This document shows, piece after piece, positions 1 through 39,576 of a stretch of DNA of 39,576 nucleotides. Location of the stretch: the IMG/VR virus record IMGVR_UViG_3300021960_000193, positions 1 through 39,576 of that record, one strand, 5' to 3'. Numbering within the stretch: position 1 is the stretch's first letter; each line of letters starts with the position of its first letter. The DNA comes from a virus. The translations under genes and the position numbers were made by a program. The notes under the pieces are model-generated. The model had not been told where the DNA came from, made no database searches, and saw nothing but the letters and a program-made list of their open reading frames with translations.

Positions 1-832
1 ATTCAATAAAATTATTGTCGTCAAAATCGGTGAGAGGTTTTTTAAATAATCTTGTGGAAATTTTTAATCTGTCTGCTCCTGGAGCAGAATAATTATTATA
101 ACCTTGAGAATTATCTGCTAAAGATTCGTCAAAGTCTGCTGTTATGATTTCTTCAGATACAAAAAGTCCAATTCTGTAACTTGGAGTGTTTGAATACTGA
201 TCTAAAATCAGAGTTTCTTTGGATACATTGACAAAATTGCCACGAATAAAATAAACTCCATTTTCTATTTGAAATGCAGATCCAATGGAGGTTGAATTCG
301 TTGCTGAAGTTATTGCGAAGGGACTACCTGCTGCAATTGATGTGTTTCCAAGAAGACCAGAAGTAAGAGTCGTGTTGCAAGTTAAAGTTTCACCATCCAA
401 AAATTGTTGAGAAGAATTATTTGCTGTGTTTGAAGTCAAATAATTTATATAAAGAGTTATATTTCCTCTTTCGGAGTCAGTTGCAGATAAAACGTAGTCA
501 ACGTATGCAGTAACACCTGAAGTTTGACCCGTAATTTTTGTTCCTACTAATTGATCAGCATAGGATGATACGGGTACTCCAAGATAACTGTTATTTAATT
601 CAACTGCATAGTAAAGTTGAGTATACCCAGTGTTTCCTGGTATGACCTTTGCACCTTCTTTGAAAAAATGTTGCCCAAATTTTTCAATTTGATTTTGCAG
701 TATTGATTGCAGAGTTGTGAGTTCTCTTGCTTGAATCGGATACCCTGGTTTAAAGAGAACCTTGTGATAGTCTTTAGCAGGATCAAAGTCGTCAAAATAT
801 GGTGCTACATTAAGATTGGTTTGCTGTGACAT
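1..832 (-). CDS. Virion structural protein, DUF4815 family, N-terminal part
   Basis: The ATG at 832 opens a frame that runs off the low-coordinate edge, giving 277 codons of a longer protein. It begins MSQQTNLNVAPYFDDFDP and continues with KPGYPIQARELTTLQSIL and GQHFFKEGAKVIPG. This is the N-terminal signature I associate with the DUF4815 structural proteins of T4-like cyanophages. It follows the gp8 stop by 6 nt with only a weak AAAGAA ribosome site, so it is probably co-transcribed with gene 8. Its position after gp8 suggests a baseplate or short-fibre role, but the exact role is inferred. The C-terminal part lies outside the window. Confidence 0.9.
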   Translation of the reverse strand, partial: MSQQTNLNVAPYFDDFDPAKDYHKVLFKPGYPIQARELTTLQSILQNQIEKFGQHFFKEGAKVIPGNTGYTQLYYAVELNNSYLGVPVSSYADQLVGTKITGQTSGVTAYVDYVLSATDSERGNITLYINYLTSNTANNSSQQFLDGETLTCNTTLTSGLLGNTSIAAGSPFAITSATNSTSIGSAFQIENGVYFIRGNFVNVSKETLILDQYSNTPSYRIGLFVSEEIITADFDESLADNSQGYNNYSAPGADRLKISTRLFKKPLTDFDDNNFIE

Positions 833-838
833 AATTCT

Positions 839-2389
839 TTAGAACTGCAAAATGACCTTAATATCTTCTTTTTGGTTGGATGACCTAGTAATCGATGGTC
901 TGTTGTCAACATAAATTATGTTTCCAGAATACTTTTTAGCTTCTGGGTTGGAAACACCATTAGTAAAAGTTTGACCAAGATAATATGTCCTACTATTTAT
1001 TACGGTAGAGACACCGCTAAATGTAGTGCTGATCGAAAGATTTACCGATCCACCAGTTATAGTTAGACTTCCACCACTTGATGGTGATGCAGTAAATTCT
1101 TGCAATTCAAATCCATATGTTGGGTTTGTTTGTGCAGTTCCTACAGTATTAAATCCTGCAAGAGATCTATCTTGCCAATATTTCAAAACGCCTGTTGTTT
1201 GATCATAACTAACAACCCTAGCAGCAGCAGTTGTTCCCGTTGATACTGTTTGGGTAAAATAAGCGTCTGGTGTAAACGTTGCAGTGCTGTATCCCGTTCC
1301 AGTCAGTCTAAGAGCGCCTAGAGCACTTGCTTTATCTAAAGTTAGATTTGATGATGATCCATATGCTTTGGGATTTTCTACAATTCCAACTCTTGCAATT
1401 TCATTTCCAGTTATAAAATCTGGATTTTCCGAATCGTTTTCGATTCTGGAATAAAGAAGAACATTATATGCTCCCAATTCTCTATAAATATCTGATCCAT
1501 GTCCACCTTTTGGTGGAATTATGACATTAAATGTTGGTCTAGTTGTTCCCGTTGGAACACCTCCAGCAACTAAATCCACATTAGCAAAACTGTATCCTGA
1601 TCCTTGGTTTGATACTGTTATTGATTCTACTTTGGAGTCATTATTAATTACAATAGTACACTCTGCCCCTGAACCATCTCCTTTAATAGGAACTCTAGAA
1701 TAAGTTCTATTTGCAGTTCCTAATCCAACACCACGATTTGTGATGGTTACAATTTTAATTGATCCATCAACTGCATTAGTTCTTACAGAAGAATTATCTG
1801 AAGAAGTTGACCAATCAGCGGGAACTGGTATAAAATCTGATGATTCAAATTTTATTATTTCTGATGGTTTAATAGTGTAAAGATATTTCCAAATATATCC
1901 ATCTCCACTAGTTCCTGCAGCCCTTGGTTCCAAATCGGTAAAAGTTGGTTCATCAAGTGATGGTCTTCCGTTTGGATTCTCTGGATCTATTCCATTCTGC
2001 AAACAAATATAGAGTCTGTAATCACTGTTTAAAACATAAAAATATGAAGAATAAAGATTCGTTGCACCAGAAACTTTAGCAGTATTTGATCTGCTATAGT
2101 CATGTCTGTACATGTCATAAGTAGTTCCGGATGACCAAAACCTTTTTGCAATAACTTGTCTGACATCTGAAGAATTAATTTTCTTCAAAGCGATCATTGT
2201 GTCCCAATAATCATTTTCTTGATCAAAATTGTCTTTTGGTGCTGGTGGATCCGAATTCCAACTTGTATTATAATCAGTTGGGTTTGTTAATCCAACAAAA
2301 GAATAATATGAATTTGTATCGGTTGCTATACCAGCAACAAAATTTTTCGCATTTAAAATTCTAATCTGATCAGTTATAATTGCGGACAT
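839..2389 (-). CDS. 8: Baseplate wedge protein gp8
   Basis: This is a 516-residue protein in the gp8 slot of a T4-like baseplate cluster. The first 200 residues carry the cyanophage gp8-like pattern: an aromatic-rich segment with TYDMYRHDYS, then YRLYICLQNG, then DGYIWKYLYTIKPSEI and KFESSDFIPVP. It is longer than T4 gp8 (334 residues). The extra middle part is beta-rich, with G-x-G-Y units such as NQGSGYSFA that also occur in the neighbouring giant protein. The ATG at 2389 follows a T4-type late octamer by 20 nt, so the gene can be transcribed separately from the giant gene upstream. Known role of the family: part of the wedge of the contractile-tail baseplate. Confidence 0.85.
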   Translation of the reverse strand: MSAIITDQIRILNAKNFVAGIATDTNSYYSFVGLTNPTDYNTSWNSDPPAPKDNFDQENDYWDTMIALKKINSSDVRQVIAKRFWSSGTTYDMYRHDYSRSNTAKVSGATNLYSSYFYVLNSDYRLYICLQNGIDPENPNGRPSLDEPTFTDLEPRAAGTSGDGYIWKYLYTIKPSEIIKFESSDFIPVPADWSTSSDNSSVRTNAVDGSIKIVTITNRGVGLGTANRTYSRVPIKGDGSGAECTIVINNDSKVESITVSNQGSGYSFANVDLVAGGVPTGTTRPTFNVIIPPKGGHGSDIYRELGAYNVLLYSRIENDSENPDFITGNEIARVGIVENPKAYGSSSNLTLDKASALGALRLTGTGYSTATFTPDAYFTQTVSTGTTAAARVVSYDQTTGVLKYWQDRSLAGFNTVGTAQTNPTYGFELQEFTASPSSGGSLTITGGSVNLSISTTFSGVSTVINSRTYYLGQTFTNGVSNPEAKKYSGNIIYVDNRPSITRSSNQKEDIKVILQF

Positions 2390-2408
2390 TTTACCGTGGT
2401 TTTTTTTC

Positions 2409-2416
2409 TATTTATT
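2409..2416 (-). promoter_or_regulatory. T4-type late promoter octamer upstream of gene 8
   Basis: The minus strand reads AATAAATA here, followed by an A-rich leader and the gp8 ATG 20 nt further on. It matches the NATAAATA late promoter form reported for cyanomyoviruses. It sits in the short gap between the giant gene stop and gp8. Confidence 0.7.
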
Positions 2417-2421
2417 AGTTA

Positions 2422-5400
2422 TTATGAAGTATAATTTGAAGATTTAAGTTGATTAAATCTCTGAACAATGAGGGATGTGGTCAATCCAGTAACACCATTA
2501 TCTGTGTATGCAGTGTAGGAATTGGAATATTCTCTAGTAGATAGAGAAACTTTACCCCAACTATAATTGCCGAAGTAATTTGATGTAGAAATTCCAGATC
2601 CAGTTCCAGATATAAAGTCTTCAGAAACTCTTGCGAATATTCTTCTAACAGTTGTAGTGACACCAGAAACGTTTACTGTGGCATATTCTGCAGTCTGAAC
2701 AAAGTAAACACCATCAACAAATACTGTTGCTACACCAACAGTTCCTCCAGTAGAATCTAGTGATGTCAACGTAGTGGAAGCATATCCAACGTTTGTGTTG
2801 TAAACAACAAAGTAATCATTGACATCAAGAGCGCTAAGTGTAGTAATTCCAGCAAATCCTGTAATATTAGAATCTCTCAAGAAAGAATCATATGGAATAT
2901 GCAAATCAAATATCACTTGAGTTGTTCCAACACCAACTGAAGTGGTTCCAAAACCAACAATTATTCCACCATCACCAGAGAAACTAGTCACCTTATTACC
3001 TTCTTCAAGTGAAGATGGTGGAGTGATGAGAACAACTGGTGGATTTGTGTTTGTATAACCAACTCCAGCATTATCAACAGTAATACTAGATACTGTTCCA
3101 CCAGCTGAAATAGTTGCAGTTGCAGTTGCTTGAGTTGTTGTTGATATACCAATTGTGCTTGCAATACTGACTGTTGGAATTGCACTGTAACCAATTCCGC
3201 CATCTGTTATTGTAATTGAAGAAATGGTTCCAAGACCAGAGACCACTGCTGTTGCAGCTGCAGAAACTTTACTATCTTGTGAAATGAACTTCACTTCATT
3301 TTGGAATGTTGATGGTGTGGTTGCACTTTCATTTTGTGGATCAAAGAATGGTCTGATGTTGTCAACGTATATTTGAGTTGATCCAACTCCAACAGATCTT
3401 GTAATGTATGCAACAGGATTAATCCTTGGTTCGTATAGAGGTCTGTTTTTACCAACCTCTTTTTCATCTATAATCTTATCTTCAGTTTGCCTACACCAAA
3501 CAACTGGTCTTAATAAACTTGTATCAGAAACATTTCCAGGACCATAATATGGATTTGTTGTAACAACATTTGTTGATTTAATGGTATTGACATTTCTAGT
3601 TTCCTCTTGCAGGTAGGATTTTTGACCAATTGTTGAGTCATATCCTATTGTAAGTTCATCTCCAACCTTTACAGTTTCTGTTATATCAGTTAATGAAACA
3701 TCAACGTCACCAGTTCCTTTATAGAAAATAATTCTAACTCTATCAACTGCTCCATTATCTGGATCATTCTTTAATGGTTCGGTGAAAGTTATTTCACTAC
3801 CACCAGTAAATGAGTATCCCTTTCCTGGAACTTGAAGTATATCATTAACAAATACCAACAGTGTATCCTGTACATTAATCTTAGATCCTCTTGCAGCCAC
3901 GATGGAAATTGGATTTGTATTTACAGAAAGTGGGAAAGTTTGTCTATTTCCATCTGCATACCTAATAATATCATCAAGCACTTGTAAAGTTCCTACAGAC
4001 CACCCAGAGAAATCATCTTTGTCTGTTCTTTGAATTGTTATATTAAATTCTTTAAATGTTTTCGTTGGATCGGTTGGAATTCCTATTGAACCTCCAGATG
4101 GAATTGTCAATATTTCTCCAATACCATATCCAAATCCAGTGTTTGAAATTTCAAACTCAATTACACTAGAACCTTGTCCAACAACAACATTAATTTTTGC
4201 ACTTTGTCCTACCCCAGTTACAGAAGATGAACTATACTCTAAATCAAGATTTGAGTAAGAAAGTGGAGAATCAAAGAATATATCTGGTGGATTTGATGTG
4301 GTATAACCAGTTCCTGGATTGGTGATTGCAACACTTACAATGTGACCAGCACTTATAACTGCTGTTCCAATGCTGACTCGGTTGATTCCAGTCAACGATG
4401 AAGTTCCAGCACTAACGTTTACGGTTTGAACGCCAATTCTATAACCAGATCCAGAATTACCAATGCTTACTGAAGAAATTGTTCCAAGTCCAGAAATAAC
4501 AGCAGTTCCTCCAGCAGAAACAAGTGGTTGATATCCAAATCCTTCAGTCGATCCAACAGAAACTATTATTCCACCAACAGGAACATTAGAAGTATTCACA
4601 TCACTAAAGATTGATGTTGCAGTTCCTGTAAACCTAACAGTAGTTACTCCAGATATTTCATTTAATTCATAATCGTAAATATTACCTGGGGTTTGGAATA
4701 CATTATTGATCAGTAAAACTGCATTAGATGTTGATATTCCTGTAATATCAGATTTATTTTCGGATAATACAAAAGATCTTGTAATGCCATCAAAACCTTC
4801 CGATATGTCATCAAAAATGTAATTATCTTTATATGGTTCATCTGTATGGTTAGTTACACCAGACCTTAAGAATACCCTTCCATGGAAAGTAGATCCAGTT
4901 GCAATTCCTGTCCAATCTCTATCATCTGGTGCATTTGATGATCCTCCACCGACAGGAGTTGGACCATAAGGGGGTTCTGAGAAGGTAATAATATTATCAA
5001 CAATATTATAATTTCCAGTAACTTTCGTCACCAAATCTCCAGTGCTTGCGACTCCAACTTTAGTTCCAAGCCATCCTCTGCTTACTCTGAATGCATTAGT
5101 TTGTCCAACACCAACGCTCTTTATCTTAATGATTTCATTATTAATTTTCACGAGGTCTGCGCCAAAGAATGATGTTATTCCACTAAAGTAAATAATATCA
5201 TCAGTAGATGCAATACTGTCAGCAAGAGTTTGAGTGATTGCAGTTGAAACAACAGGTGATTGTATTACATTATCCAGAGTGAGAATACACTTCGCATTTT
5301 GGTCTTGTGCAATAAATCTGTGTGAAGTTCCAATTCCAACACTTGTAATATCCAAATATTCAGGAACAAGTTTTAATGCTTTAGCTGCACTAGAAGCAAG

Positions 5401-8400
5401 TCTAACTGTATCCTCATCAACTTTGATGACGAAGAAACTTGAAGGTAAGAAAGAGGTTGTGCCTAATCCAACACCTGACCCGTCTAGATCAAAACTGGTT
5501 GTTCCAATTCCAATAGCAGATGTAGCACTACCAACATGATTGTATGTAACTTTTTGTCCAGATACAAAGAAGTGATTTGGAATTAAGATACTATCATCAC
5601 TTACACTAACTACAGTCGAAGAACTTCCTACAAAATATTTTTCAAAAATTGGACTTGATTTGTGATTTAACTCAAAAGATTTTCTAACACTAGATTCAGT
5701 TCCGGTGTATGTTCCGAAATTGGTTTCTATTGTTCCATTATTCAGTGAGAGAGTATCTTTAGAATCATCCTGTATTCTTACAGCATTCATGTATACTCTA
5801 ACTTCTGCATCTATTCCAGCAAGAGGAGTATATAAAAGTTCAACAGTCCCTGCAGCAGAAACTCTTGATCCAAGTGTTCCTAATCCGACCGATGTTTCAA
5901 GGTTTCCATATTCAACATCATAAGTATCTCCAGATCCATCACTAACATTGTAGTCATCAACTACAATAAATTCCGATAGTTGATATCTATTGTTTGTTGT
6001 ATCCGAAACTTGGACAATGAAATACGCTGCGTCATACTCCGCTGGATATGTGATTACGGTCGTTATTCCTGGAGTAGGTGAAGATGTTACTGCAGCAAAT
6101 CCAGATTGTATTCTGGCATGTTTGAGATCAACAGTACCAATCCCTGTGGAGGAAGATTCTGTAGATATTGCAACTTGTACAGTATTAATAGTTAAAGCAA
6201 GACCAACATTGTTTGGAACAAAGTCAACTATTAAATTAGAACCATCGATATATGGAATATAAGTTCCAAATCCAGTGATGGATCCCTCGCCAAAACTTGA
6301 ATTTAGTTGTCCATATTCTAGCAACTCAACACTTGTTCCATCATGAATAATATTAAGTTCATTAAATTCATATTCGTTGTTGACAAAATCAGCAGCTGAT
6401 ACTAAAACCTTTACAGATCTATAAGTACTGGCTATGGAAACAATGGTGGTACTTGCTATTCCAACCGAAGTTACGCTACTTGTTTGAATCTCTGCAATGT
6501 CTCCAATAGATGTAGTTCCAACTCCTAATAAATTATCATTCAAATTGTACGAAAGACTAGTTACATAATAATCATTTACCTTGTACTTAGTTGGATAGAA
6601 CAATAATTGACCTTCGTCACCAAGTATTGAGAAGTCAAAAGATCCAAGATCATTTACAGTTTCTACTCTACCGTATTGATTAATATATGCAAAAGAATCG
6701 TCATGAATAATATCAACTATTAAAAGTTGTCTTTCTCCAGTAAATCTAGTATCTCTAATAAGATTAATATACTTTTGCGATCTAACATTGGATAAAAGGA
6801 ATGTATTGACGATTGAGAACTGAGAAGTTCTTGGGGTATTATTAAAAGAACCACTAAAATCATCAATCAATAAAACTCTGTTGCCAATAGATTCGAAGAA
6901 ATCTGTAAGTATTCTACTTGCAAACGTTATTTCATTTGAAAGTGTTTTTGATCCAATTGTTAAGTAATTTTCTGATACTAAATCATAATCAAATACACAA
7001 TTGAGATCTACAAATTGAGAAAATTCATTAATAATCTCAACAGAAGTTCTGTCTGTAGAAAGACCTACTGCCAGTGAATTTTCATTTATTTCTGACAAGT
7101 TTGCTGGAGTTTCTAATTGATAATCAGAAAATTTCTTAAATCCTGCAGTGTGATTTAAAGAACTAACCGCAGTATTCCAAGTATCATAATCTACTTTTGA
7201 CTTCAAGGAATATGAGAAGTTTTGATAATAAAAACTATCTTGTATTCTCTGTAGGTTTTGATTTAAGAATCCAGAATTGGATTGCCATCCACTTTCAACT
7301 TTTGATGCAGAATCTAATTTAAAATTGGAGTCAAAGGAAATTATACTAGATGGAACTCCTTGTGTATTTGAAGATTGTCCTCTAATGAGTTTATCAACAA
7401 CAAAAGTATCAGAGGTTGAAATTTTAATTTGCTCTAATTTCGCATCCCAATCTTCAACAATACCAGAAGCTGAATCTGAACTTACTGTCTCCCCAATAAT
7501 GAAATTATTTGGTTTGAGAACCGAACTAAATTGTGGTGTATATTTAACTGGAATAATTCTAGCAGAAATTGAATTAACCTCATCAAAAGTTCCTGGGACT
7601 TCATTTGATTCTAAGAATTCTTCCAAACTGTAACTAACAGTTCCTATTCCTCCAATATTTGGAGTAACACTTTCCAAGTTGAAAAATCTATGTTTATAAT
7701 TTTCGGAGTTGAATCCTTTTGAAGTTGATCCAATTCCAATACTTACATTTTCAATTAATACCTTATCATTTACATTGAATGGGAAAGTATCTGCTGTACT
7801 AAATCCAACAGATAAAGTAACAGTGACGGATTTTGTTGATGAATTATACTTTATCGTATTAATTCCAACACCATTGGAATTCTCTGTTGGAATGATTCTT
7901 GGTGTCGTATTATTAATTCCACTTGTATTTTTGACAATTTTTACTTGACTATCGTTTAAATTAAATCTAAGATCAACATCAGTGATTAGTTCATCGGTTT
8001 TTCCGTCATAAACAACTAATTTTGGTGCGACAGTGTACCCTCTTCCAAAAGAAGTTATTCCAATGGATTCAAAAGATGACAATGGAGTAACTGTTAAAAT
8101 TTGTGGTAAACCAACTAATGGGGAAAGTGTTTTATCAGATGGGAAGTCAAATCCAATGTCATTTATTTTTACTGTTTTAATTCTTCCAGCAGAAGAACTA
8201 GATGCATTAACAATAGCACCTGCACCTAAGTTTGATGAAACTGTAGATATTCCTGGAACTGAGTAGTAATTAAATCCTTTGTTTAATATCTCTAATTTGG
8301 ATATAGGACCAAGAGCATTTGTAGAACTGGTTTCATATGATAATAGAGATGTGCTCGATGAATATTGTGTTTTTTCTGGAGTTTCTTCTAGATTATAAGT

Positions 8401-11400
8401 AAATGCATTTGTAGCAGATATAGAAACTTTGTAGTTTCCGTTGTAAGAACTATTTTTGACAATAATTCTATTGTTTGAGAGAACTTCATCATCAACGTTT
8501 ATTTCAGATTTTTCTACTGGAGGTTCAGACTCATATAATGGATCTAACTTATAATATAAAACTTCTGGGGTCTTCTCATCTACAGTCAGTGTAACAACAG
8601 CTGTTGAAGTTATACCAGTTGATCCAGATCTTTGAACATTGAATACTGTTCCATCAACGCCTTTGTCATATTCTTTAGTAAATTTCTCATCAAGATAGAA
8701 GTTTAATTCAAAGGCAGAATAGTTATTTCCTTGTTTTGAGAAAGAAAGTGATGAATCAGAAACAGCAAAACTTACCGTAGAATTTTTATATACTGTCAAA
8801 GGTGGATTTACTGAGGATAAAGTTCCACCAGATGTACTGGCAATTCCAACTACATTTGGTTTCGCTTGAGTTGCTCCATAGTAACTATTTGAAAGTTTGA
8901 CGGTATCATCATTTACTTTCACTACAAAATAAACCTGATTGTTTTGCAGTCCTTGGGCAGGAGAAGATGACGTGTGAACGACCTTTTGTCCTGTTGATAA
9001 ATTGTGATTCTCAATCGTTATGGAACTTGTTGAAGTATTAACACCACTAGCATTGAAAGTTTTTGCATCTACTAATAGTTTTCTATTATAATCATTGTAT
9101 GACAATGAGAATGATGTGGACAACAATGGATTGACATTGATGTATACCTCATCATCAGCAACTAAACCGTGAGTTTGTGCTGTAGAAACTGTTACTAAAT
9201 TTCTTTCTATCTGTCCAGTGATAACTGATGTATAGTTTGTTTTTAAACTATGAGTATTTCCAACACCTACTCCAGCAAAAAATAGAGTTGAAGATGATCT
9301 AACAGTACTAGCAATTCCGACAAAAGTTCCGGTTGTTCCTAAACCAACCCTTACAGTAGACAATCCAATAAGATCATCATTAACTTTTGCAATAAACAAA
9401 GTTGTTGAATCCGAGAGTGTTGTTCCAGTTCCGATTTCTCCTTCCGCTAAAACAACCAATCCACTTACACCACTTGTACCATTAGAAGAGTACGTTACAG
9501 TGTCTCCAGTCTCAAGACCGTGGTTTTTAATAAAAATTGTTTTTGTTGGAATGAATATTTTTGTTGCGCCAGCTCCTGTATTTCCTGTAAATACAGTATA
9601 TCCTATTCCCAGTCCAGCAGTTGTTCCTACACCAACAGACTCAGATGGATCAAAGTAAATTTGTTTGTTCAATTTATAATCATAAGTTGTATTGAATCCA
9701 ACTTCTACTGATAATTTTCTTGAATCTTCATATAAAAGAGTTGAAACCGTATATGCTGATCCAGTAGTTCCATCAACCTCCCTGAGAACTTTAATTCTGG
9801 AGAGTTTAGAATCAACATTTAATATCTTAACTCTTTCTGATTCTATTTTGTAAATGTCATTTTCTCTTATTGTTGGGAATGTTAGGTTTCCTTGGACGTT
9901 GAAATACGTTACTAAACCAGTAGCGCCAACTGTCCCAATACCAGAAGAAGTTGTACCTACTCCAGTAACTTGCAAAATGTTTGAAGATATTCCAACAGAG
10001 TATATTCCTTCTATTTTTGATGATGTTGTTGAAAGACCTGAAATTTTTATAAGATCTCTATTTACAAAGTTGTGAGGATTATCTGAGAATACAATATAAT
10101 CCCCTTTATTAGAATTTGGATATATTTCTACGTTGTCGATCGTGCTTGTAGCAGCACTTACATTGGTTACTGATTTTCCAAGAATTCTAGAAACTCTTGC
10201 AGATGCGCCACTTCCTCTAGTGTTTGTATTATCAAAAACTACTTTATCATTAACTTTATAATTATTTCCACCAGTGCTAATTCCCAAAGAATCAACATAT
10301 CCAGGAGACGTTGCTGAAACATCCACCGTTTGACTTAATTTATTTGGTATTTGCAAATAGTCATAAGTAACTTCACCATCAATTAAGTTAAGTGGGTTTG
10401 AGTTTCTTCTCCAATTAGTTTGATTTAAATTGATGTCGGTTTGATTTGAAGATTTTTTGAAATTAAACTCATTTGGTGCAGACTCATAACTATTTCCTAT
10501 TAAGTATGGGAAAATTGGTCTTTTATAGTTTGAGAAAGGTCCAGATGAATCAACTTGAAGTGGGTCAATAGTGGCAAAATACGCATAAGTCCCATTTGGA
10601 TATTCTGGTGTAACACAGAACCTTCCATTATTTTCATCAAGAACTGTTTCATCTGAAACATTTTTATGAACGTAATCCTGAACAAAAAATCCTAGGGGAA
10701 AATGTGAAGTTGGTGGTCTGTTAGAACTTAATTCCAACTCATAACCAGACTTCATTTGAGAAACTATTCCACCTGATTTTCTGGAATATCCATATGGACC
10801 ATATATTGGATGACCATCGTATGCCCAACCAATAATAGGGGAATGGTAATTTGAAGATTTTTCAATTCCATTTGCTATTGGCAAATCTTTTGCGCCATAT
10901 AATATTTCTCCAGATTGATCAACAGAATAAACACTTTCTCTTAATTTTCTTGGAGCATAAAGATGTGAATACTGTAAACCATTATCTTCATTTCTAGGGA
11001 GATCAATAAATCCATCATCTAAAGTAAATGTGTTAAAATGACGCTCAAAAAGATTAATAGTCCACGTTTGTAAATTTGGTTTGAATGTAACATCTTTGCC
11101 AGCGGTTTTTACATTTACCGATGTTTTATTAGCACTATATCCAGATCCACCTTGAACTATAACAACTGATGAAAGTGTGTTGTTTTCGATTATCGGAGTC
11201 AGAACTGCACCAACACCATCCCCAACCACTTCTAAATCTGGAGTGGATGCATAATTTTGTCCAGAACTTAAAACAATAACGTCAGTTATTTGACCATTGT
11301 TGATAATTGGTTGAACCTGTGCATTTTCTCCAGCAAGTGCAGATATTATTGGAGTTCTATTTAAGTTTATTACTTCTGAAGATCCATAACCAACTCCTTT

Positions 11401-14400
11401 ATTTGTGAGTTGAATTGAAGTAATTTCTCCTCTAAAGATTGGTTGAATAGACGCTTCAAAAGTTTCTGTTCCTATTGAAGAAATTCCGATCTCCCCTTTT
11501 ATGGAAACTGATATTGGTGGGTAATTAAATGTGTGCGATCCGCTTCCTTTTGCTGCAAAATCAATGTATTGTTTAGTGTTATAATAGAAATCTTTATTTG
11601 TCGTTCCAACACCTACTGAAGATAATTTAAAATTGTCATCATTAACTTTTGTCAAATAATAATCTGTGCCGCTGGAAAGACCACTTACGGGGGTTACTGA
11701 TGCATCATATCTTACAATGTCTCCAGAAGAATAACCATGATTTAATATTGTTACTTGATTTAAAGAGGTGCTAATTCCTGTACTAGCAACAACTCTTCTT
11801 TTGTTCTCGTAGTTAGAACCTGGAGAAACAACATTGATTGAATGTACAACAGATTTTTTATTGAAAGACTTCAATAAGTGTTTTCCTTCACCAAAATCAG
11901 ATAAAACAACAGTGTTTATTCCAGAAATTGCATCAGATTCTGTTGGGTGCAACTTAACAGTTGTATTTCCAACAACAGCAACATAATAAATTGAATTAGT
12001 AACTATTCCACTAATTGCTTTTTGATTTTGTGGATCATATATTACTTTTTCAGCGTTTTTAAACTTATGGTATGTACCGAATCCGATTGTAGATTGTGTT
12101 GCACCTAAACTTACCTGTGCAGAAGCAATATCAGAATTAAAAGAGACAGAATGCTCTTTCAGAGTCATGTTTGCTTCAGCAACAGCACCAGATCCATTGC
12201 CACCAGTTATCGTAATCACCGGAGTGCTGATGTAATCAAATCCAGAATCAATTATTCTTATCTCTTTAAGTGATCCTGAAACAGAAAAATGACCAGTTGC
12301 TCCTGATCCAACACTATCTTCTATGAGTAGGTTTGGTGGGTTAATTACATCATAATTTTCGCCTCTAGACGCAATTTCAATTTCATCAATTTGTCCATAT
12401 AAAATAGAATTTCTTGACTTATAATTTAATATCTCAACTCCATTTATCAAAATTCCAGTATATCCTGGAACAGTATCATTTGAATCGCTTCCATTTTGGG
12501 GAGGAGATATTTCTCTTAAAAGTTTCTGCTGCTCAAGTGTTTTGAACCTAAACTCATATGGGGATAATTTATTATTAGATATACTTGTGGTAAAACCAAC
12601 CGAAACATATCTCGAATTAAATGCGTCGGTTCTTGTTTTTGATAATTTTACTTTTAATTGATCAATTCTAGTTACAAAGTACAGACCCTCTTCAAGAATT
12701 CTACTATCAACAACTGTTCTTGATGAAAGTTGTCCTCCATCATCAAAGAAAGATTGTGTTATTAACTCTGGAGTATAATAAACCGCATCACCTGTTTGGA
12801 ATCCATGATCCCCACTAGAAACTAATTGAATTTCTTGTTCATTTTCAGAAAAAGATCCAGAAAAAGTAACTTCTCTAAGACCAGATTCTAGAGGTTGTCT
12901 ATTATAAAATGGAATTGACGAAGAAGCAACTAAACATTTATCTCCATCCCTATAAGTGTTTTGGACGTTTGCTGAAACGTAATTAATATTTGAAAAAGTA
13001 GTTGATTGTATTTTTCTTAAATTTCTTCTTATCTTGTATGACTGTAATGTTGACAGTGCGCCCTGTCCTTTTATTGTAAATGATTTTTCAGAAGAAACAC
13101 TAATTAATGTTGCAGTTTTTACACTACTATCGGGAAAAATAACTGATAAAGAATCTCCTTCTCTAAAATAATGTTTTTTTGTAAGAGTAACTCTCCAAGT
13201 TTGGTCGGAGGCGTCTATTAATGAAACTGATTCTGTCTTATAAGTAGGAGTTGTGTTAAAAATCCAATTGCTTGATAAGAAATTGTCTGATTCTGAACCG
13301 AGTGTTTTTATTTTACCAGTGTCACCTTTGGAGTAAAACTTTGTATTAACTGGATAATTTAATTCACTTAAAACCGAATTAATTCTTACACGTATTTCTT
13401 CAGTTGGATCTACCGAGGAATACCCATATGCATATGTGTTAATTCCAATATTACTTTGATCATTAATTGTTCCAGAAATTCCTGTGCTTCCAATTCCCAA
13501 AAATTGAGTAAGAGTTTTTGAATGATAGGTTACTACGCCTACTGTTTCGTCATTATAATTAACATAAAGTTCTCCCGAGTTTGGAAATCCAACAGTAGAA
13601 TCCACATCAATGAAAGTTGTTCCAGAGGAGACATTTCCAATTACTCTTGTTTTTGGATGAACTACAAAATTCCCATAAACTGCTCCATTAACAATTAAGT
13701 CTCTGTTATAACCAGCGTCTAAACTTAGTTTATAAAAACTTTGAGCGACTCCTGTGACTACTTTTTCTGCATGAGATATTGGTCCATACGCTTTAGAAAT
13801 ATCATCACCATAAGAATCCTGAAAAAGAGTTGATAGTTCTAAATCTAAAGGATCGCCAATAACACTTTCAACAACTAAATCATTAGTTACTCTATAATCG
13901 GCATTTGATGGAGTTAATAGATAATCTCTTGGTTTTACAATCTTTACTTCTTCGCCATATAAAGCTTTAAATAAAATCTCAAAAGATCCATCAGTTCCTC
14001 TACTAGAATAGAAATCTTTTGCTTGCTTTATAAAGAGATTTTGGTTTAGGTCTGAACTTAGATCTCTATTTTCAAATCCAGGTAATATTTGATGTTTTGT
14101 TTTTGTTAAAAATTCTTTTAAAAATAAAACACTTAGGTTTGTTATTATCGAACCTTTTTCGTGAGTGTCTGATGAAGTTGATTCAAAAACCAATTCATCT
14201 TGTTTTGTCGAGTTTTCGTATGAGGATATTCCACTAAAACCACGAACACAACCAGTGAACGTTGTATCAGTTTTTCCAGTGTACGTTATTATTTCATCGC
14301 CAATCTTTAAAAGACCATAAGTTTCTGGAAAACCATTGGTTCCTTTTGGTGATGATGTTATATCAACTGTAATCGTTGTTTCGTCAAAATCAATAAAATC

Positions 14401-14610
14401 ATTCAAAACTACAGATTCGTTCAAGTTTGTTGTTTCTTGAACTTTTACGTATCTGTCTATATTTTGTATCAGGTCTACGCTGGCACCTTGAAATTCTTGA
14501 GCAATATAATATTGCTTTAAGAACTCTGAAACAAGAGGAAACTCATCCCTAACATAAGCTGGGAGTTGATTCTGAACTACGGTATTAAACTGAACTCTTT
14601 TTTCTGCCAT
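2422..14610 (-). CDS. Giant virion structural protein (4062 aa) at the gp7 position, with YHYH-like segment
   Basis: One uninterrupted frame of 4062 codons lies between gp6 and gp8, where T4 has gene 7 (1032 residues). The N-terminus (MAEKRVQFNTVVQNQLPAY, then a segment with DEFPLVSEFLKQYY) resembles the N-terminus of very long structural proteins in other cyanomyoviruses. The rest is Ser/Thr/Gly/Val-rich and beta-repetitive. About 15 units of the form G-x-G-Y-x(3-4)-P and dozens of G-[IVL]-G-T motifs recur. Around residues 1240-1400 a YHYH-type motif (WAYDGHPIYGPYGY, Asp at about 1265) is embedded. It is probably a baseplate or tail-periphery protein; equivalence to gp7 rests on gene order only. 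A putative receptor- or glycan-binding role for the repeats is inference. Confidence 0.85.
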   Translation of the reverse strand: MAEKRVQFNTVVQNQLPAYVRDEFPLVSEFLKQYYIAQEFQGASVDLIQNIDRYVKVQETTNLNESVVLNDFIDFDETTITVDITSSPKGTNGFPETYGLLKIGDEIITYTGKTDTTFTGCVRGFSGISSYENSTKQDELVFESTSSDTHEKGSIITNLSVLFLKEFLTKTKHQILPGFENRDLSSDLNQNLFIKQAKDFYSSRGTDGSFEILFKALYGEEVKIVKPRDYLLTPSNADYRVTNDLVVESVIGDPLDLELSTLFQDSYGDDISKAYGPISHAEKVVTGVAQSFYKLSLDAGYNRDLIVNGAVYGNFVVHPKTRVIGNVSSGTTFIDVDSTVGFPNSGELYVNYNDETVGVVTYHSKTLTQFLGIGSTGISGTINDQSNIGINTYAYGYSSVDPTEEIRVRINSVLSELNYPVNTKFYSKGDTGKIKTLGSESDNFLSSNWIFNTTPTYKTESVSLIDASDQTWRVTLTKKHYFREGDSLSVIFPDSSVKTATLISVSSEKSFTIKGQGALSTLQSYKIRRNLRKIQSTTFSNINYVSANVQNTYRDGDKCLVASSSIPFYNRQPLESGLREVTFSGSFSENEQEIQLVSSGDHGFQTGDAVYYTPELITQSFFDDGGQLSSRTVVDSRILEEGLYFVTRIDQLKVKLSKTRTDAFNSRYVSVGFTTSISNNKLSPYEFRFKTLEQQKLLREISPPQNGSDSNDTVPGYTGILINGVEILNYKSRNSILYGQIDEIEIASRGENYDVINPPNLLIEDSVGSGATGHFSVSGSLKEIRIIDSGFDYISTPVITITGGNGSGAVAEANMTLKEHSVSFNSDIASAQVSLGATQSTIGFGTYHKFKNAEKVIYDPQNQKAISGIVTNSIYYVAVVGNTTVKLHPTESDAISGINTVVLSDFGEGKHLLKSFNKKSVVHSINVVSPGSNYENKRRVVASTGISTSLNQVTILNHGYSSGDIVRYDASVTPVSGLSSGTDYYLTKVNDDNFKLSSVGVGTTNKDFYYNTKQYIDFAAKGSGSHTFNYPPISVSIKGEIGISSIGTETFEASIQPIFRGEITSIQLTNKGVGYGSSEVINLNRTPIISALAGENAQVQPIINNGQITDVIVLSSGQNYASTPDLEVVGDGVGAVLTPIIENNTLSSVVIVQGGSGYSANKTSVNVKTAGKDVTFKPNLQTWTINLFERHFNTFTLDDGFIDLPRNEDNGLQYSHLYAPRKLRESVYSVDQSGEILYGAKDLPIANGIEKSSNYHSPIIGWAYDGHPIYGPYGYSRKSGGIVSQMKSGYELELSSNRPPTSHFPLGFFVQDYVHKNVSDETVLDENNGRFCVTPEYPNGTYAYFATIDPLQVDSSGPFSNYKRPIFPYLIGNSYESAPNEFNFKKSSNQTDINLNQTNWRRNSNPLNLIDGEVTYDYLQIPNKLSQTVDVSATSPGYVDSLGISTGGNNYKVNDKVVFDNTNTRGSGASARVSRILGKSVTNVSAATSTIDNVEIYPNSNKGDYIVFSDNPHNFVNRDLIKISGLSTTSSKIEGIYSVGISSNILQVTGVGTTSSGIGTVGATGLVTYFNVQGNLTFPTIRENDIYKIESERVKILNVDSKLSRIKVLREVDGTTGSAYTVSTLLYEDSRKLSVEVGFNTTYDYKLNKQIYFDPSESVGVGTTAGLGIGYTVFTGNTGAGATKIFIPTKTIFIKNHGLETGDTVTYSSNGTSGVSGLVVLAEGEIGTGTTLSDSTTLFIAKVNDDLIGLSTVRVGLGTTGTFVGIASTVRSSSTLFFAGVGVGNTHSLKTNYTSVITGQIERNLVTVSTAQTHGLVADDEVYINVNPLLSTSFSLSYNDYNRKLLVDAKTFNASGVNTSTSSITIENHNLSTGQKVVHTSSSPAQGLQNNQVYFVVKVNDDTVKLSNSYYGATQAKPNVVGIASTSGGTLSSVNPPLTVYKNSTVSFAVSDSSLSFSKQGNNYSAFELNFYLDEKFTKEYDKGVDGTVFNVQRSGSTGITSTAVVTLTVDEKTPEVLYYKLDPLYESEPPVEKSEINVDDEVLSNNRIIVKNSSYNGNYKVSISATNAFTYNLEETPEKTQYSSSTSLLSYETSSTNALGPISKLEILNKGFNYYSVPGISTVSSNLGAGAIVNASSSSAGRIKTVKINDIGFDFPSDKTLSPLVGLPQILTVTPLSSFESIGITSFGRGYTVAPKLVVYDGKTDELITDVDLRFNLNDSQVKIVKNTSGINNTTPRIIPTENSNGVGINTIKYNSSTKSVTVTLSVGFSTADTFPFNVNDKVLIENVSIGIGSTSKGFNSENYKHRFFNLESVTPNIGGIGTVSYSLEEFLESNEVPGTFDEVNSISARIIPVKYTPQFSSVLKPNNFIIGETVSSDSASGIVEDWDAKLEQIKISTSDTFVVDKLIRGQSSNTQGVPSSIISFDSNFKLDSASKVESGWQSNSGFLNQNLQRIQDSFYYQNFSYSLKSKVDYDTWNTAVSSLNHTAGFKKFSDYQLETPANLSEINENSLAVGLSTDRTSVEIINEFSQFVDLNCVFDYDLVSENYLTIGSKTLSNEITFASRILTDFFESIGNRVLLIDDFSGSFNNTPRTSQFSIVNTFLLSNVRSQKYINLIRDTRFTGERQLLIVDIIHDDSFAYINQYGRVETVNDLGSFDFSILGDEGQLLFYPTKYKVNDYYVTSLSYNLNDNLLGVGTTSIGDIAEIQTSSVTSVGIASTTIVSIASTYRSVKVLVSAADFVNNEYEFNELNIIHDGTSVELLEYGQLNSSFGEGSITGFGTYIPYIDGSNLIVDFVPNNVGLALTINTVQVAISTESSSTGIGTVDLKHARIQSGFAAVTSSPTPGITTVITYPAEYDAAYFIVQVSDTTNNRYQLSEFIVVDDYNVSDGSGDTYDVEYGNLETSVGLGTLGSRVSAAGTVELLYTPLAGIDAEVRVYMNAVRIQDDSKDTLSLNNGTIETNFGTYTGTESSVRKSFELNHKSSPIFEKYFVGSSSTVVSVSDDSILIPNHFFVSGQKVTYNHVGSATSAIGIGTTSFDLDGSGVGLGTTSFLPSSFFVIKVDEDTVRLASSAAKALKLVPEYLDITSVGIGTSHRFIAQDQNAKCILTLDNVIQSPVVSTAITQTLADSIASTDDIIYFSGITSFFGADLVKINNEIIKIKSVGVGQTNAFRVSRGWLGTKVGVASTGDLVTKVTGNYNIVDNIITFSEPPYGPTPVGGGSSNAPDDRDWTGIATGSTFHGRVFLRSGVTNHTDEPYKDNYIFDDISEGFDGITRSFVLSENKSDITGISTSNAVLLINNVFQTPGNIYDYELNEISGVTTVRFTGTATSIFSDVNTSNVPVGGIIVSVGSTEGFGYQPLVSAGGTAVISGLGTISSVSIGNSGSGYRIGVQTVNVSAGTSSLTGINRVSIGTAVISAGHIVSVAITNPGTGYTTSNPPDIFFDSPLSYSNLDLEYSSSSVTGVGQSAKINVVVGQGSSVIEFEISNTGFGYGIGEILTIPSGGSIGIPTDPTKTFKEFNITIQRTDKDDFSGWSVGTLQVLDDIIRYADGNRQTFPLSVNTNPISIVAARGSKINVQDTLLVFVNDILQVPGKGYSFTGGSEITFTEPLKNDPDNGAVDRVRIIFYKGTGDVDVSLTDITETVKVGDELTIGYDSTIGQKSYLQEETRNVNTIKSTNVVTTNPYYGPGNVSDTSLLRPVVWCRQTEDKIIDEKEVGKNRPLYEPRINPVAYITRSVGVGSTQIYVDNIRPFFDPQNESATTPSTFQNEVKFISQDSKVSAAATAVVSGLGTISSITITDGGIGYSAIPTVSIASTIGISTTTQATATATISAGGTVSSITVDNAGVGYTNTNPPVVLITPPSSLEEGNKVTSFSGDGGIIVGFGTTSVGVGTTQVIFDLHIPYDSFLRDSNITGFAGITTLSALDVNDYFVVYNTNVGYASTTLTSLDSTGGTVGVATVFVDGVYFVQTAEYATVNVSGVTTTVRRIFARVSEDFISGTGSGISTSNYFGNYSWGKVSLSTREYSNSYTAYTDNGVTGLTTSLIVQRFNQLKSSNYTS

Positions 14611-14658
14611 TTTATAATTTTGCGTTAGTAACCAGATGAATGGGTCTTAATTTTAAAG

Positions 14659-16620
14659 TTATACTGTTGTTTCAGTTGCGACACTGGTTCTTCCACCAGG
14701 TCTCACTAAATTGCCATTTGGATAACTTGAGGTTACCAAATACGTTGATGCTGATGGATCAATTCCAGATGAAATGTCATCAACAATCACTTCGAAATTA
14801 CTATTACTAATATCTAGCTGCAAATAAAGATCCTGTAATCCAACAACATCATTAGACTGTGGTGTTGCTTGTATTTCAATGATTGTTTGACCGTCTTTAA
14901 CTTTTCCTCCTAATATTGTAGTTGGATTTAAAGTTATAATTCCATTTTTATAGTCAATTCTTCCTACGTTTCTCCTTAATATTGTTGGATCACTTGAAGC
15001 AACTGAAGGTAGAGTAAATAAGAATAAGGATCCAGTTTCTCTATTAGTATCTGGAACGTCAGAGAAGTAAACATCTTGTTGAATGCCGCTCACTCTAAAT
15101 GCAGAGGTCTTTATGTTGTATCCATTCATACTCAAGATATGAATTTCATTACCAAACCCAATTGCATATTCTGCTGGAGTATTTAAAGAGACTCTTAGAT
15201 CTCTTCTCATAGAAACTGTTGTTATGTTTGAAGTTATTGATTCGTGACTATCGTCAATTATTTTCAAAAACTTACTGTATTTAAATCTAGCTCCATATTT
15301 GTTCAATTCTGTAGATTCTGCATATTTTGTTGTGTTATTTTGGACAACACTTGAGACATAGTTTGCAGAAGGTGCTACATTTGAATTGTAGTATATTTTT
15401 GTATTAATTTCGACGTAAATGTATTTCAAATCAAGAATTTCTGGAACTATTCCAGCAACTGCATATTGCTTTAATTTTGATTTTATGTTTTCTTTGACCA
15501 AATTTGGTAAAAAGTCGCCAAATCTTGGTTTTATGCTTATAAAAACTTTTCCATATTGAGGGGGAATCAATTCTTCTCCGCCAAAAACCGATATTGACTC
15601 AGTTTCTGGATATATTTTGGATGGAATGATTATTTCATAGTCTCCAGAGGTCAATGCCCTGTTTTGCGAGGCATATATTCTTGGGGCAAACCTTTTAATT
15701 GATTCTACAGACTCTATATTTTCTCCACCAGATGCGTTTAAATCGGTGGTCAACAGTGAAATACCAGAAGTTACTGTATACTCAACACCATTTCTTGTAT
15801 AAGTTAGTTTTCCTGCAAAAATAAACTGATTAATACCATTTGCAGAATCTCCATTTGAAACGATGTATCTTGCAGTAATGTAGTTTCCTTCTTCCAGTGG
15901 TTTTCCAAAAAGTCCGTCTCCGAAAATGAGTTCATATCTCTCATCTTCAATTTCTTGTAAGTAAAAGACTTTGGATTCGCTATTTACATCGAGTAAACTG
16001 TCTTGAAGAGAATATTTAACTTCACTTGTCGATTGTTGTGTAGATTTTACAGAAACTTTGATTAAATCGCTGTCAATTCCAGTATTAGGTAATATAAATC
16101 TTTGATTTAAGTTTCTAGAATTGAATGTGAAGTTTGATTCTAGAAGGTTTCCTTCGTAAATTTCAATCTGGTCAAACGTTGCAATTCCATCGGATATAGT
16201 AACTGTCTTGTCTTCTGGAATTGAAAAAACAAATGCTTGTCCAGCAAAAGAACTAGTAGTTGTAGCAACAATTCCTTTTTTTAAAGTAATTGTCGAGGGA
16301 GTTGGTGATATATTTGACGTATCTACAAAGAAACTTACCGTAGCAGTTGCTGCTTTTCTTGAGCGAGGTAAGTATCCAATATTTCTTGCAAGTGCTACAA
16401 CGTTTTCTCTTAACGTAGCACTATCAATGAATACCTCATTTGCAACCATGTTTGCATTATATGAGGTTATGTAAGTGTTATATGCCAGGACATCAAGAAT
16501 TGTTGAGAGGTTAGATCCCTCAAAATCATAGTCAGTGAAGTTAGAGTTCTCTTTTAGATAGTCTCTGAGTGAGGTTTTAACCTGATCGAAATCGAGGTTA
16601 GAGAAGTTGACTAATGACAT
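14659..16620 (-). CDS. 6: Baseplate wedge protein gp6
   Basis: This 653-residue protein is almost the length of T4 gp6 (660). It begins MSLVNFSNLDFDQVKTSL and contains the baseplate-J-type region (ANEVFIDSATLRENVVALA and NIGYLPRSRKAATATVSF near the N-terminus). It lies immediately after gene 25, as in T4-like baseplate clusters. The ATG at 16620 is preferred over an upstream in-frame start because it follows the gp25 stop by one base and has AAGGTAAG just upstream. The family forms the inner ring of the baseplate wedges. Confidence 0.92.
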   Translation of the reverse strand: MSLVNFSNLDFDQVKTSLRDYLKENSNFTDYDFEGSNLSTILDVLAYNTYITSYNANMVANEVFIDSATLRENVVALARNIGYLPRSRKAATATVSFFVDTSNISPTPSTITLKKGIVATTTSSFAGQAFVFSIPEDKTVTISDGIATFDQIEIYEGNLLESNFTFNSRNLNQRFILPNTGIDSDLIKVSVKSTQQSTSEVKYSLQDSLLDVNSESKVFYLQEIEDERYELIFGDGLFGKPLEEGNYITARYIVSNGDSANGINQFIFAGKLTYTRNGVEYTVTSGISLLTTDLNASGGENIESVESIKRFAPRIYASQNRALTSGDYEIIIPSKIYPETESISVFGGEELIPPQYGKVFISIKPRFGDFLPNLVKENIKSKLKQYAVAGIVPEILDLKYIYVEINTKIYYNSNVAPSANYVSSVVQNNTTKYAESTELNKYGARFKYSKFLKIIDDSHESITSNITTVSMRRDLRVSLNTPAEYAIGFGNEIHILSMNGYNIKTSAFRVSGIQQDVYFSDVPDTNRETGSLFLFTLPSVASSDPTILRRNVGRIDYKNGIITLNPTTILGGKVKDGQTIIEIQATPQSNDVVGLQDLYLQLDISNSNFEVIVDDISSGIDPSASTYLVTSSYPNGNLVRPGGRTSVATETTV

Positions 16621-16621
16621 C

Positions 16622-17023
16622 TTACCTTGTTGGTTGCAAAACAAACTGTAATTGTTGCGGAGGAACGTCTGCTCCTATTACTCTATAGATTATCGTAACG
16701 TCATATGCATTGTTATCAAAGTCTGGAAAAGAGTTGACACTAATCAATTGAACTCTTGGTTCAAATCTATTAATAGATTGTCTAATTTGGTCAGTAATTG
16801 ATGCCGCATTAATAGTGTCTACGTTTTCAAATAAGGTTCTTGATATTGTAGATCCAAAGGTTTCATCAAAAAATTTCTCTCCAGGAAGGGTAAACACAAT
16901 GTTTCGAATGGATCTTGCAATTGCGTTTTCATTTTTGAGTGCCAAAAGGTCACTATTCAGAGGGCTGCTCTGAAAAGTCATGCTAATATCCTTAAATCCT
17001 TGGCTTACCCTTTCTAGAGGCAT
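16622..17023 (-). CDS. 25: Baseplate wedge subunit gp25
   Basis: This 133-residue protein has the size and features of the gp25/GPW lysozyme-like baseplate family. Visible landmarks are NENAIARSIRNIV, LPGEKFFDETFGSTISRTLFE and a C-terminal segment with YDVTIIYRV. It precedes gp6 directly. An exact AATAAATA late octamer lies 21 nt before the ATG. Known family role: wedge component contacting the sheath initiator region of the contractile tail. Confidence 0.93.
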   Translation of the reverse strand: MPLERVSQGFKDISMTFQSSPLNSDLLALKNENAIARSIRNIVFTLPGEKFFDETFGSTISRTLFENVDTINAASITDQIRQSINRFEPRVQLISVNSFPDFDNNAYDVTIIYRVIGADVPPQQLQFVLQPTR

Positions 17024-17043
17024 TGCGTATTATAAATCTATCT

Positions 17044-17051
17044 TATTTATT
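17044..17051 (-). promoter_or_regulatory. T4-type late promoter octamer upstream of gene 25
   Basis: The minus strand reads AATAAATA, with the gp25 ATG 20-21 nt downstream. It overlaps the stop region of the small upstream gene. It probably drives the 25-6-giant late unit. Confidence 0.7.
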
Positions 17052-17211
17052 CACGATCTTTGACTTCGAAAAGAGGTTCCGTTCCATATTCCCAGTCATC
17101 ATAGTCTTCATCATTGCGAATTTTTTCATGAATTTCGTTTTGATGGAAAAAATCATGTTTTTTTGGAGTAAGATCGTCGTTTGCGATCTCACGAAGCATC
17201 TTTTTGTCCAT
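17047..17211 (-). CDS. Small acidic conserved protein (54 aa) upstream of gene 25
   Basis: A 54-residue frame begins MDKKMLREIANDDLTPKK and ends EYGTEPLFEVKDRE. It has a good ribosome site, AGGAG, 8 nt before the ATG. It overlaps the end of the 238-residue gene upstream by 23 nt, and its own stop overlaps the late octamer of gene 25. T4 also has very short genes (the uvsY.-1/.-2 pair) directly upstream of gene 25, but I cannot show homology. Function unknown. Confidence 0.75.
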   Translation of the reverse strand: MDKKMLREIANDDLTPKKHDFFHQNEIHEKIRNDEDYDDWEYGTEPLFEVKDRE

Positions 17212-17905
17212 TTTGCTCTCCTGATTTTGGTAAATCAGAACTTTTTAAGGGGTTGCTATCCCTTTCTTTAGCAGTTTTCCAAAAATATTCGTCCTCACGA
17301 CCCATTCCAAGACGTTCAAACCCATTTTCAACCGAATAATACTGTGTAGAGACTTTAAAATCGGGTTGTTTGGGGTCAACAGGGGTCAAACTGTTGTCAA
17401 AGATGCGTAATCGGTTGTTTGGATAGAGTGCATATTGTCCATTATTCAACTCAATTAGATTATGAGACTTATGTTCAGCAGGATTTTCACTTGTTGCATA
17501 ATCAATGACATCAGCATCTTGATGATAGTTGTCAATTGTGCAAATGTAAGTGCCTTTTTGAATACCATGATCACGAGTATAGCACTCAAAGTCCATACTT
17601 CCAATAAATTGCTTGTGAATCGATACGACCCCATAATCCATACAATTCCAGAATTGGAGGTTAGGTAGGTTCATGTCAGGAGAGGGGGTCTCCGGGGCGC
17701 TTACGAAGGCGCTGATGGGCAATTTATCGTACATTGCAGCATACTCTGGTAAGTATGTCTCAAAATAAAAAGCGCGTCCAGGCATCGATTTACACGACAC
17801 CCAAACGCCTTTTACAAATTCTCCATGACCACTTTGATGATCTGTTAGATATTCCTTACGCACCCATACTTCTACGGAAGGTAAGTTGCAGATAAGAGCA
17901 GCCAT
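17189..17905 (-). CDS. Conserved hypothetical protein (238 aa)
   Basis: A 238-residue protein begins MAALICNLPSVEVWVRKEYL. It is rich in aromatic residues in its middle part (for example QFWNCMDYGVVSIHKQFIG) and ends in a charged, Ser/Asp-rich tail. No catalytic motif, signal peptide or membrane segment is evident. It lies between the conserved MAKGGSNK small protein and the baseplate genes, a block I associate with cyanomyovirus core genomes, so a virion or assembly role is possible but unproven. Confidence 0.85.
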   Translation of the reverse strand: MAALICNLPSVEVWVRKEYLTDHQSGHGEFVKGVWVSCKSMPGRAFYFETYLPEYAAMYDKLPISAFVSAPETPSPDMNLPNLQFWNCMDYGVVSIHKQFIGSMDFECYTRDHGIQKGTYICTIDNYHQDADVIDYATSENPAEHKSHNLIELNNGQYALYPNNRLRIFDNSLTPVDPKQPDFKVSTQYYSVENGFERLGMGREDEYFWKTAKERDSNPLKSSDLPKSGEQNGQKDAS

Positions 17906-17926
17906 TATTGATTTAGAATTCTACTA

Positions 17927-18067
17927 TTATTTACCCTGACCTCTATAACGCTTCTTCTTACCATTACGAGAAGTCGCTGAAAGGAGTGTACGAGCACTTC
18001 GCCCTTGACGAGTTTTCTTGGGTGCTCCAGGTTCAAACACAGTTTTATTTGATCCGCCTTTAGCCAT
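17927..18067 (-). CDS. Conserved basic small protein MAKGGSNK (46 aa)
   Basis: A 46-residue, strongly basic protein runs from MAKGGSNKTVFEPGAPKKTR to NGKKKRYRGQGK. It resembles short Lys/Gly-rich proteins I recall from several cyanomyoviruses. A strong GGAGG site precedes the ATG at normal spacing. The start codon shares one base with the stop of the gene upstream (TAATG), indicating translational coupling. The charge suggests nucleic-acid contact, which is inference. Confidence 0.85.
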   Translation of the reverse strand: MAKGGSNKTVFEPGAPKKTRQGRSARTLLSATSRNGKKKRYRGQGK

Positions 18068-18222
18068 TAGATTTCCTCCAATTCAATTAGTTCTGGGTTG
18101 ATGGGATCGCCACCATAGAAGTTGTCAGCGATACTTTGAAGAATCTCTGTACACTCTTCCATGGTGATATTTGTATATATCTTGCGCCCTTCATAAAGGA
18201 CATTGTAACATTTCTCTTGCAT
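18067..18222 (-). CDS. Small conserved protein (51 aa), coupled between neighbours
   Basis: A 51-residue frame begins MQEKCYNVLYEGRKIYTNIT and ends NPELIELEEI. It is locked between its neighbours: its ATG overlaps the glycosyltransferase stop (TGATG) and its stop overlaps the next ATG (TAATG). Acidic and soluble, with no recognisable motif. Function unknown. Confidence 0.8.
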   Translation of the reverse strand: MQEKCYNVLYEGRKIYTNITMEECTEILQSIADNFYGGDPINPELIELEEI

Positions 18223-18992
18223 CAGATAATGCGAGTTTTTTCGTGTCCGACTCTAATCCGAGGATCGCACCAGATATCAAAACCTTGCTCTTTAGCATCA
18301 AGACAGAATGAAACGTCTTCACCACACATATCCTGAACACTGCCAGATTCAAAGACTTGCATCTTCGGAGCAAACCAAGGATACTCAAGATTCTCAAAGA
18401 CACCGTGCTTGATCAGTACCCAACCAAAACCAGTGTAGTCAACTGTGAAGGGCTTTCTACGCTTTGAGATAGAATCAACGGTTTCATGATTCATCACACC
18501 ACCGTTCTTACGGAAGTCATCTTCTTCTAACCAGTGTGCGACAGAGGTTGTGTGACCATCTTCTGTAGCATACCACCCAGCAACTACTTCGCGTTCGGTG
18601 CCATCTTCAGAGAGTGCTAGATCACAGAGTTGCCAGAACTTGTTAGTGTCAAAGACGATATCAGAGTCAATCCAAAGTTGATAATCATACTTCAGTTTAC
18701 CATCCCAGGGAATTTGTTTGGGACCACGGAGAACATTTGCACCAAGACACTTGCAACGTGCAAAGTTTACCATGGAAGAGTAATCTTGACTAATCTGAAT
18801 ACTCATACCATTCTGTACCATATCAAAGCACAGTTGTACAAAGTTCTTCAGAAAAATGAAAGAACATCCGCGACCTGGAAGGCAGAAGACAATACTCTTC
18901 CCTCGCATTCTTTCTTTGATTGCATCAATGTCCCAATCACTCTCCGTTTGCTTCTTGGGAACATTTGCTTTTACAGTAAATCCTTTTGCCAT
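18222..18992 (-). CDS. GT-A-fold glycosyltransferase-like protein
   Basis: This 256-residue protein carries a DxD-type motif (LWIDSDIVF, DSD at about 109-111) in the position expected for metal and nucleotide-sugar binding in GT-A enzymes. It is preceded by NFARCKCLGANVLRG and followed by a mid-region GFGWVLIKHGVFENL and GEDVSFCLDAKEQGF near the C-terminus, a layout common in family-2-like transferases. Conserved relatives occur in cyanomyoviruses. A consensus sigma70 promoter lies just upstream. The likely substrate (host surface glycan, capsid protein or modified DNA) cannot be read from the sequence. Confidence 0.8.
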   Translation of the reverse strand: MAKGFTVKANVPKKQTESDWDIDAIKERMRGKSIVFCLPGRGCSFIFLKNFVQLCFDMVQNGMSIQISQDYSSMVNFARCKCLGANVLRGPKQIPWDGKLKYDYQLWIDSDIVFDTNKFWQLCDLALSEDGTEREVVAGWYATEDGHTTSVAHWLEEDDFRKNGGVMNHETVDSISKRRKPFTVDYTGFGWVLIKHGVFENLEYPWFAPKMQVFESGSVQDMCGEDVSFCLDAKEQGFDIWCDPRIRVGHEKTRII

Positions 18993-19015
18993 AAGTCGAA
19001 ATAACTTTCAGTTCA

Positions 19016-19044
19016 ATTTTAACAGTGTATATAGCGTTTGTCAA
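19016..19044 (-). promoter_or_regulatory. Sigma70-type promoter for the glycosyltransferase unit
   Basis: On the minus strand TTGACA (19044-19039) is separated by 17 nt from TAAAAT (19021-19016). The TGA inside the -35 box is also the stop codon of the 63-residue gene upstream. The leader to the ATG at 18992 is about 20 nt. Confidence 0.75.
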
Positions 19045-19232
19045 TGGGACGAATTTAATCTTACTTCTCTTGAATTGGTTAGTTCTATGAAACTTAAATC
19101 CTCTTCTGAATATTCGGTTTTCATTAACCCTACCAGTTTATTGAGAGTGTCCCACGTAACATGAAACTCCTCTTCCTTCAGAGAATGGAACAAACACTTA
19201 TCTTTCGCGTATATGTGAAATACCTTTTCCAT
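19041..19232 (-). CDS. Conserved small protein (63 aa), KVFHIYAKD family
   Basis: From the ATG at 19232 the protein begins MEKVFHIYAKDKCLFHSL and includes FHVTWDTLNKLVGLM. I recall close relatives as short, widespread cyanomyovirus proteins. An upstream in-frame GTG at 19265 would add 11 residues, but its purine-rich site overlaps the start codon itself. The ATG gives the usual family N-terminus, although it lacks a clear ribosome site. The leader back to the 19425-19454 promoter is nearly 190 nt. Function unknown. Confidence 0.78.
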   Translation of the reverse strand: MEKVFHIYAKDKCLFHSLKEEEFHVTWDTLNKLVGLMKTEYSEEDLSFIELTNSREVRLNSSH

Positions 19233-19479
19233 AAAAAATTTTGGGGGAATTTTTTCTCGCGCCACCTTATATAGTTTCTGATTTCCCTCCGGAAAATTTT
19301 TTTGAAACTGATATAACCTTCGCGTTTTGTCACCTCTGTAGGTTAGGGTAGTTTGGGTTTTTTATAACGCCGCCGCGCCGATATAAACCAACCGCATCAA
19401 TCACTGCTCTTCACGGTATATTCAATTTTAACACATAAGGGGGCAAAGTGTCAACCACTGCCCCACGGTTCGTATCACA
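19233..19479 (-). other. Non-coding leader with GC-rich patch
   Basis: About 250 bases without a supported gene. It holds a sigma70-type promoter (listed separately), an unusually GC-rich run near 19366-19377 (GCCGCCGCGCCG on the plus strand) inside AT-rich phage DNA, and a GGAGGGAAAT stretch with no start codon at the right spacing. An 11-codon frame (MRLVYIGAAAL) spans the GC-rich patch and could be a leader peptide, but nothing else supports it. Confidence 0.5.
19425..19454 (-). promoter_or_regulatory. Sigma70-type promoter with long leader
   Basis: The minus strand has TTGACA (19454-19449), an 18-nt spacer and TAAAAT (19430-19425). The segment GTTAAAATTGAA around the -10 box also occurs at the glycosyltransferase promoter. 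Transcripts would carry a leader of roughly 185 nt before the next gene. Confidence 0.7.
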
Positions 19480-19647
19480 TTAGAAGGCAATCTCTTCGAG
19501 AGTAGGAATACTCTGCCCCAGGATTGGCAGATAGGTGCTATCAGCAACCTCAGTAACATTATCAGCAACGAGTGCATCGAGAATCGAAAGAATCTCACTG
19601 CCAGTGTTACCTTGAGCCAGCAGAGAAAGCATCACAGACTTGGACAT
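19480..19647 (-). CDS. Conserved small protein (55 aa), MSKSVMLSLLAQGN family
   Basis: A 55-residue frame runs from MSKSVMLSLLAQGNTGSEIL to PTLEEIAF. It resembles a small acidic protein family I recall from cyanomyoviruses. It is mostly helical by composition, with no membrane segment. No Shine-Dalgarno sequence precedes the ATG. Function unknown. Confidence 0.7.
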   Translation of the reverse strand: MSKSVMLSLLAQGNTGSEILSILDALVADNVTEVADSTYLPILGQSIPTLEEIAF

Positions 19648-19692
19648 GATTAAGAGGAGAAAGTGTAATTAACTAGTGTGTGTCTTAAGTAA

Positions 19693-19857
19693 TCAGAAAG
19701 GGTTCGTCCAGGTGTTATACTGACGATTCGTAATCTCACCACGCTTGCATAGAGAATCGGTGTAGTTGTTCCAATTCTCACGGGTGTAGACTACATCACC
19801 ACGTATAACTCCCTGATGGATATTACGGAAGTTATAGAGTGCTTGTGCTTTGGTCAT
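19693..19857 (-). CDS. Small hypothetical protein (54 aa)
   Basis: A 54-residue frame begins MTKAQALYNFRNIHQGVIRG and ends RQYNTWTNPF. It starts 14 nt after a copy of the repeated leader element. Rich in Asn, Tyr and Arg; soluble; no motif recognised. Confidence 0.7.
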   Translation of the reverse strand: MTKAQALYNFRNIHQGVIRGDVVYTRENWNNYTDSLCKRGEITNRQYNTWTNPF

Positions 19858-19870
19858 CTTTGGGAGATGT

Positions 19871-19907
19871 GCTTACACTACTGCTACACTTTACACGTCC
19901 CCCCTTT
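19871..19907 (-). repeat. Repeated leader element, copy 1
   Basis: First of thirteen copies. The minus strand begins AAAGGGGGGACG and ends GTAGTGTAAGC. The right arm (GTGTAGC) no longer pairs with GGGAC, so the hairpin is degenerate here. It lies between the stop at 19915 and the start at 19857. Confidence 0.8.
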
Positions 19908-19914
19908 CAGTTAC

Positions 19915-20088
19915 TCACCACCTGTCAGGTCTACTTAAGTCCTCAACATATGCATCACAGTGTTCAGAACCCTCCAGGTTAAATAACTCCTTCCAGTCAA
20001 TCTGATGTGGGTCGAAGTCTGGAAATGCGCTAATGTCCAGAGTGATCCTATAACGCTGCTTCTGTGCTTGCTGATACGCAACTGACAT
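19915..20088 (-). CDS. Small hypothetical protein (57 aa)
   Basis: The ATG at 20088 has GGAG at 7-nt spacing and gives MSVAYQQAQKQRYRITLD. The protein continues with a Pro/Asp segment (ISAFPDFDPHQIDWKELF) and an acidic C-terminus. A longer in-frame start would cross the promoter and lacks a ribosome site. A strong sigma70 promoter lies about 30 nt upstream. Function unknown. Confidence 0.78.
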   Translation of the reverse strand: MSVAYQQAQKQRYRITLDISAFPDFDPHQIDWKELFNLEGSEHCDAYVEDLSRPDRW

Positions 20089-20116
20089 AAGTTCGCTCCG
20101 TGAGTGTACTGAAAGT

Positions 20117-20145
20117 ATTGTAAGATAGCAGAGTGAAACTGTCAA
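20117..20145 (-). promoter_or_regulatory. Sigma70-type promoter, with a late-like octamer just upstream
   Basis: The minus strand has TTGACA (20145-20140), a 17-nt spacer and TACAAT (20122-20117), with GGAG and the ATG at 20088 downstream. A T4-late-like CATAAATA lies at 20165-20158, so this gene may have both early- and late-type promoters; the late one is less certain. Confidence 0.75.
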
Positions 20146-20219
20146 TAAGACTGTGCATATTTATGAGAGGTGCTTATACTTTTTGAGGGTATTGTGAGGA
20201 TTTTGTAATGGCGGGGTGC

Positions 20220-20248
20220 TTGACATTTCTGCGGGTTGATGATAGAGT
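20220..20248 (+). promoter_or_regulatory. Promoter-like sequence on the opposite strand
   Basis: The plus strand has TTGACA (20220-20225), a 17-nt spacer and TAGAGT (20243-20248). It points toward the hairpin and terminator, against all genes. The -10 matches at only four of six positions. Confidence 0.4.
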
Positions 20249-20372
20249 GCGGGGTAAGATCACAAGACTCTGACACATTTAGAGAGACATAAATGAGGGG
20301 AATTGAGTACACTTATCAGAAGGTTTTAGAGGTGCTTAAATCTACCTTATTCTCAACAATAACCCCTATTGA

Positions 20373-20400
20373 TTCTCAATAAAACAACACTTATTGAGAA
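20373..20400. repeat. Perfect AT-rich inverted repeat
   Basis: TTCTCAATAA at 20373-20382 and TTATTGAGAA at 20391-20400 form a perfect 10-bp stem around an 8-nt loop. A partial third copy (TTCTCAACAATAA) precedes it at about 20350. It may be an operator or RNA structure. Confidence 0.75.
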
Positions 20401-20464
20401 CAGTATAACAAACTCATATACATTAATTAATACATTTTTAATTGATTTTAACCATAAAAACAAT

Positions 20465-20490
20465 AAAAAAGGGGGTAAAATGCCCCCTTT
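20465..20490 (-). terminator. Rho-independent terminator after the 54-aa membrane protein gene
   Basis: On the minus strand an 8-bp stem AAAGGGGG/CCCCCTTT with a 7-nt loop runs into six T residues. It lies 16 nt past the stop of the gene at 20506. Confidence 0.9.
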
Positions 20491-20505
20491 GTGGATTATA
20501 TTCAA

Positions 20506-20670
20506 TTAGCGTGATGTTCGTTGAATAAGATCACCAGTCAAGTGAAATGCTTCGCCAGTGTTGTAACGAACGCTAGGAAAAAGAAGGAAGGAAACAATGA
20601 AGATAATGCCAATGATTTTCACTTTCTTTGAGTTAATTGGTTTGAATGTGAGATACTTTCTTCTGGACAT
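20506..20670 (-). CDS. Small membrane protein (54 aa)
   Basis: A 54-residue protein begins MSRRKYLTFKPINSKKVK, followed by one hydrophobic segment (IIGIIFIVSFLLF, about residues 19-31) and a polar C-terminus. The positive N-terminus suggests an N-in orientation in the host membrane. It starts 4 nt after the stop of the 111-residue gene and is followed by a strong terminator, so it closes that unit. Confidence 0.8.
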   Translation of the reverse strand: MSRRKYLTFKPINSKKVKIIGIIFIVSFLLFPSVRYNTGEAFHLTGDLIQRTSR

Positions 20671-20674
20671 TTAA

Positions 20675-21010
20675 TCAAGCAAAGCGATAAGCACCATTCC
20701 ACATTGTGACTTCATTGTTGTCACGAACATACCAAACATGTTGCTTCTGAAAGATACCATCAGTCAGTGCATTACAGAACTCATTGATGAGAACATTCAA
20801 GCGAGATTTGGTAGTGTTCGATTCCCAACCTCCATCAAATACAGTCAGAGAAGTATCATCAACTTCAGCGATCAGATTATCATGAAGAAAGACAGAAGTT
20901 ACAACACATTTTTTATCATCATTGAAGAAGTTGATGATTTTAGTATTGTCAGACTTCCAATCAGTTTCAGACTTGATCGCTTCAATCATTTGGCGTTCGA
21001 TCTTACGCAT
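20675..21010 (-). CDS. Conserved cyanophage protein (111 aa), MRKIERQM family
   Basis: Begins MRKIERQMIEAIKSETDWKS and contains FDGGWESNTTKSRLNVL and FQKQHVWYV. These are hallmarks of a short protein family I recall in many cyanomyoviruses. The start follows an A-rich leader (ACTCAAAAAACTCAA) downstream of a repeated element rather than a Shine-Dalgarno site. Soluble, beta-rich by pattern. Function unknown. Confidence 0.88.
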   Translation of the reverse strand: MRKIERQMIEAIKSETDWKSDNTKIINFFNDDKKCVVTSVFLHDNLIAEVDDTSLTVFDGGWESNTTKSRLNVLINEFCNALTDGIFQKQHVWYVRDNNEVTMWNGAYRFA

Positions 21011-21034
21011 TTGAGTTTTTTGAGTGAGTGTTGT

Positions 21035-21071
21035 GCTTATGTAACTGGGACACTTTGAACGTCCCCCCTTT
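21035..21071 (-). repeat. Repeated leader element, copy 2
   Basis: Minus-strand AAAGGGGGGACGTTCAAAG, then TGTCCC and a CATAAGC tail. GGGAC and GTCCC can pair. It lies 8 nt after the stop at 21079 and 25 nt before the ATG at 21010. Confidence 0.88.
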
Positions 21072-21078
21072 GGATTAC

Positions 21079-21261
21079 TTAATGACGATCACTAATGTTC
21101 CAGGAAGTTGTGGGGGTATGTGATACAATACCAGCGCGAACTTTAGTGCGATAGTCTTGCTGTTCTTTCAACTGTTTCATATACTGTTGCATTGCAATTT
21201 GCACCGCAGGATCATTCTTTGCAGTGTCATTAAGTATAAACATATCAGTAGCGATTGTCAT
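21079..21261 (-). CDS. Small hypothetical protein (60 aa)
   Basis: The ATG at 21261 gives MTIATDMFILNDTAKNDPAV and a Gln/Lys-rich helix with MQQYMKQLKEQQDYRTK. It overlaps the preceding gene by 17 nt. A longer in-frame start at 21306 would overlap by 62 nt and is less likely. No strong ribosome site is seen for either. Function unknown. Confidence 0.68.
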   Translation of the reverse strand: MTIATDMFILNDTAKNDPAVQIAMQQYMKQLKEQQDYRTKVRAGIVSHTPTTSWNISDRH

Positions 21262-21433
21262 TGTTGAAAGGTGCATAAACTGCTTCAACTTCATCCCATT
21301 GAGCATCAGTCAGACTACCAACTTGTGCTTCCATGAAGTCATAAACCATACACCAATCTGCATCCATTTCATCAATGAATTGAGGGAGAGATTCGAGAGC
21401 AGAGTTAAAGATTTGCATTTGAGTGTCATTCAT
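21245..21433 (-). CDS. Small acidic protein (62 aa) starting inside the repeat
   Basis: The chosen ATG lies in the tail of repeat copy 3 and gives MNDTQMQIFNSALESLPQF. A start five codons later (MQIF) follows an ACTCAA leader like that of the 111-residue gene and is an alternative. An upstream in-frame start at 21484 would translate the whole repeat and is rejected. The protein is acidic, with several Trp and Tyr residues, and ends YAPFNNDNRY. Function unknown. Confidence 0.7.
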   Translation of the reverse strand: MNDTQMQIFNSALESLPQFIDEMDADWCMVYDFMEAQVGSLTDAQWDEVEAVYAPFNNDNRY

Positions 21434-21464
21434 ACTACTAGCACACTTTAAGCGTCCCCCCTTT
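21434..21464 (-). repeat. Repeated leader element, copy 3
   Basis: Minus-strand AAAGGGGGGACGCTTAAAG, then TGTGCTAGTAGT. The right arm has changed to GTGTGCT, so the stem has a mismatch. The next three bases are the ATG of the downstream gene. Confidence 0.88.
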
Positions 21465-21480
21465 GGATTAAGTAGTGAGA

Positions 21481-21720
21481 TCATTTAACATTCTCCATAA
21501 GATCGCTTAACACTTCCTCATCATAAAGATCTAGAATTTCTTCCTTAATTTCTTCCTCACTGCAAGATTGGTAGGAATCCATTAACAAATCATGTGCTAA
21601 TGTCATCAGGGTATCCATATCCATATCCTCGATAATTCGCTCACAATAATTATACTTAAACTGTGCAAGTTGTTCGTTGTTCATCATCTTTTGGTGAAGG
21701 TAATCTTTGATCAATGACAT
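21481..21720 (-). CDS. Conserved acidic protein (79 aa)
   Basis: The ATG at 21720 overlaps the stop of the upstream gene (TGATG) and gives MSLIKDYLHQKMMNNEQL. The core QFKYNYCERIIEDMDMDTLM and the acidic end (EEEIKEEILDLYDEEVLSDL) match a helical family I recall in cyanomyophages. A start at MMNNEQ (21687) is possible. Many acidic side chains suggest a protein-binding or DNA-mimic character, which is speculation. Confidence 0.8.
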   Translation of the reverse strand: MSLIKDYLHQKMMNNEQLAQFKYNYCERIIEDMDMDTLMTLAHDLLMDSYQSCSEEEIKEEILDLYDEEVLSDLMENVK

Positions 21721-21971
21721 CAGCAAGCGCAGGCAAGTCCAGAGTTAAAGAGTTGCGGTTCAGTGTGCATATCAGTCACAATGTAACCATAACCATCAAC
21801 CCTAGAATCTACCTCACGTTGGAAATCTTTCTTGTTAATGTAACGCTTGGATTGCTTACAGTTGGAGAAAGTAACGATCTTCAACATCAAACGATTGTGA
21901 ATAGTTCCATCCACAAACTTAACAGGATAGAAATCAACAATCATATTAGCATCTTTGGAGGTGAGTTGCAT
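21720..21971 (-). CDS. Small hypothetical protein (83 aa)
   Basis: Begins MQLTSKDANMIVDFYPVKF and ends HTEPQLFNSGLACAC, with two cysteines in its last three residues. Alternating beta pattern, no membrane segment. It starts 20 nt after repeat copy 4 and is coupled to the next gene by TGATG. Function unknown. Confidence 0.78.
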   Translation of the reverse strand: MQLTSKDANMIVDFYPVKFVDGTIHNRLMLKIVTFSNCKQSKRYINKKDFQREVDSRVDGYGYIVTDMHTEPQLFNSGLACAC

Positions 21972-21990
21972 TTAAGAGAATTGCGATTGT

Positions 21991-22027
21991 GCTTATACTA
22001 CAGGGACACTTTGCGCGTCCCCCCTTT
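21991..22027 (-). repeat. Repeated leader element, copy 4
   Basis: Minus-strand AAAGGGGGGACGCGCAAAG, then TGTCCCTGTAGTATAAGC. GGGACGC pairs with GTGTCCC (one G-T wobble) around a 5-nt loop. This is one of the most complete copies. Confidence 0.92.
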
Positions 22028-22028
22028 C

Positions 22029-22364
22029 TTAACGCATCAGAGCAAGTGCATCATCTTCAGAGAGACAATCTTCAGGCAGTTGGAGATTGCGAGCGCAAGA
22101 AACTGCATCGACAAAATTATCAAACTGTGCAAAGGTTTTCTGATTACCAACCCAGCAACCTTTGTACTCATAGATCATATACTCAACTGCAAAAACATCC
22201 AGTTTAGTGTTACGATCTACACTGTGCTTGATGTACACTTTACCGTCAGGACGAGTGTACTTGTCAAACACATTGGAGCGGAAAGTACGCTTAAAGTCAG
22301 TAGCAAACTCTGCGGTGAGATCAATGCTTTGAGCGAAGAGATTAGCGAAGTGAGTGTTGTTCAT
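22029..22364 (-). CDS. Hypothetical protein (111 aa) starting inside the repeat
   Basis: The only ATG near the start of this frame lies within repeat copy 5 and gives MNNTHFANLFAQSIDLTAEF. The core has KVYIKHSVDRNTKLDVFAVEY followed by a Trp-containing beta segment, and the C-terminus SEDDALALMR is acidic. Function unknown. The position of the start shows that the repeat can contribute coding sequence. Confidence 0.8.
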   Translation of the reverse strand: MNNTHFANLFAQSIDLTAEFATDFKRTFRSNVFDKYTRPDGKVYIKHSVDRNTKLDVFAVEYMIYEYKGCWVGNQKTFAQFDNFVDAVSCARNLQLPEDCLSEDDALALMR

Positions 22365-22395
22365 ACTACTAGGACACTTTAGGCGTCCCCCCTTT
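22362..22395 (-). repeat. Repeated leader element, copy 5
   Basis: Minus-strand AAAGGGGGGACGCCTAAAG, then TGTCCTAGTAGTATG. The ATG of the 111-residue gene is the end of the element. The preceding gene stops 8 nt upstream. Confidence 0.92.
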
Positions 22396-22402
22396 GAATC
22401 AG

Positions 22403-22543
22403 TTAGAACTTTGCATTGACTCCTATTACTTTTGCTTTCGGATTACGCGCAACTGCTGTATCCTTTGCATCCTGATAGTTTGCTGCTTGTACTTCTTCAG
22501 TGAAGACTTTTCCAGCAACGTATAACTTAACTTCGTATTTCAT
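22403..22543 (-). CDS. Conserved small protein (46 aa), MKYEVKLYVAGK family
   Basis: A 46-residue frame runs from MKYEVKLYVAGKVFTEEV to AKVIGVNAKF. It matches a very short beta-rich protein I recall in many cyanomyoviruses (MKYEVKLYV, an alanine-rich middle such as YQDAKDTAVARNP). The start overlaps the upstream stop (ATGA), showing translational coupling. Function unknown. Confidence 0.85.
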   Translation of the reverse strand: MKYEVKLYVAGKVFTEEVQAANYQDAKDTAVARNPKAKVIGVNAKF

Positions 22544-22704
22544 ACAGAGGGATTAACAGAGATTTCTTTGATGTTGAGTCCACAGAGTTGATTGTAGACA
22601 CGATTCAGTATAAGTTTGTCCGCAGTCTTTGCTTTGGATTTCTCATACCAAATGGTCACACATCCGTCGTTGGTTTCAACTTGAACGCGATAGTTTTTAG
22701 TCAT
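22540..22704 (-). CDS. Small hypothetical protein (54 aa)
   Basis: A 54-residue frame begins MTKNYRVQVETNDGCVTIWY and ends NIKEISVNPSV. It is linked by ATGA overlaps to the 20-residue membrane peptide upstream and to the 46-residue gene downstream, forming a coupled chain. Beta-strand pattern at the N-terminus, basic middle. Function unknown. Confidence 0.78.
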   Translation of the reverse strand: MTKNYRVQVETNDGCVTIWYEKSKAKTADKLILNRVYNQLCGLNIKEISVNPSV

Positions 22705-22763
22705 TTGTTAAGCGGAGTGAAGAACCAAAGAATAATTAAAGAACCAAGGATTAGAGTTGTCAT
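22701..22763 (-). CDS. Membrane micropeptide (20 aa)
   Basis: The frame encodes MTTLILGSLIILWFFTPLNK, almost entirely one hydrophobic helix. Its ATG overlaps the stop of the 83-residue gene (TGATG), GGAGG lies 10 nt upstream, and its stop overlaps the next ATG. The coupling and ribosome site argue that it is translated despite its size. It is either a tiny membrane peptide or a translational link. Confidence 0.62.
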   Translation of the reverse strand: MTTLILGSLIILWFFTPLNK

Positions 22764-23014
22764 CAGTAGTGTGCCTCCGAAGAATCAACCAGATCAGAAT
22801 ACTTTGCAATGCCATCATAGCACTTCTTTGCCATCAGATCATCACGCTCATCAACATATTGCTTGAGAAACTCGAAGCAATACTTGATACGCAACTCAGG
22901 TGCGATTGCAGCGAGTTGTTGTTGCTGACGCTTCTGATAGTTTGCGTTGTATGCAAACATTTCACGATCTTCGAGAGAGATGTTGTGAAACTTGCGTTCG
23001 GTAGTGTTGTTCAT
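22763..23014 (-). CDS. Helical hypothetical protein (83 aa) starting inside the repeat
   Basis: The ATG at 23014 lies in the tail of repeat copy 6 and gives MNNTTERKFHNISLEDREMF. A long in-frame extension through the repeat (to 23056) is rejected. The middle is Gln-rich (YQKRQQQQLAAIAPELRIKY) and the rest charged and helical. The same N-terminal MNNT occurs in the otherwise unrelated 111-residue protein at 22029. Function unknown. Confidence 0.78.
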   Translation of the reverse strand: MNNTTERKFHNISLEDREMFAYNANYQKRQQQQLAAIAPELRIKYCFEFLKQYVDERDDLMAKKCYDGIAKYSDLVDSSEAHY

Positions 23015-23045
23015 ATTACTAGGACACTTTAGGCGTCCCCCCTTT
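23012..23045 (-). repeat. Repeated leader element, copy 6
   Basis: Minus-strand AAAGGGGGGACGCCTAAAG, then TGTCCTAGTAATATG. Nearly identical to copy 5, with the start codon of the downstream gene at its end. Confidence 0.92.
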
Positions 23046-23048
23046 GCA

Positions 23049-23246
23049 TTAGTCAAGATCTTTGCGAAGATATTCTACAATTCTTGAGAGATCTTCGATT
23101 GCAGTGTTCATTGCAGATTTAGAATAACCAGTCGCAAAAGGATAGGTTTTTTCATAATCATCAGAGGTATTATCTACCGCATAGCATACATTCACTGCAT
23201 TGGTGAGACTATCAATCACTCGGATCAGTTTATCATCAATTTGCAT
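23049..23246 (-). CDS. Small hypothetical protein (65 aa)
   Basis: The ATG at 23246 has GGAGG at 6-nt spacing and gives MQIDDKLIRVIDSLTNAVNV. The ATG just before it (23249) overlaps the upstream stop and is a possible alternative. Helical and amphipathic, ending IVEYLRKDLD. Function unknown. Confidence 0.75.
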   Translation of the reverse strand: MQIDDKLIRVIDSLTNAVNVCYAVDNTSDDYEKTYPFATGYSKSAMNTAIEDLSRIVEYLRKDLD

Positions 23247-23248
23247 CA

Positions 23249-23437
23249 TCAACCTCCGAACATTTCATCAAAGAGAGGAGTTTCGTCAAATTGTTTCATT
23301 TCACGAAGTGCAACAAGGTGCTGAATGTGTGCGTTCATTGCATCAATTTCTCGCTGCAACTTTTCCTTCTTGAAGTTAATCTCCATGATGGAGCGGTTAA
23401 TCTCAACTCGGTCCATTTGTGCGTTAGTGTCATTCAT
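23249..23437 (-). CDS. Coiled-coil protein (62 aa) starting inside the repeat
   Basis: Starts in repeat copy 7 as MNDTNAQMDRVEINRSIMEI; MDRVEI (23416) is an alternative start. Residues 8-48 have a strong coiled-coil pattern (FKKEKLQREIDAMNAHIQHL). The C-terminus ETPLFDEMFGG is coupled to the next gene. Probably an oligomerising small protein; function unknown. Confidence 0.78.
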   Translation of the reverse strand: MNDTNAQMDRVEINRSIMEINFKKEKLQREIDAMNAHIQHLVALREMKQFDETPLFDEMFGG

Positions 23438-23468
23438 ACTACTAGCACACTTTAAGCGTCCCCCCTTT
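23435..23468 (-). repeat. Repeated leader element, copy 7
   Basis: Minus-strand AAAGGGGGGACGCTTAAAG, then TGTGCTAGTAGTATG. It matches copy 3 exactly over the core, including the mismatch in the right arm. The upstream stop codon touches its first base. Confidence 0.92.
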
Positions 23469-23557
23469 CAATCATCGTTGGTGAAGTGCATTAAAATATA
23501 ATTAACTCCCACACCGATGATAGAACCAAGAAGGAAATATAGAACGAAAGTTGTCAT
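23468..23557 (-). CDS. Membrane micropeptide (29 aa)
   Basis: The frame encodes one hydrophobic helix, MTTFVLYFLLGSIIGVGVNY, and a short polar tail ending FTNDD. The ATG overlaps the stop of the 67-residue gene (ATGA). Same style as the 20-residue peptide at 22701 (both begin MTT). Function unknown. Confidence 0.65.
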   Translation of the reverse strand: MTTFVLYFLLGSIIGVGVNYILMHFTNDD

Positions 23558-23757
23558 CCCCAAGCACTCATAAACTCATCAAGATGATACACATCATCTG
23601 TACTGGTTTCTTCAATCAACTCATCATAACTCATTTCTTTCAACATTTCCAGGTATTCTTCAGGAGTTGCATCATTTTCTGGATCGAAATCATCATGACA
23701 TAACCACACATATTCATTGTAAAGTGCGTCGATTAGTTGTTCTTTTGATACAGTCAT
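23554..23757 (-). CDS. Conserved acidic protein (67 aa)
   Basis: Begins MTVSKEQLIDALYNEYVWLC and continues HDDFDPENDATPEEYLEMLK, a pattern I recall in cyanomyovirus small proteins. Strongly acidic and helical. It overlaps both neighbours by ATGA junctions, in a four-gene coupled chain (23927 to 23468). Function unknown. Confidence 0.82.
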   Translation of the reverse strand: MTVSKEQLIDALYNEYVWLCHDDFDPENDATPEEYLEMLKEMSYDELIEETSTDDVYHLDEFMSAWG

Positions 23758-23927
23758 TTTGCTTCCATTTTGTATTCGTACTTTTCTACCATTCTATCAC
23801 ATCCTTGACACCCTAATGCACTCCAACTGAAATGATAAACTCTTTTAATTTCACCACAATGAGGACATTGAAGTAGTCTACCATTGTTTCCAGTTCTTGA
23901 GGTTTTCTTGACAGGAATGAAGTTCAT
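23754..23927 (-). CDS. Zinc-ribbon-like small protein (57 aa)
   Basis: The ATG at 23927 gives MNFIPVKKTSRTGNNGRLLQ, then two CxxC pairs, CPHC and CQGC, separated by 17 residues (GEIKRVYHF...ALG). This is a compact zinc-ribbon layout seen in conserved cyanophage proteins. A longer in-frame start at 23966 would overlap the 122-residue gene. Probably nucleic-acid or protein binding; no target is evident. Confidence 0.82.
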   Translation of the reverse strand: MNFIPVKKTSRTGNNGRLLQCPHCGEIKRVYHFSWSALGCQGCDRMVEKYEYKMEAK

Positions 23928-23935
23928 TGTATCAA

Positions 23936-24304
23936 TCAACGAGCGTAAAGATAGGAACCTGCCCAATCACAACGCTCAAACATTTGCTCACGAGATTCAA
24001 TAATCAACACATTGTAACGCTCACCTTTAGCAGGTGCTTTTACACTGGCAGGTTTATACACAGAACCAGTCTTCTTATCAATGAAAGCGTGAATACTGTC
24101 ACGACGATCATCAATATGCATGAAGACTTTGTGATACTTACGACCCGAAGAATCAAGGGAGTAGAAGTAACCATCAGGAGCAGTCTGCTGGAGAGCATCA
24201 CACAGCATCAGACCATACTTAACAATGTTAAGTTCAATCGTGTTGCGGGCATCTTGCTGGGCAGCGTAGTCAGCGAAAGTTGTAGTCATTTCAGTTGTGC
24301 TCAT
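23936..24304 (-). CDS. Conserved hypothetical protein (122 aa)
   Basis: Two starts are possible: ATG at 24304, inside repeat copy 8 (MSTTEMTTTFADYAAQQ), or ATG at 24289 (MTTTFADY). The core has YGLMLCDALQQTAPDGYFY, RKYHKVFMHIDDRRDSIHAF and YKPASVKAPAKGERYN, a compact alpha/beta pattern I recall in a protein family shared by several cyanophages. A C-terminal Trp-Ala-Gly-Ser-Tyr-Leu-Tyr motif closes it. Function unknown. Confidence 0.82.
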   Translation of the reverse strand: MSTTEMTTTFADYAAQQDARNTIELNIVKYGLMLCDALQQTAPDGYFYSLDSSGRKYHKVFMHIDDRRDSIHAFIDKKTGSVYKPASVKAPAKGERYNVLIIESREQMFERCDWAGSYLYAR

Positions 24305-24335
24305 ACTATAAGGACACTTTGCACGTCCCCCCTTT
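24299..24335 (-). repeat. Repeated leader element, copy 8
   Basis: Minus-strand AAAGGGGGGACGTGCAAAG, then TGTCCTTATAGTATGAGC. GGGAC pairs with GTCCT with one wobble. It lies 3 nt after the upstream stop. Confidence 0.92.
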
Positions 24336-24338
24336 CAA

Positions 24339-25235
24339 TTACCATGCTTTCTCCATGATAAAGTTTGCACGGGAGAACTCTTCACGGTCAACTATTTTGA
24401 ACGTGCCAAACTTGTTGGTGATAACATAACCTTCATGCAGAGTTGGTTCATTACCAAGCAAGCAACCAATTTCATCAGTCTCATCAATGAAGCAGAACAT
24501 ATCATCCTTGATAGACTTAACGAGTCGCCACAATCTGATCAAGTTGATGTCACAATCGCATTTTTCTGCAATTTCATCTTCATTCACGGACTTTCCCTCA
24601 CGAATACAATCATTGATTGCCTTCTTGATCTTTGCTGCTTTAGTTTTATTCACGAACTCGCAGAGTGTAGACATCTGCTTGGCAAACTTACAAACTTCAT
24701 ACAAATCTTCGCGGTAAGGATACAATTCCACCGAAGGTTGCACAAACAAACACTTTTTAGTGCTGATGAGTTTGGATTGCAAAGGAAATGCATATGCATC
24801 GCGCAGATCATACAATGCATTGTAAATCGTGTGAGGTGCGATGATAATATCCTGAACAACTATTTCAGGAAAGATGTAAGTGATCGTGTTGGGGCGAAAA
24901 CTATCACTACCGCCATACCCAATAAAATCACCTTGAATGATAGACTTTGTGCGAGGAAGACAATCAAAGCAAGCGTGAAGAATACGCGCAACTTTACCCT
25001 CATAGTGCGAATCAATTTCTGCATGAGAATGTGCAATGCGAATCTTTACTTTATTGAAGACTGCTTTAGTGCCTACAAAGAATCTACCAGTCGCAGGATT
25101 AGTGCCCCAAACAATAGCAGGAGCGCCATCCATCTTGGTGCTGATGAAACTATCTTGCTCACAAAACCAATCAAGAGGTGATAGATCACCAGTCAAGATT
25201 ACGTCTTCTGGGTGTTCAAGATGGAGATTCTTCAT
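24339..25235 (-). CDS. Ligase-like covalent nucleotidyltransferase (298 aa)
   Basis: Residues 32-39 read STKMDGAP, a KxDG motif I with candidate nucleotide-accepting Lys34. It is followed by GRFFVGTKAVFNK and, at 101-108, QGDFIGYG, which resembles motif III. Near the C-terminus HEGYVI (267-272) resembles motif IV and TFKIVD (278-283) motif V. The order and spacing fit the polynucleotide ligase / RNA ligase superfamily, though no extra domain is present. It lies between repeat copies 8 and 9. Its substrate (nicked DNA, cleaved tRNA or other) cannot be read from the sequence. Motif V has one Lys instead of the usual KxK. Confidence 0.7.
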   Translation of the reverse strand: MKNLHLEHPEDVILTGDLSPLDWFCEQDSFISTKMDGAPAIVWGTNPATGRFFVGTKAVFNKVKIRIAHSHAEIDSHYEGKVARILHACFDCLPRTKSIIQGDFIGYGGSDSFRPNTITYIFPEIVVQDIIIAPHTIYNALYDLRDAYAFPLQSKLISTKKCLFVQPSVELYPYREDLYEVCKFAKQMSTLCEFVNKTKAAKIKKAINDCIREGKSVNEDEIAEKCDCDINLIRLWRLVKSIKDDMFCFIDETDEIGCLLGNEPTLHEGYVITNKFGTFKIVDREEFSRANFIMEKAW

Positions 25236-25245
25236 TGCGTTTCAG

Positions 25246-25281
25246 TCTATACTATAGGGACACTTTATGCGTCCCCCCTTT
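25246..25281 (-). repeat. Repeated leader element, copy 9
   Basis: Minus-strand AAAGGGGGGACGCATAAAG, then TGTCCCTATAGTATAGAC. The hairpin is complete. The ATG of the ligase-like gene follows 10 nt later, after GAAACGCA-type sequence and without a Shine-Dalgarno site. Confidence 0.92.
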
Positions 25282-25284
25282 GTG

Positions 25285-25524
25285 TTAGAGAGGAAGTTTA
25301 GCGACAGATTTACCTTTGCGATGCTTCTCAATAAAGTTAATCGCAGATTGACGATTGCGACACTCTTTGATACATCTACCCTGATGAATGATTGCTAATT
25401 GTGTATCGCTCCCAATAATAGGCACAGCAGCATAACACAATGGGTCTTCATATTTGCCAACCATAAACCCTTGCTCTACAGGTTTAGGATCAAGAATGTC
25501 GCTCTTTTGTTGTATTAGTTTCAT
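25285..25524 (-). CDS. Small hypothetical protein (79 aa)
   Basis: Begins MKLIQQKSDILDPKPVEQGF and has a beta-alpha pattern with the basic end KHRKGKSVAKLPL. Its ATG overlaps the helicase stop (ATGA), so it is translated with the helicase and might be a partner; that is inference. No known domain recognised. Confidence 0.8.
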   Translation of the reverse strand: MKLIQQKSDILDPKPVEQGFMVGKYEDPLCYAAVPIIGSDTQLAIIHQGRCIKECRNRQSAINFIEKHRKGKSVAKLPL

Positions 25525-26732
25525 CGGCGGATCTCACTGATTGCTGGTTGCCCTTGATTGAACACAACATCAACAACTGCTTGCACTTTGCGAGCGGTGG
25601 AAATACCAACGCTGTCATAAGTGGGGATGCAAACCAATCCAAAGGTCTTGGACTTGTCACCCAAACGAATAACCCGACCGATAGACTGACTGATGCCAAT
25701 ATAGTCCATATTACGCATGAAGATGACTGCTTCTAGTCCATTGACGTTGATGCCTTCAGACAGAATACTGTGGTGGATTACAACAAACTTCTTGTCAGAT
25801 TGCTTGCCCCATGCATTGAGAGTCTCAAAGAATTGGTCACGATTGACCTTCTTACCATCAATGATTGCACCAGTCTTGGATGTAATCGTCATCCAAGAAT
25901 ATCCACGAAGTTGTAGTTGAGCGCAGAAGTCAGAGTTAGAAATAAGACCCATAATCTGCTTGGTTGTGCGAGCACAGATCAGAGTTTTGTCAATGTTGTT
26001 GTCATCAATCGTTTCCAGCAGATTGTCACTATCCTCTGCATACATTACCTTGCGACCCTTAACCAAAGGAAGTTGCTTGACTACAACTTTAGGAGGGAGA
26101 ATGTAACCCTGTTCAACAAGTTCAGGAGCAGGAACATTGCACAGAACCTGACCATAAACATCACCCCAATTCATTCCTGGTTTAGATGCAGTCAGAGAAT
26201 GTTTGGGAGTTGCAGTAAAGAAGTATGCACGATCTGCTGCATTGCTGAAGTATTCAGTAGCAGGGAAGAAGTTACGCTTAACACTATTGTGTGCCTCATC
26301 AAAGTAAATGTTATTGACCTCAATATCTGCTTGCTGAATACGCTCAAGCGAGTTGTAAGTAGTGAAGATGATTACATTCTCACCAGCAGTCCGTGCAGTA
26401 TTAGCAAACAGGTGAATCTGTTCGGGTTTGGTAGAAGAATAGTGATGAGTTTCACCACTATGAACATGCATCACATGAGTGTAGGAAGTATCAATAACTT
26501 CCAGAAATTCGCTGCACAGTTGTTCTGCAAGAAGAATACGCGGAGCAACAACAACAGTAGTAATGCCTTTCGTGATAAGATCGTGAGTGGTTTGAGTATC
26601 AACAATCATCGTCAGAGTTTTGCCACCACCAGTAGGAACAATGATCTGTCCCTTGTGGTAAGAAAACATGCGATCTAGGATGCGTTCTTGATGAGGGCGA
26701 AGAGTAATAGTCACAGGCAGGTAGTCTGACAC
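25521..26732 (-). CDS. SF2 DEAH-box helicase (403 aa)
   Basis: Motifs appear in order: LRPHQ near residue 11, Walker A PTGGGKT at 33-39, motif Ia VVAPRILLAEQ, DEAH (FDEAHN) at about 145, motif III TATP at about 173, and motif VI QSIGRVIR near 350. This is a full SF2 ATPase core of the phage-helicase/UvsW-like and restriction-helicase type. I start it at GTG 26732 (MSDYLPVTITLRP); TTG 26735 is possible, and neither has a ribosome site. A long hairpin stands just upstream. Likely role: DNA unwinding or branch remodelling in replication or recombination. Confidence 0.88.
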   Translation of the reverse strand: MSDYLPVTITLRPHQERILDRMFSYHKGQIIVPTGGGKTLTMIVDTQTTHDLITKGITTVVVAPRILLAEQLCSEFLEVIDTSYTHVMHVHSGETHHYSSTKPEQIHLFANTARTAGENVIIFTTYNSLERIQQADIEVNNIYFDEAHNSVKRNFFPATEYFSNAADRAYFFTATPKHSLTASKPGMNWGDVYGQVLCNVPAPELVEQGYILPPKVVVKQLPLVKGRKVMYAEDSDNLLETIDDNNIDKTLICARTTKQIMGLISNSDFCAQLQLRGYSWMTITSKTGAIIDGKKVNRDQFFETLNAWGKQSDKKFVVIHHSILSEGINVNGLEAVIFMRNMDYIGISQSIGRVIRLGDKSKTFGLVCIPTYDSVGISTARKVQAVVDVVFNQGQPAISEIRR

Positions 26733-26746
26733 CAAAGAATAATAAT

Positions 26747-26776
26747 AGCACCCTTACAGACGATTGTAAAGGGTGC
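26747..26776 (-). promoter_or_regulatory. Hairpin in the helicase leader
   Basis: On the minus strand GCACCCTTTACA and TGTAAGGGTGC pair over 11 bp with a one-base bulge and a 6-nt loop. It is followed by ATTATTATTCTTTG and the helicase start. It may be an attenuator or terminator between repeat copy 10 and the gene. Confidence 0.7.
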
Positions 26777-26783
26777 TGACGAC

Positions 26784-26819
26784 GCTTATACTATAAAGAC
26801 ACTTTGCGCGTCCCCCCTT
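26784..26819 (-). repeat. Repeated leader element, copy 10
   Basis: Minus strand: AAGGGGGGACGCGCAAAG, then TGTCTTTATAGTATAAGC. Its first base touches the methyltransferase stop codon (TGA). Unlike other copies it is followed by a second, larger hairpin. Confidence 0.88.
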
Positions 26820-27772
26820 CAAGTCATCGCAGCAATGAGAGGACTTGTGGTTTCTTGTATTGATTTCTCAAATAACATTTTACCATCGTTGTTAATATCA
26901 AATAAAATGTAATTTCTATTTGTAGCAATAGCACTTCTGCCTACAGTTCCAGACCCAGCACAAGGATCTAAAACAATAGAGTTTTGATTACTGAACATAT
27001 TAACAATTCTATTGAGAAGTGCAACAGGTTTCTGTGTTGCATAATCCATCTTCTCAACTCCTTGGATCTGTTTTATATCAGACCATACATCTTTAACAGG
27101 GATTCCATCCATCTCATCCAGAAACTTCTTCACTCTAGGAATACCTGTGATTGGTGAATACTCAAGGCGATTGTCATCATGAAGCATCTGCATCCTCTCT
27201 TTTGAGATATGCCATTGGAGATCATTTCCATTCCATTCATATCTCAAATTGGGGCGAGATACAACATTAGGTTGACGATTAACCAATGCAGATGTGTTGT
27301 ATTTCATATTGCGAATGGGACACATCTTTGCCTTCTTCACAGTATCATCATCGTATGCTTTGTGTTCAGAATTGTAGATAGATTCTGCACCTTTCTGATA
27401 AACAATGATCGTATCGTGATTGCGTTGGAGTTGCTTTTTTGACTTGTGGTTGCCTCCAGAGATCCAAACAATCTCATTCTTAAATCTTTTCTCACCAAAG
27501 ATATCATCAAGAACAATACGAATATGATGAGAAATCTTTGGTTCTACATGCACAACAATGTTGCCACAATCGGTGAGAACGCGATGACATTCTTCCAGCA
27601 AAGGACGCATCAACAATTCGCGATAATCCGCACTGGAAGTAAATCTATCATCAAAGTGATAGAAATCTCTTCCAGTGCAATAAGGTGGATCAATATAAAT
27701 TAGATCCACCGTGTTTGCATCAACTTGCTTCAGCAGTTCTCTACTGTCACCGATAGTGTATTCATTTAGCAT
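26819..27772 (-). CDS. Beta-class DNA adenine-N6 (or cytosine-N4) methyltransferase (317 aa)
   Basis: Motif IV DPPY (residues 28-31, IYIDPPYCTGRDFYHF) precedes motif I LDPCAGSGTVG (about 268-278), which is the beta-class order. Between them lies a large target-recognition region with EIVWISGGNHKSKKQL and a TQKPVALLNRIV helix before motif I. The ATG at 27772 overlaps the preceding nuclease-like gene by 11 nt. An in-frame TTG at 27784 is less likely. The pair suggests a modification enzyme tied to a cleavage activity. Target site not readable. Confidence 0.92.
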   Translation of the reverse strand: MLNEYTIGDSRELLKQVDANTVDLIYIDPPYCTGRDFYHFDDRFTSSADYRELLMRPLLEECHRVLTDCGNIVVHVEPKISHHIRIVLDDIFGEKRFKNEIVWISGGNHKSKKQLQRNHDTIIVYQKGAESIYNSEHKAYDDDTVKKAKMCPIRNMKYNTSALVNRQPNVVSRPNLRYEWNGNDLQWHISKERMQMLHDDNRLEYSPITGIPRVKKFLDEMDGIPVKDVWSDIKQIQGVEKMDYATQKPVALLNRIVNMFSNQNSIVLDPCAGSGTVGRSAIATNRNYILFDINNDGKMLFEKSIQETTSPLIAAMT

Positions 27773-28295
27773 TGTTGAGAGCAATCAGAACCTCCTTTGC
27801 GCGACCAGCATACTTTTTGCGGACAGATGCAGGGACAGAACCTACACAATATCCAGGCATATTCTTGTCTTCCAGTTCATAACTAGGAACAGCAAGAAAC
27901 TCCCAGTCAGAAATATCTTCGTGACCTTTAGGAATAATAAACAGTATAACATCAAATGAGTCTACTGCATAGCGAACCTGACCATTCTTTGCACCATTGT
28001 TTGCATTTTTGCCAGTGGTGCGGCGAGTCTGCTCCATGTGCAAAGTATTGCCACCGCGATACTTAACTTGGATACGCAGACCGTTAGAAGAAAGGCGGTC
28101 ATATTTCTCCTGCTGACCATCAAGGTCGTCAGGAGACTTGTCGTTTTCAATACCACATTCATCGCGCAACCATTGCGGGGCGATAATGCGTTCGGTTGGA
28201 AATGCAAGAAACTTGCCAATCTCTCGCGTGTCGCCTTCAGTGATGAGTTCTTCAAAACCGAGAGCAACGATTTCGGAAAGTGTAGTAACTCCCAT
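27762..28295 (-). CDS. Candidate PD-(D/E)XK nuclease, restriction-endonuclease-like (177 aa)
   Basis: A 177-residue protein with an N-terminal helical part, then KYDRLSSNGLRIQVKYRGGN (D66 and Q76-x-K78), a QTRRTTGKN segment and a hydrophobic strand SFDVILFIIP. This is the order expected for a PD-(D/E)XK core in which Gln replaces the usual Glu. The start has an excellent site, AAGGAGATCACTG before ATG. It overlaps the methyltransferase gene by 11 nt, as many restriction-modification pairs do. The assignment is from pattern only and needs structural confirmation. Confidence 0.55.
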   Translation of the reverse strand: MGVTTLSEIVALGFEELITEGDTREIGKFLAFPTERIIAPQWLRDECGIENDKSPDDLDGQQEKYDRLSSNGLRIQVKYRGGNTLHMEQTRRTTGKNANNGAKNGQVRYAVDSFDVILFIIPKGHEDISDWEFLAVPSYELEDKNMPGYCVGSVPASVRKKYAGRAKEVLIALNNAK

Positions 28296-28318
28296 CAGTG
28301 ATCTCCTTGTGTTTGTAT

Positions 28319-28352
28319 CTATTAGAGGGACATTTTAAGCGTCCCCCCCTTT
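28319..28352 (-). repeat. Repeated leader element, copy 11
   Basis: Minus-strand AAAGGGGGGGACGCTTAAA, then ATGTCCCTCTAATAGAT. It has seven G residues and the tail has lost the TATAAGC motif. It lies 5 nt after the upstream stop, and the downstream start has its own Shine-Dalgarno site. Confidence 0.85.
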
Positions 28353-28357
28353 GTTTG

Positions 28358-29533
28358 TCAAATTATTTCTTCTTCAGTATCAAATGCCATTTCAAATGGT
28401 TCATCTTCATCTTCAAGTTGATTCATGCACCAGATTTCCATATTCAAGTCACTCAACTTCTTGCGATAACCATCAAGAATAGATGGTTGAATTACTTGAC
28501 CAATAGGTGCAAGAATGTTGTCTCTCCTTATCTGCCAAGAATCGTTAAGTCTTTTTTTGAATTTGATTCTAGACTCAACAATTTTCTTTGCATTGGTTGA
28601 GTTGTCTTTATTCCAGAGAAGAACTTTCACAGTCTTTGGTGGAGTTGGTGGCAGAACTTCTTCAAGAGGTGTTTTCTCTTTTGGATTTTCTCTCTCACAA
28701 ACTACTCTCAAAAGTCTGTCTGCATAAGTATAGCAATATCCATCATGATCCCTGATCGGCACAACAAAATAGTAGTTGTTGTCATCCTCAACGTTGTGAG
28801 GTTTCCAATCATCAGATTCTGCGATGAAATTATCAAGATCTTCTTCGTTGTTGTTGATAGTTAATTGACCAACAACTTGTTCAGGATCCCGAAGAGAATC
28901 AAGAATCTTCGTCACAATTCTCTCAACAACTGCGGTGTTTTCATTATAACGAGTATAGCAACCCATGTGCTTCAAAAGATTCCTGACAAAAGATCTTGTG
29001 ATGAGATCAAAGTCTTCATGCCTATCTTTTTCTACTTCAATAATATTGACACACGCAGTTTCAAACTGATAGTCTTTCGTATCTTCAACGATAGGACCAT
29101 AAACATTTCCCCACATCGCTGCCATTGTTAGAATGGAATGATCTAGGAAAGAATTATAAATCCCACCATTAGAAGGAAAAACTCTTTTATATTTTGCAGA
29201 AGGAACTTCTTCAATCACTGGATTCTCACGACAAACTTTAAGTGTGTGCCGTCGATCAAATACTTCCTTCCAATCACCAATGGGCATAAAAGGTATGGGC
29301 CAAGATGTACGATCCCACCCGTAGAAGAGAGAACCTTTGAGTCCTACAATCTTCTGGGAAACTGTATCTTTGGTGCCGCGAACTGTATTATCCCCAACAC
29401 GGAGTTCGCTTACCTTACTCATTTCCAAATTATCTAATTCAAGAAATGGAAAGTTAATGTAAATATCGTCTTCTGAATTGACGACAAGATCTTCGATGGA
29501 GAAGTTGCTTCCCCAAGTTAATTTTTTTGCCAT
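28358..29533 (-). CDS. Uncharacterised 391-aa protein, possible ParB/sulfiredoxin-like segment
   Basis: Begins MAKKLTWGSNFSIEDLVVNS after a good site (GAGGTAATT) and a consensus promoter. Residues about 65-115 contain LFYGWDRTSWPIPFMPIGDW and EVFDRRHTLKVCRENP, which faintly recall the PI...GRHR core of ParB-like domains. The middle has a helical segment and the C-terminus is basic then very acidic (EDEDEPFEMAFDTEEEII). I do not recognise the family with confidence. Its neighbours are the nuclease/methyltransferase pair and the internal-head-protein candidate. Confidence 0.78.
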   Translation of the reverse strand: MAKKLTWGSNFSIEDLVVNSEDDIYINFPFLELDNLEMSKVSELRVGDNTVRGTKDTVSQKIVGLKGSLFYGWDRTSWPIPFMPIGDWKEVFDRRHTLKVCRENPVIEEVPSAKYKRVFPSNGGIYNSFLDHSILTMAAMWGNVYGPIVEDTKDYQFETACVNIIEVEKDRHEDFDLITRSFVRNLLKHMGCYTRYNENTAVVERIVTKILDSLRDPEQVVGQLTINNNEEDLDNFIAESDDWKPHNVEDDNNYYFVVPIRDHDGYCYTYADRLLRVVCERENPKEKTPLEEVLPPTPPKTVKVLLWNKDNSTNAKKIVESRIKFKKRLNDSWQIRRDNILAPIGQVIQPSILDGYRKKLSDLNMEIWCMNQLEDEDEPFEMAFDTEEEII

Positions 29534-29582
29534 AATTACCTCGTAATAAAGAAACCTTGACTATGCAGGTCTCATGCATTAT

Positions 29583-29611
29583 ATAGTATCACATTATTTC
29601 AAACTTGTCAA
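29583..29611 (-). promoter_or_regulatory. Sigma70-type promoter for the 391-aa gene
   Basis: The minus strand has TTGACA (29611-29606), 17 nt and TACTAT (29588-29583). The -35 box starts immediately after the TAG stop of the basic-protein gene. The leader to the ATG at 29533 is about 45 nt. Confidence 0.78.
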
Positions 29612-30139
29612 CTATTTGGAGGTGAACTTGTGCTTCAGTTCTTTCTCCGACTTCTTACCAGTTGATTGAAGAACCAAATCACGCAGAACTCTCTCACCTT
29701 TCTTATACAATGCTTTGCGCTCTTTGGTAGTCTTACCAGATGCTTTTTGTGGTTTATACTTTGGCGAAACTTCAGTCTTTTTCTTCTTCGCAAGCAGTTC
29801 AGATGCAGACTTTGTTTTCTCTCCTGCTTCTCTTCTCTTGCGCTCCAAGTATGCTTTGCGTTGTGCTTCTTTTGCACTCAATGCAGCAGATCCTCTTTCC
29901 TTTTCAGGTTGCTGAACTCTGGTCTCTGTCTTACGTTGAGTGCCAATATCTTTGCGTGGTTTGTATTCCTTTGCGGGTTCCATCTTACCACCGCCTGCTG
30001 CTTTCATTCTGCGGCGTTCTGGTGCTGTTTTCTTACGTTCTGCACCAATTCTTCCACCTTCACCAGTACGACGGATTTGTGATGATCCCATCACGTCCTT
30101 GTCGTATGCTTCGGCAATAAATTGTGAGAAGGTTTTCAT
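29612..30139 (-). CDS. Basic protein with T4-type capsid-targeting N-terminus (175 aa)
   Basis: The first 11 residues, MKTFSQFIAEA, match the capsid-targeting peptide of T4 internal proteins (MKTYQEFIAEA) at 8 of 11 positions. The I-A-E tripeptide of the gp21 prohead-protease cleavage site is kept, predicting a cut after Glu10. The rest is rich in Lys, Arg and Ala (RKAYLERKRREAGEKTKS), suited to DNA binding inside a head. It has its own promoter behind a strong hairpin. Likely role: an internal head protein packaged with the DNA and possibly injected. Internal proteins are not retained in sequence between phages, so the rest cannot be matched. Confidence 0.72.
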   Translation of the reverse strand: MKTFSQFIAEAYDKDVMGSSQIRRTGEGGRIGAERKKTAPERRRMKAAGGGKMEPAKEYKPRKDIGTQRKTETRVQQPEKERGSAALSAKEAQRKAYLERKRREAGEKTKSASELLAKKKKTEVSPKYKPQKASGKTTKERKALYKKGERVLRDLVLQSTGKKSEKELKHKFTSK

Positions 30140-30159
30140 TTGATTGCTTAACTATTCCT

Positions 30160-30188
30160 ATAGTATATTTAGATATGGGAAAAGTCAA
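30160..30188 (-). promoter_or_regulatory. Sigma70-type promoter for the internal-protein candidate
   Basis: The minus strand has TTGACT (30188-30183), 17 nt and TACTAT (30165-30160). It follows the hairpin at 30191-30218 by 2 nt, so terminator and promoter form a compact joint. The ATG at 30139 is about 20 nt downstream. Confidence 0.75.
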
Positions 30189-30190
30189 TA

Positions 30191-30218
30191 GGGGACAACC
30201 AGTTTCCTGACTGTCCCC
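30191..30218 (-). terminator. 12-bp hairpin with GAAA tetraloop between transcription units
   Basis: On the minus strand GGGGACAGTCAG and CTGGTTGTCCCC form a 12-bp stem (two G-T wobbles) around GAAA. It follows the stop of the 68-residue gene. The tract after it is TATTGACTTTT rather than a clean T-run, so termination strength is uncertain. Confidence 0.7.
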
Positions 30219-30225
30219 ATTCTTA

Positions 30226-30432
30226 TCAATCTTCTTCTTTTAGTTTATCCATTGCAGACTTACTTACTTTACACACCAAGTCGTTGTCATAGAAATACTT
30301 AACACGTTCGCGGCGAGCAACAATAAGCATGTCATATTCTTCCTGTTGTTCTTTAGTGAAGCGGAAGTCTTGACGCCTCCAAGCATCACGAAGTTCTTTC
30401 AAGTGAGGCAGAACGTTCACAGTGTCAGTCAT
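30226..30432 (-). CDS. Conserved charged protein (68 aa)
   Basis: Begins MTDTVNVLPHLKELRDAWRR and is highly charged and helical, ending VSKSAMDKLKEED. Its ATG overlaps the stop of the acidic 43-residue gene (TGATG). It is the last gene before the hairpin at 30191. Function unknown. Confidence 0.8.
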   Translation of the reverse strand: MTDTVNVLPHLKELRDAWRRQDFRFTKEQQEEYDMLIVARRERVKYFYDNDLVCKVSKSAMDKLKEED

Positions 30433-30563
30433 CAGAAGTCCCAGTTAGAGTTAAGAAATGCTTCAAAGGTTTTGTTGTCATCTTCTTCAAAGAGTTCATC
30501 CTCTTCAATGAAGTCAAAGTTCACAAGTTCTTCAACTTGTTGTTCATCAAGGAAAGCGTTCAT
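30432..30563 (-). CDS. Very acidic small protein (43 aa)
   Basis: A 43-residue frame, MNAFLDEQQVEELVNFDF then IEEDELFEEDDNKTFEAF, starts 10 nt after repeat copy 12 and is coupled by TGATG to the next gene. About one third of its residues are Asp or Glu. Such peptides can be DNA mimics or inhibitors, but that is only a possibility. Confidence 0.72.
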   Translation of the reverse strand: MNAFLDEQQVEELVNFDFIEEDELFEEDDNKTFEAFLNSNWDF

Positions 30564-30572
30564 AAGTTCGGT

Positions 30573-30610
30573 GCTTACATAATTGGAACAGTTTAGGCGT
30601 CCCCCCTTTT
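30573..30610 (-). repeat. Repeated leader element, copy 12
   Basis: Minus-strand AAAGGGGGGACGCCTAAAC, then TGTTCCAATTATGTAAGC. The arms are more diverged (GTTCC), leaving a weaker stem. It overlaps the upstream stop by two bases. Confidence 0.85.
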
Positions 30611-30752
30611 AATTAACAAGGATTTGAATGTCTTTACATCCCTGTTCTCGTATTACTTTCTCCCAAAAGATTGCATCATCAATCTTGAGAAATGTCGCTG
30701 TTTGAGTTGAGAATCCTTTCTTTTTCGGTTTTTGGTATTTCACTTGGTACAT
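30609..30752 (-). CDS. Conserved small basic protein (47 aa), overlapping frame
   Basis: A 47-residue frame begins MYQVKYQKPKKKGFSTQTAT and ends CKDIQILVN, with AIFWEKVIREQG in the middle. It resembles short proteins of the form M.VKY..PKK.G.ST that I recall in cyanophages. It overlaps the C-terminal coding part of the membrane-protein gene by 74 nt in another frame, unusually long even for this phage. Confidence 0.72.
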   Translation of the reverse strand: MYQVKYQKPKKKGFSTQTATFLKIDDAIFWEKVIREQGCKDIQILVN

Positions 30753-30921
30753 CATTCCAATGCCTAATTACTCCTGCAACAATGAAACAGTTAGTGATAA
30801 GGTAAGTAGCAAATATAGTAGTCCGTATAAGAGCAATATTGTCTGATTCTTTGTCACATTTTGATGCCTTCTCTCCTAGTGCTTTTGCCCACCATCTCCA
30901 TGCATTTTTCCTCTTCTTCAT
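30679..30921 (-). CDS. Small membrane protein (80 aa)
   Basis: Begins MKKRKNAWRWWAKALGEKAS, a strongly basic N-terminus, followed by one hydrophobic segment (IRTTIFATYLITNCFIVAGVI, without its first residue 20 long) and a polar tail. It resembles a conserved cyanomyovirus membrane protein. It overlaps the gene upstream by 68 nt and the one downstream by 74 nt. Function unknown; probably in the host inner membrane. Confidence 0.8.
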   Translation of the reverse strand: MKKRKNAWRWWAKALGEKASKCDKESDNIALIRTTIFATYLITNCFIVAGVIRHWNDVPSEIPKTEKERILNSNSDISQD

Positions 30922-31147
30922 ACATTGTCTGTCTTGATCTTACATATTTAAGTTCTTTCCACTGTTCACGATAACATACAACCAAAAGTCTATCATTACT
31001 GTGAAATGGAGTATGACCAATGTCATCACGATGTCTTGGCATGACTAGCATTTCAATCGTGACATAATCATTGTCTTTGAAATACACCCATCCCTTAACA
31101 TCATGTTTCCAAATTACATAATCATTGACCTCTGGTTCGTAACTCAT
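30854..31147 (-). CDS. Conserved hypothetical protein (97 aa)
   Basis: Begins MSYEPEVNDYVIWKHDVKGW and continues with VYFKDNDYVTIEMLVMPR, a beta-rich pattern I recall in cyanomyovirus proteins (DYVIW...GWVYFK). The C-terminus is charged. It overlaps the next upstream gene by ATGA. Function unknown. Confidence 0.82.
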   Translation of the reverse strand: MSYEPEVNDYVIWKHDVKGWVYFKDNDYVTIEMLVMPRHRDDIGHTPFHSNDRLLVVCYREQWKELKYVRSRQTMYEEEEKCMEMVGKSTRREGIKM

Positions 31148-31425
31148 ATAAATGCTGCTTCTAATGGATTTAGGTTTAGTTGCATAGCAGAATACGGAGT
31201 TGTATTCTTTATATCTACCTGATCACCTTGTTTGGTGGCATTGATAGGCGCATAATAGCATTGCTTTTTTGTGTCGTAGAATCCCCAGATTGTGCGAGTA
31301 GGTACACCATTGTTGTAGTCAAAACGAATACTACAACGTAACCATATTGCGACAATATTCCTCTTAAACTCTTCAAACTCATAGTGATAATTTTGTGGAG
31401 ATTCATGAGGAAAGTTTTCAATCAT
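31144..31425 (-). CDS. Conserved hypothetical protein (93 aa)
   Basis: Begins MIENFPHESPQNYHYEFEEF, followed by KRNIVAIWLRCSIRF and IWGFYDTKKQCYYAPINA. These features match a small cyanophage family as I recall it. Compact beta-sheet pattern. It overlaps both neighbours by ATGA. Function unknown. Confidence 0.84.
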   Translation of the reverse strand: MIENFPHESPQNYHYEFEEFKRNIVAIWLRCSIRFDYNNGVPTRTIWGFYDTKKQCYYAPINATKQGDQVDIKNTTPYSAMQLNLNPLEAAFI

Positions 31426-31661
31426 GTGGTAAATGCTTCAATAACTTGAGAATCCAGATCTTCTGCTAATTGATACGCACGAGAATTGAGAATGTTCTCT
31501 TTCAGATCTGTATAGTGTTGTTCATAGAAATTACCATTATCTTCACTGGTAATTAGATCAAAACATTCATCATCGTCTTCAGCAATTACATTCCAAATAC
31601 CGCCATATTCTGACTGTGGAAAGGGAACATAGTGTTCAACAATGTAGAGATACTTTGCCAT
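31422..31661 (-). CDS. Conserved hypothetical protein (79 aa)
   Basis: Begins MAKYLYIVEHYVPFPQSEYG and continues GIWNVIAEDDDECFDLITSE, a recognised cyanophage small-protein pattern. Acidic, alpha/beta. It is the first gene after an extended -10 promoter at 31685-31690 and is coupled to the next by ATGA. Function unknown. Confidence 0.84.
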   Translation of the reverse strand: MAKYLYIVEHYVPFPQSEYGGIWNVIAEDDDECFDLITSEDNGNFYEQHYTDLKENILNSRAYQLAEDLDSQVIEAFTT

Positions 31662-31684
31662 TTTCGTGTGTAAATTACATACTA

Positions 31685-31690
31685 ATTATA
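31685..31690 (-). promoter_or_regulatory. Extended -10 promoter
   Basis: Minus-strand TGATATAAT contains a perfect TATAAT (31690-31685) with the TG extension. The -35 position has only a weak TTGCGG at 17-nt spacing. The TGA of this motif is the stop of the gene at 31691. The leader to the ATG at 31661 is about 17 nt. Confidence 0.6.
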
Positions 31691-31834
31691 TCAGGAACAG
31701 TAAAACTCCGCAAGATAATAATCAACTGTGATCTCAAGTTTTGCTGCTTCCTCTTCAACCTCTTTCCAAAACTCTTCTGCTACTTTGTCCATTTCTGCTT
31801 TTTTAATCATTTCTTGGATACGTTTGGAGATCAT
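31691..31834 (-). CDS. Helical small protein (47 aa)
   Basis: A 47-residue frame begins MISKRIQEMIKKAEMDKVAE and continues as a charged, heptad-like helix (EEFWKEVEEEAAKLEI), ending LAEFYCS. Its ATG overlaps the stop of the membrane peptide upstream (ATGA). Function unknown. Confidence 0.74.
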   Translation of the reverse strand: MISKRIQEMIKKAEMDKVAEEFWKEVEEEAAKLEITVDYYLAEFYCS

Positions 31835-31944
31835 TTGAAAGTTGCCTCGTCTTTGGGTCTGATTACCTTAAAATAGTATATCAGAAGACTGGTGATTGTT
31901 GCAACCAGTGAGAGAAAGAGAGCGATTGCTAATGAAATAGTCAT
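31831..31944 (-). CDS. Small membrane protein (37 aa)
   Basis: MTISLAIALFLSLVATITSL begins one long hydrophobic helix with a short basic tail (YYFKVIRPKDEATFK). ATGA overlaps on both sides tie it to a five-gene chain from 32503 to 31691. Function unknown. Confidence 0.74.
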   Translation of the reverse strand: MTISLAIALFLSLVATITSLLIYYFKVIRPKDEATFK

Positions 31945-32102
31945 CGTATTTCTTTACTTGGTGGTTGCATCAGTCTATGAATTGCTTGCTCGTGTGCATC
32001 AAACATCTTTTGATCACGTTGAATTAGAAATACATTCCAACCAAGAATGACAGCAAACCCAATCATTCCTGCGAGAATATATTTGCGGTTGGTGTTAGTC
32101 AT
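31941..32102 (-). CDS. Small membrane protein (53 aa)
   Basis: Starts MTNTNRKYILAGMIGFAVIL, one hydrophobic helix after a short basic N-terminus, then a polar helix (QKMFDAHEQAIHRLM). Coupled by ATGA to the 134-residue gene upstream and to the 37-residue peptide downstream. Function unknown. Confidence 0.76.
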   Translation of the reverse strand: MTNTNRKYILAGMIGFAVILGWNVFLIQRDQKMFDAHEQAIHRLMQPPSKEIR

Positions 32103-32503
32103 GCTGCAAGTGCTCCAGAGGGGATTTCAACGATTTCGGGGCGTTTGTTGTCCTCAAACTCGTTCATATTGTAGCACACCCATTCACCATTGCGGAAGAT
32201 GTAGGAGTATTCTTCGCCAAAAGCAAGAAACACTTTCAGGTTCTTGTCAATACGAGGAGGGCAATCATCACCACGTTGAGAATAATACAGCGGACCTTGT
32301 GCAACAGTTTCATTATTGAAACCAGCATTAGTCCAAGCAGAACTCATATCACCACCGTCAATAAGTTCAGCAGCAAGTTCTTTGCTGTTGTAATGAGTCT
32401 TCAGGATGCGACCCAACCAAGAAGGATATCCATCCCAATGGTGATAAACAGACAGAATAGATTCATCTGCAAGTTGAATACCAATGCGGGAGCGAGTTGC
32501 CAT
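32099..32503 (-). CDS. Conserved phage protein (134 aa), MATRSRIGIQ family
   Basis: Begins MATRSRIGIQLADESILSVY and continues HHWDGYPSWLGRILKTHYNS, which matches a protein found widely in cyanophages and other phages (MATRSRIGI...S.Y.H.DGYP...G..L...Y). A mid-part ELIDGGDMSSAW and a Tyr-rich end follow. Likely a small enzyme or binding fold, but unassigned. It starts 10 nt after repeat copy 13, without a Shine-Dalgarno site. Confidence 0.88.
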   Translation of the reverse strand: MATRSRIGIQLADESILSVYHHWDGYPSWLGRILKTHYNSKELAAELIDGGDMSSAWTNAGFNNETVAQGPLYYSQRGDDCPPRIDKNLKVFLAFGEEYSYIFRNGEWVCYNMNEFEDNKRPEIVEIPSGALAA

Positions 32504-32513
32504 TGCGTTTGTT

Positions 32514-32549
32514 GCTTACACTACAGGGACACTTTGCGCGTCCCCCCTT
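32514..32549 (-). repeat. Repeated leader element, copy 13
   Basis: Minus strand: AAGGGGGGACGCGCAAAG, then TGTCCCTGTAGTGTAAGC. The stem is intact. The element begins inside the halogenase stop codon and is the last copy toward high coordinates. Confidence 0.92.
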
Positions 32550-34029
32550 AACCATACCTGACTTTTAGTGATTGTGAAAACTCATTGAGAAACTTGGAAT
32601 GGTGGGGTAAAGTCTTTCTCTTTTCATTTTTTTCAAAATAAAATTGTTTTAATACTTCTTCAGACTGATCATCATCCACTTCATCTCTTTTTTTACAAAC
32701 TTCAAATCCCAACTGACACAACCAAACTGACCAATTATGTCCAGTAAAGATGCCCATGCCTTTATTGGGTAGAGTATACTCATTCATCTTAAGATCATCA
32801 ACAAAAGACAACAATCTACTTGTTTCTTGATAATTATCTTTTACCCATTCCCAAAACTTTCCATCCCTTTGAGTATTCCAATAGTGCATATTAACAAAAT
32901 CAACAGAATCCTCAAAATAATATTTCATAGAGGAATTGAACACTGAAGGATCAACATCGGTAAAGAATCCAGTTCTAATTGGATTAGCAAGTTGCCAGAT
33001 TCCAGCACAAATTAAAGTGATTCCAGTGCTCTCTAAAGGTTCAATGAATCCAGCAGATAATCCAATAGAAATTACATTCCCCTGCCACATATTCTCATGA
33101 TAATATGGAGTCCAATCAATCACCTTAAGTGATTCTCTATCTACTCTATTATTCCAATATTTTACATAATAATCTTTTGCTTCTTCTATATCTGTAACTG
33201 ATCTATTGAATACCAACCCAGATCCAATACGACTGCGAACAGGTATGTTCCAAATCCACCCGTGATCTACAGCATCACAAATTACATAGGGATTTCTTTC
33301 TTTGTCAACATCATTATATGGAATGTGACCAGCAATAGCAGTGTCACAAAATAATCTATCTCTCAAATTAAGAGGTTGAGATTTAGGACTGATGACTCTT
33401 TTGAATCCAGTGCAATCAATAAACAAACTTGAAGTAATAACTGTACCATCTTCAAGAGTAATATTTTCTACATTATCATTATCAAATTTTACATTAACGA
33501 CTTCTTTCTTTATTAACGTAACATTTTTCCTTGATAGTAGTTTCTTCTGTAAGAATTTAACTAATTTTCCACAATCAATATGGAAAGCATAAACGTCAAG
33601 ATTATCTGGATCTACAGAATTATCAAAGACTGAAGACTCATACAGTTCAGTTGCATAAGTTTTATAGTCATAATGTTGATGCTTTGACCATAGATCTTGT
33701 AATTCAGCATTAAGTGGTTTAACGTGTGGAAAATAAAAAGGGTGCCAAATATCTTCACCATCTTTATGCCAGTTAGTGAATAAAATACCAGACTTTAATG
33801 TAGCATCTATTTCATTAAACCATTCATTGATTGGTATGCCACTATCATCCATAATATCTTTGAAAGATAATGTAGTTGCTTCACCAACTCCTACGGGATT
33901 TCCATCCTTCTTATCAATTACAACTATATCTACTCCAAGAGGAGCATTTTTACTCAAATATGCAGCAGTCAACCAAGCAGAAGTGCCACCGCCGACAATA
34001 GTTATTTTTTCTATTCTATTAGATTTCAT
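32548..34029 (-). CDS. Flavin-dependent tryptophan halogenase (PrnA-like, 493 aa)
   Basis: The FAD-binding motif GGGTSAWLTA is at 13-22, GVGEAT at 47-52, the conserved Lys at 79 (TLKSGILFTNW, equivalent to PrnA K79), and the halogenase signature WIWNIP at 258-263. The substrate-side motif GFIEPLESTGI lies at 327-337. All diagnostic residues are present and the length is typical (about 500). The enzyme chlorinates or brominates an indole substrate using reduced FAD, oxygen and halide; the phage would need a host flavin reductase. Relatives are known in cyanophages as auxiliary metabolic genes. It has its own promoter and terminator joint. Confidence 0.92.
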   Translation of the reverse strand: MKSNRIEKITIVGGGTSAWLTAAYLSKNAPLGVDIVVIDKKDGNPVGVGEATTLSFKDIMDDSGIPINEWFNEIDATLKSGILFTNWHKDGEDIWHPFYFPHVKPLNAELQDLWSKHQHYDYKTYATELYESSVFDNSVDPDNLDVYAFHIDCGKLVKFLQKKLLSRKNVTLIKKEVVNVKFDNDNVENITLEDGTVITSSLFIDCTGFKRVISPKSQPLNLRDRLFCDTAIAGHIPYNDVDKERNPYVICDAVDHGWIWNIPVRSRIGSGLVFNRSVTDIEEAKDYYVKYWNNRVDRESLKVIDWTPYYHENMWQGNVISIGLSAGFIEPLESTGITLICAGIWQLANPIRTGFFTDVDPSVFNSSMKYYFEDSVDFVNMHYWNTQRDGKFWEWVKDNYQETSRLLSFVDDLKMNEYTLPNKGMGIFTGHNWSVWLCQLGFEVCKKRDEVDDDQSEEVLKQFYFEKNEKRKTLPHHSKFLNEFSQSLKVRYG

Positions 34030-34050
34030 TTATAACTTAAGTCTAATACA

Positions 34051-34079
34051 ATTTTACATTAAAAAAAGGTGCTTGTAAA
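34051..34079 (-). promoter_or_regulatory. Sigma70-type promoter of the halogenase, overlapping a terminator
   Basis: The minus strand has TTTACA (34079-34074), 17 nt and TAAAAT (34056-34051). The -35 box forms the loop of the terminator hairpin at 34061-34088. The leader to the ATG at 34029 is about 20 nt. Confidence 0.68.
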
Positions 34080-34088
34080 GCACCTTTT
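34061..34088 (-). terminator. Rho-independent terminator after the 53-aa gene
   Basis: On the minus strand AAAAGGTGCTT/AAGCACCTTTT pairs around a short loop and runs into seven T residues. It lies 5 nt past the stop at 34093. It also overlaps the halogenase promoter. Confidence 0.9.
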
Positions 34089-34092
34089 CAAA

Positions 34093-34254
34093 TTAACCAC
34101 CCCTTTCTCTCAAACTCCGCACAAGATATTCAGTAAATTGTTCCATCTTATCGGGATGAACTGAATGTGGCGCTTGGTTAATAACACTTTTGAGTGCTAT
34201 CATTTCACTCATTTCATCATCGGTTAGTTCGTTTGCTTTTGATGGTTTGGTCAT
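34093..34254 (-). CDS. Conserved small protein (53 aa)
   Basis: The ATG at 34254 gives MTKPSKANELTDDEMSEMIA, then a conserved PHSVHPDKMEQFTEYLV segment and a basic end SLRERGG. Helical. The upstream in-frame ATG-like start at 34275 would overlap the promoter. The SVHPDKMEQFTE pattern is one I recall in cyanophages. Function unknown. Confidence 0.8.
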   Translation of the reverse strand: MTKPSKANELTDDEMSEMIALKSVINQAPHSVHPDKMEQFTEYLVRSLRERGG

Positions 34255-34275
34255 TGAATGTTTGAATCTCAACAC

Positions 34276-34281
34276 ATTATA
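34276..34281 (-). promoter_or_regulatory. Extended -10 promoter
   Basis: Minus-strand TGATATAAT gives a perfect TATAAT with the TG extension, 22 nt before the ATG at 34254. It is almost identical to the promoter at 31685-31690. No consensus -35 box. Confidence 0.6.
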
Positions 34282-34341
34282 TCAGTATTTAACCACAATA
34301 CCCGTGTTCTTAAGGTTTTCTTTGGGATTGATCAATGGATC

Positions 34342-34569
34342 TTAATCTTTATCAAAGAATGAACCAAAGAGACCATTATCTCCAGGTTTACGATTCTCCA
34401 ACTTATCAAGAATAGCGTCAGTGCTTTGAAGTGTTTCAATGCGGTGAATCATATCAGCGATTACACTACAAACCATAGGACGTTCTTGACGGGCAGCGTA
34501 TGATAATGCATTACGCAATGATGCCTCTGCTTCTTTCAAACTCTCTTCAACTGATTCAGATAGTGCCAT
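34342..34569 (-). CDS. Conserved helical protein (75 aa)
   Basis: The ATG at 34569 with GAGG 6 nt upstream gives MALSESVEESLKEAEASLRN, then ALSYAARQERPMVCSVIADM. The ESL.EAEASLRNAL.YAAR.ERP pattern matches a small family I recall in cyanomyophages. Helical and soluble. It overlaps the upstream gene by 14 nt. Function unknown. Confidence 0.82.
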   Translation of the reverse strand: MALSESVEESLKEAEASLRNALSYAARQERPMVCSVIADMIHRIETLQSTDAILDKLENRKPGDNGLFGSFFDKD

Positions 34570-34747
34570 TATGATCCTCACATTTTTGGTAGAAAGTTCC
34601 ATTTACATAGCAGGACTTTCCAGGTTCATAGTATTTTACTGCATTTGGGCGATTGTTGTCAAGAACACAGTAATCACCCTGTCCAGTGGTAAGACCTTCA
34701 GCACACATTGATACAACCAATGGGGCAAGGAGTTTAAGAGTGTACAT
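34556..34747 (-). CDS. Secreted-type small protein (63 aa)
   Basis: MYTLKLLAPLVVSMCAEG looks like a signal peptide, followed by a Cys-containing mature part (DYCVLDNNRPNAVKYYEP, SCYVNGTFYQKC). Three cysteines in the mature part could form disulfides. An export role (periplasm or lysis-related) is inference. It lies 2 nt after the next upstream gene. Confidence 0.78.
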   Translation of the reverse strand: MYTLKLLAPLVVSMCAEGLTTGQGDYCVLDNNRPNAVKYYEPGKSCYVNGTFYQKCEDHNGTI

Positions 34748-34749
34748 TA

Positions 34750-35259
34750 CTAGATTCCAGATGCTTTCTTGATTTCTTCATATAGGTCATATTGCATATT
34801 CAGTCTATCACTTGCATCAAGTTGTGCTCGTTTGTTATAGTATTCTGCTTCACGCAGATTGTATTCACGACACTTCTTTTTATCGTTTTCGGTTGCCGCA
34901 CGTTCACACATTGCGTCCATTTCTTCTTCAGTGTACTGCTTGCGCTCTTCTGAATAAGAGTTTTCTTCCCAGAAGTCATTCCACATTTTCTTACACTCTG
35001 GAGAAGAATCATCTCCAGCACACACAATGGGTTCCTTACTATCAGGACCAGTGAGAGATACAATACCTACATTTGAACTACCCATCAAGGAAACAAGTTC
35101 TGTCAATTTTTGCAATTTCTTCCCATGATAATCAATACTGTCGGAGATGACTTTTACGATTGTATCGTAGATTTCTTGAGGGGAGATATCTTCATTCTCT
35201 ACAACATCATGCATCCAATTATCCAATTGTTCAAGAGAATAGGGTTTGTAGTCAGACAT
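34750..35259 (-). CDS. Hypothetical protein (169 aa), DYKPYS N-terminus
   Basis: The ATG at 35259 gives MSDYKPYSLEQLDNWMHD, sharing DYKPYS with the gene at 39042. A long amphipathic middle and a Glu/Lys/Cys-rich end (YTEEEMDAMCERAATENDK) follow. An upstream in-frame start (35307) is rejected because it lies inside the 35-residue gene. The two DYKPYS proteins look like members of one small cyanophage family. Function unknown. Confidence 0.8.
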   Translation of the reverse strand: MSDYKPYSLEQLDNWMHDVVENEDISPQEIYDTIVKVISDSIDYHGKKLQKLTELVSLMGSSNVGIVSLTGPDSKEPIVCAGDDSSPECKKMWNDFWEENSYSEERKQYTEEEMDAMCERAATENDKKKCREYNLREAEYYNKRAQLDASDRLNMQYDLYEEIKKASGI

Positions 35260-35359
35260 CGGTGTAGTCTTTAATTGCTTCTTCCATAATAATTCTGATC
35301 TGCTCATCTGTCAACCCATTTAACCAAGACCAATTTGGGTCTTGTGAGTCCCAATTCAT
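35252..35359 (-). CDS. Small Trp-rich peptide (35 aa)
   Basis: The frame encodes MNWDSQDPNWSWLNGLTDEQ followed by IRIIMEEAIKDYTDV. It has three Trp in the first 12 residues, overlaps the next start by 8 nt and lies in a gene-dense block. No ribosome site. Moderate confidence that it is expressed. Confidence 0.6.
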   Translation of the reverse strand: MNWDSQDPNWSWLNGLTDEQIRIIMEEAIKDYTDV

Positions 35360-35381
35360 AGAGAACGAAGCGTCTTCGTTT

Positions 35382-35564
35382 TTAGTTATTTTTAGACTGT
35401 CGCTCACTTTTTCTTACCCTTTTAAGTTCTTTTAATTCTTGTTTGATAAGTTTATATGCAATTTCGCCGTCAATTTTATCACCCATTTCCATTGCAATAA
35501 TCACTTCGGTGCGAGTACCAAAATGTTGTAATGCCCGTTCAAATGAATCTAAATCTTCATACAT
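35382..35564 (-). CDS. Conserved helical protein (60 aa)
   Basis: MYEDLDSFERALQHFGTRTE then EIAYKLIKQELKELKRV. It matches a short cyanophage family (F..ALQHFGTR). The C-terminus is basic (RKSERQSKNN). Coupled to the 69-residue gene upstream (8-nt overlap). A small hairpin (AACGAAG/CTTCGTT) sits at 35364-35380 past its stop. Function unknown. Confidence 0.82.
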   Translation of the reverse strand: MYEDLDSFERALQHFGTRTEVIIAMEMGDKIDGEIAYKLIKQELKELKRVRKSERQSKNN

Positions 35565-35766
35565 CGGTCTTATTTTCTGATAGAATATCTATGCGAGCAT
35601 CTAGTGAGTTCCAACACTCATAAAGTGCATTAGACTGTCCAACATTTTCTTCTTCAAGAACTTTAACACGATCTTCAAGTTCTTGAATTTTTTTCTCTAA
35701 AACTTCAATAGGAGAGGGTTCATTGATTCCCCATTTCTGAAAAAACCAATAAGGATTTTGTTTCAT
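35557..35766 (-). CDS. Coiled-coil protein (69 aa)
   Basis: The ATG at 35766 gives MKQNPYWFFQKWGINEPSPI, then a coiled coil (VLEKKIQELEDRVKVLEEEN) and a helical end (NALYECWNSLDARIDIL). The NPYW.FQ.WGI.EP N-terminus is a conserved cyanophage pattern. Likely a self-associating or scaffold protein. Function unknown. Confidence 0.83.
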   Translation of the reverse strand: MKQNPYWFFQKWGINEPSPIEVLEKKIQELEDRVKVLEEENVGQSNALYECWNSLDARIDILSENKTDV

Positions 35767-35942
35767 AATACACCCACTTCTTTCAGATAATTTCTGTATG
35801 CAGCATACCTTTGCCACTTTGGTTGGTTTGGAACATTTAACTGGTGGCAAATCTCACAATACATCAACCACTCATACCAGGGAGTAGTAGGATCTAACTC
35901 ATGGTAAGGATAATCAGAGTTTTCCACCCACAGTTCCCTCAT
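35763..35942 (-). CDS. Small hypothetical protein (59 aa)
   Basis: The ATG at 35942 gives MRELWVENSDYPYHELDPTT, then PWYEWLMYCEICHQLNVP and an Arg/Tyr-rich helix. The DYPYHE pattern occurs in cyanophage small proteins I recall. It overlaps the gene upstream by 29 nt and the one downstream by ATGA. Function unknown. Confidence 0.8.
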   Translation of the reverse strand: MRELWVENSDYPYHELDPTTPWYEWLMYCEICHQLNVPNQPKWQRYAAYRNYLKEVGVL

Positions 35943-36120
35943 AAGATTTAGTATCACCAAAACCTTCTTGTTTTCCTTTGAGATAGAATCGTGTTGCACG
36001 AATACATGCCTCTTCGGTCAAAGCAGTGACTAAACCATTTCCTTCTTTATCTTTTGAATCCCAAAGTCCATAACTTTTTTGTTCAACATAGAAAGCATCA
36101 TCAATTAGTTTTTTGTCCAT
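35914..36120 (-). CDS. Conserved small protein (68 aa)
   Basis: The ATG at 36120 gives MDKKLIDDAFYVEQKSYGLW, then TALTEEACIRATRFYLKGKQ and a Gly/Lys end. It resembles a conserved cyanophage family (AFYVE.KSYG.W...L...A..HATRFYLKGKQEG). It overlaps the 54-residue gene upstream by 20 nt. Function unknown. Confidence 0.83.
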   Translation of the reverse strand: MDKKLIDDAFYVEQKSYGLWDSKDKEGNGLVTALTEEACIRATRFYLKGKQEGFGDTKSYEGTVGGKL

Positions 36121-36265
36121 TCGTAAGGTGCAGTTGGCGTTCAAATTCAAACTTTAATGGAAGAAGATGTGATGACACAAATCCCTCATATTGATTACCT
36201 GCAACAAGGTGAGATATATTTTTAATCTGTTGCAGTGCGAGAATAAGTTTAACCCTCTTGTCCAT
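36101..36265 (-). CDS. Conserved small protein (54 aa)
   Basis: The ATG at 36265 begins MDKRVKLILALQQIKNISHL, then VAGNQYEGFVSSHLLPLKFE. It matches a cyanophage pattern with QIKNI..LV.GN.YE.F..SHL. The start lies 17 nt inside the end of the 63-residue gene, so translation is probably coupled. A preceding AAAAAG may act as a weak ribosome site. Function unknown. Confidence 0.75.
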   Translation of the reverse strand: MDKRVKLILALQQIKNISHLVAGNQYEGFVSSHLLPLKFEFERQLHLTNGQKTN

Positions 36266-36440
36266 TCTTTTTGATCAAATCGGGGTGGGGAGCATACAAT
36301 GGACCTTGGTAATCGTGAGGACGATTGACTCGGTTATTTACAATTCCATTATGAAGTTGTTTAAGTGCTGCTACAACTTCAGGAGTTTCTTCCCAAGTCC
36401 ATACATCTCCAGTCTTTCCAGTAAATGTGCGTTGAGTCAT
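36249..36440 (-). CDS. Conserved small protein (63 aa)
   Basis: MTQRTFTGKTGDVWTWEETP then EVVAALKQLHNGIVNNRV. The TGKTGD.WTWEETPEVVAAL motif is known to me from cyanophage genomes. The end is polar and proline-rich. Its ATG overlaps the stop of the 53-residue gene upstream (TAATG). Function unknown. Confidence 0.83.
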   Translation of the reverse strand: MTQRTFTGKTGDVWTWEETPEVVAALKQLHNGIVNNRVNRPHDYQGPLYAPHPDLIKKNGQEG

Positions 36441-36601
36441 TAGTTTTCCTCTTCATGTTCATCAGTATAAACCACATCAAACAGTTCGTCAAGTATTGCA
36501 CTACACTCCCAATATTCTAGGGTGTCATTGACACACTTTTCCATTTGATATCGGCGCAGTGCTCTATGAATAAGTTTCCATTGATCTTGCCTGAATTCCA
36601 T
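36440..36601 (-). CDS. Conserved small protein (53 aa)
   Basis: MEFRQDQWKLIHRALRRYQM then EKCVNDTLEYWECSAILDEL. Helical, Trp/Arg-rich start and acidic end. GGAG 7 nt before the ATG is a normal ribosome site. The QDQW.LIHRALRRYQ pattern is conserved in cyanophages. Function unknown. Confidence 0.83.
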   Translation of the reverse strand: MEFRQDQWKLIHRALRRYQMEKCVNDTLEYWECSAILDELFDVVYTDEHEEEN

Positions 36602-36602
36602 A

Positions 36603-37076
36603 TTACTCTCCTAATGTGTGAATAACTGGTTTTTCGTGCGCTAGGATGCTATAAAGTTCTTGATTTTGCCCAGCAGAAACAGGAACAAATTCAGTTTCTG
36701 AATCAAATTCACTATCACGAATTGCTTGGTTGATGACAATAGAACCCTCTTCGCCTGAAGTGCTGCGATGATATGTCATTTTAGGAACTACAAGAGCACC
36801 AGAAGAACGATTGAGATGAACAATATGATACGGATATTTCCACTCGGGATTAACCAATTCAAAGATTCTCACACCAGATAGAACACGATTATGATCTATT
36901 TGATGACGGTGAATGTAAAATTGTTTCGCACCAATGACATCATTCGGGGGTGAGATGGCAGGTCCAGTATGAACAACCAGGTCAGATGCATTTGATTTCT
37001 CCACAGAAATGTCATAGAAGATGACTGAATCGGTTTCACGAAAAACACGATGTTTCTTGAAATTGACTTCACTCAT
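36603..37076 (-). CDS. Cupin-like protein (157 aa)
   Basis: The middle has KQFYIHRHQIDHNRVLSGVR, then YPYHIVHLNRSSGALVVPKM and YHRSTSGEEGSIVINQA. The spaced His residues with glycine-rich turns fit a small cupin/jelly-roll barrel, as in some sugar-modifying isomerases and dioxygenases. The metal ligands are not certain. The N-terminus (MSEVNFKKHRVFRETDSVIF) is beta-rich. It is coupled by ATGA to the gene upstream. The substrate is unknown. Confidence 0.6.
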   Translation of the reverse strand: MSEVNFKKHRVFRETDSVIFYDISVEKSNASDLVVHTGPAISPPNDVIGAKQFYIHRHQIDHNRVLSGVRIFELVNPEWKYPYHIVHLNRSSGALVVPKMTYHRSTSGEEGSIVINQAIRDSEFDSETEFVPVSAGQNQELYSILAHEKPVIHTLGE

Positions 37077-37300
37077 AGTTGATTAGGGCATTTTGTAATT
37101 ACACTTGAGACAGCAAGAGATTTAATTTCAAGAGGTGATGCATCATTAATGATCTTTATGACATTATCAGGACCATACTGTTTGTTTGCCATACTGTAGG
37201 CAAGGAAGGTTGCTTTAACAACATCCTTTTCAGTTTCCATTAAAGCACAGAAATCTGCGGACATTGTATTCAATAAGGATGCGAGAGTAAGTTCTAACAT
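37073..37300 (-). CDS. Small conserved protein (75 aa)
   Basis: MLELTLASLLNTMSADFCAL has a hydrophobic start like a weak signal or anchor, then a helical part with YSMANKQYGPDNVIKIINDA and a C-terminal Cys. It overlaps the cupin-like gene by ATGA. Similar short proteins occur in cyanophages. Function unknown. Confidence 0.78.
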   Translation of the reverse strand: MLELTLASLLNTMSADFCALMETEKDVVKATFLAYSMANKQYGPDNVIKIINDASPLEIKSLAVSSVITKCPNQL

Positions 37301-37302
37301 TT

Positions 37303-37491
37303 TCAGTATTTGATATAGTGTGGTTTGTCAGTGTCAAAGGTTGTCCATTTTGCTATGTTAAGACACATCAGCACAGTTTCATGTTCTCTATTATATAACT
37401 CCCAATCACCTTTACACATAGCACTGTAGCGCCTTTGATAAGCACACTGCCAAACATATTTAAAAATTTTATCTTTTTCAGACAGACTCAT
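37303..37491 (-). CDS. Small hypothetical protein (62 aa)
   Basis: The ATG at 37491 gives MSLSEKDKIFKYVWQCAYQR; an in-frame GTG at 37494 is less likely. The start overlaps the upstream stop as TGATG. Aromatic- and Cys-containing, basic, ending TFDTDKPHYIKY. Function unknown. Confidence 0.76.
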   Translation of the reverse strand: MSLSEKDKIFKYVWQCAYQRRYSAMCKGDWELYNREHETVLMCLNIAKWTTFDTDKPHYIKY

Positions 37492-37862
37492 CACTCATCA
37501 GTCAAATGATCTGCACACGCAAGTGTATCACAAGGAGGACATTCTTTCTGACTCTCCAGTGCTTCTTTGAGAGCATCTGTAACATTCTCTTTGAATGAAC
37601 GATAAGGAATGAAGAGTTCGTCATCTTCAGTCTTATAGTCCTGATGTGTCTCTTTGAACTTACGATCTACATCATACAGGAGATTTGTTACGATGTCATT
37701 GATGACTTCAATGGACTTTGGTGTGAGTGAGTGCCACTCAAAACCAGGGAACATATCATCCTTGACACGATTTAGCAGTGCTCTCTTACAATGCCATTGA
37801 TTATCAAAGATCTGGGTAAATGCTTCCCAGTCATGTTGAGATTTGAAATGTGGGATACTCAT
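37491..37862 (-). CDS. Hypothetical protein (123 aa)
   Basis: MSIPHFKSQHDWEAFTQIFD then NQWHCKRALLNRVKDDMFPG. The middle is amphipathic-helical, and the end has Cys pairs (CPPCDTLACADHL), spaced like a possible metal site. It overlaps both neighbours by 1-4 nt. I do not recognise the family. Confidence 0.8.
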   Translation of the reverse strand: MSIPHFKSQHDWEAFTQIFDNQWHCKRALLNRVKDDMFPGFEWHSLTPKSIEVINDIVTNLLYDVDRKFKETHQDYKTEDDELFIPYRSFKENVTDALKEALESQKECPPCDTLACADHLTDE

Positions 37863-38074
37863 TGTTGTTTCTTTACAGGTTCCATAGGTTGACGACCACG
37901 AAGATTGTATGGATCAGCACCTAAAGGTACATTATTGTATTTGAGATCCATTATAGCATGTGCTAGGTCAATAATACAATCGTTTCTGATTGTCTTTGGG
38001 TTTTGTGGACGAGTGAAAACATCATCCCACCAGTCGGCAATCACATCATAAAGTTTCTGTTCTTCTTCAGTCAT
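37859..38074 (-). CDS. Small hypothetical protein (71 aa)
   Basis: MTEEEQKLYDVIADWWDDVF, then ... RNDCIIDLAHAIMDLKYNN and a Pro/Gln-rich end. Acidic, helical. It overlaps the gene upstream by 8 nt and the one downstream by ATGA. Function unknown. Confidence 0.78.
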   Translation of the reverse strand: MTEEEQKLYDVIADWWDDVFTRPQNPKTIRNDCIIDLAHAIMDLKYNNVPLGADPYNLRGRQPMEPVKKQQ

Positions 38075-38351
38075 CTTTCAACTCCATGTAATCTCTTGCC
38101 TGATAAAACAATTCATCCCGCCAGTTACGACCAGCAATGTCAAATGTAAATCCTAACTTACCAATAGAAAGTAGGAATGAGAATAGTTTACCATATCCCA
38201 TAGTGATTTGGAGATAAGGAAACTCAATCCAATTACCATACTCACCGATGTCAAATGACATCTGAAGTAGGGAATAGTTCTTTGTAGTAAGGATCGTCAT
38301 ATAATACTCCTTACCATAATCTTCACGGATGCCGAATTGAATGAGTTTCAT
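38067..38351 (-). CDS. Conserved beta-rich protein (94 aa)
   Basis: MKLIQFGIREDYGKEYYMTI then LTTKNYSLLQMSFDIGEYGN and PYLQITMGYGKLFSFLLSIG. The LLQ.S.D.......LPYLQ...G.GKL.SFLF pattern recalls a family of cyanophage proteins. The start overlaps the upstream stop (TAATG). Function unknown. Confidence 0.8.
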   Translation of the reverse strand: MKLIQFGIREDYGKEYYMTILTTKNYSLLQMSFDIGEYGNWIEFPYLQITMGYGKLFSFLLSIGKLGFTFDIAGRNWRDELFYQARDYMELKDD

Positions 38352-38758
38352 TATGCTACTCCATCAGCACTGTCAACAACATTCTCTTTGTGGTGAGCGT
38401 TCATCTTCGCCCATTGTGCGTCACGCTCTTTCCACTCCTGGTATTTCTTCTCCAGGTCTTCATCCATTGTGATCTCATATTCATCACAGACCTTACGCTG
38501 TTCTTTCTCATCCACATAATCATTGAAGACCAATGACATAGCACCAGAACGAATAGAACTGGGAGACATACCTACACAGAGCAGGAACTTCTCAAAGAGT
38601 TTGAAATACTGAGTGGAGTTAAGATCAGCAGCAGGAGCAGTGATCAGGTAATGCTCTTCTGGGATAAAGTCATCAACAACAGTAGAACCAAACCCACTAC
38701 CATATGTGGGAGTGAATGTAGCATCAAACTTAAATTGAACAGTTGCATCATACGTCAT
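38351..38758 (-). CDS. Hypothetical protein (135 aa)
   Basis: MTYDATVQFKFDATFTPTYG is a beta-rich start, then VVDDFIPEEHYLITAPAADL, a SSIRSGAMSLVFNDYVDEKE segment and a charged helical tail. It overlaps the AbrB-like gene by 11 nt. I do not recognise the family. Confidence 0.78.
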   Translation of the reverse strand: MTYDATVQFKFDATFTPTYGSGFGSTVVDDFIPEEHYLITAPAADLNSTQYFKLFEKFLLCVGMSPSSIRSGAMSLVFNDYVDEKEQRKVCDEYEITMDEDLEKKYQEWKERDAQWAKMNAHHKENVVDSADGVA

Positions 38759-38897
38759 CAGATTTCACCAGAGAAAAAGAACCATCTTTGTTGTCAATCC
38801 ATTGTAGCACATCACCCTCTTTCCATCCAAGTTCTTTCATCATCTCATTAGGAAATGTGATCACTCCATCATCATCAACAGTCAGTGTAGTTCTCAT
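38748..38897 (-). CDS. AbrB/SpoVT-like DNA-binding protein (49 aa)
   Basis: MRTTLTVDDDGVITFPNEMM then KELGWKEGDVLQWIDNKDGS. The order (beta, D.DG.I..P, then E.GW.EGD.L.W) is the swapped-hairpin AbrB/MazE fold used by antitoxins and regulators; it is the right length for one domain. Similar single-domain proteins occur in cyanophages. Its partner or operator is not visible. It overlaps both neighbours (ATGA and 11 nt). Confidence 0.75.
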   Translation of the reverse strand: MRTTLTVDDDGVITFPNEMMKELGWKEGDVLQWIDNKDGSFSLVKSDDV

Positions 38898-39052
38898 TGT
38901 GGATTGCAAATAATAAAGTCTGCATAATTACCATAAGTATCCTGTGCTTGCTTGCAGAAATACTGTGGCGGTGGTTCAGGTATCTTGGAAAGAGTCACAA
39001 GAGCAATGATTACCTGAAAGAATGGAAGAATAAAAACAATTTTATTCCGCAT
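38894..39052 (-). CDS. Small membrane or exported protein (52 aa)
   Basis: MRNKIVFILPFFQVIIALVT is a hydrophobic, signal-like start, followed by a short Cys-containing tail (YFCKQAQDTYGNYADF, IICNPQ). The ATG overlaps the upstream gene by 11 nt and the stop is coupled by ATGA to the AbrB-like gene. Function unknown. Confidence 0.75.
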   Translation of the reverse strand: MRNKIVFILPFFQVIIALVTLSKIPEPPPQYFCKQAQDTYGNYADFIICNPQ

Positions 39053-39239
39053 TTAACATGTACTCCAATTCATTCAGTTTATTAAACTCTTGATGCGCTT
39101 TTTCTGCACGTTCAGAAATAATATCAAGAATGTCTGCGTAGATGGTGGAATTGTCCACATAATCATCAAAATACTTATCCAATGCTTCTTTCAAGTAGCG
39201 TTTCCGATGCCACTCTGGAGAATAGGGTTTGTAGTCCAT
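39042..39239 (-). CDS. Conserved small protein (65 aa), DYKPYS family
   Basis: The ATG at 39239 gives MDYKPYSPEWHRKRYLKEAL, then DKYFDDYVDNSTIYADILDI. This is a recognised cyanophage pattern (DYKPYS.EWHR.RYL.EALD.YFDDYVD). It shares the first residues with the 169-aa protein at 34750. A perfect consensus promoter lies directly upstream. Function unknown. Confidence 0.84.
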   Translation of the reverse strand: MDYKPYSPEWHRKRYLKEALDKYFDDYVDNSTIYADILDIISERAEKAHQEFNKLNELEYMLNAE

Positions 39240-39261
39240 AACAATACTGTATATGCTTGGT

Positions 39262-39290
39262 ATTATAGCGCCTCTAATCTTCATTGTCAA
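39262..39290 (-). promoter_or_regulatory. Consensus sigma70 promoter (TTGACA-17-TATAAT)
   Basis: Minus-strand TTGACA (39290-39285), exactly 17 nt, then TATAAT (39267-39262). All 12 consensus bases match. The TSS would fall about 15 nt before the ATG at 39239. It overlaps the last codons of the upstream gene. Confidence 0.88.
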
Positions 39291-39429
39291 GTTCTTTCAG
39301 ATAATCAATCCACCACTGGGGGTCTTTCTCCATTCTCCATTTAGGCACAGGAAGTCCTTTCTCAAAGTAATACTCCCAGAGTGCCTGCTCAATAATTTCT
39401 TTAGTCTCAATAATTCTCTTCTTCTTCAT
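39274..39429 (-). CDS. Conserved small protein (51 aa)
   Basis: The ATG at 39429 with GGAG at 6-nt spacing gives MKKKRIIETKEIIEQALWEY, then YFEKGLPVPKWRMEKDPQWW. Such EYYFE.G.PVPKWR..KDPQWW proteins are conserved in cyanophages. An upstream start at 39492 would overlap the next gene by 86 nt and is less likely. Function unknown. Confidence 0.8.
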   Translation of the reverse strand: MKKKRIIETKEIIEQALWEYYFEKGLPVPKWRMEKDPQWWIDYLKELDNED

Positions 39430-39576
39430 CAACGTCTCCATATGCATTTTCCACGTAGGGTCCGTGTGGTCGTTTGGAGTCCTCTCTGACATAAGTTTGC
39501 TCTTCGTTGACGGCAGAAATCCATAACGAAAGTTTCATTACCAACCATATCACAACAAGAGGTAAAAAGCAAGCAA
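39407..39576 (-). CDS. Membrane-anchored acidic protein, partial
   Basis: The frame is open to the high-coordinate edge, so the start is missing. Visible: a hydrophobic segment (ACFLPLVVIWLVMKLSLWI) then an acidic tail ending GDVDEEENY. It overlaps the start of the 51-residue gene by 23 nt. Function unknown. Confidence 0.7.
   Translation of the reverse strand, partial: ACFLPLVVIWLVMKLSLWISAVNEEQTYVREDSKRPHGPYVENAYGDVDEEEENY

Follow-up and report, generated by a model that had tools for sequence, protein, structure and literature searches.

A repeated intergenic element with a genome-specific, interchangeable box in the small-gene zone of cyanomyoviruses, a candidate promoter class

Hundreds of copies of a two-part element were found over cyanomyovirus contigs, and further ones in the named phages S-SM2, SynMITS9220M01 and AG-345-O18. 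Many marine cyanobacterial viruses have it ahead of a dozen small genes. Positions 16-39 of the element (AAAGTGTCC-YWR-TAGTRTRAGCAC) were near-constant, with a purine at position 27 in 95%, while positions 4-12, hereafter the box, displayed 96.5% identity within a contig versus 43.7% between contigs. Some ten discrete alleles of the box could be distinguished. At least 22 allele changes were counted on the gene tree, and boxes had been replaced in place between flanking genes that were still ~90% identical. A constant half combined with a swapped, virus-uniform tag suggests a virus-specific switch turning on early genes, and the element is probably a phage promoter of a new allelic class, read by a putative phage-specific factor.

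In the window, i.e. the whole stretch of 39,576 bases that was analysed, 13 minus-strand copies were verified (Table 1), ten of them with an exact AAAGGGGGGACG and three differing from it at one position. No further match was obtained at up to two mismatches (chance expectation 0.79), and none of 100 shuffles reached 13. Both the single orientation of 13 copies and their absence among the structural genes and beyond 32.55 kb had been reported in the first-pass annotation, whose coordinates mark the 3' (low-coordinate) end of each copy, and both were borne out. Genes of the small-gene zone are likewise on the minus strand, and the copies are therefore in sense orientation. The window consensus, in element numbering, was A1AAGGGGGGACG12-NNN-A16AAGTGTCC24-nnn-T28AGTATAAGCAC39. 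The copies had also been placed directly between a stop and a start codon. They do follow the stop, but in five of the 13 (21464, 22395, 23045, 23468 and 24335) the tail itself contains the start codon (TAGTATG), so that the start is not always preceded by the complete element.

Table 1. Copies of the element in the window and the gene starts that follow them
Copy	Coordinates	Strand	Next start codon	Remarks
1	19869..19907	-	element position 51	box GGGGGGACG
2	21033..21071	-	21010	Kyano_Gp96 homologue
3	21426..21464	-	21433 (ATG, element position 32)	
4	21989..22027	-	21971	
5	22357..22395	-	22364 (ATG, element position 32)	
6	23007..23045	-	23014 (ATG, element position 32)	
7	23430..23468	-	23437 (ATG, element position 32)	
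8	24297..24335	-	24304 (ATG, element position 32)	DUF7717 gene
9	25243..25281	-	25235 (element position 47)	phrog_455/DUF6267 gene
10	26782..26820	-		followed by a hairpin bearing a sigma70-like promoter, then the helicase gene
11	28313..28351	-	28295	AAGGGGGGGACG
12	30571..30609	-	30563 (element position 47)	
13	32512..32550	-	32503	TAAGGGGGGACG; overlaps the end of the tryptophan halogenase gene

The gene behind copy 9 served as query for relatives. The occurrence of the element in many of these supports the earlier view of a repeated non-coding, regulatory-type element that partitions one zone into mini-operons; a genome-specific tag swapped wholesale among relatives could not have been revealed by one window alone. 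In both complete genomes that carry it (n = 2, the cultured phages S-SM2 and SynMITS9220M01), the element was limited to one zone of 14-16 kb before gp25-gp6-gp7. Exact matches to the core were absent from bacterial and archaeal genomes of 84,980 species, and a host origin was rejected on this basis. The searchable literature yielded no description of the element, in line with its presentation as possibly undescribed.

A hairpin had been regarded as part of the element and had to be abandoned. Its arms GGGAC/GTCCC fail in several window copies (e.g. 19907, 21464 and 23468) and in most related phages, so that it is no defining feature. Pairing with the constant AAAGTGTCC is not possible for alleles of the 5' part like TTACTCACC and ACTGAAGCC, and no RNA structure common to the alleles was found in the conserved part. 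Rfam gave no match at gathering scores in the window or in seven loci, and its single match at a relaxed threshold was at chance level. A guide-RNA idea was rejected as well: a complementary copy elsewhere was absent from S-SM2, and the one near match in SynMITS9220M01 was chance-like and ran in the sense direction.

The position of start codons set a limit on where RNA can begin. ATG at 32-34 opened a long ORF in 274 of 285 copies, compared with 34-41% when GTA or ATA stood there, and the proportion was again 97% in contigs sampled without using the box. Since ATG at 32 opens genes in 96-97% of cases, RNA must begin at or before ~30. Start positions were bimodal, at 32 or 46-53 with almost none between, a pattern that mRNAs with or without a leader would show if they shared one start site. 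The start codon was built into the tail in ~45% of copies; some copies preceded long non-coding structured RNA or starts beyond position 100, and the closing stem of the structured leaders behind some copies began at position 30 or 32. The tail TAGTRT looks like a -10 box that would start RNA at ~40, which speaks against the promoter reading and contradicts ATG at 32; this assignment was rejected because of ATG32 and because structured leaders lose TAGTRT. TATAMT was absent from positions 36-76 in 200 class-2 copies. YAAAGT at 15-20 is a weak, possible -10, a -35 was not recognisable, and the T4 late promoter TATAAATA was found neither in any copy nor on the window minus strand.

Such a promoter would be used by one large group of T4-like cyanophages for the small-gene zone ahead of gp25-gp6-gp7. 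Its upstream box (~4-12) may be the allele-specific recognition site of a putative phage-encoded factor and AAAGTGTCC (16-24) a constant core touched by the transcription machinery, presumably host RNA polymerase, possibly via the -10-like YAAAGT. A start at ~27-30 is predicted, and transcripts would therefore be near-leaderless (ATG at 32), carry a leader of 15-25 nt or begin as the 5' end of a structured RNA. One box allele per genome would be found because only promoters matching the factor of that genome work, and a lineage gaining another allele would have its boxes replaced in place. Uniformity within genomes, the repeated switches and replacement in place are the traces that a co-evolving recognition factor would leave. 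The conserved GTCC immediately ahead of the proposed start does not resemble host promoters, and the helicase copy, alone among the window copies, has a separate sigma70-like promoter downstream; like the missing -35 and the weak -10, both count against the promoter reading. As to the reader itself, four genomes had no match to a T7-like polymerase (PF00940), nor did the positive control give one, and gene-content and allele-correlation screens produced nothing convincing. A Lys/Pro-rich protein (29612-30139) is found together with the element, and four element-free phages lack it; it was rejected as reader since it looks disordered and did not correlate with the allele (p = 0.09). Other families in the allele screen were small and unconvincing, with no correction for phylogeny.

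Relatives that lack the element carry another motif before the same genes. For phrog_455, the helicase and other genes, the element occurs in S-SM2 and SynMITS9220M01, and the palindrome GNCASTT-N4-AASTGGCAC, or a relative of it, in ACG-2014f, P-SSM2, S-CAM7 and S-SRM01, where TATAMT lies mostly 29-31 nt downstream, a spacing that reads as rigid promoter geometry. These palindromes share the zone and orthologous genes with the element and their right half, AASTGKC, resembles AAAGTGTCC; they differ in being palindromic, in having a sigma70 -10 at a fixed 30 nt and in not being allelic as far as seen. Among gaps between genes that measured 30 nt or more, TATAMT was present in 22 of 32 in ACG-2014f (no elements), in 2 of 22 in S-SM2 (eight elements) and in 1 of 21 in SynMITS9220M01 (nine elements). 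The element and sigma70 -10 boxes are thus distributed complementarily.

The main rival to the promoter reading is RNA processing, in which one or few long transcripts of the zone would be cut by a phage or host endoribonuclease at ~27-30 of each copy, the box being the allele-specific recognition sequence. The location of copies between cistrons directly behind a stop codon, the boundary shared by structured leaders and ATG32 and the scarcity of other promoters in the zone are in its favour, and a start at or before 30 with bimodal start positions also fits such cleavage. It is nevertheless unlikely, as relatives have promoters and not processing sites at equivalent places and the conserved part lacks a common RNA structure; no RNases with ~10 interchangeable 9-nt recognition sequences are known to us. 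Cyanomyoviruses also have RegA, which acts at start sites of early genes in T4, and the element could act in mRNA by binding such a translational regulator or by replacing a Shine-Dalgarno sequence. The start codons within the tail would suit this role, and for the window allele AAAGGGGGG pairing with the 16S anti-Shine-Dalgarno would be possible with one G-U pair, but most alleles (TTACTCACC, ACTGAAGCC, CTTGGATCC) have no Shine-Dalgarno match, structured RNA or starts more than 100 positions away follow some copies, and the box varies whereas RegA is conserved, which makes translation control quite improbable. Alternatively, a phage-specific repressor or another protein that binds DNA might use the element as its operator, comparable to the stoperators of mycobacteriophage L5, the promoter itself being elsewhere. 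The genome specificity, single orientation and intergenic location of the element agree with this, and the resemblance of AAAGTGTCC to the right half of the relatives' palindrome points the same way; the fixed relation to the RNA start and start codon, and the few other zone promoters available to regulate, render it very unlikely.

The likeness to PeSLs (promoter-early stem-loops), reportedly described from the T4-like phages RB49 and phi1 by Arbiol in 2010 and Comeau in 2014 (cited in PMC4503421), had been noted earlier. These are small intergenic regulatory cassettes of the variable small-gene region of T4-like phages, as is the element. A cassette of this kind, i.e. an early sigma70 promoter with a stem-loop terminator acting as a recombination site, would agree with a position within a mosaic small-gene zone and with broken adjacency at 72% of element junctions versus 62% of plain ones, but this excess is weak and plain junctions include spurious ORFs. 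In 12 of the 13 copies there is neither a sigma70 -35/-10 pair nor a terminator, the lack of a -35 box having been recognised correctly in the first-pass annotation; TATAMT is rare in element-bearing gaps and, in the window, goes with the helicase copy only. The stem is not conserved and is lost in most alleles, no U-run follows, and the box is allelic. Allele comparison contradicts the hairpin cassette, which is highly improbable.

Other known systems share single features with the element. T4 middle promoters consist of a MotA box and a -10, and as in the element an upstream phage-specific box replaces the -35. The element differs in its allelic box and lack of TATAAT, and cyanomyovirus genomes are without the T4 middle activators motA and asiA (PMC2984593). 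SAS/ESAS of cluster K mycobacteriophages, of unknown function, are one-orientation repeats just upstream of start codons, and the inverted-repeat consensus of ESAS differs between subclusters (PMC3203893). The element is likewise repeated in one orientation immediately upstream of starts, but SAS has AGGAG, which pairs with 16S rRNA, at the ribosome-binding site, a motif that most element alleles lack, and the variable part of the element switches among discrete alleles between close relatives. Intergenic repeats of halovirus HF2 are comparable in being repeated and intergenic, and all nine tested IRs showed promoter activity (PMC8707807); they belong to an archaeal virus, have AT-rich promoter motifs in two classes per genome and are genus-conserved instead of allelic.

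Activation of early and middle genes in cyanomyoviruses was described as unknown in a review of T4-like cyanophages (PMC2984593). With the element, hundreds of gene starts fall into one defined sequence class, which two cultured and completely sequenced phages carry; it offers a clear prediction (start at 27-30) as well as a genetic handle (box swap). It is possible, if doubtful, that it constitutes an allelic promoter code, in which each genome would mark all promoters of its small-gene zone with one of ~10 interchangeable 9-bp addresses. A matching phage factor would read the address and thereby restrict expression to the phage's own genes, excluding those of a relative infecting the same cell. 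Lineages would then change address repeatedly, as recognition systems do when diversifying selection acts on them. It is unusual for a dozen dispersed sites to switch in concert among few alleles, and this points to a phage recognition protein yet to be discovered.

The window carried 13 occurrences of AAAGGGGGGACG at two or fewer mismatches, all on the minus strand like the genes of the zone, with 0.79 expected by chance and 13 reached in none of 100 shuffles; the single-orientation, thirteen-copy repeat of the first-pass annotation was thus confirmed. Aligned copies read AAAGGGGGGACG-NNN-AAAGTGTCC-nnn-TAGTATAAGCAC, numbered here as positions 1 to 39. The 39,576-base virus record belongs to a T4-like cyanomyovirus: its baseplate genes, gp6 and gp25 among them, matched Kyanoviridae, the nearest being those of S-SM2 and Bellamy.

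Related phages carried the element as well. S-SM2 (190.8 kb) harbored 12 copies, all within 42.7-58.5 kb, and SynMITS9220M01 had 12 at 36.3-50.0 kb plus one low-scoring match at 77.4 kb, the copies lying on one strand in each genome; Marine virus AG-345-O18 was also positive. More than 600 distinct copies were present in loci fetched via the neighbouring phrog_455 gene or the window's motif, and the constant core alone was found in at least 119 stretches of an IMG/VR scan. The element was absent from the zones searched in Bellamy, P-SSM2, S-SKS1, S-CAM7, S-CREM1, ACG-2014f, S-SRM01, S-SCSM1 and Syn9, and among bacteria and archaea the genomes of 84,980 species gave no match to a slightly shortened core. 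In S-SKS1 this zone held a different repeated motif between genes, CTAAGTAACACTTA and then CTAACTAACACTTT.

Positions 16-24 and 28-35 were near-invariant across copies and position 11 was C in 95%, positions 4-10 being variable. This variation occurred between genomes, not within them: among 568 copies from 78 contigs, identity of the box (positions 4-12) was 96.5% within and 43.7% between contigs, and that of the core (positions 16-24) 91.0% and 85.1%. A second sample, drawn by the core only and having some contigs in common with the first, gave box identities of 94.2% and 46.3%, with copies on a single strand in 79 of 80 contigs. The box was uniform in 75 of the 78 contigs; genes carrying foreign boxes may have been acquired recently by the fetched loci L029, L041 and L069, whose alleles were mixed. 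On the phrog_455 protein tree, at least 22 allele changes were required (minimum 6; shuffled-label mean 44.5). The window and its relative L010 carried GGGGGGACG, and L011 and L012, nested beside both, carried ACTGGGCCC. At one junction, comparison of L069 with L078 revealed flanking genes both 90-91% identical, an identical core and a box matching at 4 of 9 positions, and this pair shows replacement of the box in place between relatives. Extra or complementary box copies, sought with a guide RNA in mind, gave nothing suggestive.

The hairpin included in the element by the first-pass annotation did not hold. Of copies in the window's allele group, half had the full GGGAC/GTCCC stem; the proportion was 0-22% for the other groups and zero for TTACTCACC, and folding energies of representative copies were inside the shuffle range. 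The element as a hairpin was therefore rejected, the stem being incomplete in most alleles.

Of 285 copies with ATG at positions 32-34, 274 had a frame open for 35 codons or more, and in 126 of these 274 no other in-frame ATG came within the next 30 nt; with GTA or ATA, frames were open in 41% and 34%. The second sample gave 97% for ATG versus 44% (GTA) and 20% (ATA). Judged from these open frames, this ATG is a true start codon. Copies devoid of it had gene starts mostly at 46-53, with very few in between, and some were followed by a structured RNA instead. One RNA type had a closing stem from position 30 (L115, L127, L163); for the other, the RNAalifold consensus placed it at position 32 in most copies, most of which lacked TAGTAT. 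The start codon and these stems argue that RNA from position 30 onward is needed, and TAGTAT as an essential -10 box was ruled out. Covariation was observed in the closing stem of structured RNA 1, which had no Rfam match; structured RNA 2 lay at the same place 3' of the element and was once inserted within RNA 1.

Box alleles, structured RNAs and other features (L-handles, fetched related loci; L166, P-SSM2)
Feature	Sequence	Location
Box alleles, first sample	TTACTCACC; ACTGAAGCC/ACTGTAGCT; ACTGGGCCC; GGGGGGACG/TCG (window's); CAGGGAGCC; CTTGGATCC; TGAGGGCCC	
Further alleles, second sample	TTAGGATCG, TCTGGGGCC among others	
Structured RNA 1 (conserved), ~130-190 nt	closing stem GUGAGGGA/UCCCUCAC, core GGTTCAGGTGTAAGCGATTCCC...GGGTAAATTTGGGC	L163 23824-24020; also L092, L113, L114, L115, L116, L117, L140, L152, L166 near 13100
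Structured RNA 2 (small)	GAGTTAGTACC...GTGAAGCACCTCTTGACC	L115 6182; L127 2847 minus; L163 31480; L166 near 13280; nested in L152
Hairpin (12-13 bp) with sigma70-like promoter, 5' of helicase gene	TTTACA-N17-TATTAT	window ~26740-26790 minus
Lys/Pro/Gln-rich protein		window 29612-30139 minus
391-aa protein		window 28358-29533 minus

A 2010 comparison of phages including S-SM2 (PMC3037559) relied solely on BPROM, TATAAAT, Pho and NtcA models for its promoter predictions, and a review of T4-like cyanophages called the early and middle transcription mechanism unknown, motA and asiA being missing (PMC2984593). In other cyanomyoviruses these orthologues were preceded by a palindrome, GNCASTT-N4-AASTGGCAC, with TATAMT 30 or 31 nt downstream for 20 of 24 palindromes in ACG-2014f and, where found, at 29-33 nt in S-SRM01, P-SSM2 and S-CAM7. 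This fixed spacing is a promoter geometry at the DNA level, apparently of an activator-type class common to many cyanomyoviruses. In early zones of ACG-2014f, P-SSM2, L165 and L170, TATAMT came after the palindrome at a rigid 29-31 nt, sometimes with a terminator hairpin between. In gaps of at least 30 nt, a -10 box was detected in 22 of 32 for ACG-2014f, 2 of 22 for S-SM2 and 1 of 21 for SynMITS9220M01, the element occupying 8 and 9 gaps of the latter two; it thus occupies the sites that promoters have in related phages. The best-supported reading is that the element would be a promoter with an RNA start near purine 27. The chief alternative is that RNA is cut at this position, since an identical boundary would result. 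Before the helicase gene, where the window has a hairpin-borne promoter, S-SM2 had TTGACA-N17-TATACT.

Anatomy and evolution of the element are matters of observation. Under the promoter reading, the box would be read by a putative allele-specific phage factor, the core would be the shared contact for the transcription machinery, and RNA is predicted to begin at 27-30. Neither gene-content comparison nor a screen for families that co-vary with the allele gave a convincing candidate reader. The Lys/Pro/Gln-rich family, whose protein is probably disordered, was found in 78 fetched element-bearing loci and was absent from Bellamy, ACG-2014f, Syn9 and P-SSM2. The 391-aa protein had no PHROG match, and its similarity to a poxvirus late transcription factor domain was below threshold (E 0.041).

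In layout the nearest elements are the mycobacteriophage SAS/ESAS, the resemblance extending to a consensus specific to the subcluster (PMC3203893), and the repeats of halovirus HF2 show that repeated elements of such kind can act as promoters (PMC8707807). PeSLs, to which the element had initially been likened, were compared by way of a citing paper (PMC4503421). Apparently undescribed as far as open-licence PMC papers go, the element is real and widespread, and its allelic half is unusual.

Follow-up and report, generated by a model that had tools for sequence, protein, structure and literature searches.

The element repeated along this stretch of cyanophage DNA is likely a promoter, one of an array whose members share a core and carry an upstream box that differs from phage to phage. 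The probable partner of that box is a small basic protein, here called fam2, whose C-terminus would read it. The start codon present in some copies probably serves messages read through from upstream. The explanation as a whole, which has fam2 as the probable recruiter of RNA polymerase and also has it packaged and injected, is given a probability of about two in three.

Arrangement of the element array

The window (the whole 39,576-nucleotide stretch that was analysed) comes from the genome of a T4-like cyanophage (Kyanoviridae), with the Synechococcus phages SynMITS9220M01 (M01), S-SM2 and Bellamy as its nearest isolates. Between 19.87 and 32.56 kb it contains 13 copies of the element, which lie without exception on the minus strand, as do the other window features located below. 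In the numbering used here, position 0 is the A of GGGGGG-A-CG, AAAGTGTCCC occupies positions 6-15 and TATAGT positions 16-21. Copies 1 (19870..19907, reading GTGTAAG), 2 (21034..21071), 4 (21990..22027) and 9 (25244..25281) lack an ATG in the core. Copy 2 precedes a gene beginning MRKIE (20675-21010, phrog_554), and copy 9 precedes a DUF6267 gene (24339..25235, MKNLHLEHPED) whose ATG lies at element position 37. Copies 3 (21427..21464), 5 (22358..22395), 6 (23008..23045), 7 (23431..23468) and 8 (24298..24335) contain an ATG, at 21433, 22364, 23014, 23437 and 24304, respectively. Further along, copy 10 (26783..26820) has a stem-loop in its leader (26772-26751), copy 11 (28314..28351) is a weaker match, copy 12 (30572..30609) is the first element upstream of the fam2 gene and copy 13 (32513..32550) precedes a gene at 32099-32503.

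One box-based and three core-based IMG/VR scans, together with isolates, provided 1,332 distinct copies. In 355 of 358 loci all copies of an array point the same way; arrays typically comprise about 10-16 copies in a single hypervariable small-gene region per genome. In S-SM2, M01 and long contigs they are confined to one region of about 10-18 kb, the exception being one distant hit with two mismatches among the long contigs. Downstream of copies without the ATG, gene starts have an edge at positions 36-37 and a mode at 39-40, and only about 20 of 497 fall at positions 24-35.

The start codon within the element

The first-pass annotation of this DNA had proposed that an ATG within the repeat opens the next gene and gives unrelated proteins a common N-terminus, and this description is borne out. 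Five of the 13 copies hold an ATG at the fixed positions 22-24, and the genes that it opens begin MNDTQ (copy 3; 21245..21433, MNDTQMQIF...), MNNTH (copy 5; 22029..22364, MNNTHFANLF...), MNNTT (copy 6; 22763..23014, MNNTTERKFHNI...), MNDTN (copy 7; 23249..23437, MNDTNAQMDRVE...) and MSTTE (copy 8; 23936..24304, MSTTE-MTTTFADY...). There is no significant similarity among the five proteins (best E 0.25), as had been said of their remainders. The ATG had also been called the only one available to copies 5 and 6, and indeed neither gene has a second in-frame ATG nearby. Behind copies 3, 7 and 8 a second one follows 5-7 codons on (at codon 6 in the gene of copy 3 and codon 8 in that of copy 7), and the element ATG is thus indispensable only for copies 5 and 6. 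GenBank start calls agree with the element ATG at matching places in S-SM2 (42711, 53466, 54389 and 55323) and in M01 (45208, 46141, 46879 and 48601).

The same pattern extends across the wider collection. In a set not selected for the ATG, 108 of 294 distinct copies have it at 22-24, and the downstream internal start is in frame with it in 58 of 63 cases, as against 59 of 151 ATG-less copies in phase with position 22 (Fisher p=1e-13); with one vote per protein family, the comparison is 24/29 against 20/59 (p=2.8e-5). In the full set, 668 of the 1,332 copies have the ATG, and 627 of these 668 open a frame of at least 40 codons. The stretch between the two ATGs varies in length and keeps its frame, and the second in-frame ATG has peaks at positions 37, 40 and 43; about a third of the in-frame ATG copies (199/627) lack a nearby second ATG. 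Since in-frame starts are in such excess over the ATG-less copies, this signature in the sequences indicates that the ATG at position 22 is read by ribosomes on some mRNA.

The common peptide ends arise as a side effect, through translation of the edge of the likely promoter, and are not a peptide signal. Past TATAGT the element consensus is RTAAGCAC; an A at 22 together with a G at 24 turns this into ATG AGC AC. or ATG AAC AC., and hence M-S-T or M-N-T. On the proposed mechanism, the MNNT, MNDT and MSTT ends would correspond to the discriminator and initial transcribed sequence of the promoter; with genes packed hard against the array, a single base change (A24 to G) would be enough to convert the edge of the -10 element into an ATG at 22-24. 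The protein downstream of copy 8 matches its family profile (phrog_818, profile positions 1-127) over residues 6-122, the profile thus beginning only at residue 6. The DUF6267 family has the N-terminus MKNTHLEHPED whether the element is present or absent, and the ATG of this gene is at element position 37 in the window and at position 22 in S-SM2 and M01. N-terminal extensions such as MSTTE, which gene callers place on unrelated phage proteins, would thereby be explained.

Promoter-like features and probable read-through

In about 1,300 copies a -10-like TAGTRT occupies positions 18-23. It keeps a fixed spacing to the box upstream and overlaps the ATG at 22-24. T18 and A19 exceed 0.9, and T23 reaches 0.85 in the unbiased set and 0.95 in the full set, in agreement with the TANNNT criterion for a -10 element. 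No TTGACA-like -35 was found at a spacing of 16-18 nt; the phage-specific box occupies that place. The predicted promoter would consist of the box at -7..5 (about -37 to -25 relative to the RNA start), the constant spacer motif AAAGTGTCCC and the -10 TAGTRT. Identification of the element as a likely promoter draws on the fixed spacing of the -10, the same-strand arrays in a single region, the edge of gene starts and the G-poor leaders. A search of the literature by the letters of the box returned only unrelated papers among the matches listed.

The leaders are depleted in G from position 28. Together with the edge of start codons at 36-37, this suggests that the RNA begins near positions 28-31, which would leave the ATG at 22 off the transcript of its own promoter. 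The objection had been raised beforehand that a -10 reading places the RNA start past the ATG, and for a promoter of normal geometry it does. The puzzle is resolved if ribosomes use this ATG on mRNAs that arrive by read-through from upstream; on transcripts from the element itself they would use the second in-frame ATG (position 37 or later) where there is one. This division of labour is somewhat favoured. From 21.2 to 25.3 kb the minus strand showed no strong terminator-like site, and read-through from upstream elements could supply the ATG at 22. T4 middle genes are likewise made in part by extension of early transcripts (PMC6024815). As a limit of the model, the 199 in-frame copies with no second ATG would not be expressible from their own promoter.

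A reading of CTATAG as the site of a T7-like polymerase was demoted, and survives only as a variant in which RNA starts at positions 20-22 and copies with the ATG yield a near-leaderless mRNA beginning at or close to it. T21 and a purine at 22 are almost invariant, and such a start would directly account for the in-frame ATG and for the genes without a second one. However, TATAGT would then fall at -6..-1, a placement not known for sigma70-type polymerases. Nor is any annotated gene of S-SM2 or M01 called a phage RNA polymerase, and the depletion of G begins at position 28 and not at 22. A start at 20-22 is accordingly considered rather improbable.

A box specific to each phage

The box comprises 13 nt at positions -7..5, where identity is 0.88 within a locus and 0.45 between loci, compared with 0.26-0.28 at flanking control positions. 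There are 62 box consensus types among 254 loci. Across these loci, the excess identity between copies of one phage falls mainly in the box and at positions 15-17, and it fades by about position 36. Among orthologous proteins with 95% identity or more, the box is the same in 0.53 and 0.45 of cases in the two largest families preceded by the element, and in all six such pairs of a third family, which is smaller. If the -10 is at 18-23, the centre of the box (position -1) lies at about -31, which fits an activator box near -30 by position only, not by sequence. These patterns suggest that the box is a phage-private address, varying between phages in step with fam2.

Covariation of fam2 with the box

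In the window the fam2 gene (29612..30139) encodes a basic protein of 175 residues, the predicted box-binding factor. The family averages about 200 residues with a pI of about 10.4 and includes SSM2_065 in S-SM2 and M01_053 in M01; it has no match in Pfam, PHROGs, NCBIfam or PDB sequences, and no recognisable regulator was found there. Proteins of the array loci were clustered and each family was scored for tracking of the box, and among the large families fam2 stands out (rho 0.37 against about 0 for the others), a result that, with many families screened, was of the discovery type at the outset. Pairs of fam2 proteins at least 85% identical have the same box in about 95% of cases, with a smooth fall below that level. 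The signal is located in the C-terminal 40 or so residues (136-175), with rho 0.53 per 25-residue window and 0.56 for the whole C-terminus. The N-terminus tracks the box at rho 0.19 (partial -0.04), whereas the partial rho of the C-terminus given the N-terminus is 0.53, and in a Mantel test of C-terminus against box none of 1000 permutations scored as high.

The strongest link between a protein column and a base joins box position +2 to residue X in the fam2 motif [ST]-X-x-E-R. Boxes with C at +2 occur with Arg in 65 of 68 cases (three of these read by eye), and those with G occur with Arg in 0 of 35; an example is ACTTGGATCC, found with Arg, as opposed to ACTTGGATCG, found with Thr. Several genomes found afterwards bear on this pairing. 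The isolate P-TIM68 has fam2 and, joined to a different core, GTTAGTTACC-type boxes in 13 copies; the isolate S-B05 has fam2 and two copies, and in both the C-terminal class matches. AG-345-O18 and AG-345-E15 each have fam2 and repeats, but AG-345-E15 breaks the rule, combining Arg with G at +2. Neither fam2 nor repeats were found in Bellamy. Taken together, the covariation makes it very likely that fam2 recognises the box, and in the proposed mechanism its C-terminus would do so while the protein probably recruits the host RNA polymerase.

Other irregularities were seen in these loci: boxes are mixed on contig L016, and the fam2 C-terminus is divergent in L177 and L237. For 46 of 105 fam2 genes no element was found within 900 nt upstream, where some of the contigs end.

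Probable late expression and possible packaging of fam2

The fam2 gene itself appears to be under late control. A late-promoter-like hexamer, TAAATA, lies upstream of it at 30166..30171, and a terminator-like stem-loop is predicted from the sequence at 30191..30218. TAAATA is present 5-60 nt upstream in 96 of 97 fam2 genes, mostly at -33..-28, compared with 0-2% in most other array families and 25% in fam5. In S-SM2 it precedes 10 of 18 late structural genes and 1 of 12 replication genes. The hexamer closely resembles NATAAATA, which has been reported as the late-promoter motif of these phages (PMC2984593). A sigma70 promoter upstream of fam2 had shown a small enrichment (score of at least 10 in 11% against 5%) and was superseded by TAAATA.

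The N-terminus of fam2, MKTFxEFxxEA or MK[TS]F.[EQ]F, resembles the capsid-targeting sequence of T4 internal proteins (T4 IPII was compared). F4 and F7 are nearly invariant in fam2, and residues 4 and 7 are the key ones in T4 capsid targeting (PMC9026906). A cleavage motif near the N-terminus is present as [LI]xE in 68% and as [LIVM]xE in 80%. The cyanophage cytidylyltransferase T4-GC190 has a similar kind of N-terminus and the late motif, and its S-SM1 counterpart has been detected in virions (PMC3037559). By this parallel, the late motif and the N-terminus lead to the proposal that fam2 is made late, packaged and injected into the next cell. As a packaged, injected activator, fam2 is a tentative candidate, at somewhat less than even odds. 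With similar odds, it may be that each phage packages and injects its own activator, which would switch on, during DNA entry, only those promoters that carry the private box of that phage. Box and C-terminus would then co-evolve fast enough for near-identical genes to stand behind different boxes, and the address could let co-infecting phages tell self from non-self and could filter the exchange of genes.

Alternative roles of the element and of fam2

The late-promoter motif of fam2 could also point to a repressor, or a stoperator-like factor, that silences the array late in infection, rather than to an injected activator. The box overlaps the -35 region, and comparable site arrays have diversified for the repressors of Cluster A mycobacteriophages (PMC6550527). 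Yet the elements lack a TTGACA-like -35, suggesting a promoter that needs help, and a repressor with a capsid-targeting N-terminus would reach the next cell ahead of early expression. A repressor is considered unlikely.

The first-pass annotation had preferred a role at the RNA or translation level, along with movement of the repeat with coding sequence, and neither proposal has stood up. Under the former, the repeat would be an mRNA leader that, folded or bound by a protein, governs the initiation of translation. The element does adjoin start codons, its ATG appears to be translated, and a 5-bp GGGAC/GTCCC stem, the only candidate hairpin, is fully possible in 248 of 266 GGGGGGACG copies. However, this stem is broken in most lineages, being possible in 0/44 GGGGGGTCG, 0/353 TCACC-box and 0/165 GGATC-box copies; no helix kept by compensatory change was found in the element, and there was no Rfam match at gathering score. 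Moreover, the ATG occurs at two very different distances, 22 or at least 36, with TAGTRT kept at either, and the partner that covaries with the box is a protein, specifically its C-terminus. An RNA leader is therefore held to be very unlikely. Least probable is a mobile element that spreads as a unit with the first codons of genes, although copies 3 and 7 share GTGTGC and AATGACACT and copies 5 and 6 share AACAACACT. Within-phage excess identity is mostly in the box and is gone by about position 36, only about half of the orthologues with 95% identity or more have a box in common in the two large families, and the repeat has no terminal features and a single orientation.

Comparison with known phage systems

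Repeated sites of other kinds are known in mycobacteriophages. In Cluster A, the repressor and its stoperators likewise involve asymmetric sites, many per genome, and site and protein diverge together (PMC6550527), but the protein there is a lysogenic repressor, whereas the sites described here carry a -10 and stand at the gene starts of lytic cyanophages. The SAS/ESAS repeats of Cluster K are also located directly upstream of start codons, in one orientation, at non-structural genes, and are in part variable between subclusters (PMC3203893). They contain a Shine-Dalgarno core, whereas the present element overlaps the ATG with its -10. A Shine-Dalgarno core (AGGAG) 3-7 nt before the start was not found in the element, where positions 15-21 read CTATAGT or TAGTAGT.

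The promoter-early stem-loops (PeSL) of T4-like phages combine a conserved stem-loop with an early promoter. Like the element, they are short repeated promoter motifs of hypervariable regions (cited in PMC4503421); unlike them, the element has no conserved stem-loop. With the T4 internal head proteins that bear a capsid-targeting sequence, fam2 shares a basic character and an N-terminus like MKTYQEFIAEA (T4 IPII), and the T4 protein Alt enters the cell by injection and alters the RNA polymerase of the host (PMC9026906). The C-terminus of fam2 tracks a DNA box, however, while known internal proteins are not described as sequence-specific in the sources cited here.

Early and middle transcription in T4-like cyanophages, which are reported to lack motA and asiA, has been described as unclear where MotA, AsiA and Alt are missing (PMC2984593). 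A search for the MotA-type activator domain PF09114 in S-SM2, M01, P-TIM68, S-B05 and Bellamy gave no match, but its controls were also silent. The array offers candidate promoters and a candidate factor for this stage, with a residue-level DNA code that may be readable from natural variation and cultured phages that bear the element (S-SM2, SynMITS9220M01 and P-TIM68). A close analogy is to the T4 middle promoters (MotA/AsiA, sigma appropriation), in which a phage activator site near -30 replaces the -35 hexamer beside a host -10, in many copies before phage genes, some of which are expressed by read-through as well (PMC6024815). What sets the cyanophage array apart from them is that its box is hypervariable and that fam2, with its late-promoter motif, matches no known family.

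Besides its box, the repeated element, a putative phage promoter, has at all loci a second part that differs by phage: the triplet at positions 15-17 (CTA, TAG or CAG), immediately 5' of the -10-like motif. This triplet may reflect the host sigma or polymerase. Boxes of two kinds occur on the contig L016, two of GGGGGGACG and four of the ACAGGGRGCC type, and the fam2 protein encoded there, a predicted box-binding factor, is of the GGGGGGACG class. Either this contig is chimeric, or the phage is in mid-switch between boxes.

Other minus-strand genes of the window include a tryptophan halogenase-like gene, here in a cyanophage (32548-34029; phrog_2928, E = 8e-105), and, at 26819-28295, a DNA methyltransferase gene beside a gene that occupies the position of the annotated type II restriction enzyme of phage S-SM2. 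A sub-threshold match (E = 0.041) links the 391-aa protein encoded at 28358-29533 (minus strand) to VLTF3, a late transcription factor of poxviruses; this similarity is probably due to chance.

Soon 3' of the expected RNA start, an element leader contains a stem-loop at 26751-26772 (minus strand; CCTTTACAATCGTCTGTAAGGG), and leader stem-loops of like kind are found at the elements at 51956 in S-SM2 and 42562 in SynMITS9220M01. All of these resemble an attenuator. In the same gene region of phage Bellamy (L084), the element is absent and a different repeated motif, TGTATATTAAAGAGTCAAAGGAAC, is present with hairpins instead. The promoter-early stem-loops (PeSLs) of T4-like phages are nearer to this Bellamy motif than to the window-type element.

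What the first reader, a model, noticed from the sequence alone, without database searches (positions are those of the whole stretch)
26819..28295. Adenine methyltransferase overlapping a candidate PD-(D/E)XK nuclease: phage restriction-modification-like pair
A beta-class methyltransferase with DPPY and DPCAGSGT overlaps by 11 nt a 177-residue protein with a D...QVK core. Both lie in one cassette bounded by repeat copies 10 and 11. The pair could protect phage DNA while cutting host or competitor DNA, or the nuclease could be a self-marking endonuclease.
Basis: partly seen in the sequence, partly recalled or inferred. Interest (0 to 1): 0.7.

Follow-up and report, generated by a model that had tools for sequence, protein, structure and literature searches.

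The report
Cyanophage-carried restriction-modification gene pair
A virus of marine cyanobacteria carries its own DNA-cutting enzyme together with the enzyme that marks its own DNA as safe, and dozens of related wild viruses carry the same pair and sometimes exchange the cutter while keeping the marker, so it is probably a weapon against unmarked DNA (the host's or a rival virus's).

Summary
In a T4-like cyanophage fragment, a 177-aa protein (27762-28295, -) overlaps by exactly 11 nt a beta-class DNA methyltransferase (26819-27772, -). The 177-aa protein matches nothing in Pfam, PHROGs, NCBIfam, PADLOC or PDB sequences. A confident AlphaFold2 model (pLDDT 87) has the PD-(D/E)XK nuclease fold (I-Ssp6803I Z 11.9; Hjc, NhoI, PvuII, DpnI below it), and E35, D66, Q76 and K78 are invariant in 31 relatives. 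The pair lies on 53 uncultured viral contigs. Of 54 contigs with a close methyltransferase (at least 49% identical to a family member), 53 have the nuclease directly upstream, usually overlapping. Nuclease dN/dS is about 0.08. Many copies have their own sigma-70 promoter. In some phages the nuclease gene alone was replaced in place by a 37%-identical version while methyltransferase DNA stayed about 84% identical, so both versions very likely share one recognition site. The same slot holds an MjaI-family restriction enzyme in cultured phage S-SM2, and Syn19 carries an annotated R.RsaI-methyltransferase pair. Verdict: a phage-borne Type II restriction-modification system with a new, so far virus-only nuclease family. 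Activity, site and target are untested.

The parts
27762..28295 (-). 177-aa PD-(D/E)XK nuclease, the candidate restriction endonuclease; catalytic candidates E35 (codon 28193-28191), D66 (28100-28098), Q76 (28070-28068), K78 (28064-28062)
   Evidence: ORF; invariant residues; AF2 pLDDT 87 / pTM 0.82; fold matches; dN/dS
26819..27772 (-). beta-class (DPPY ... DPCAGSGT) DNA methyltransferase, 317 aa, most likely adenine-N6
   Evidence: Pfam N6_N4_Mtase 2e-40; PHROG 67; PDB profile matches EcoP15I Mod, RsrI, MboIIA, CcrM
27762..27772 (-). 11-nt overlap of the nuclease 3' end and the methyltransferase start (overlap conserved in most relatives; suggests translational coupling)
28332..28361 (-). 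sigma-70-like promoter TTGACA-18-TAAAAT (11 of 12) upstream of the nuclease
   Evidence: 14 of 32 loci have one with at most 1 mismatch, 0.075 expected from shuffles
28303..28308 (-). AAGGAG ribosome-binding site of the nuclease
   Evidence: sequence; the same in many relatives
28313..28357 (.). copy 11 of the 13-copy hairpin repeat (upstream border of the transcription unit)
26782..26826 (.). copy 10 of the same repeat (downstream border)
25521..26735 (-). flanking helicase gene (like the GC 36 helicase of S-SM2), one side of the cargo slot
29612..30139 (-). flanking conserved 175-aa gene, other side of the slot (68% identical in S-SM2, 51% in SynMITS9220M01)

Best explanation
A phage-borne Type II restriction-modification system. 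Shown by sequence or prediction: the methyltransferase motifs, the nuclease fold and active-site residues, the coupled operon, the co-inheritance, purifying selection on the nuclease, and in-place exchange of the nuclease under a constant methyltransferase. Inferred: the methyltransferase marks one short site on phage DNA (probably m6A), so virion DNA enters the cell already protected. The operon is then transcribed from its own host-type promoter early in infection, and the nuclease cuts unmarked copies of the same site in the cell, meaning the host chromosome and any co-infecting phage that lacks the mark. The patchy, exchangeable, cargo-slot distribution suggests that competition with other phages is at least as important as taking host nucleotides.
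For: MTase: Pfam N6_N4_Mtase 2e-40 with DPPY and DPCAGSGT. Nuclease model pLDDT 87; PD-(D/E)XK matches I-Ssp6803I Z 11.9, Hjc about 9, NhoI/Eco15I 7.6, HhaI 7.4, PvuII 6.4, DpnI 6.3; Foldseek best NhoI E 5e-4. E35/D66/Q76/K78 invariant in 31 sequences down to 26% identity. Pairing: 53 of 54 contigs with the close MTase have the nuclease immediately upstream, while the remoter MTases of the same scan have none. dN/dS about 0.08. Overlap of mostly 8-26 nt. Own sigma-70 promoter: 14 of 32 loci with at most 1 mismatch, 0.075 expected. Nuclease exchange: L069 against L018/L019, MTase 83-85% identical and flanks homologous, nuclease 37-39% with no DNA match; AU tests reject congruent trees. The same slot holds an MjaI-family REase in S-SM2. 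Syn19 has R.RsaI overlapping a MTase. D..QxK is catalytic in the SPARDA DREN nuclease, D41/Q60/K62 (PMC12205087), itself a fold match.
Against: No enzymatic or methylome data. No recognition site could be inferred. No relative was found in a cultured phage. The closest fold matches include a homing endonuclease and Holliday-junction resolvases, not only restriction enzymes. One MTase (L210) stands without a nuclease. Early expression is inferred from promoter-like sequence only, and the 32 loci counted are not independent of one another.
Confidence: 0.85

Rival explanations
1. An R-M pair whose main use is breakdown of the host chromosome to feed phage DNA synthesis (the chlorovirus model), replacing the T4 enzymes DenA/DenB/Ndd that cyanomyoviruses lack; exclusion of other phages is a by-product.
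For: Cyanomyoviruses lack denA, denB and ndd and may use an undescribed method of host DNA degradation (PMC2984593). Chlorovirus REases are thought to degrade host DNA early (PMC7019647). Early-type promoter.
Against: The pair is patchy and was found in none of 50,697 phage records at the sensitivity used, so it cannot be the general cyanophage solution. In marseilleviruses the R-M pair does not degrade host DNA but cuts rival virus DNA (PMC7253447).
Confidence: 0.35
2. Selfish or homing-like element: the nuclease cuts genomes that lack the cassette, so co-infection converts them and spreads the pair; the methyltransferase is its self-protection.
For: Best fold match is the homing endonuclease I-Ssp6803I, Z 11.9. 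The pair sits on either side of the helicase gene in different phages. The nuclease alone is exchanged in place.
Against: Homing enzymes do not need a methyltransferase; here the partner is almost always kept. Exchange by ordinary phage recombination explains the swaps. No conserved insertion site was found.
Confidence: 0.12
3. The nuclease is a DNA-repair or junction-resolving enzyme (Hjc-like), or a modification-dependent enzyme, placed next to a methyltransferase without being its restriction partner.
For: Hjc resolvases match at Z 7-9.6 and NhoI/DpnI (modification-dependent) at 6-8.
Against: A resolvase needs no methyltransferase partner and would not be expected as exchangeable accessory cargo in a slot where S-SM2 keeps an MjaI-type REase. 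A nuclease that cut the partner's mark would destroy the phage itself.
Confidence: 0.1

Closest known systems
Syn19_153/154 (R.RsaI endonuclease + DNA methyltransferase of Synechococcus phage Syn19)
   Same: T4-like cyanophage; about 170-aa nuclease gene first, overlapping an N6_N4 MTase; PADLOC REase_II
   Different: The nucleases show no detectable sequence relationship; MTases only distantly related (20%); annotated, and no test of its activity was found
SSM2_066, MjaI-family REase (PF09568) of Synechococcus phage S-SM2
   Same: A Type II REase in the same slot between the 175-aa gene and the helicase
   Different: Another REase family, and no methyltransferase annotated within the 13 kb looked at
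Chlorovirus and marseillevirus R-M systems (CviAI/CviAII; melbournevirus mel_015/016)
   Same: Virus-encoded adjacent REase and MTase; proposed to attack host or rival virus DNA (PMC7019647, PMC7253447)
   Different: Viruses of eukaryotes; relationship of the enzymes not tested here
I-Ssp6803I homing endonuclease and SPARDA DREN nuclease
   Same: Closest fold (Z 11.9 and up to 8.3); DREN uses D..QxK catalysis (PMC12205087)
   Different: Homing or Argonaute-guided collateral nucleases with no methyltransferase partner; sequence identity 10-15%
EcoP15I Mod, RsrI, MboIIA, CcrM methyltransferases
   Same: Same beta-class MTase domain
   Different: Remote; recognition site cannot be transferred

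Membership tests
Type II restriction-modification system | REase and MTase genes side by side, co-inherited | tested here: met
   53 of 54 contigs; overlap conserved
Type II restriction-modification system | nuclease fold with a complete active site in the REase | tested here: met
   AF2 pLDDT 87; PD-(D/E)XK matches; E35/D66/Q76/K78 invariant
Type II restriction-modification system | separate MTase with SAM-binding and catalytic motifs, and REase without helicase or translocase domain | tested here: met
   the adjacent helicase is a conserved phage helicase also present without the pair
Type II restriction-modification system | both enzymes recognise the same sequence | tested here: inconclusive
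   indirect: nuclease versions 37% identical alternate under one MTase
Type II restriction-modification system | cleavage of unmethylated DNA, blocked by the partner's methylation | not testable with these tools
   needs purified proteins
PD-(D/E)XK nuclease superfamily | alpha-beta fold with D...(D/E/Q)xK on adjacent strands | tested here: met
   D66 at the start of strand 67-69, Q76/K78 in strand 74-79
Known REase families (Pfam, NCBIfam, PADLOC) such as MjaI or RsaI | profile match | tested here: not met
   0 families for the window protein and no REase match for three relatives; no relation to Syn19 R.RsaI or S-SM2 MjaI-like
beta-class adenine-N6 MTase | DPPY N-terminal to the target-recognition region and a C-terminal SAM motif | tested here: met
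   alignments A2 and A7; N6 against N4 not tested
PD-(D/E)XK homing endonuclease (I-Ssp6803I type) | drives insertion of its own gene or intron at a long target site | not tested
   only fold similarity seen
Hjc Holliday-junction resolvase | structure-specific cutting of four-way junctions | not testable with these tools
   fold similarity Z 7-9.6 only

The most novel reading that the evidence does not exclude
T4-like cyanophages keep an exchangeable 'weapon slot' beside a helicase gene. In this family the cutter is swapped under a constant marker enzyme, so phages that share the mark form mutually tolerant groups that destroy unmarked rivals and the host genome. This would also supply part of the host-DNA degradation for which cyanomyoviruses lack the T4 genes (no denA, denB or ndd).
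Probability: 0.3. Interest if true: 0.75.

Novelty: new member of a known kind. Interest (0 to 1): 0.5.

Why it matters
It gives a sequence family, conserved active site and gene-order rule for a phage-carried restriction system that standard family libraries miss, found on more than 50 uncultured viral contigs. It makes two questions testable: how some T4-like cyanophages, which lack T4's host-DNA nucleases, might degrade host DNA, and whether marine lytic phages fight each other with restriction enzymes. In-place replacement of a restriction nuclease beneath a conserved methyltransferase is a clear natural example of partner exchange.

Tried and rejected
A first AlphaFold2 run with 16 close relatives failed (pLDDT 36.5); adding distant relatives solved it. 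PDB sequence searches with the nuclease gave only spurious spectrin/BAF/ACP hits. Plasmids: no real hit. Cultured phages: none. Bacterial genomes: a pattern scan of 84,980 species genomes found no nuclease relative, and profile searches of 386 + 387 + 286 genomes of three phyla found none; as a control the profile found L129, not in the model and about 35% identical to the query, at 1e-42. For the methyltransferase the nearest cellular hits of reasonable length are 27-29% identical. These scans miss distant forms, so 'virus-only' is provisional. The flanking repeats as mobile-cassette borders: rejected. Inferring the recognition site from composition was not attempted because a protected genome need not avoid it. 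The 391-aa upstream gene is next to the pair in only some relatives, so it was not counted as a part.

Full report
Setting. The window is a fragment of a T4-like cyanophage: megablast of its right part finds only Synechococcus/Prochlorococcus phages, cyanophages and two marine virus records, with the helicase region closest to SynMITS9220M01, Bellamy and S-SM2. All genes of the pair and its slot lie on the minus strand.

Observation. The 177-aa ORF (27762-28295) and the methyltransferase (ATG at 27772, end 26819) are real and overlap by 11 nt. The methyltransferase carries DPPY near its N-terminus and DPCAGSGT near its C-terminus, the beta-class order. Pfam gives N6_N4_Mtase at 2e-40, and a family profile matches EcoP15I Mod, RsrI, MboIIA and CcrM in the PDB. 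The 177-aa protein has no match in Pfam, PHROGs, PADLOC or NCBIfam and no real PDB sequence match.

Relatives. Successive scans of IMG/VR with the nuclease and with the methyltransferase gave 53 distinct contigs with both genes adjacent (one nuclease cut by a contig end), plus one contig that ends inside the nuclease. One of them (IMGVR_UViG_3300021961_001285) is identical to the window in this protein and may be the same or a nearly identical virus. Nuclease identity to the window runs from 100% to 26%. In the last methyltransferase scan every contig with a full-length methyltransferase at 49% identity or more had the nuclease directly upstream except L210, and none of the remoter ones had it (repeated). 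The genes overlap, mostly by 8 to 26 nt. Phage backgrounds differ: T4-like cyanophages, a phage with a RecA-like protein and a flap-type exonuclease (L129), and one with a PolIII-alpha-like protein and dUTPase (L105; names from reading the sequences). No match was found in 50,697 phage records at the sensitivity used.

Fold and active site. With a 31-sequence alignment AlphaFold2 gives pLDDT 87 and pTM 0.82; only the loop at 93-103 is poor. VIA-align places I-Ssp6803I first (Z 11.9, 3.1 A over 128 residues), then Hjc resolvases, SPARDA DREN, NhoI/Eco15I, HhaI, PvuII, DpnI and HinP1I; Foldseek puts NhoI first (E 5e-4). E35 (helix 23-47), D66 and Q76-x-K78 (adjacent strands) are invariant in all 31, as are G27, K28, R80, T90, R91, R92, G105, D115 and P137. 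A Q in place of D/E has precedent: D41, Q60 and K62 are the catalytic residues of the SPARDA DREN nuclease (PMC12205087).

Selection and expression. Among 18 close nucleases the median dN/dS is 0.078 with a maximum of 0.17: the protein is used. Upstream of the nuclease, 14 of 32 loci have a sigma-70 promoter with at most one mismatch within 100 bp, against 0.075 expected from shuffles; the window has TTGACA-18-TAAAAT. The loci are partly related, but distant members (L129, L169, L208) show it too. This suggests early expression by host RNA polymerase (inference).

Exchange of the nuclease. Nuclease and methyltransferase trees disagree. L069/L071/L073 have a nuclease 37-39% identical to that of L018/L019 but a methyltransferase 83-85% identical. 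At DNA level L069 and L019 align upstream (72%) and again from the last 60 nt of the nuclease through the methyltransferase and beyond (84%), with nothing in between. L069 and L074 align the other way round: pair only, no flanks. AU tests reject both congruent alternatives (p 0.016 and 1e-5). L183/L202 (methyltransferase 81%, nuclease 32%) look like another case. A nuclease can be replaced under a constant methyltransferase only if the newcomer cuts the site that is marked, so these divergent nucleases very likely share one specificity (inference).

Genomic slot. In the cultured phage S-SM2 the same interval, between a gene 68% identical to the window's 175-aa gene and the helicase, holds a protein that matches Pfam RE_MjaI at 1e-46. 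Syn19 carries an annotated R.RsaI endonuclease overlapping a methyltransferase, matching a PADLOC Type II REase but unrelated in sequence to ours. Restriction genes are thus recurrent cargo of T4-like cyanophages, and the window's pair is a new family of that kind.

Function. The best reading is a Type II R-M system carried by a lytic phage. Its DNA enters marked; the nuclease then attacks unmarked DNA. Two targets are possible and not exclusive. Host DNA: cyanomyoviruses lack denA, denB and ndd (PMC2984593), and chlorovirus REases are thought to degrade host DNA (PMC7019647). Rival phages: marseillevirus R-M cuts other viruses but does not degrade host DNA (PMC7253447). The patchy and exchangeable distribution leans slightly towards rivals.

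Limits. No activity, methylome, recognition site or expression data. Virus-only status rests on pattern-limited scans and about 1,060 bacterial genomes. The structure is a prediction.

Noticed in passing
window 19869-32556, 13 copies: A 45-nt element, read on the minus strand as GGGGGGACGC-loop-GTGTCCC followed by TATAGTATA, sits between many genes: a GC-rich hairpin directly followed by a -10-like sequence, perhaps a combined terminator/promoter punctuating the transcription units. Weakened forms occur around the pair in some relatives.
   Followed up: partly
L243:8556-9083 (Synechococcus phage S-SM2, SSM2_066): A clear MjaI-family REase (PF09568, 1e-46) in the slot beside the helicase, with no methyltransferase annotated nearby.
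   Followed up: partly
L242:2382-4200 (Synechococcus phage Bellamy gp86/gp87): An Eco57I-type methyltransferase next to a 187-aa protein with an IDG...QFKFK core, close to the helicases: possibly yet another restriction pair in this region.
   Followed up: partly
L239:6008-7308 (Synechococcus phage Syn19_153/154): Annotated R.RsaI endonuclease overlapping a DNA methyltransferase in a cultured phage, ready for experimental tests.
   Followed up: partly
L210:2926-3933: A family methyltransferase standing alone, without the nuclease upstream; possibly a remnant after nuclease loss.
   Followed up: no
L209:2063-2995: The nuclease ORF is open for an extra ~120 residues upstream, perhaps an N-terminal extension or fusion.
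   Followed up: no
window 32548-34029: Tryptophan-halogenase-like protein (PF04820, 4e-86; PHROG 2928) carried by a cyanophage.
   Followed up: no
window 2422-14610: A single 4062-aa ORF in the left part of the window, probably a very large structural protein.
   Followed up: no
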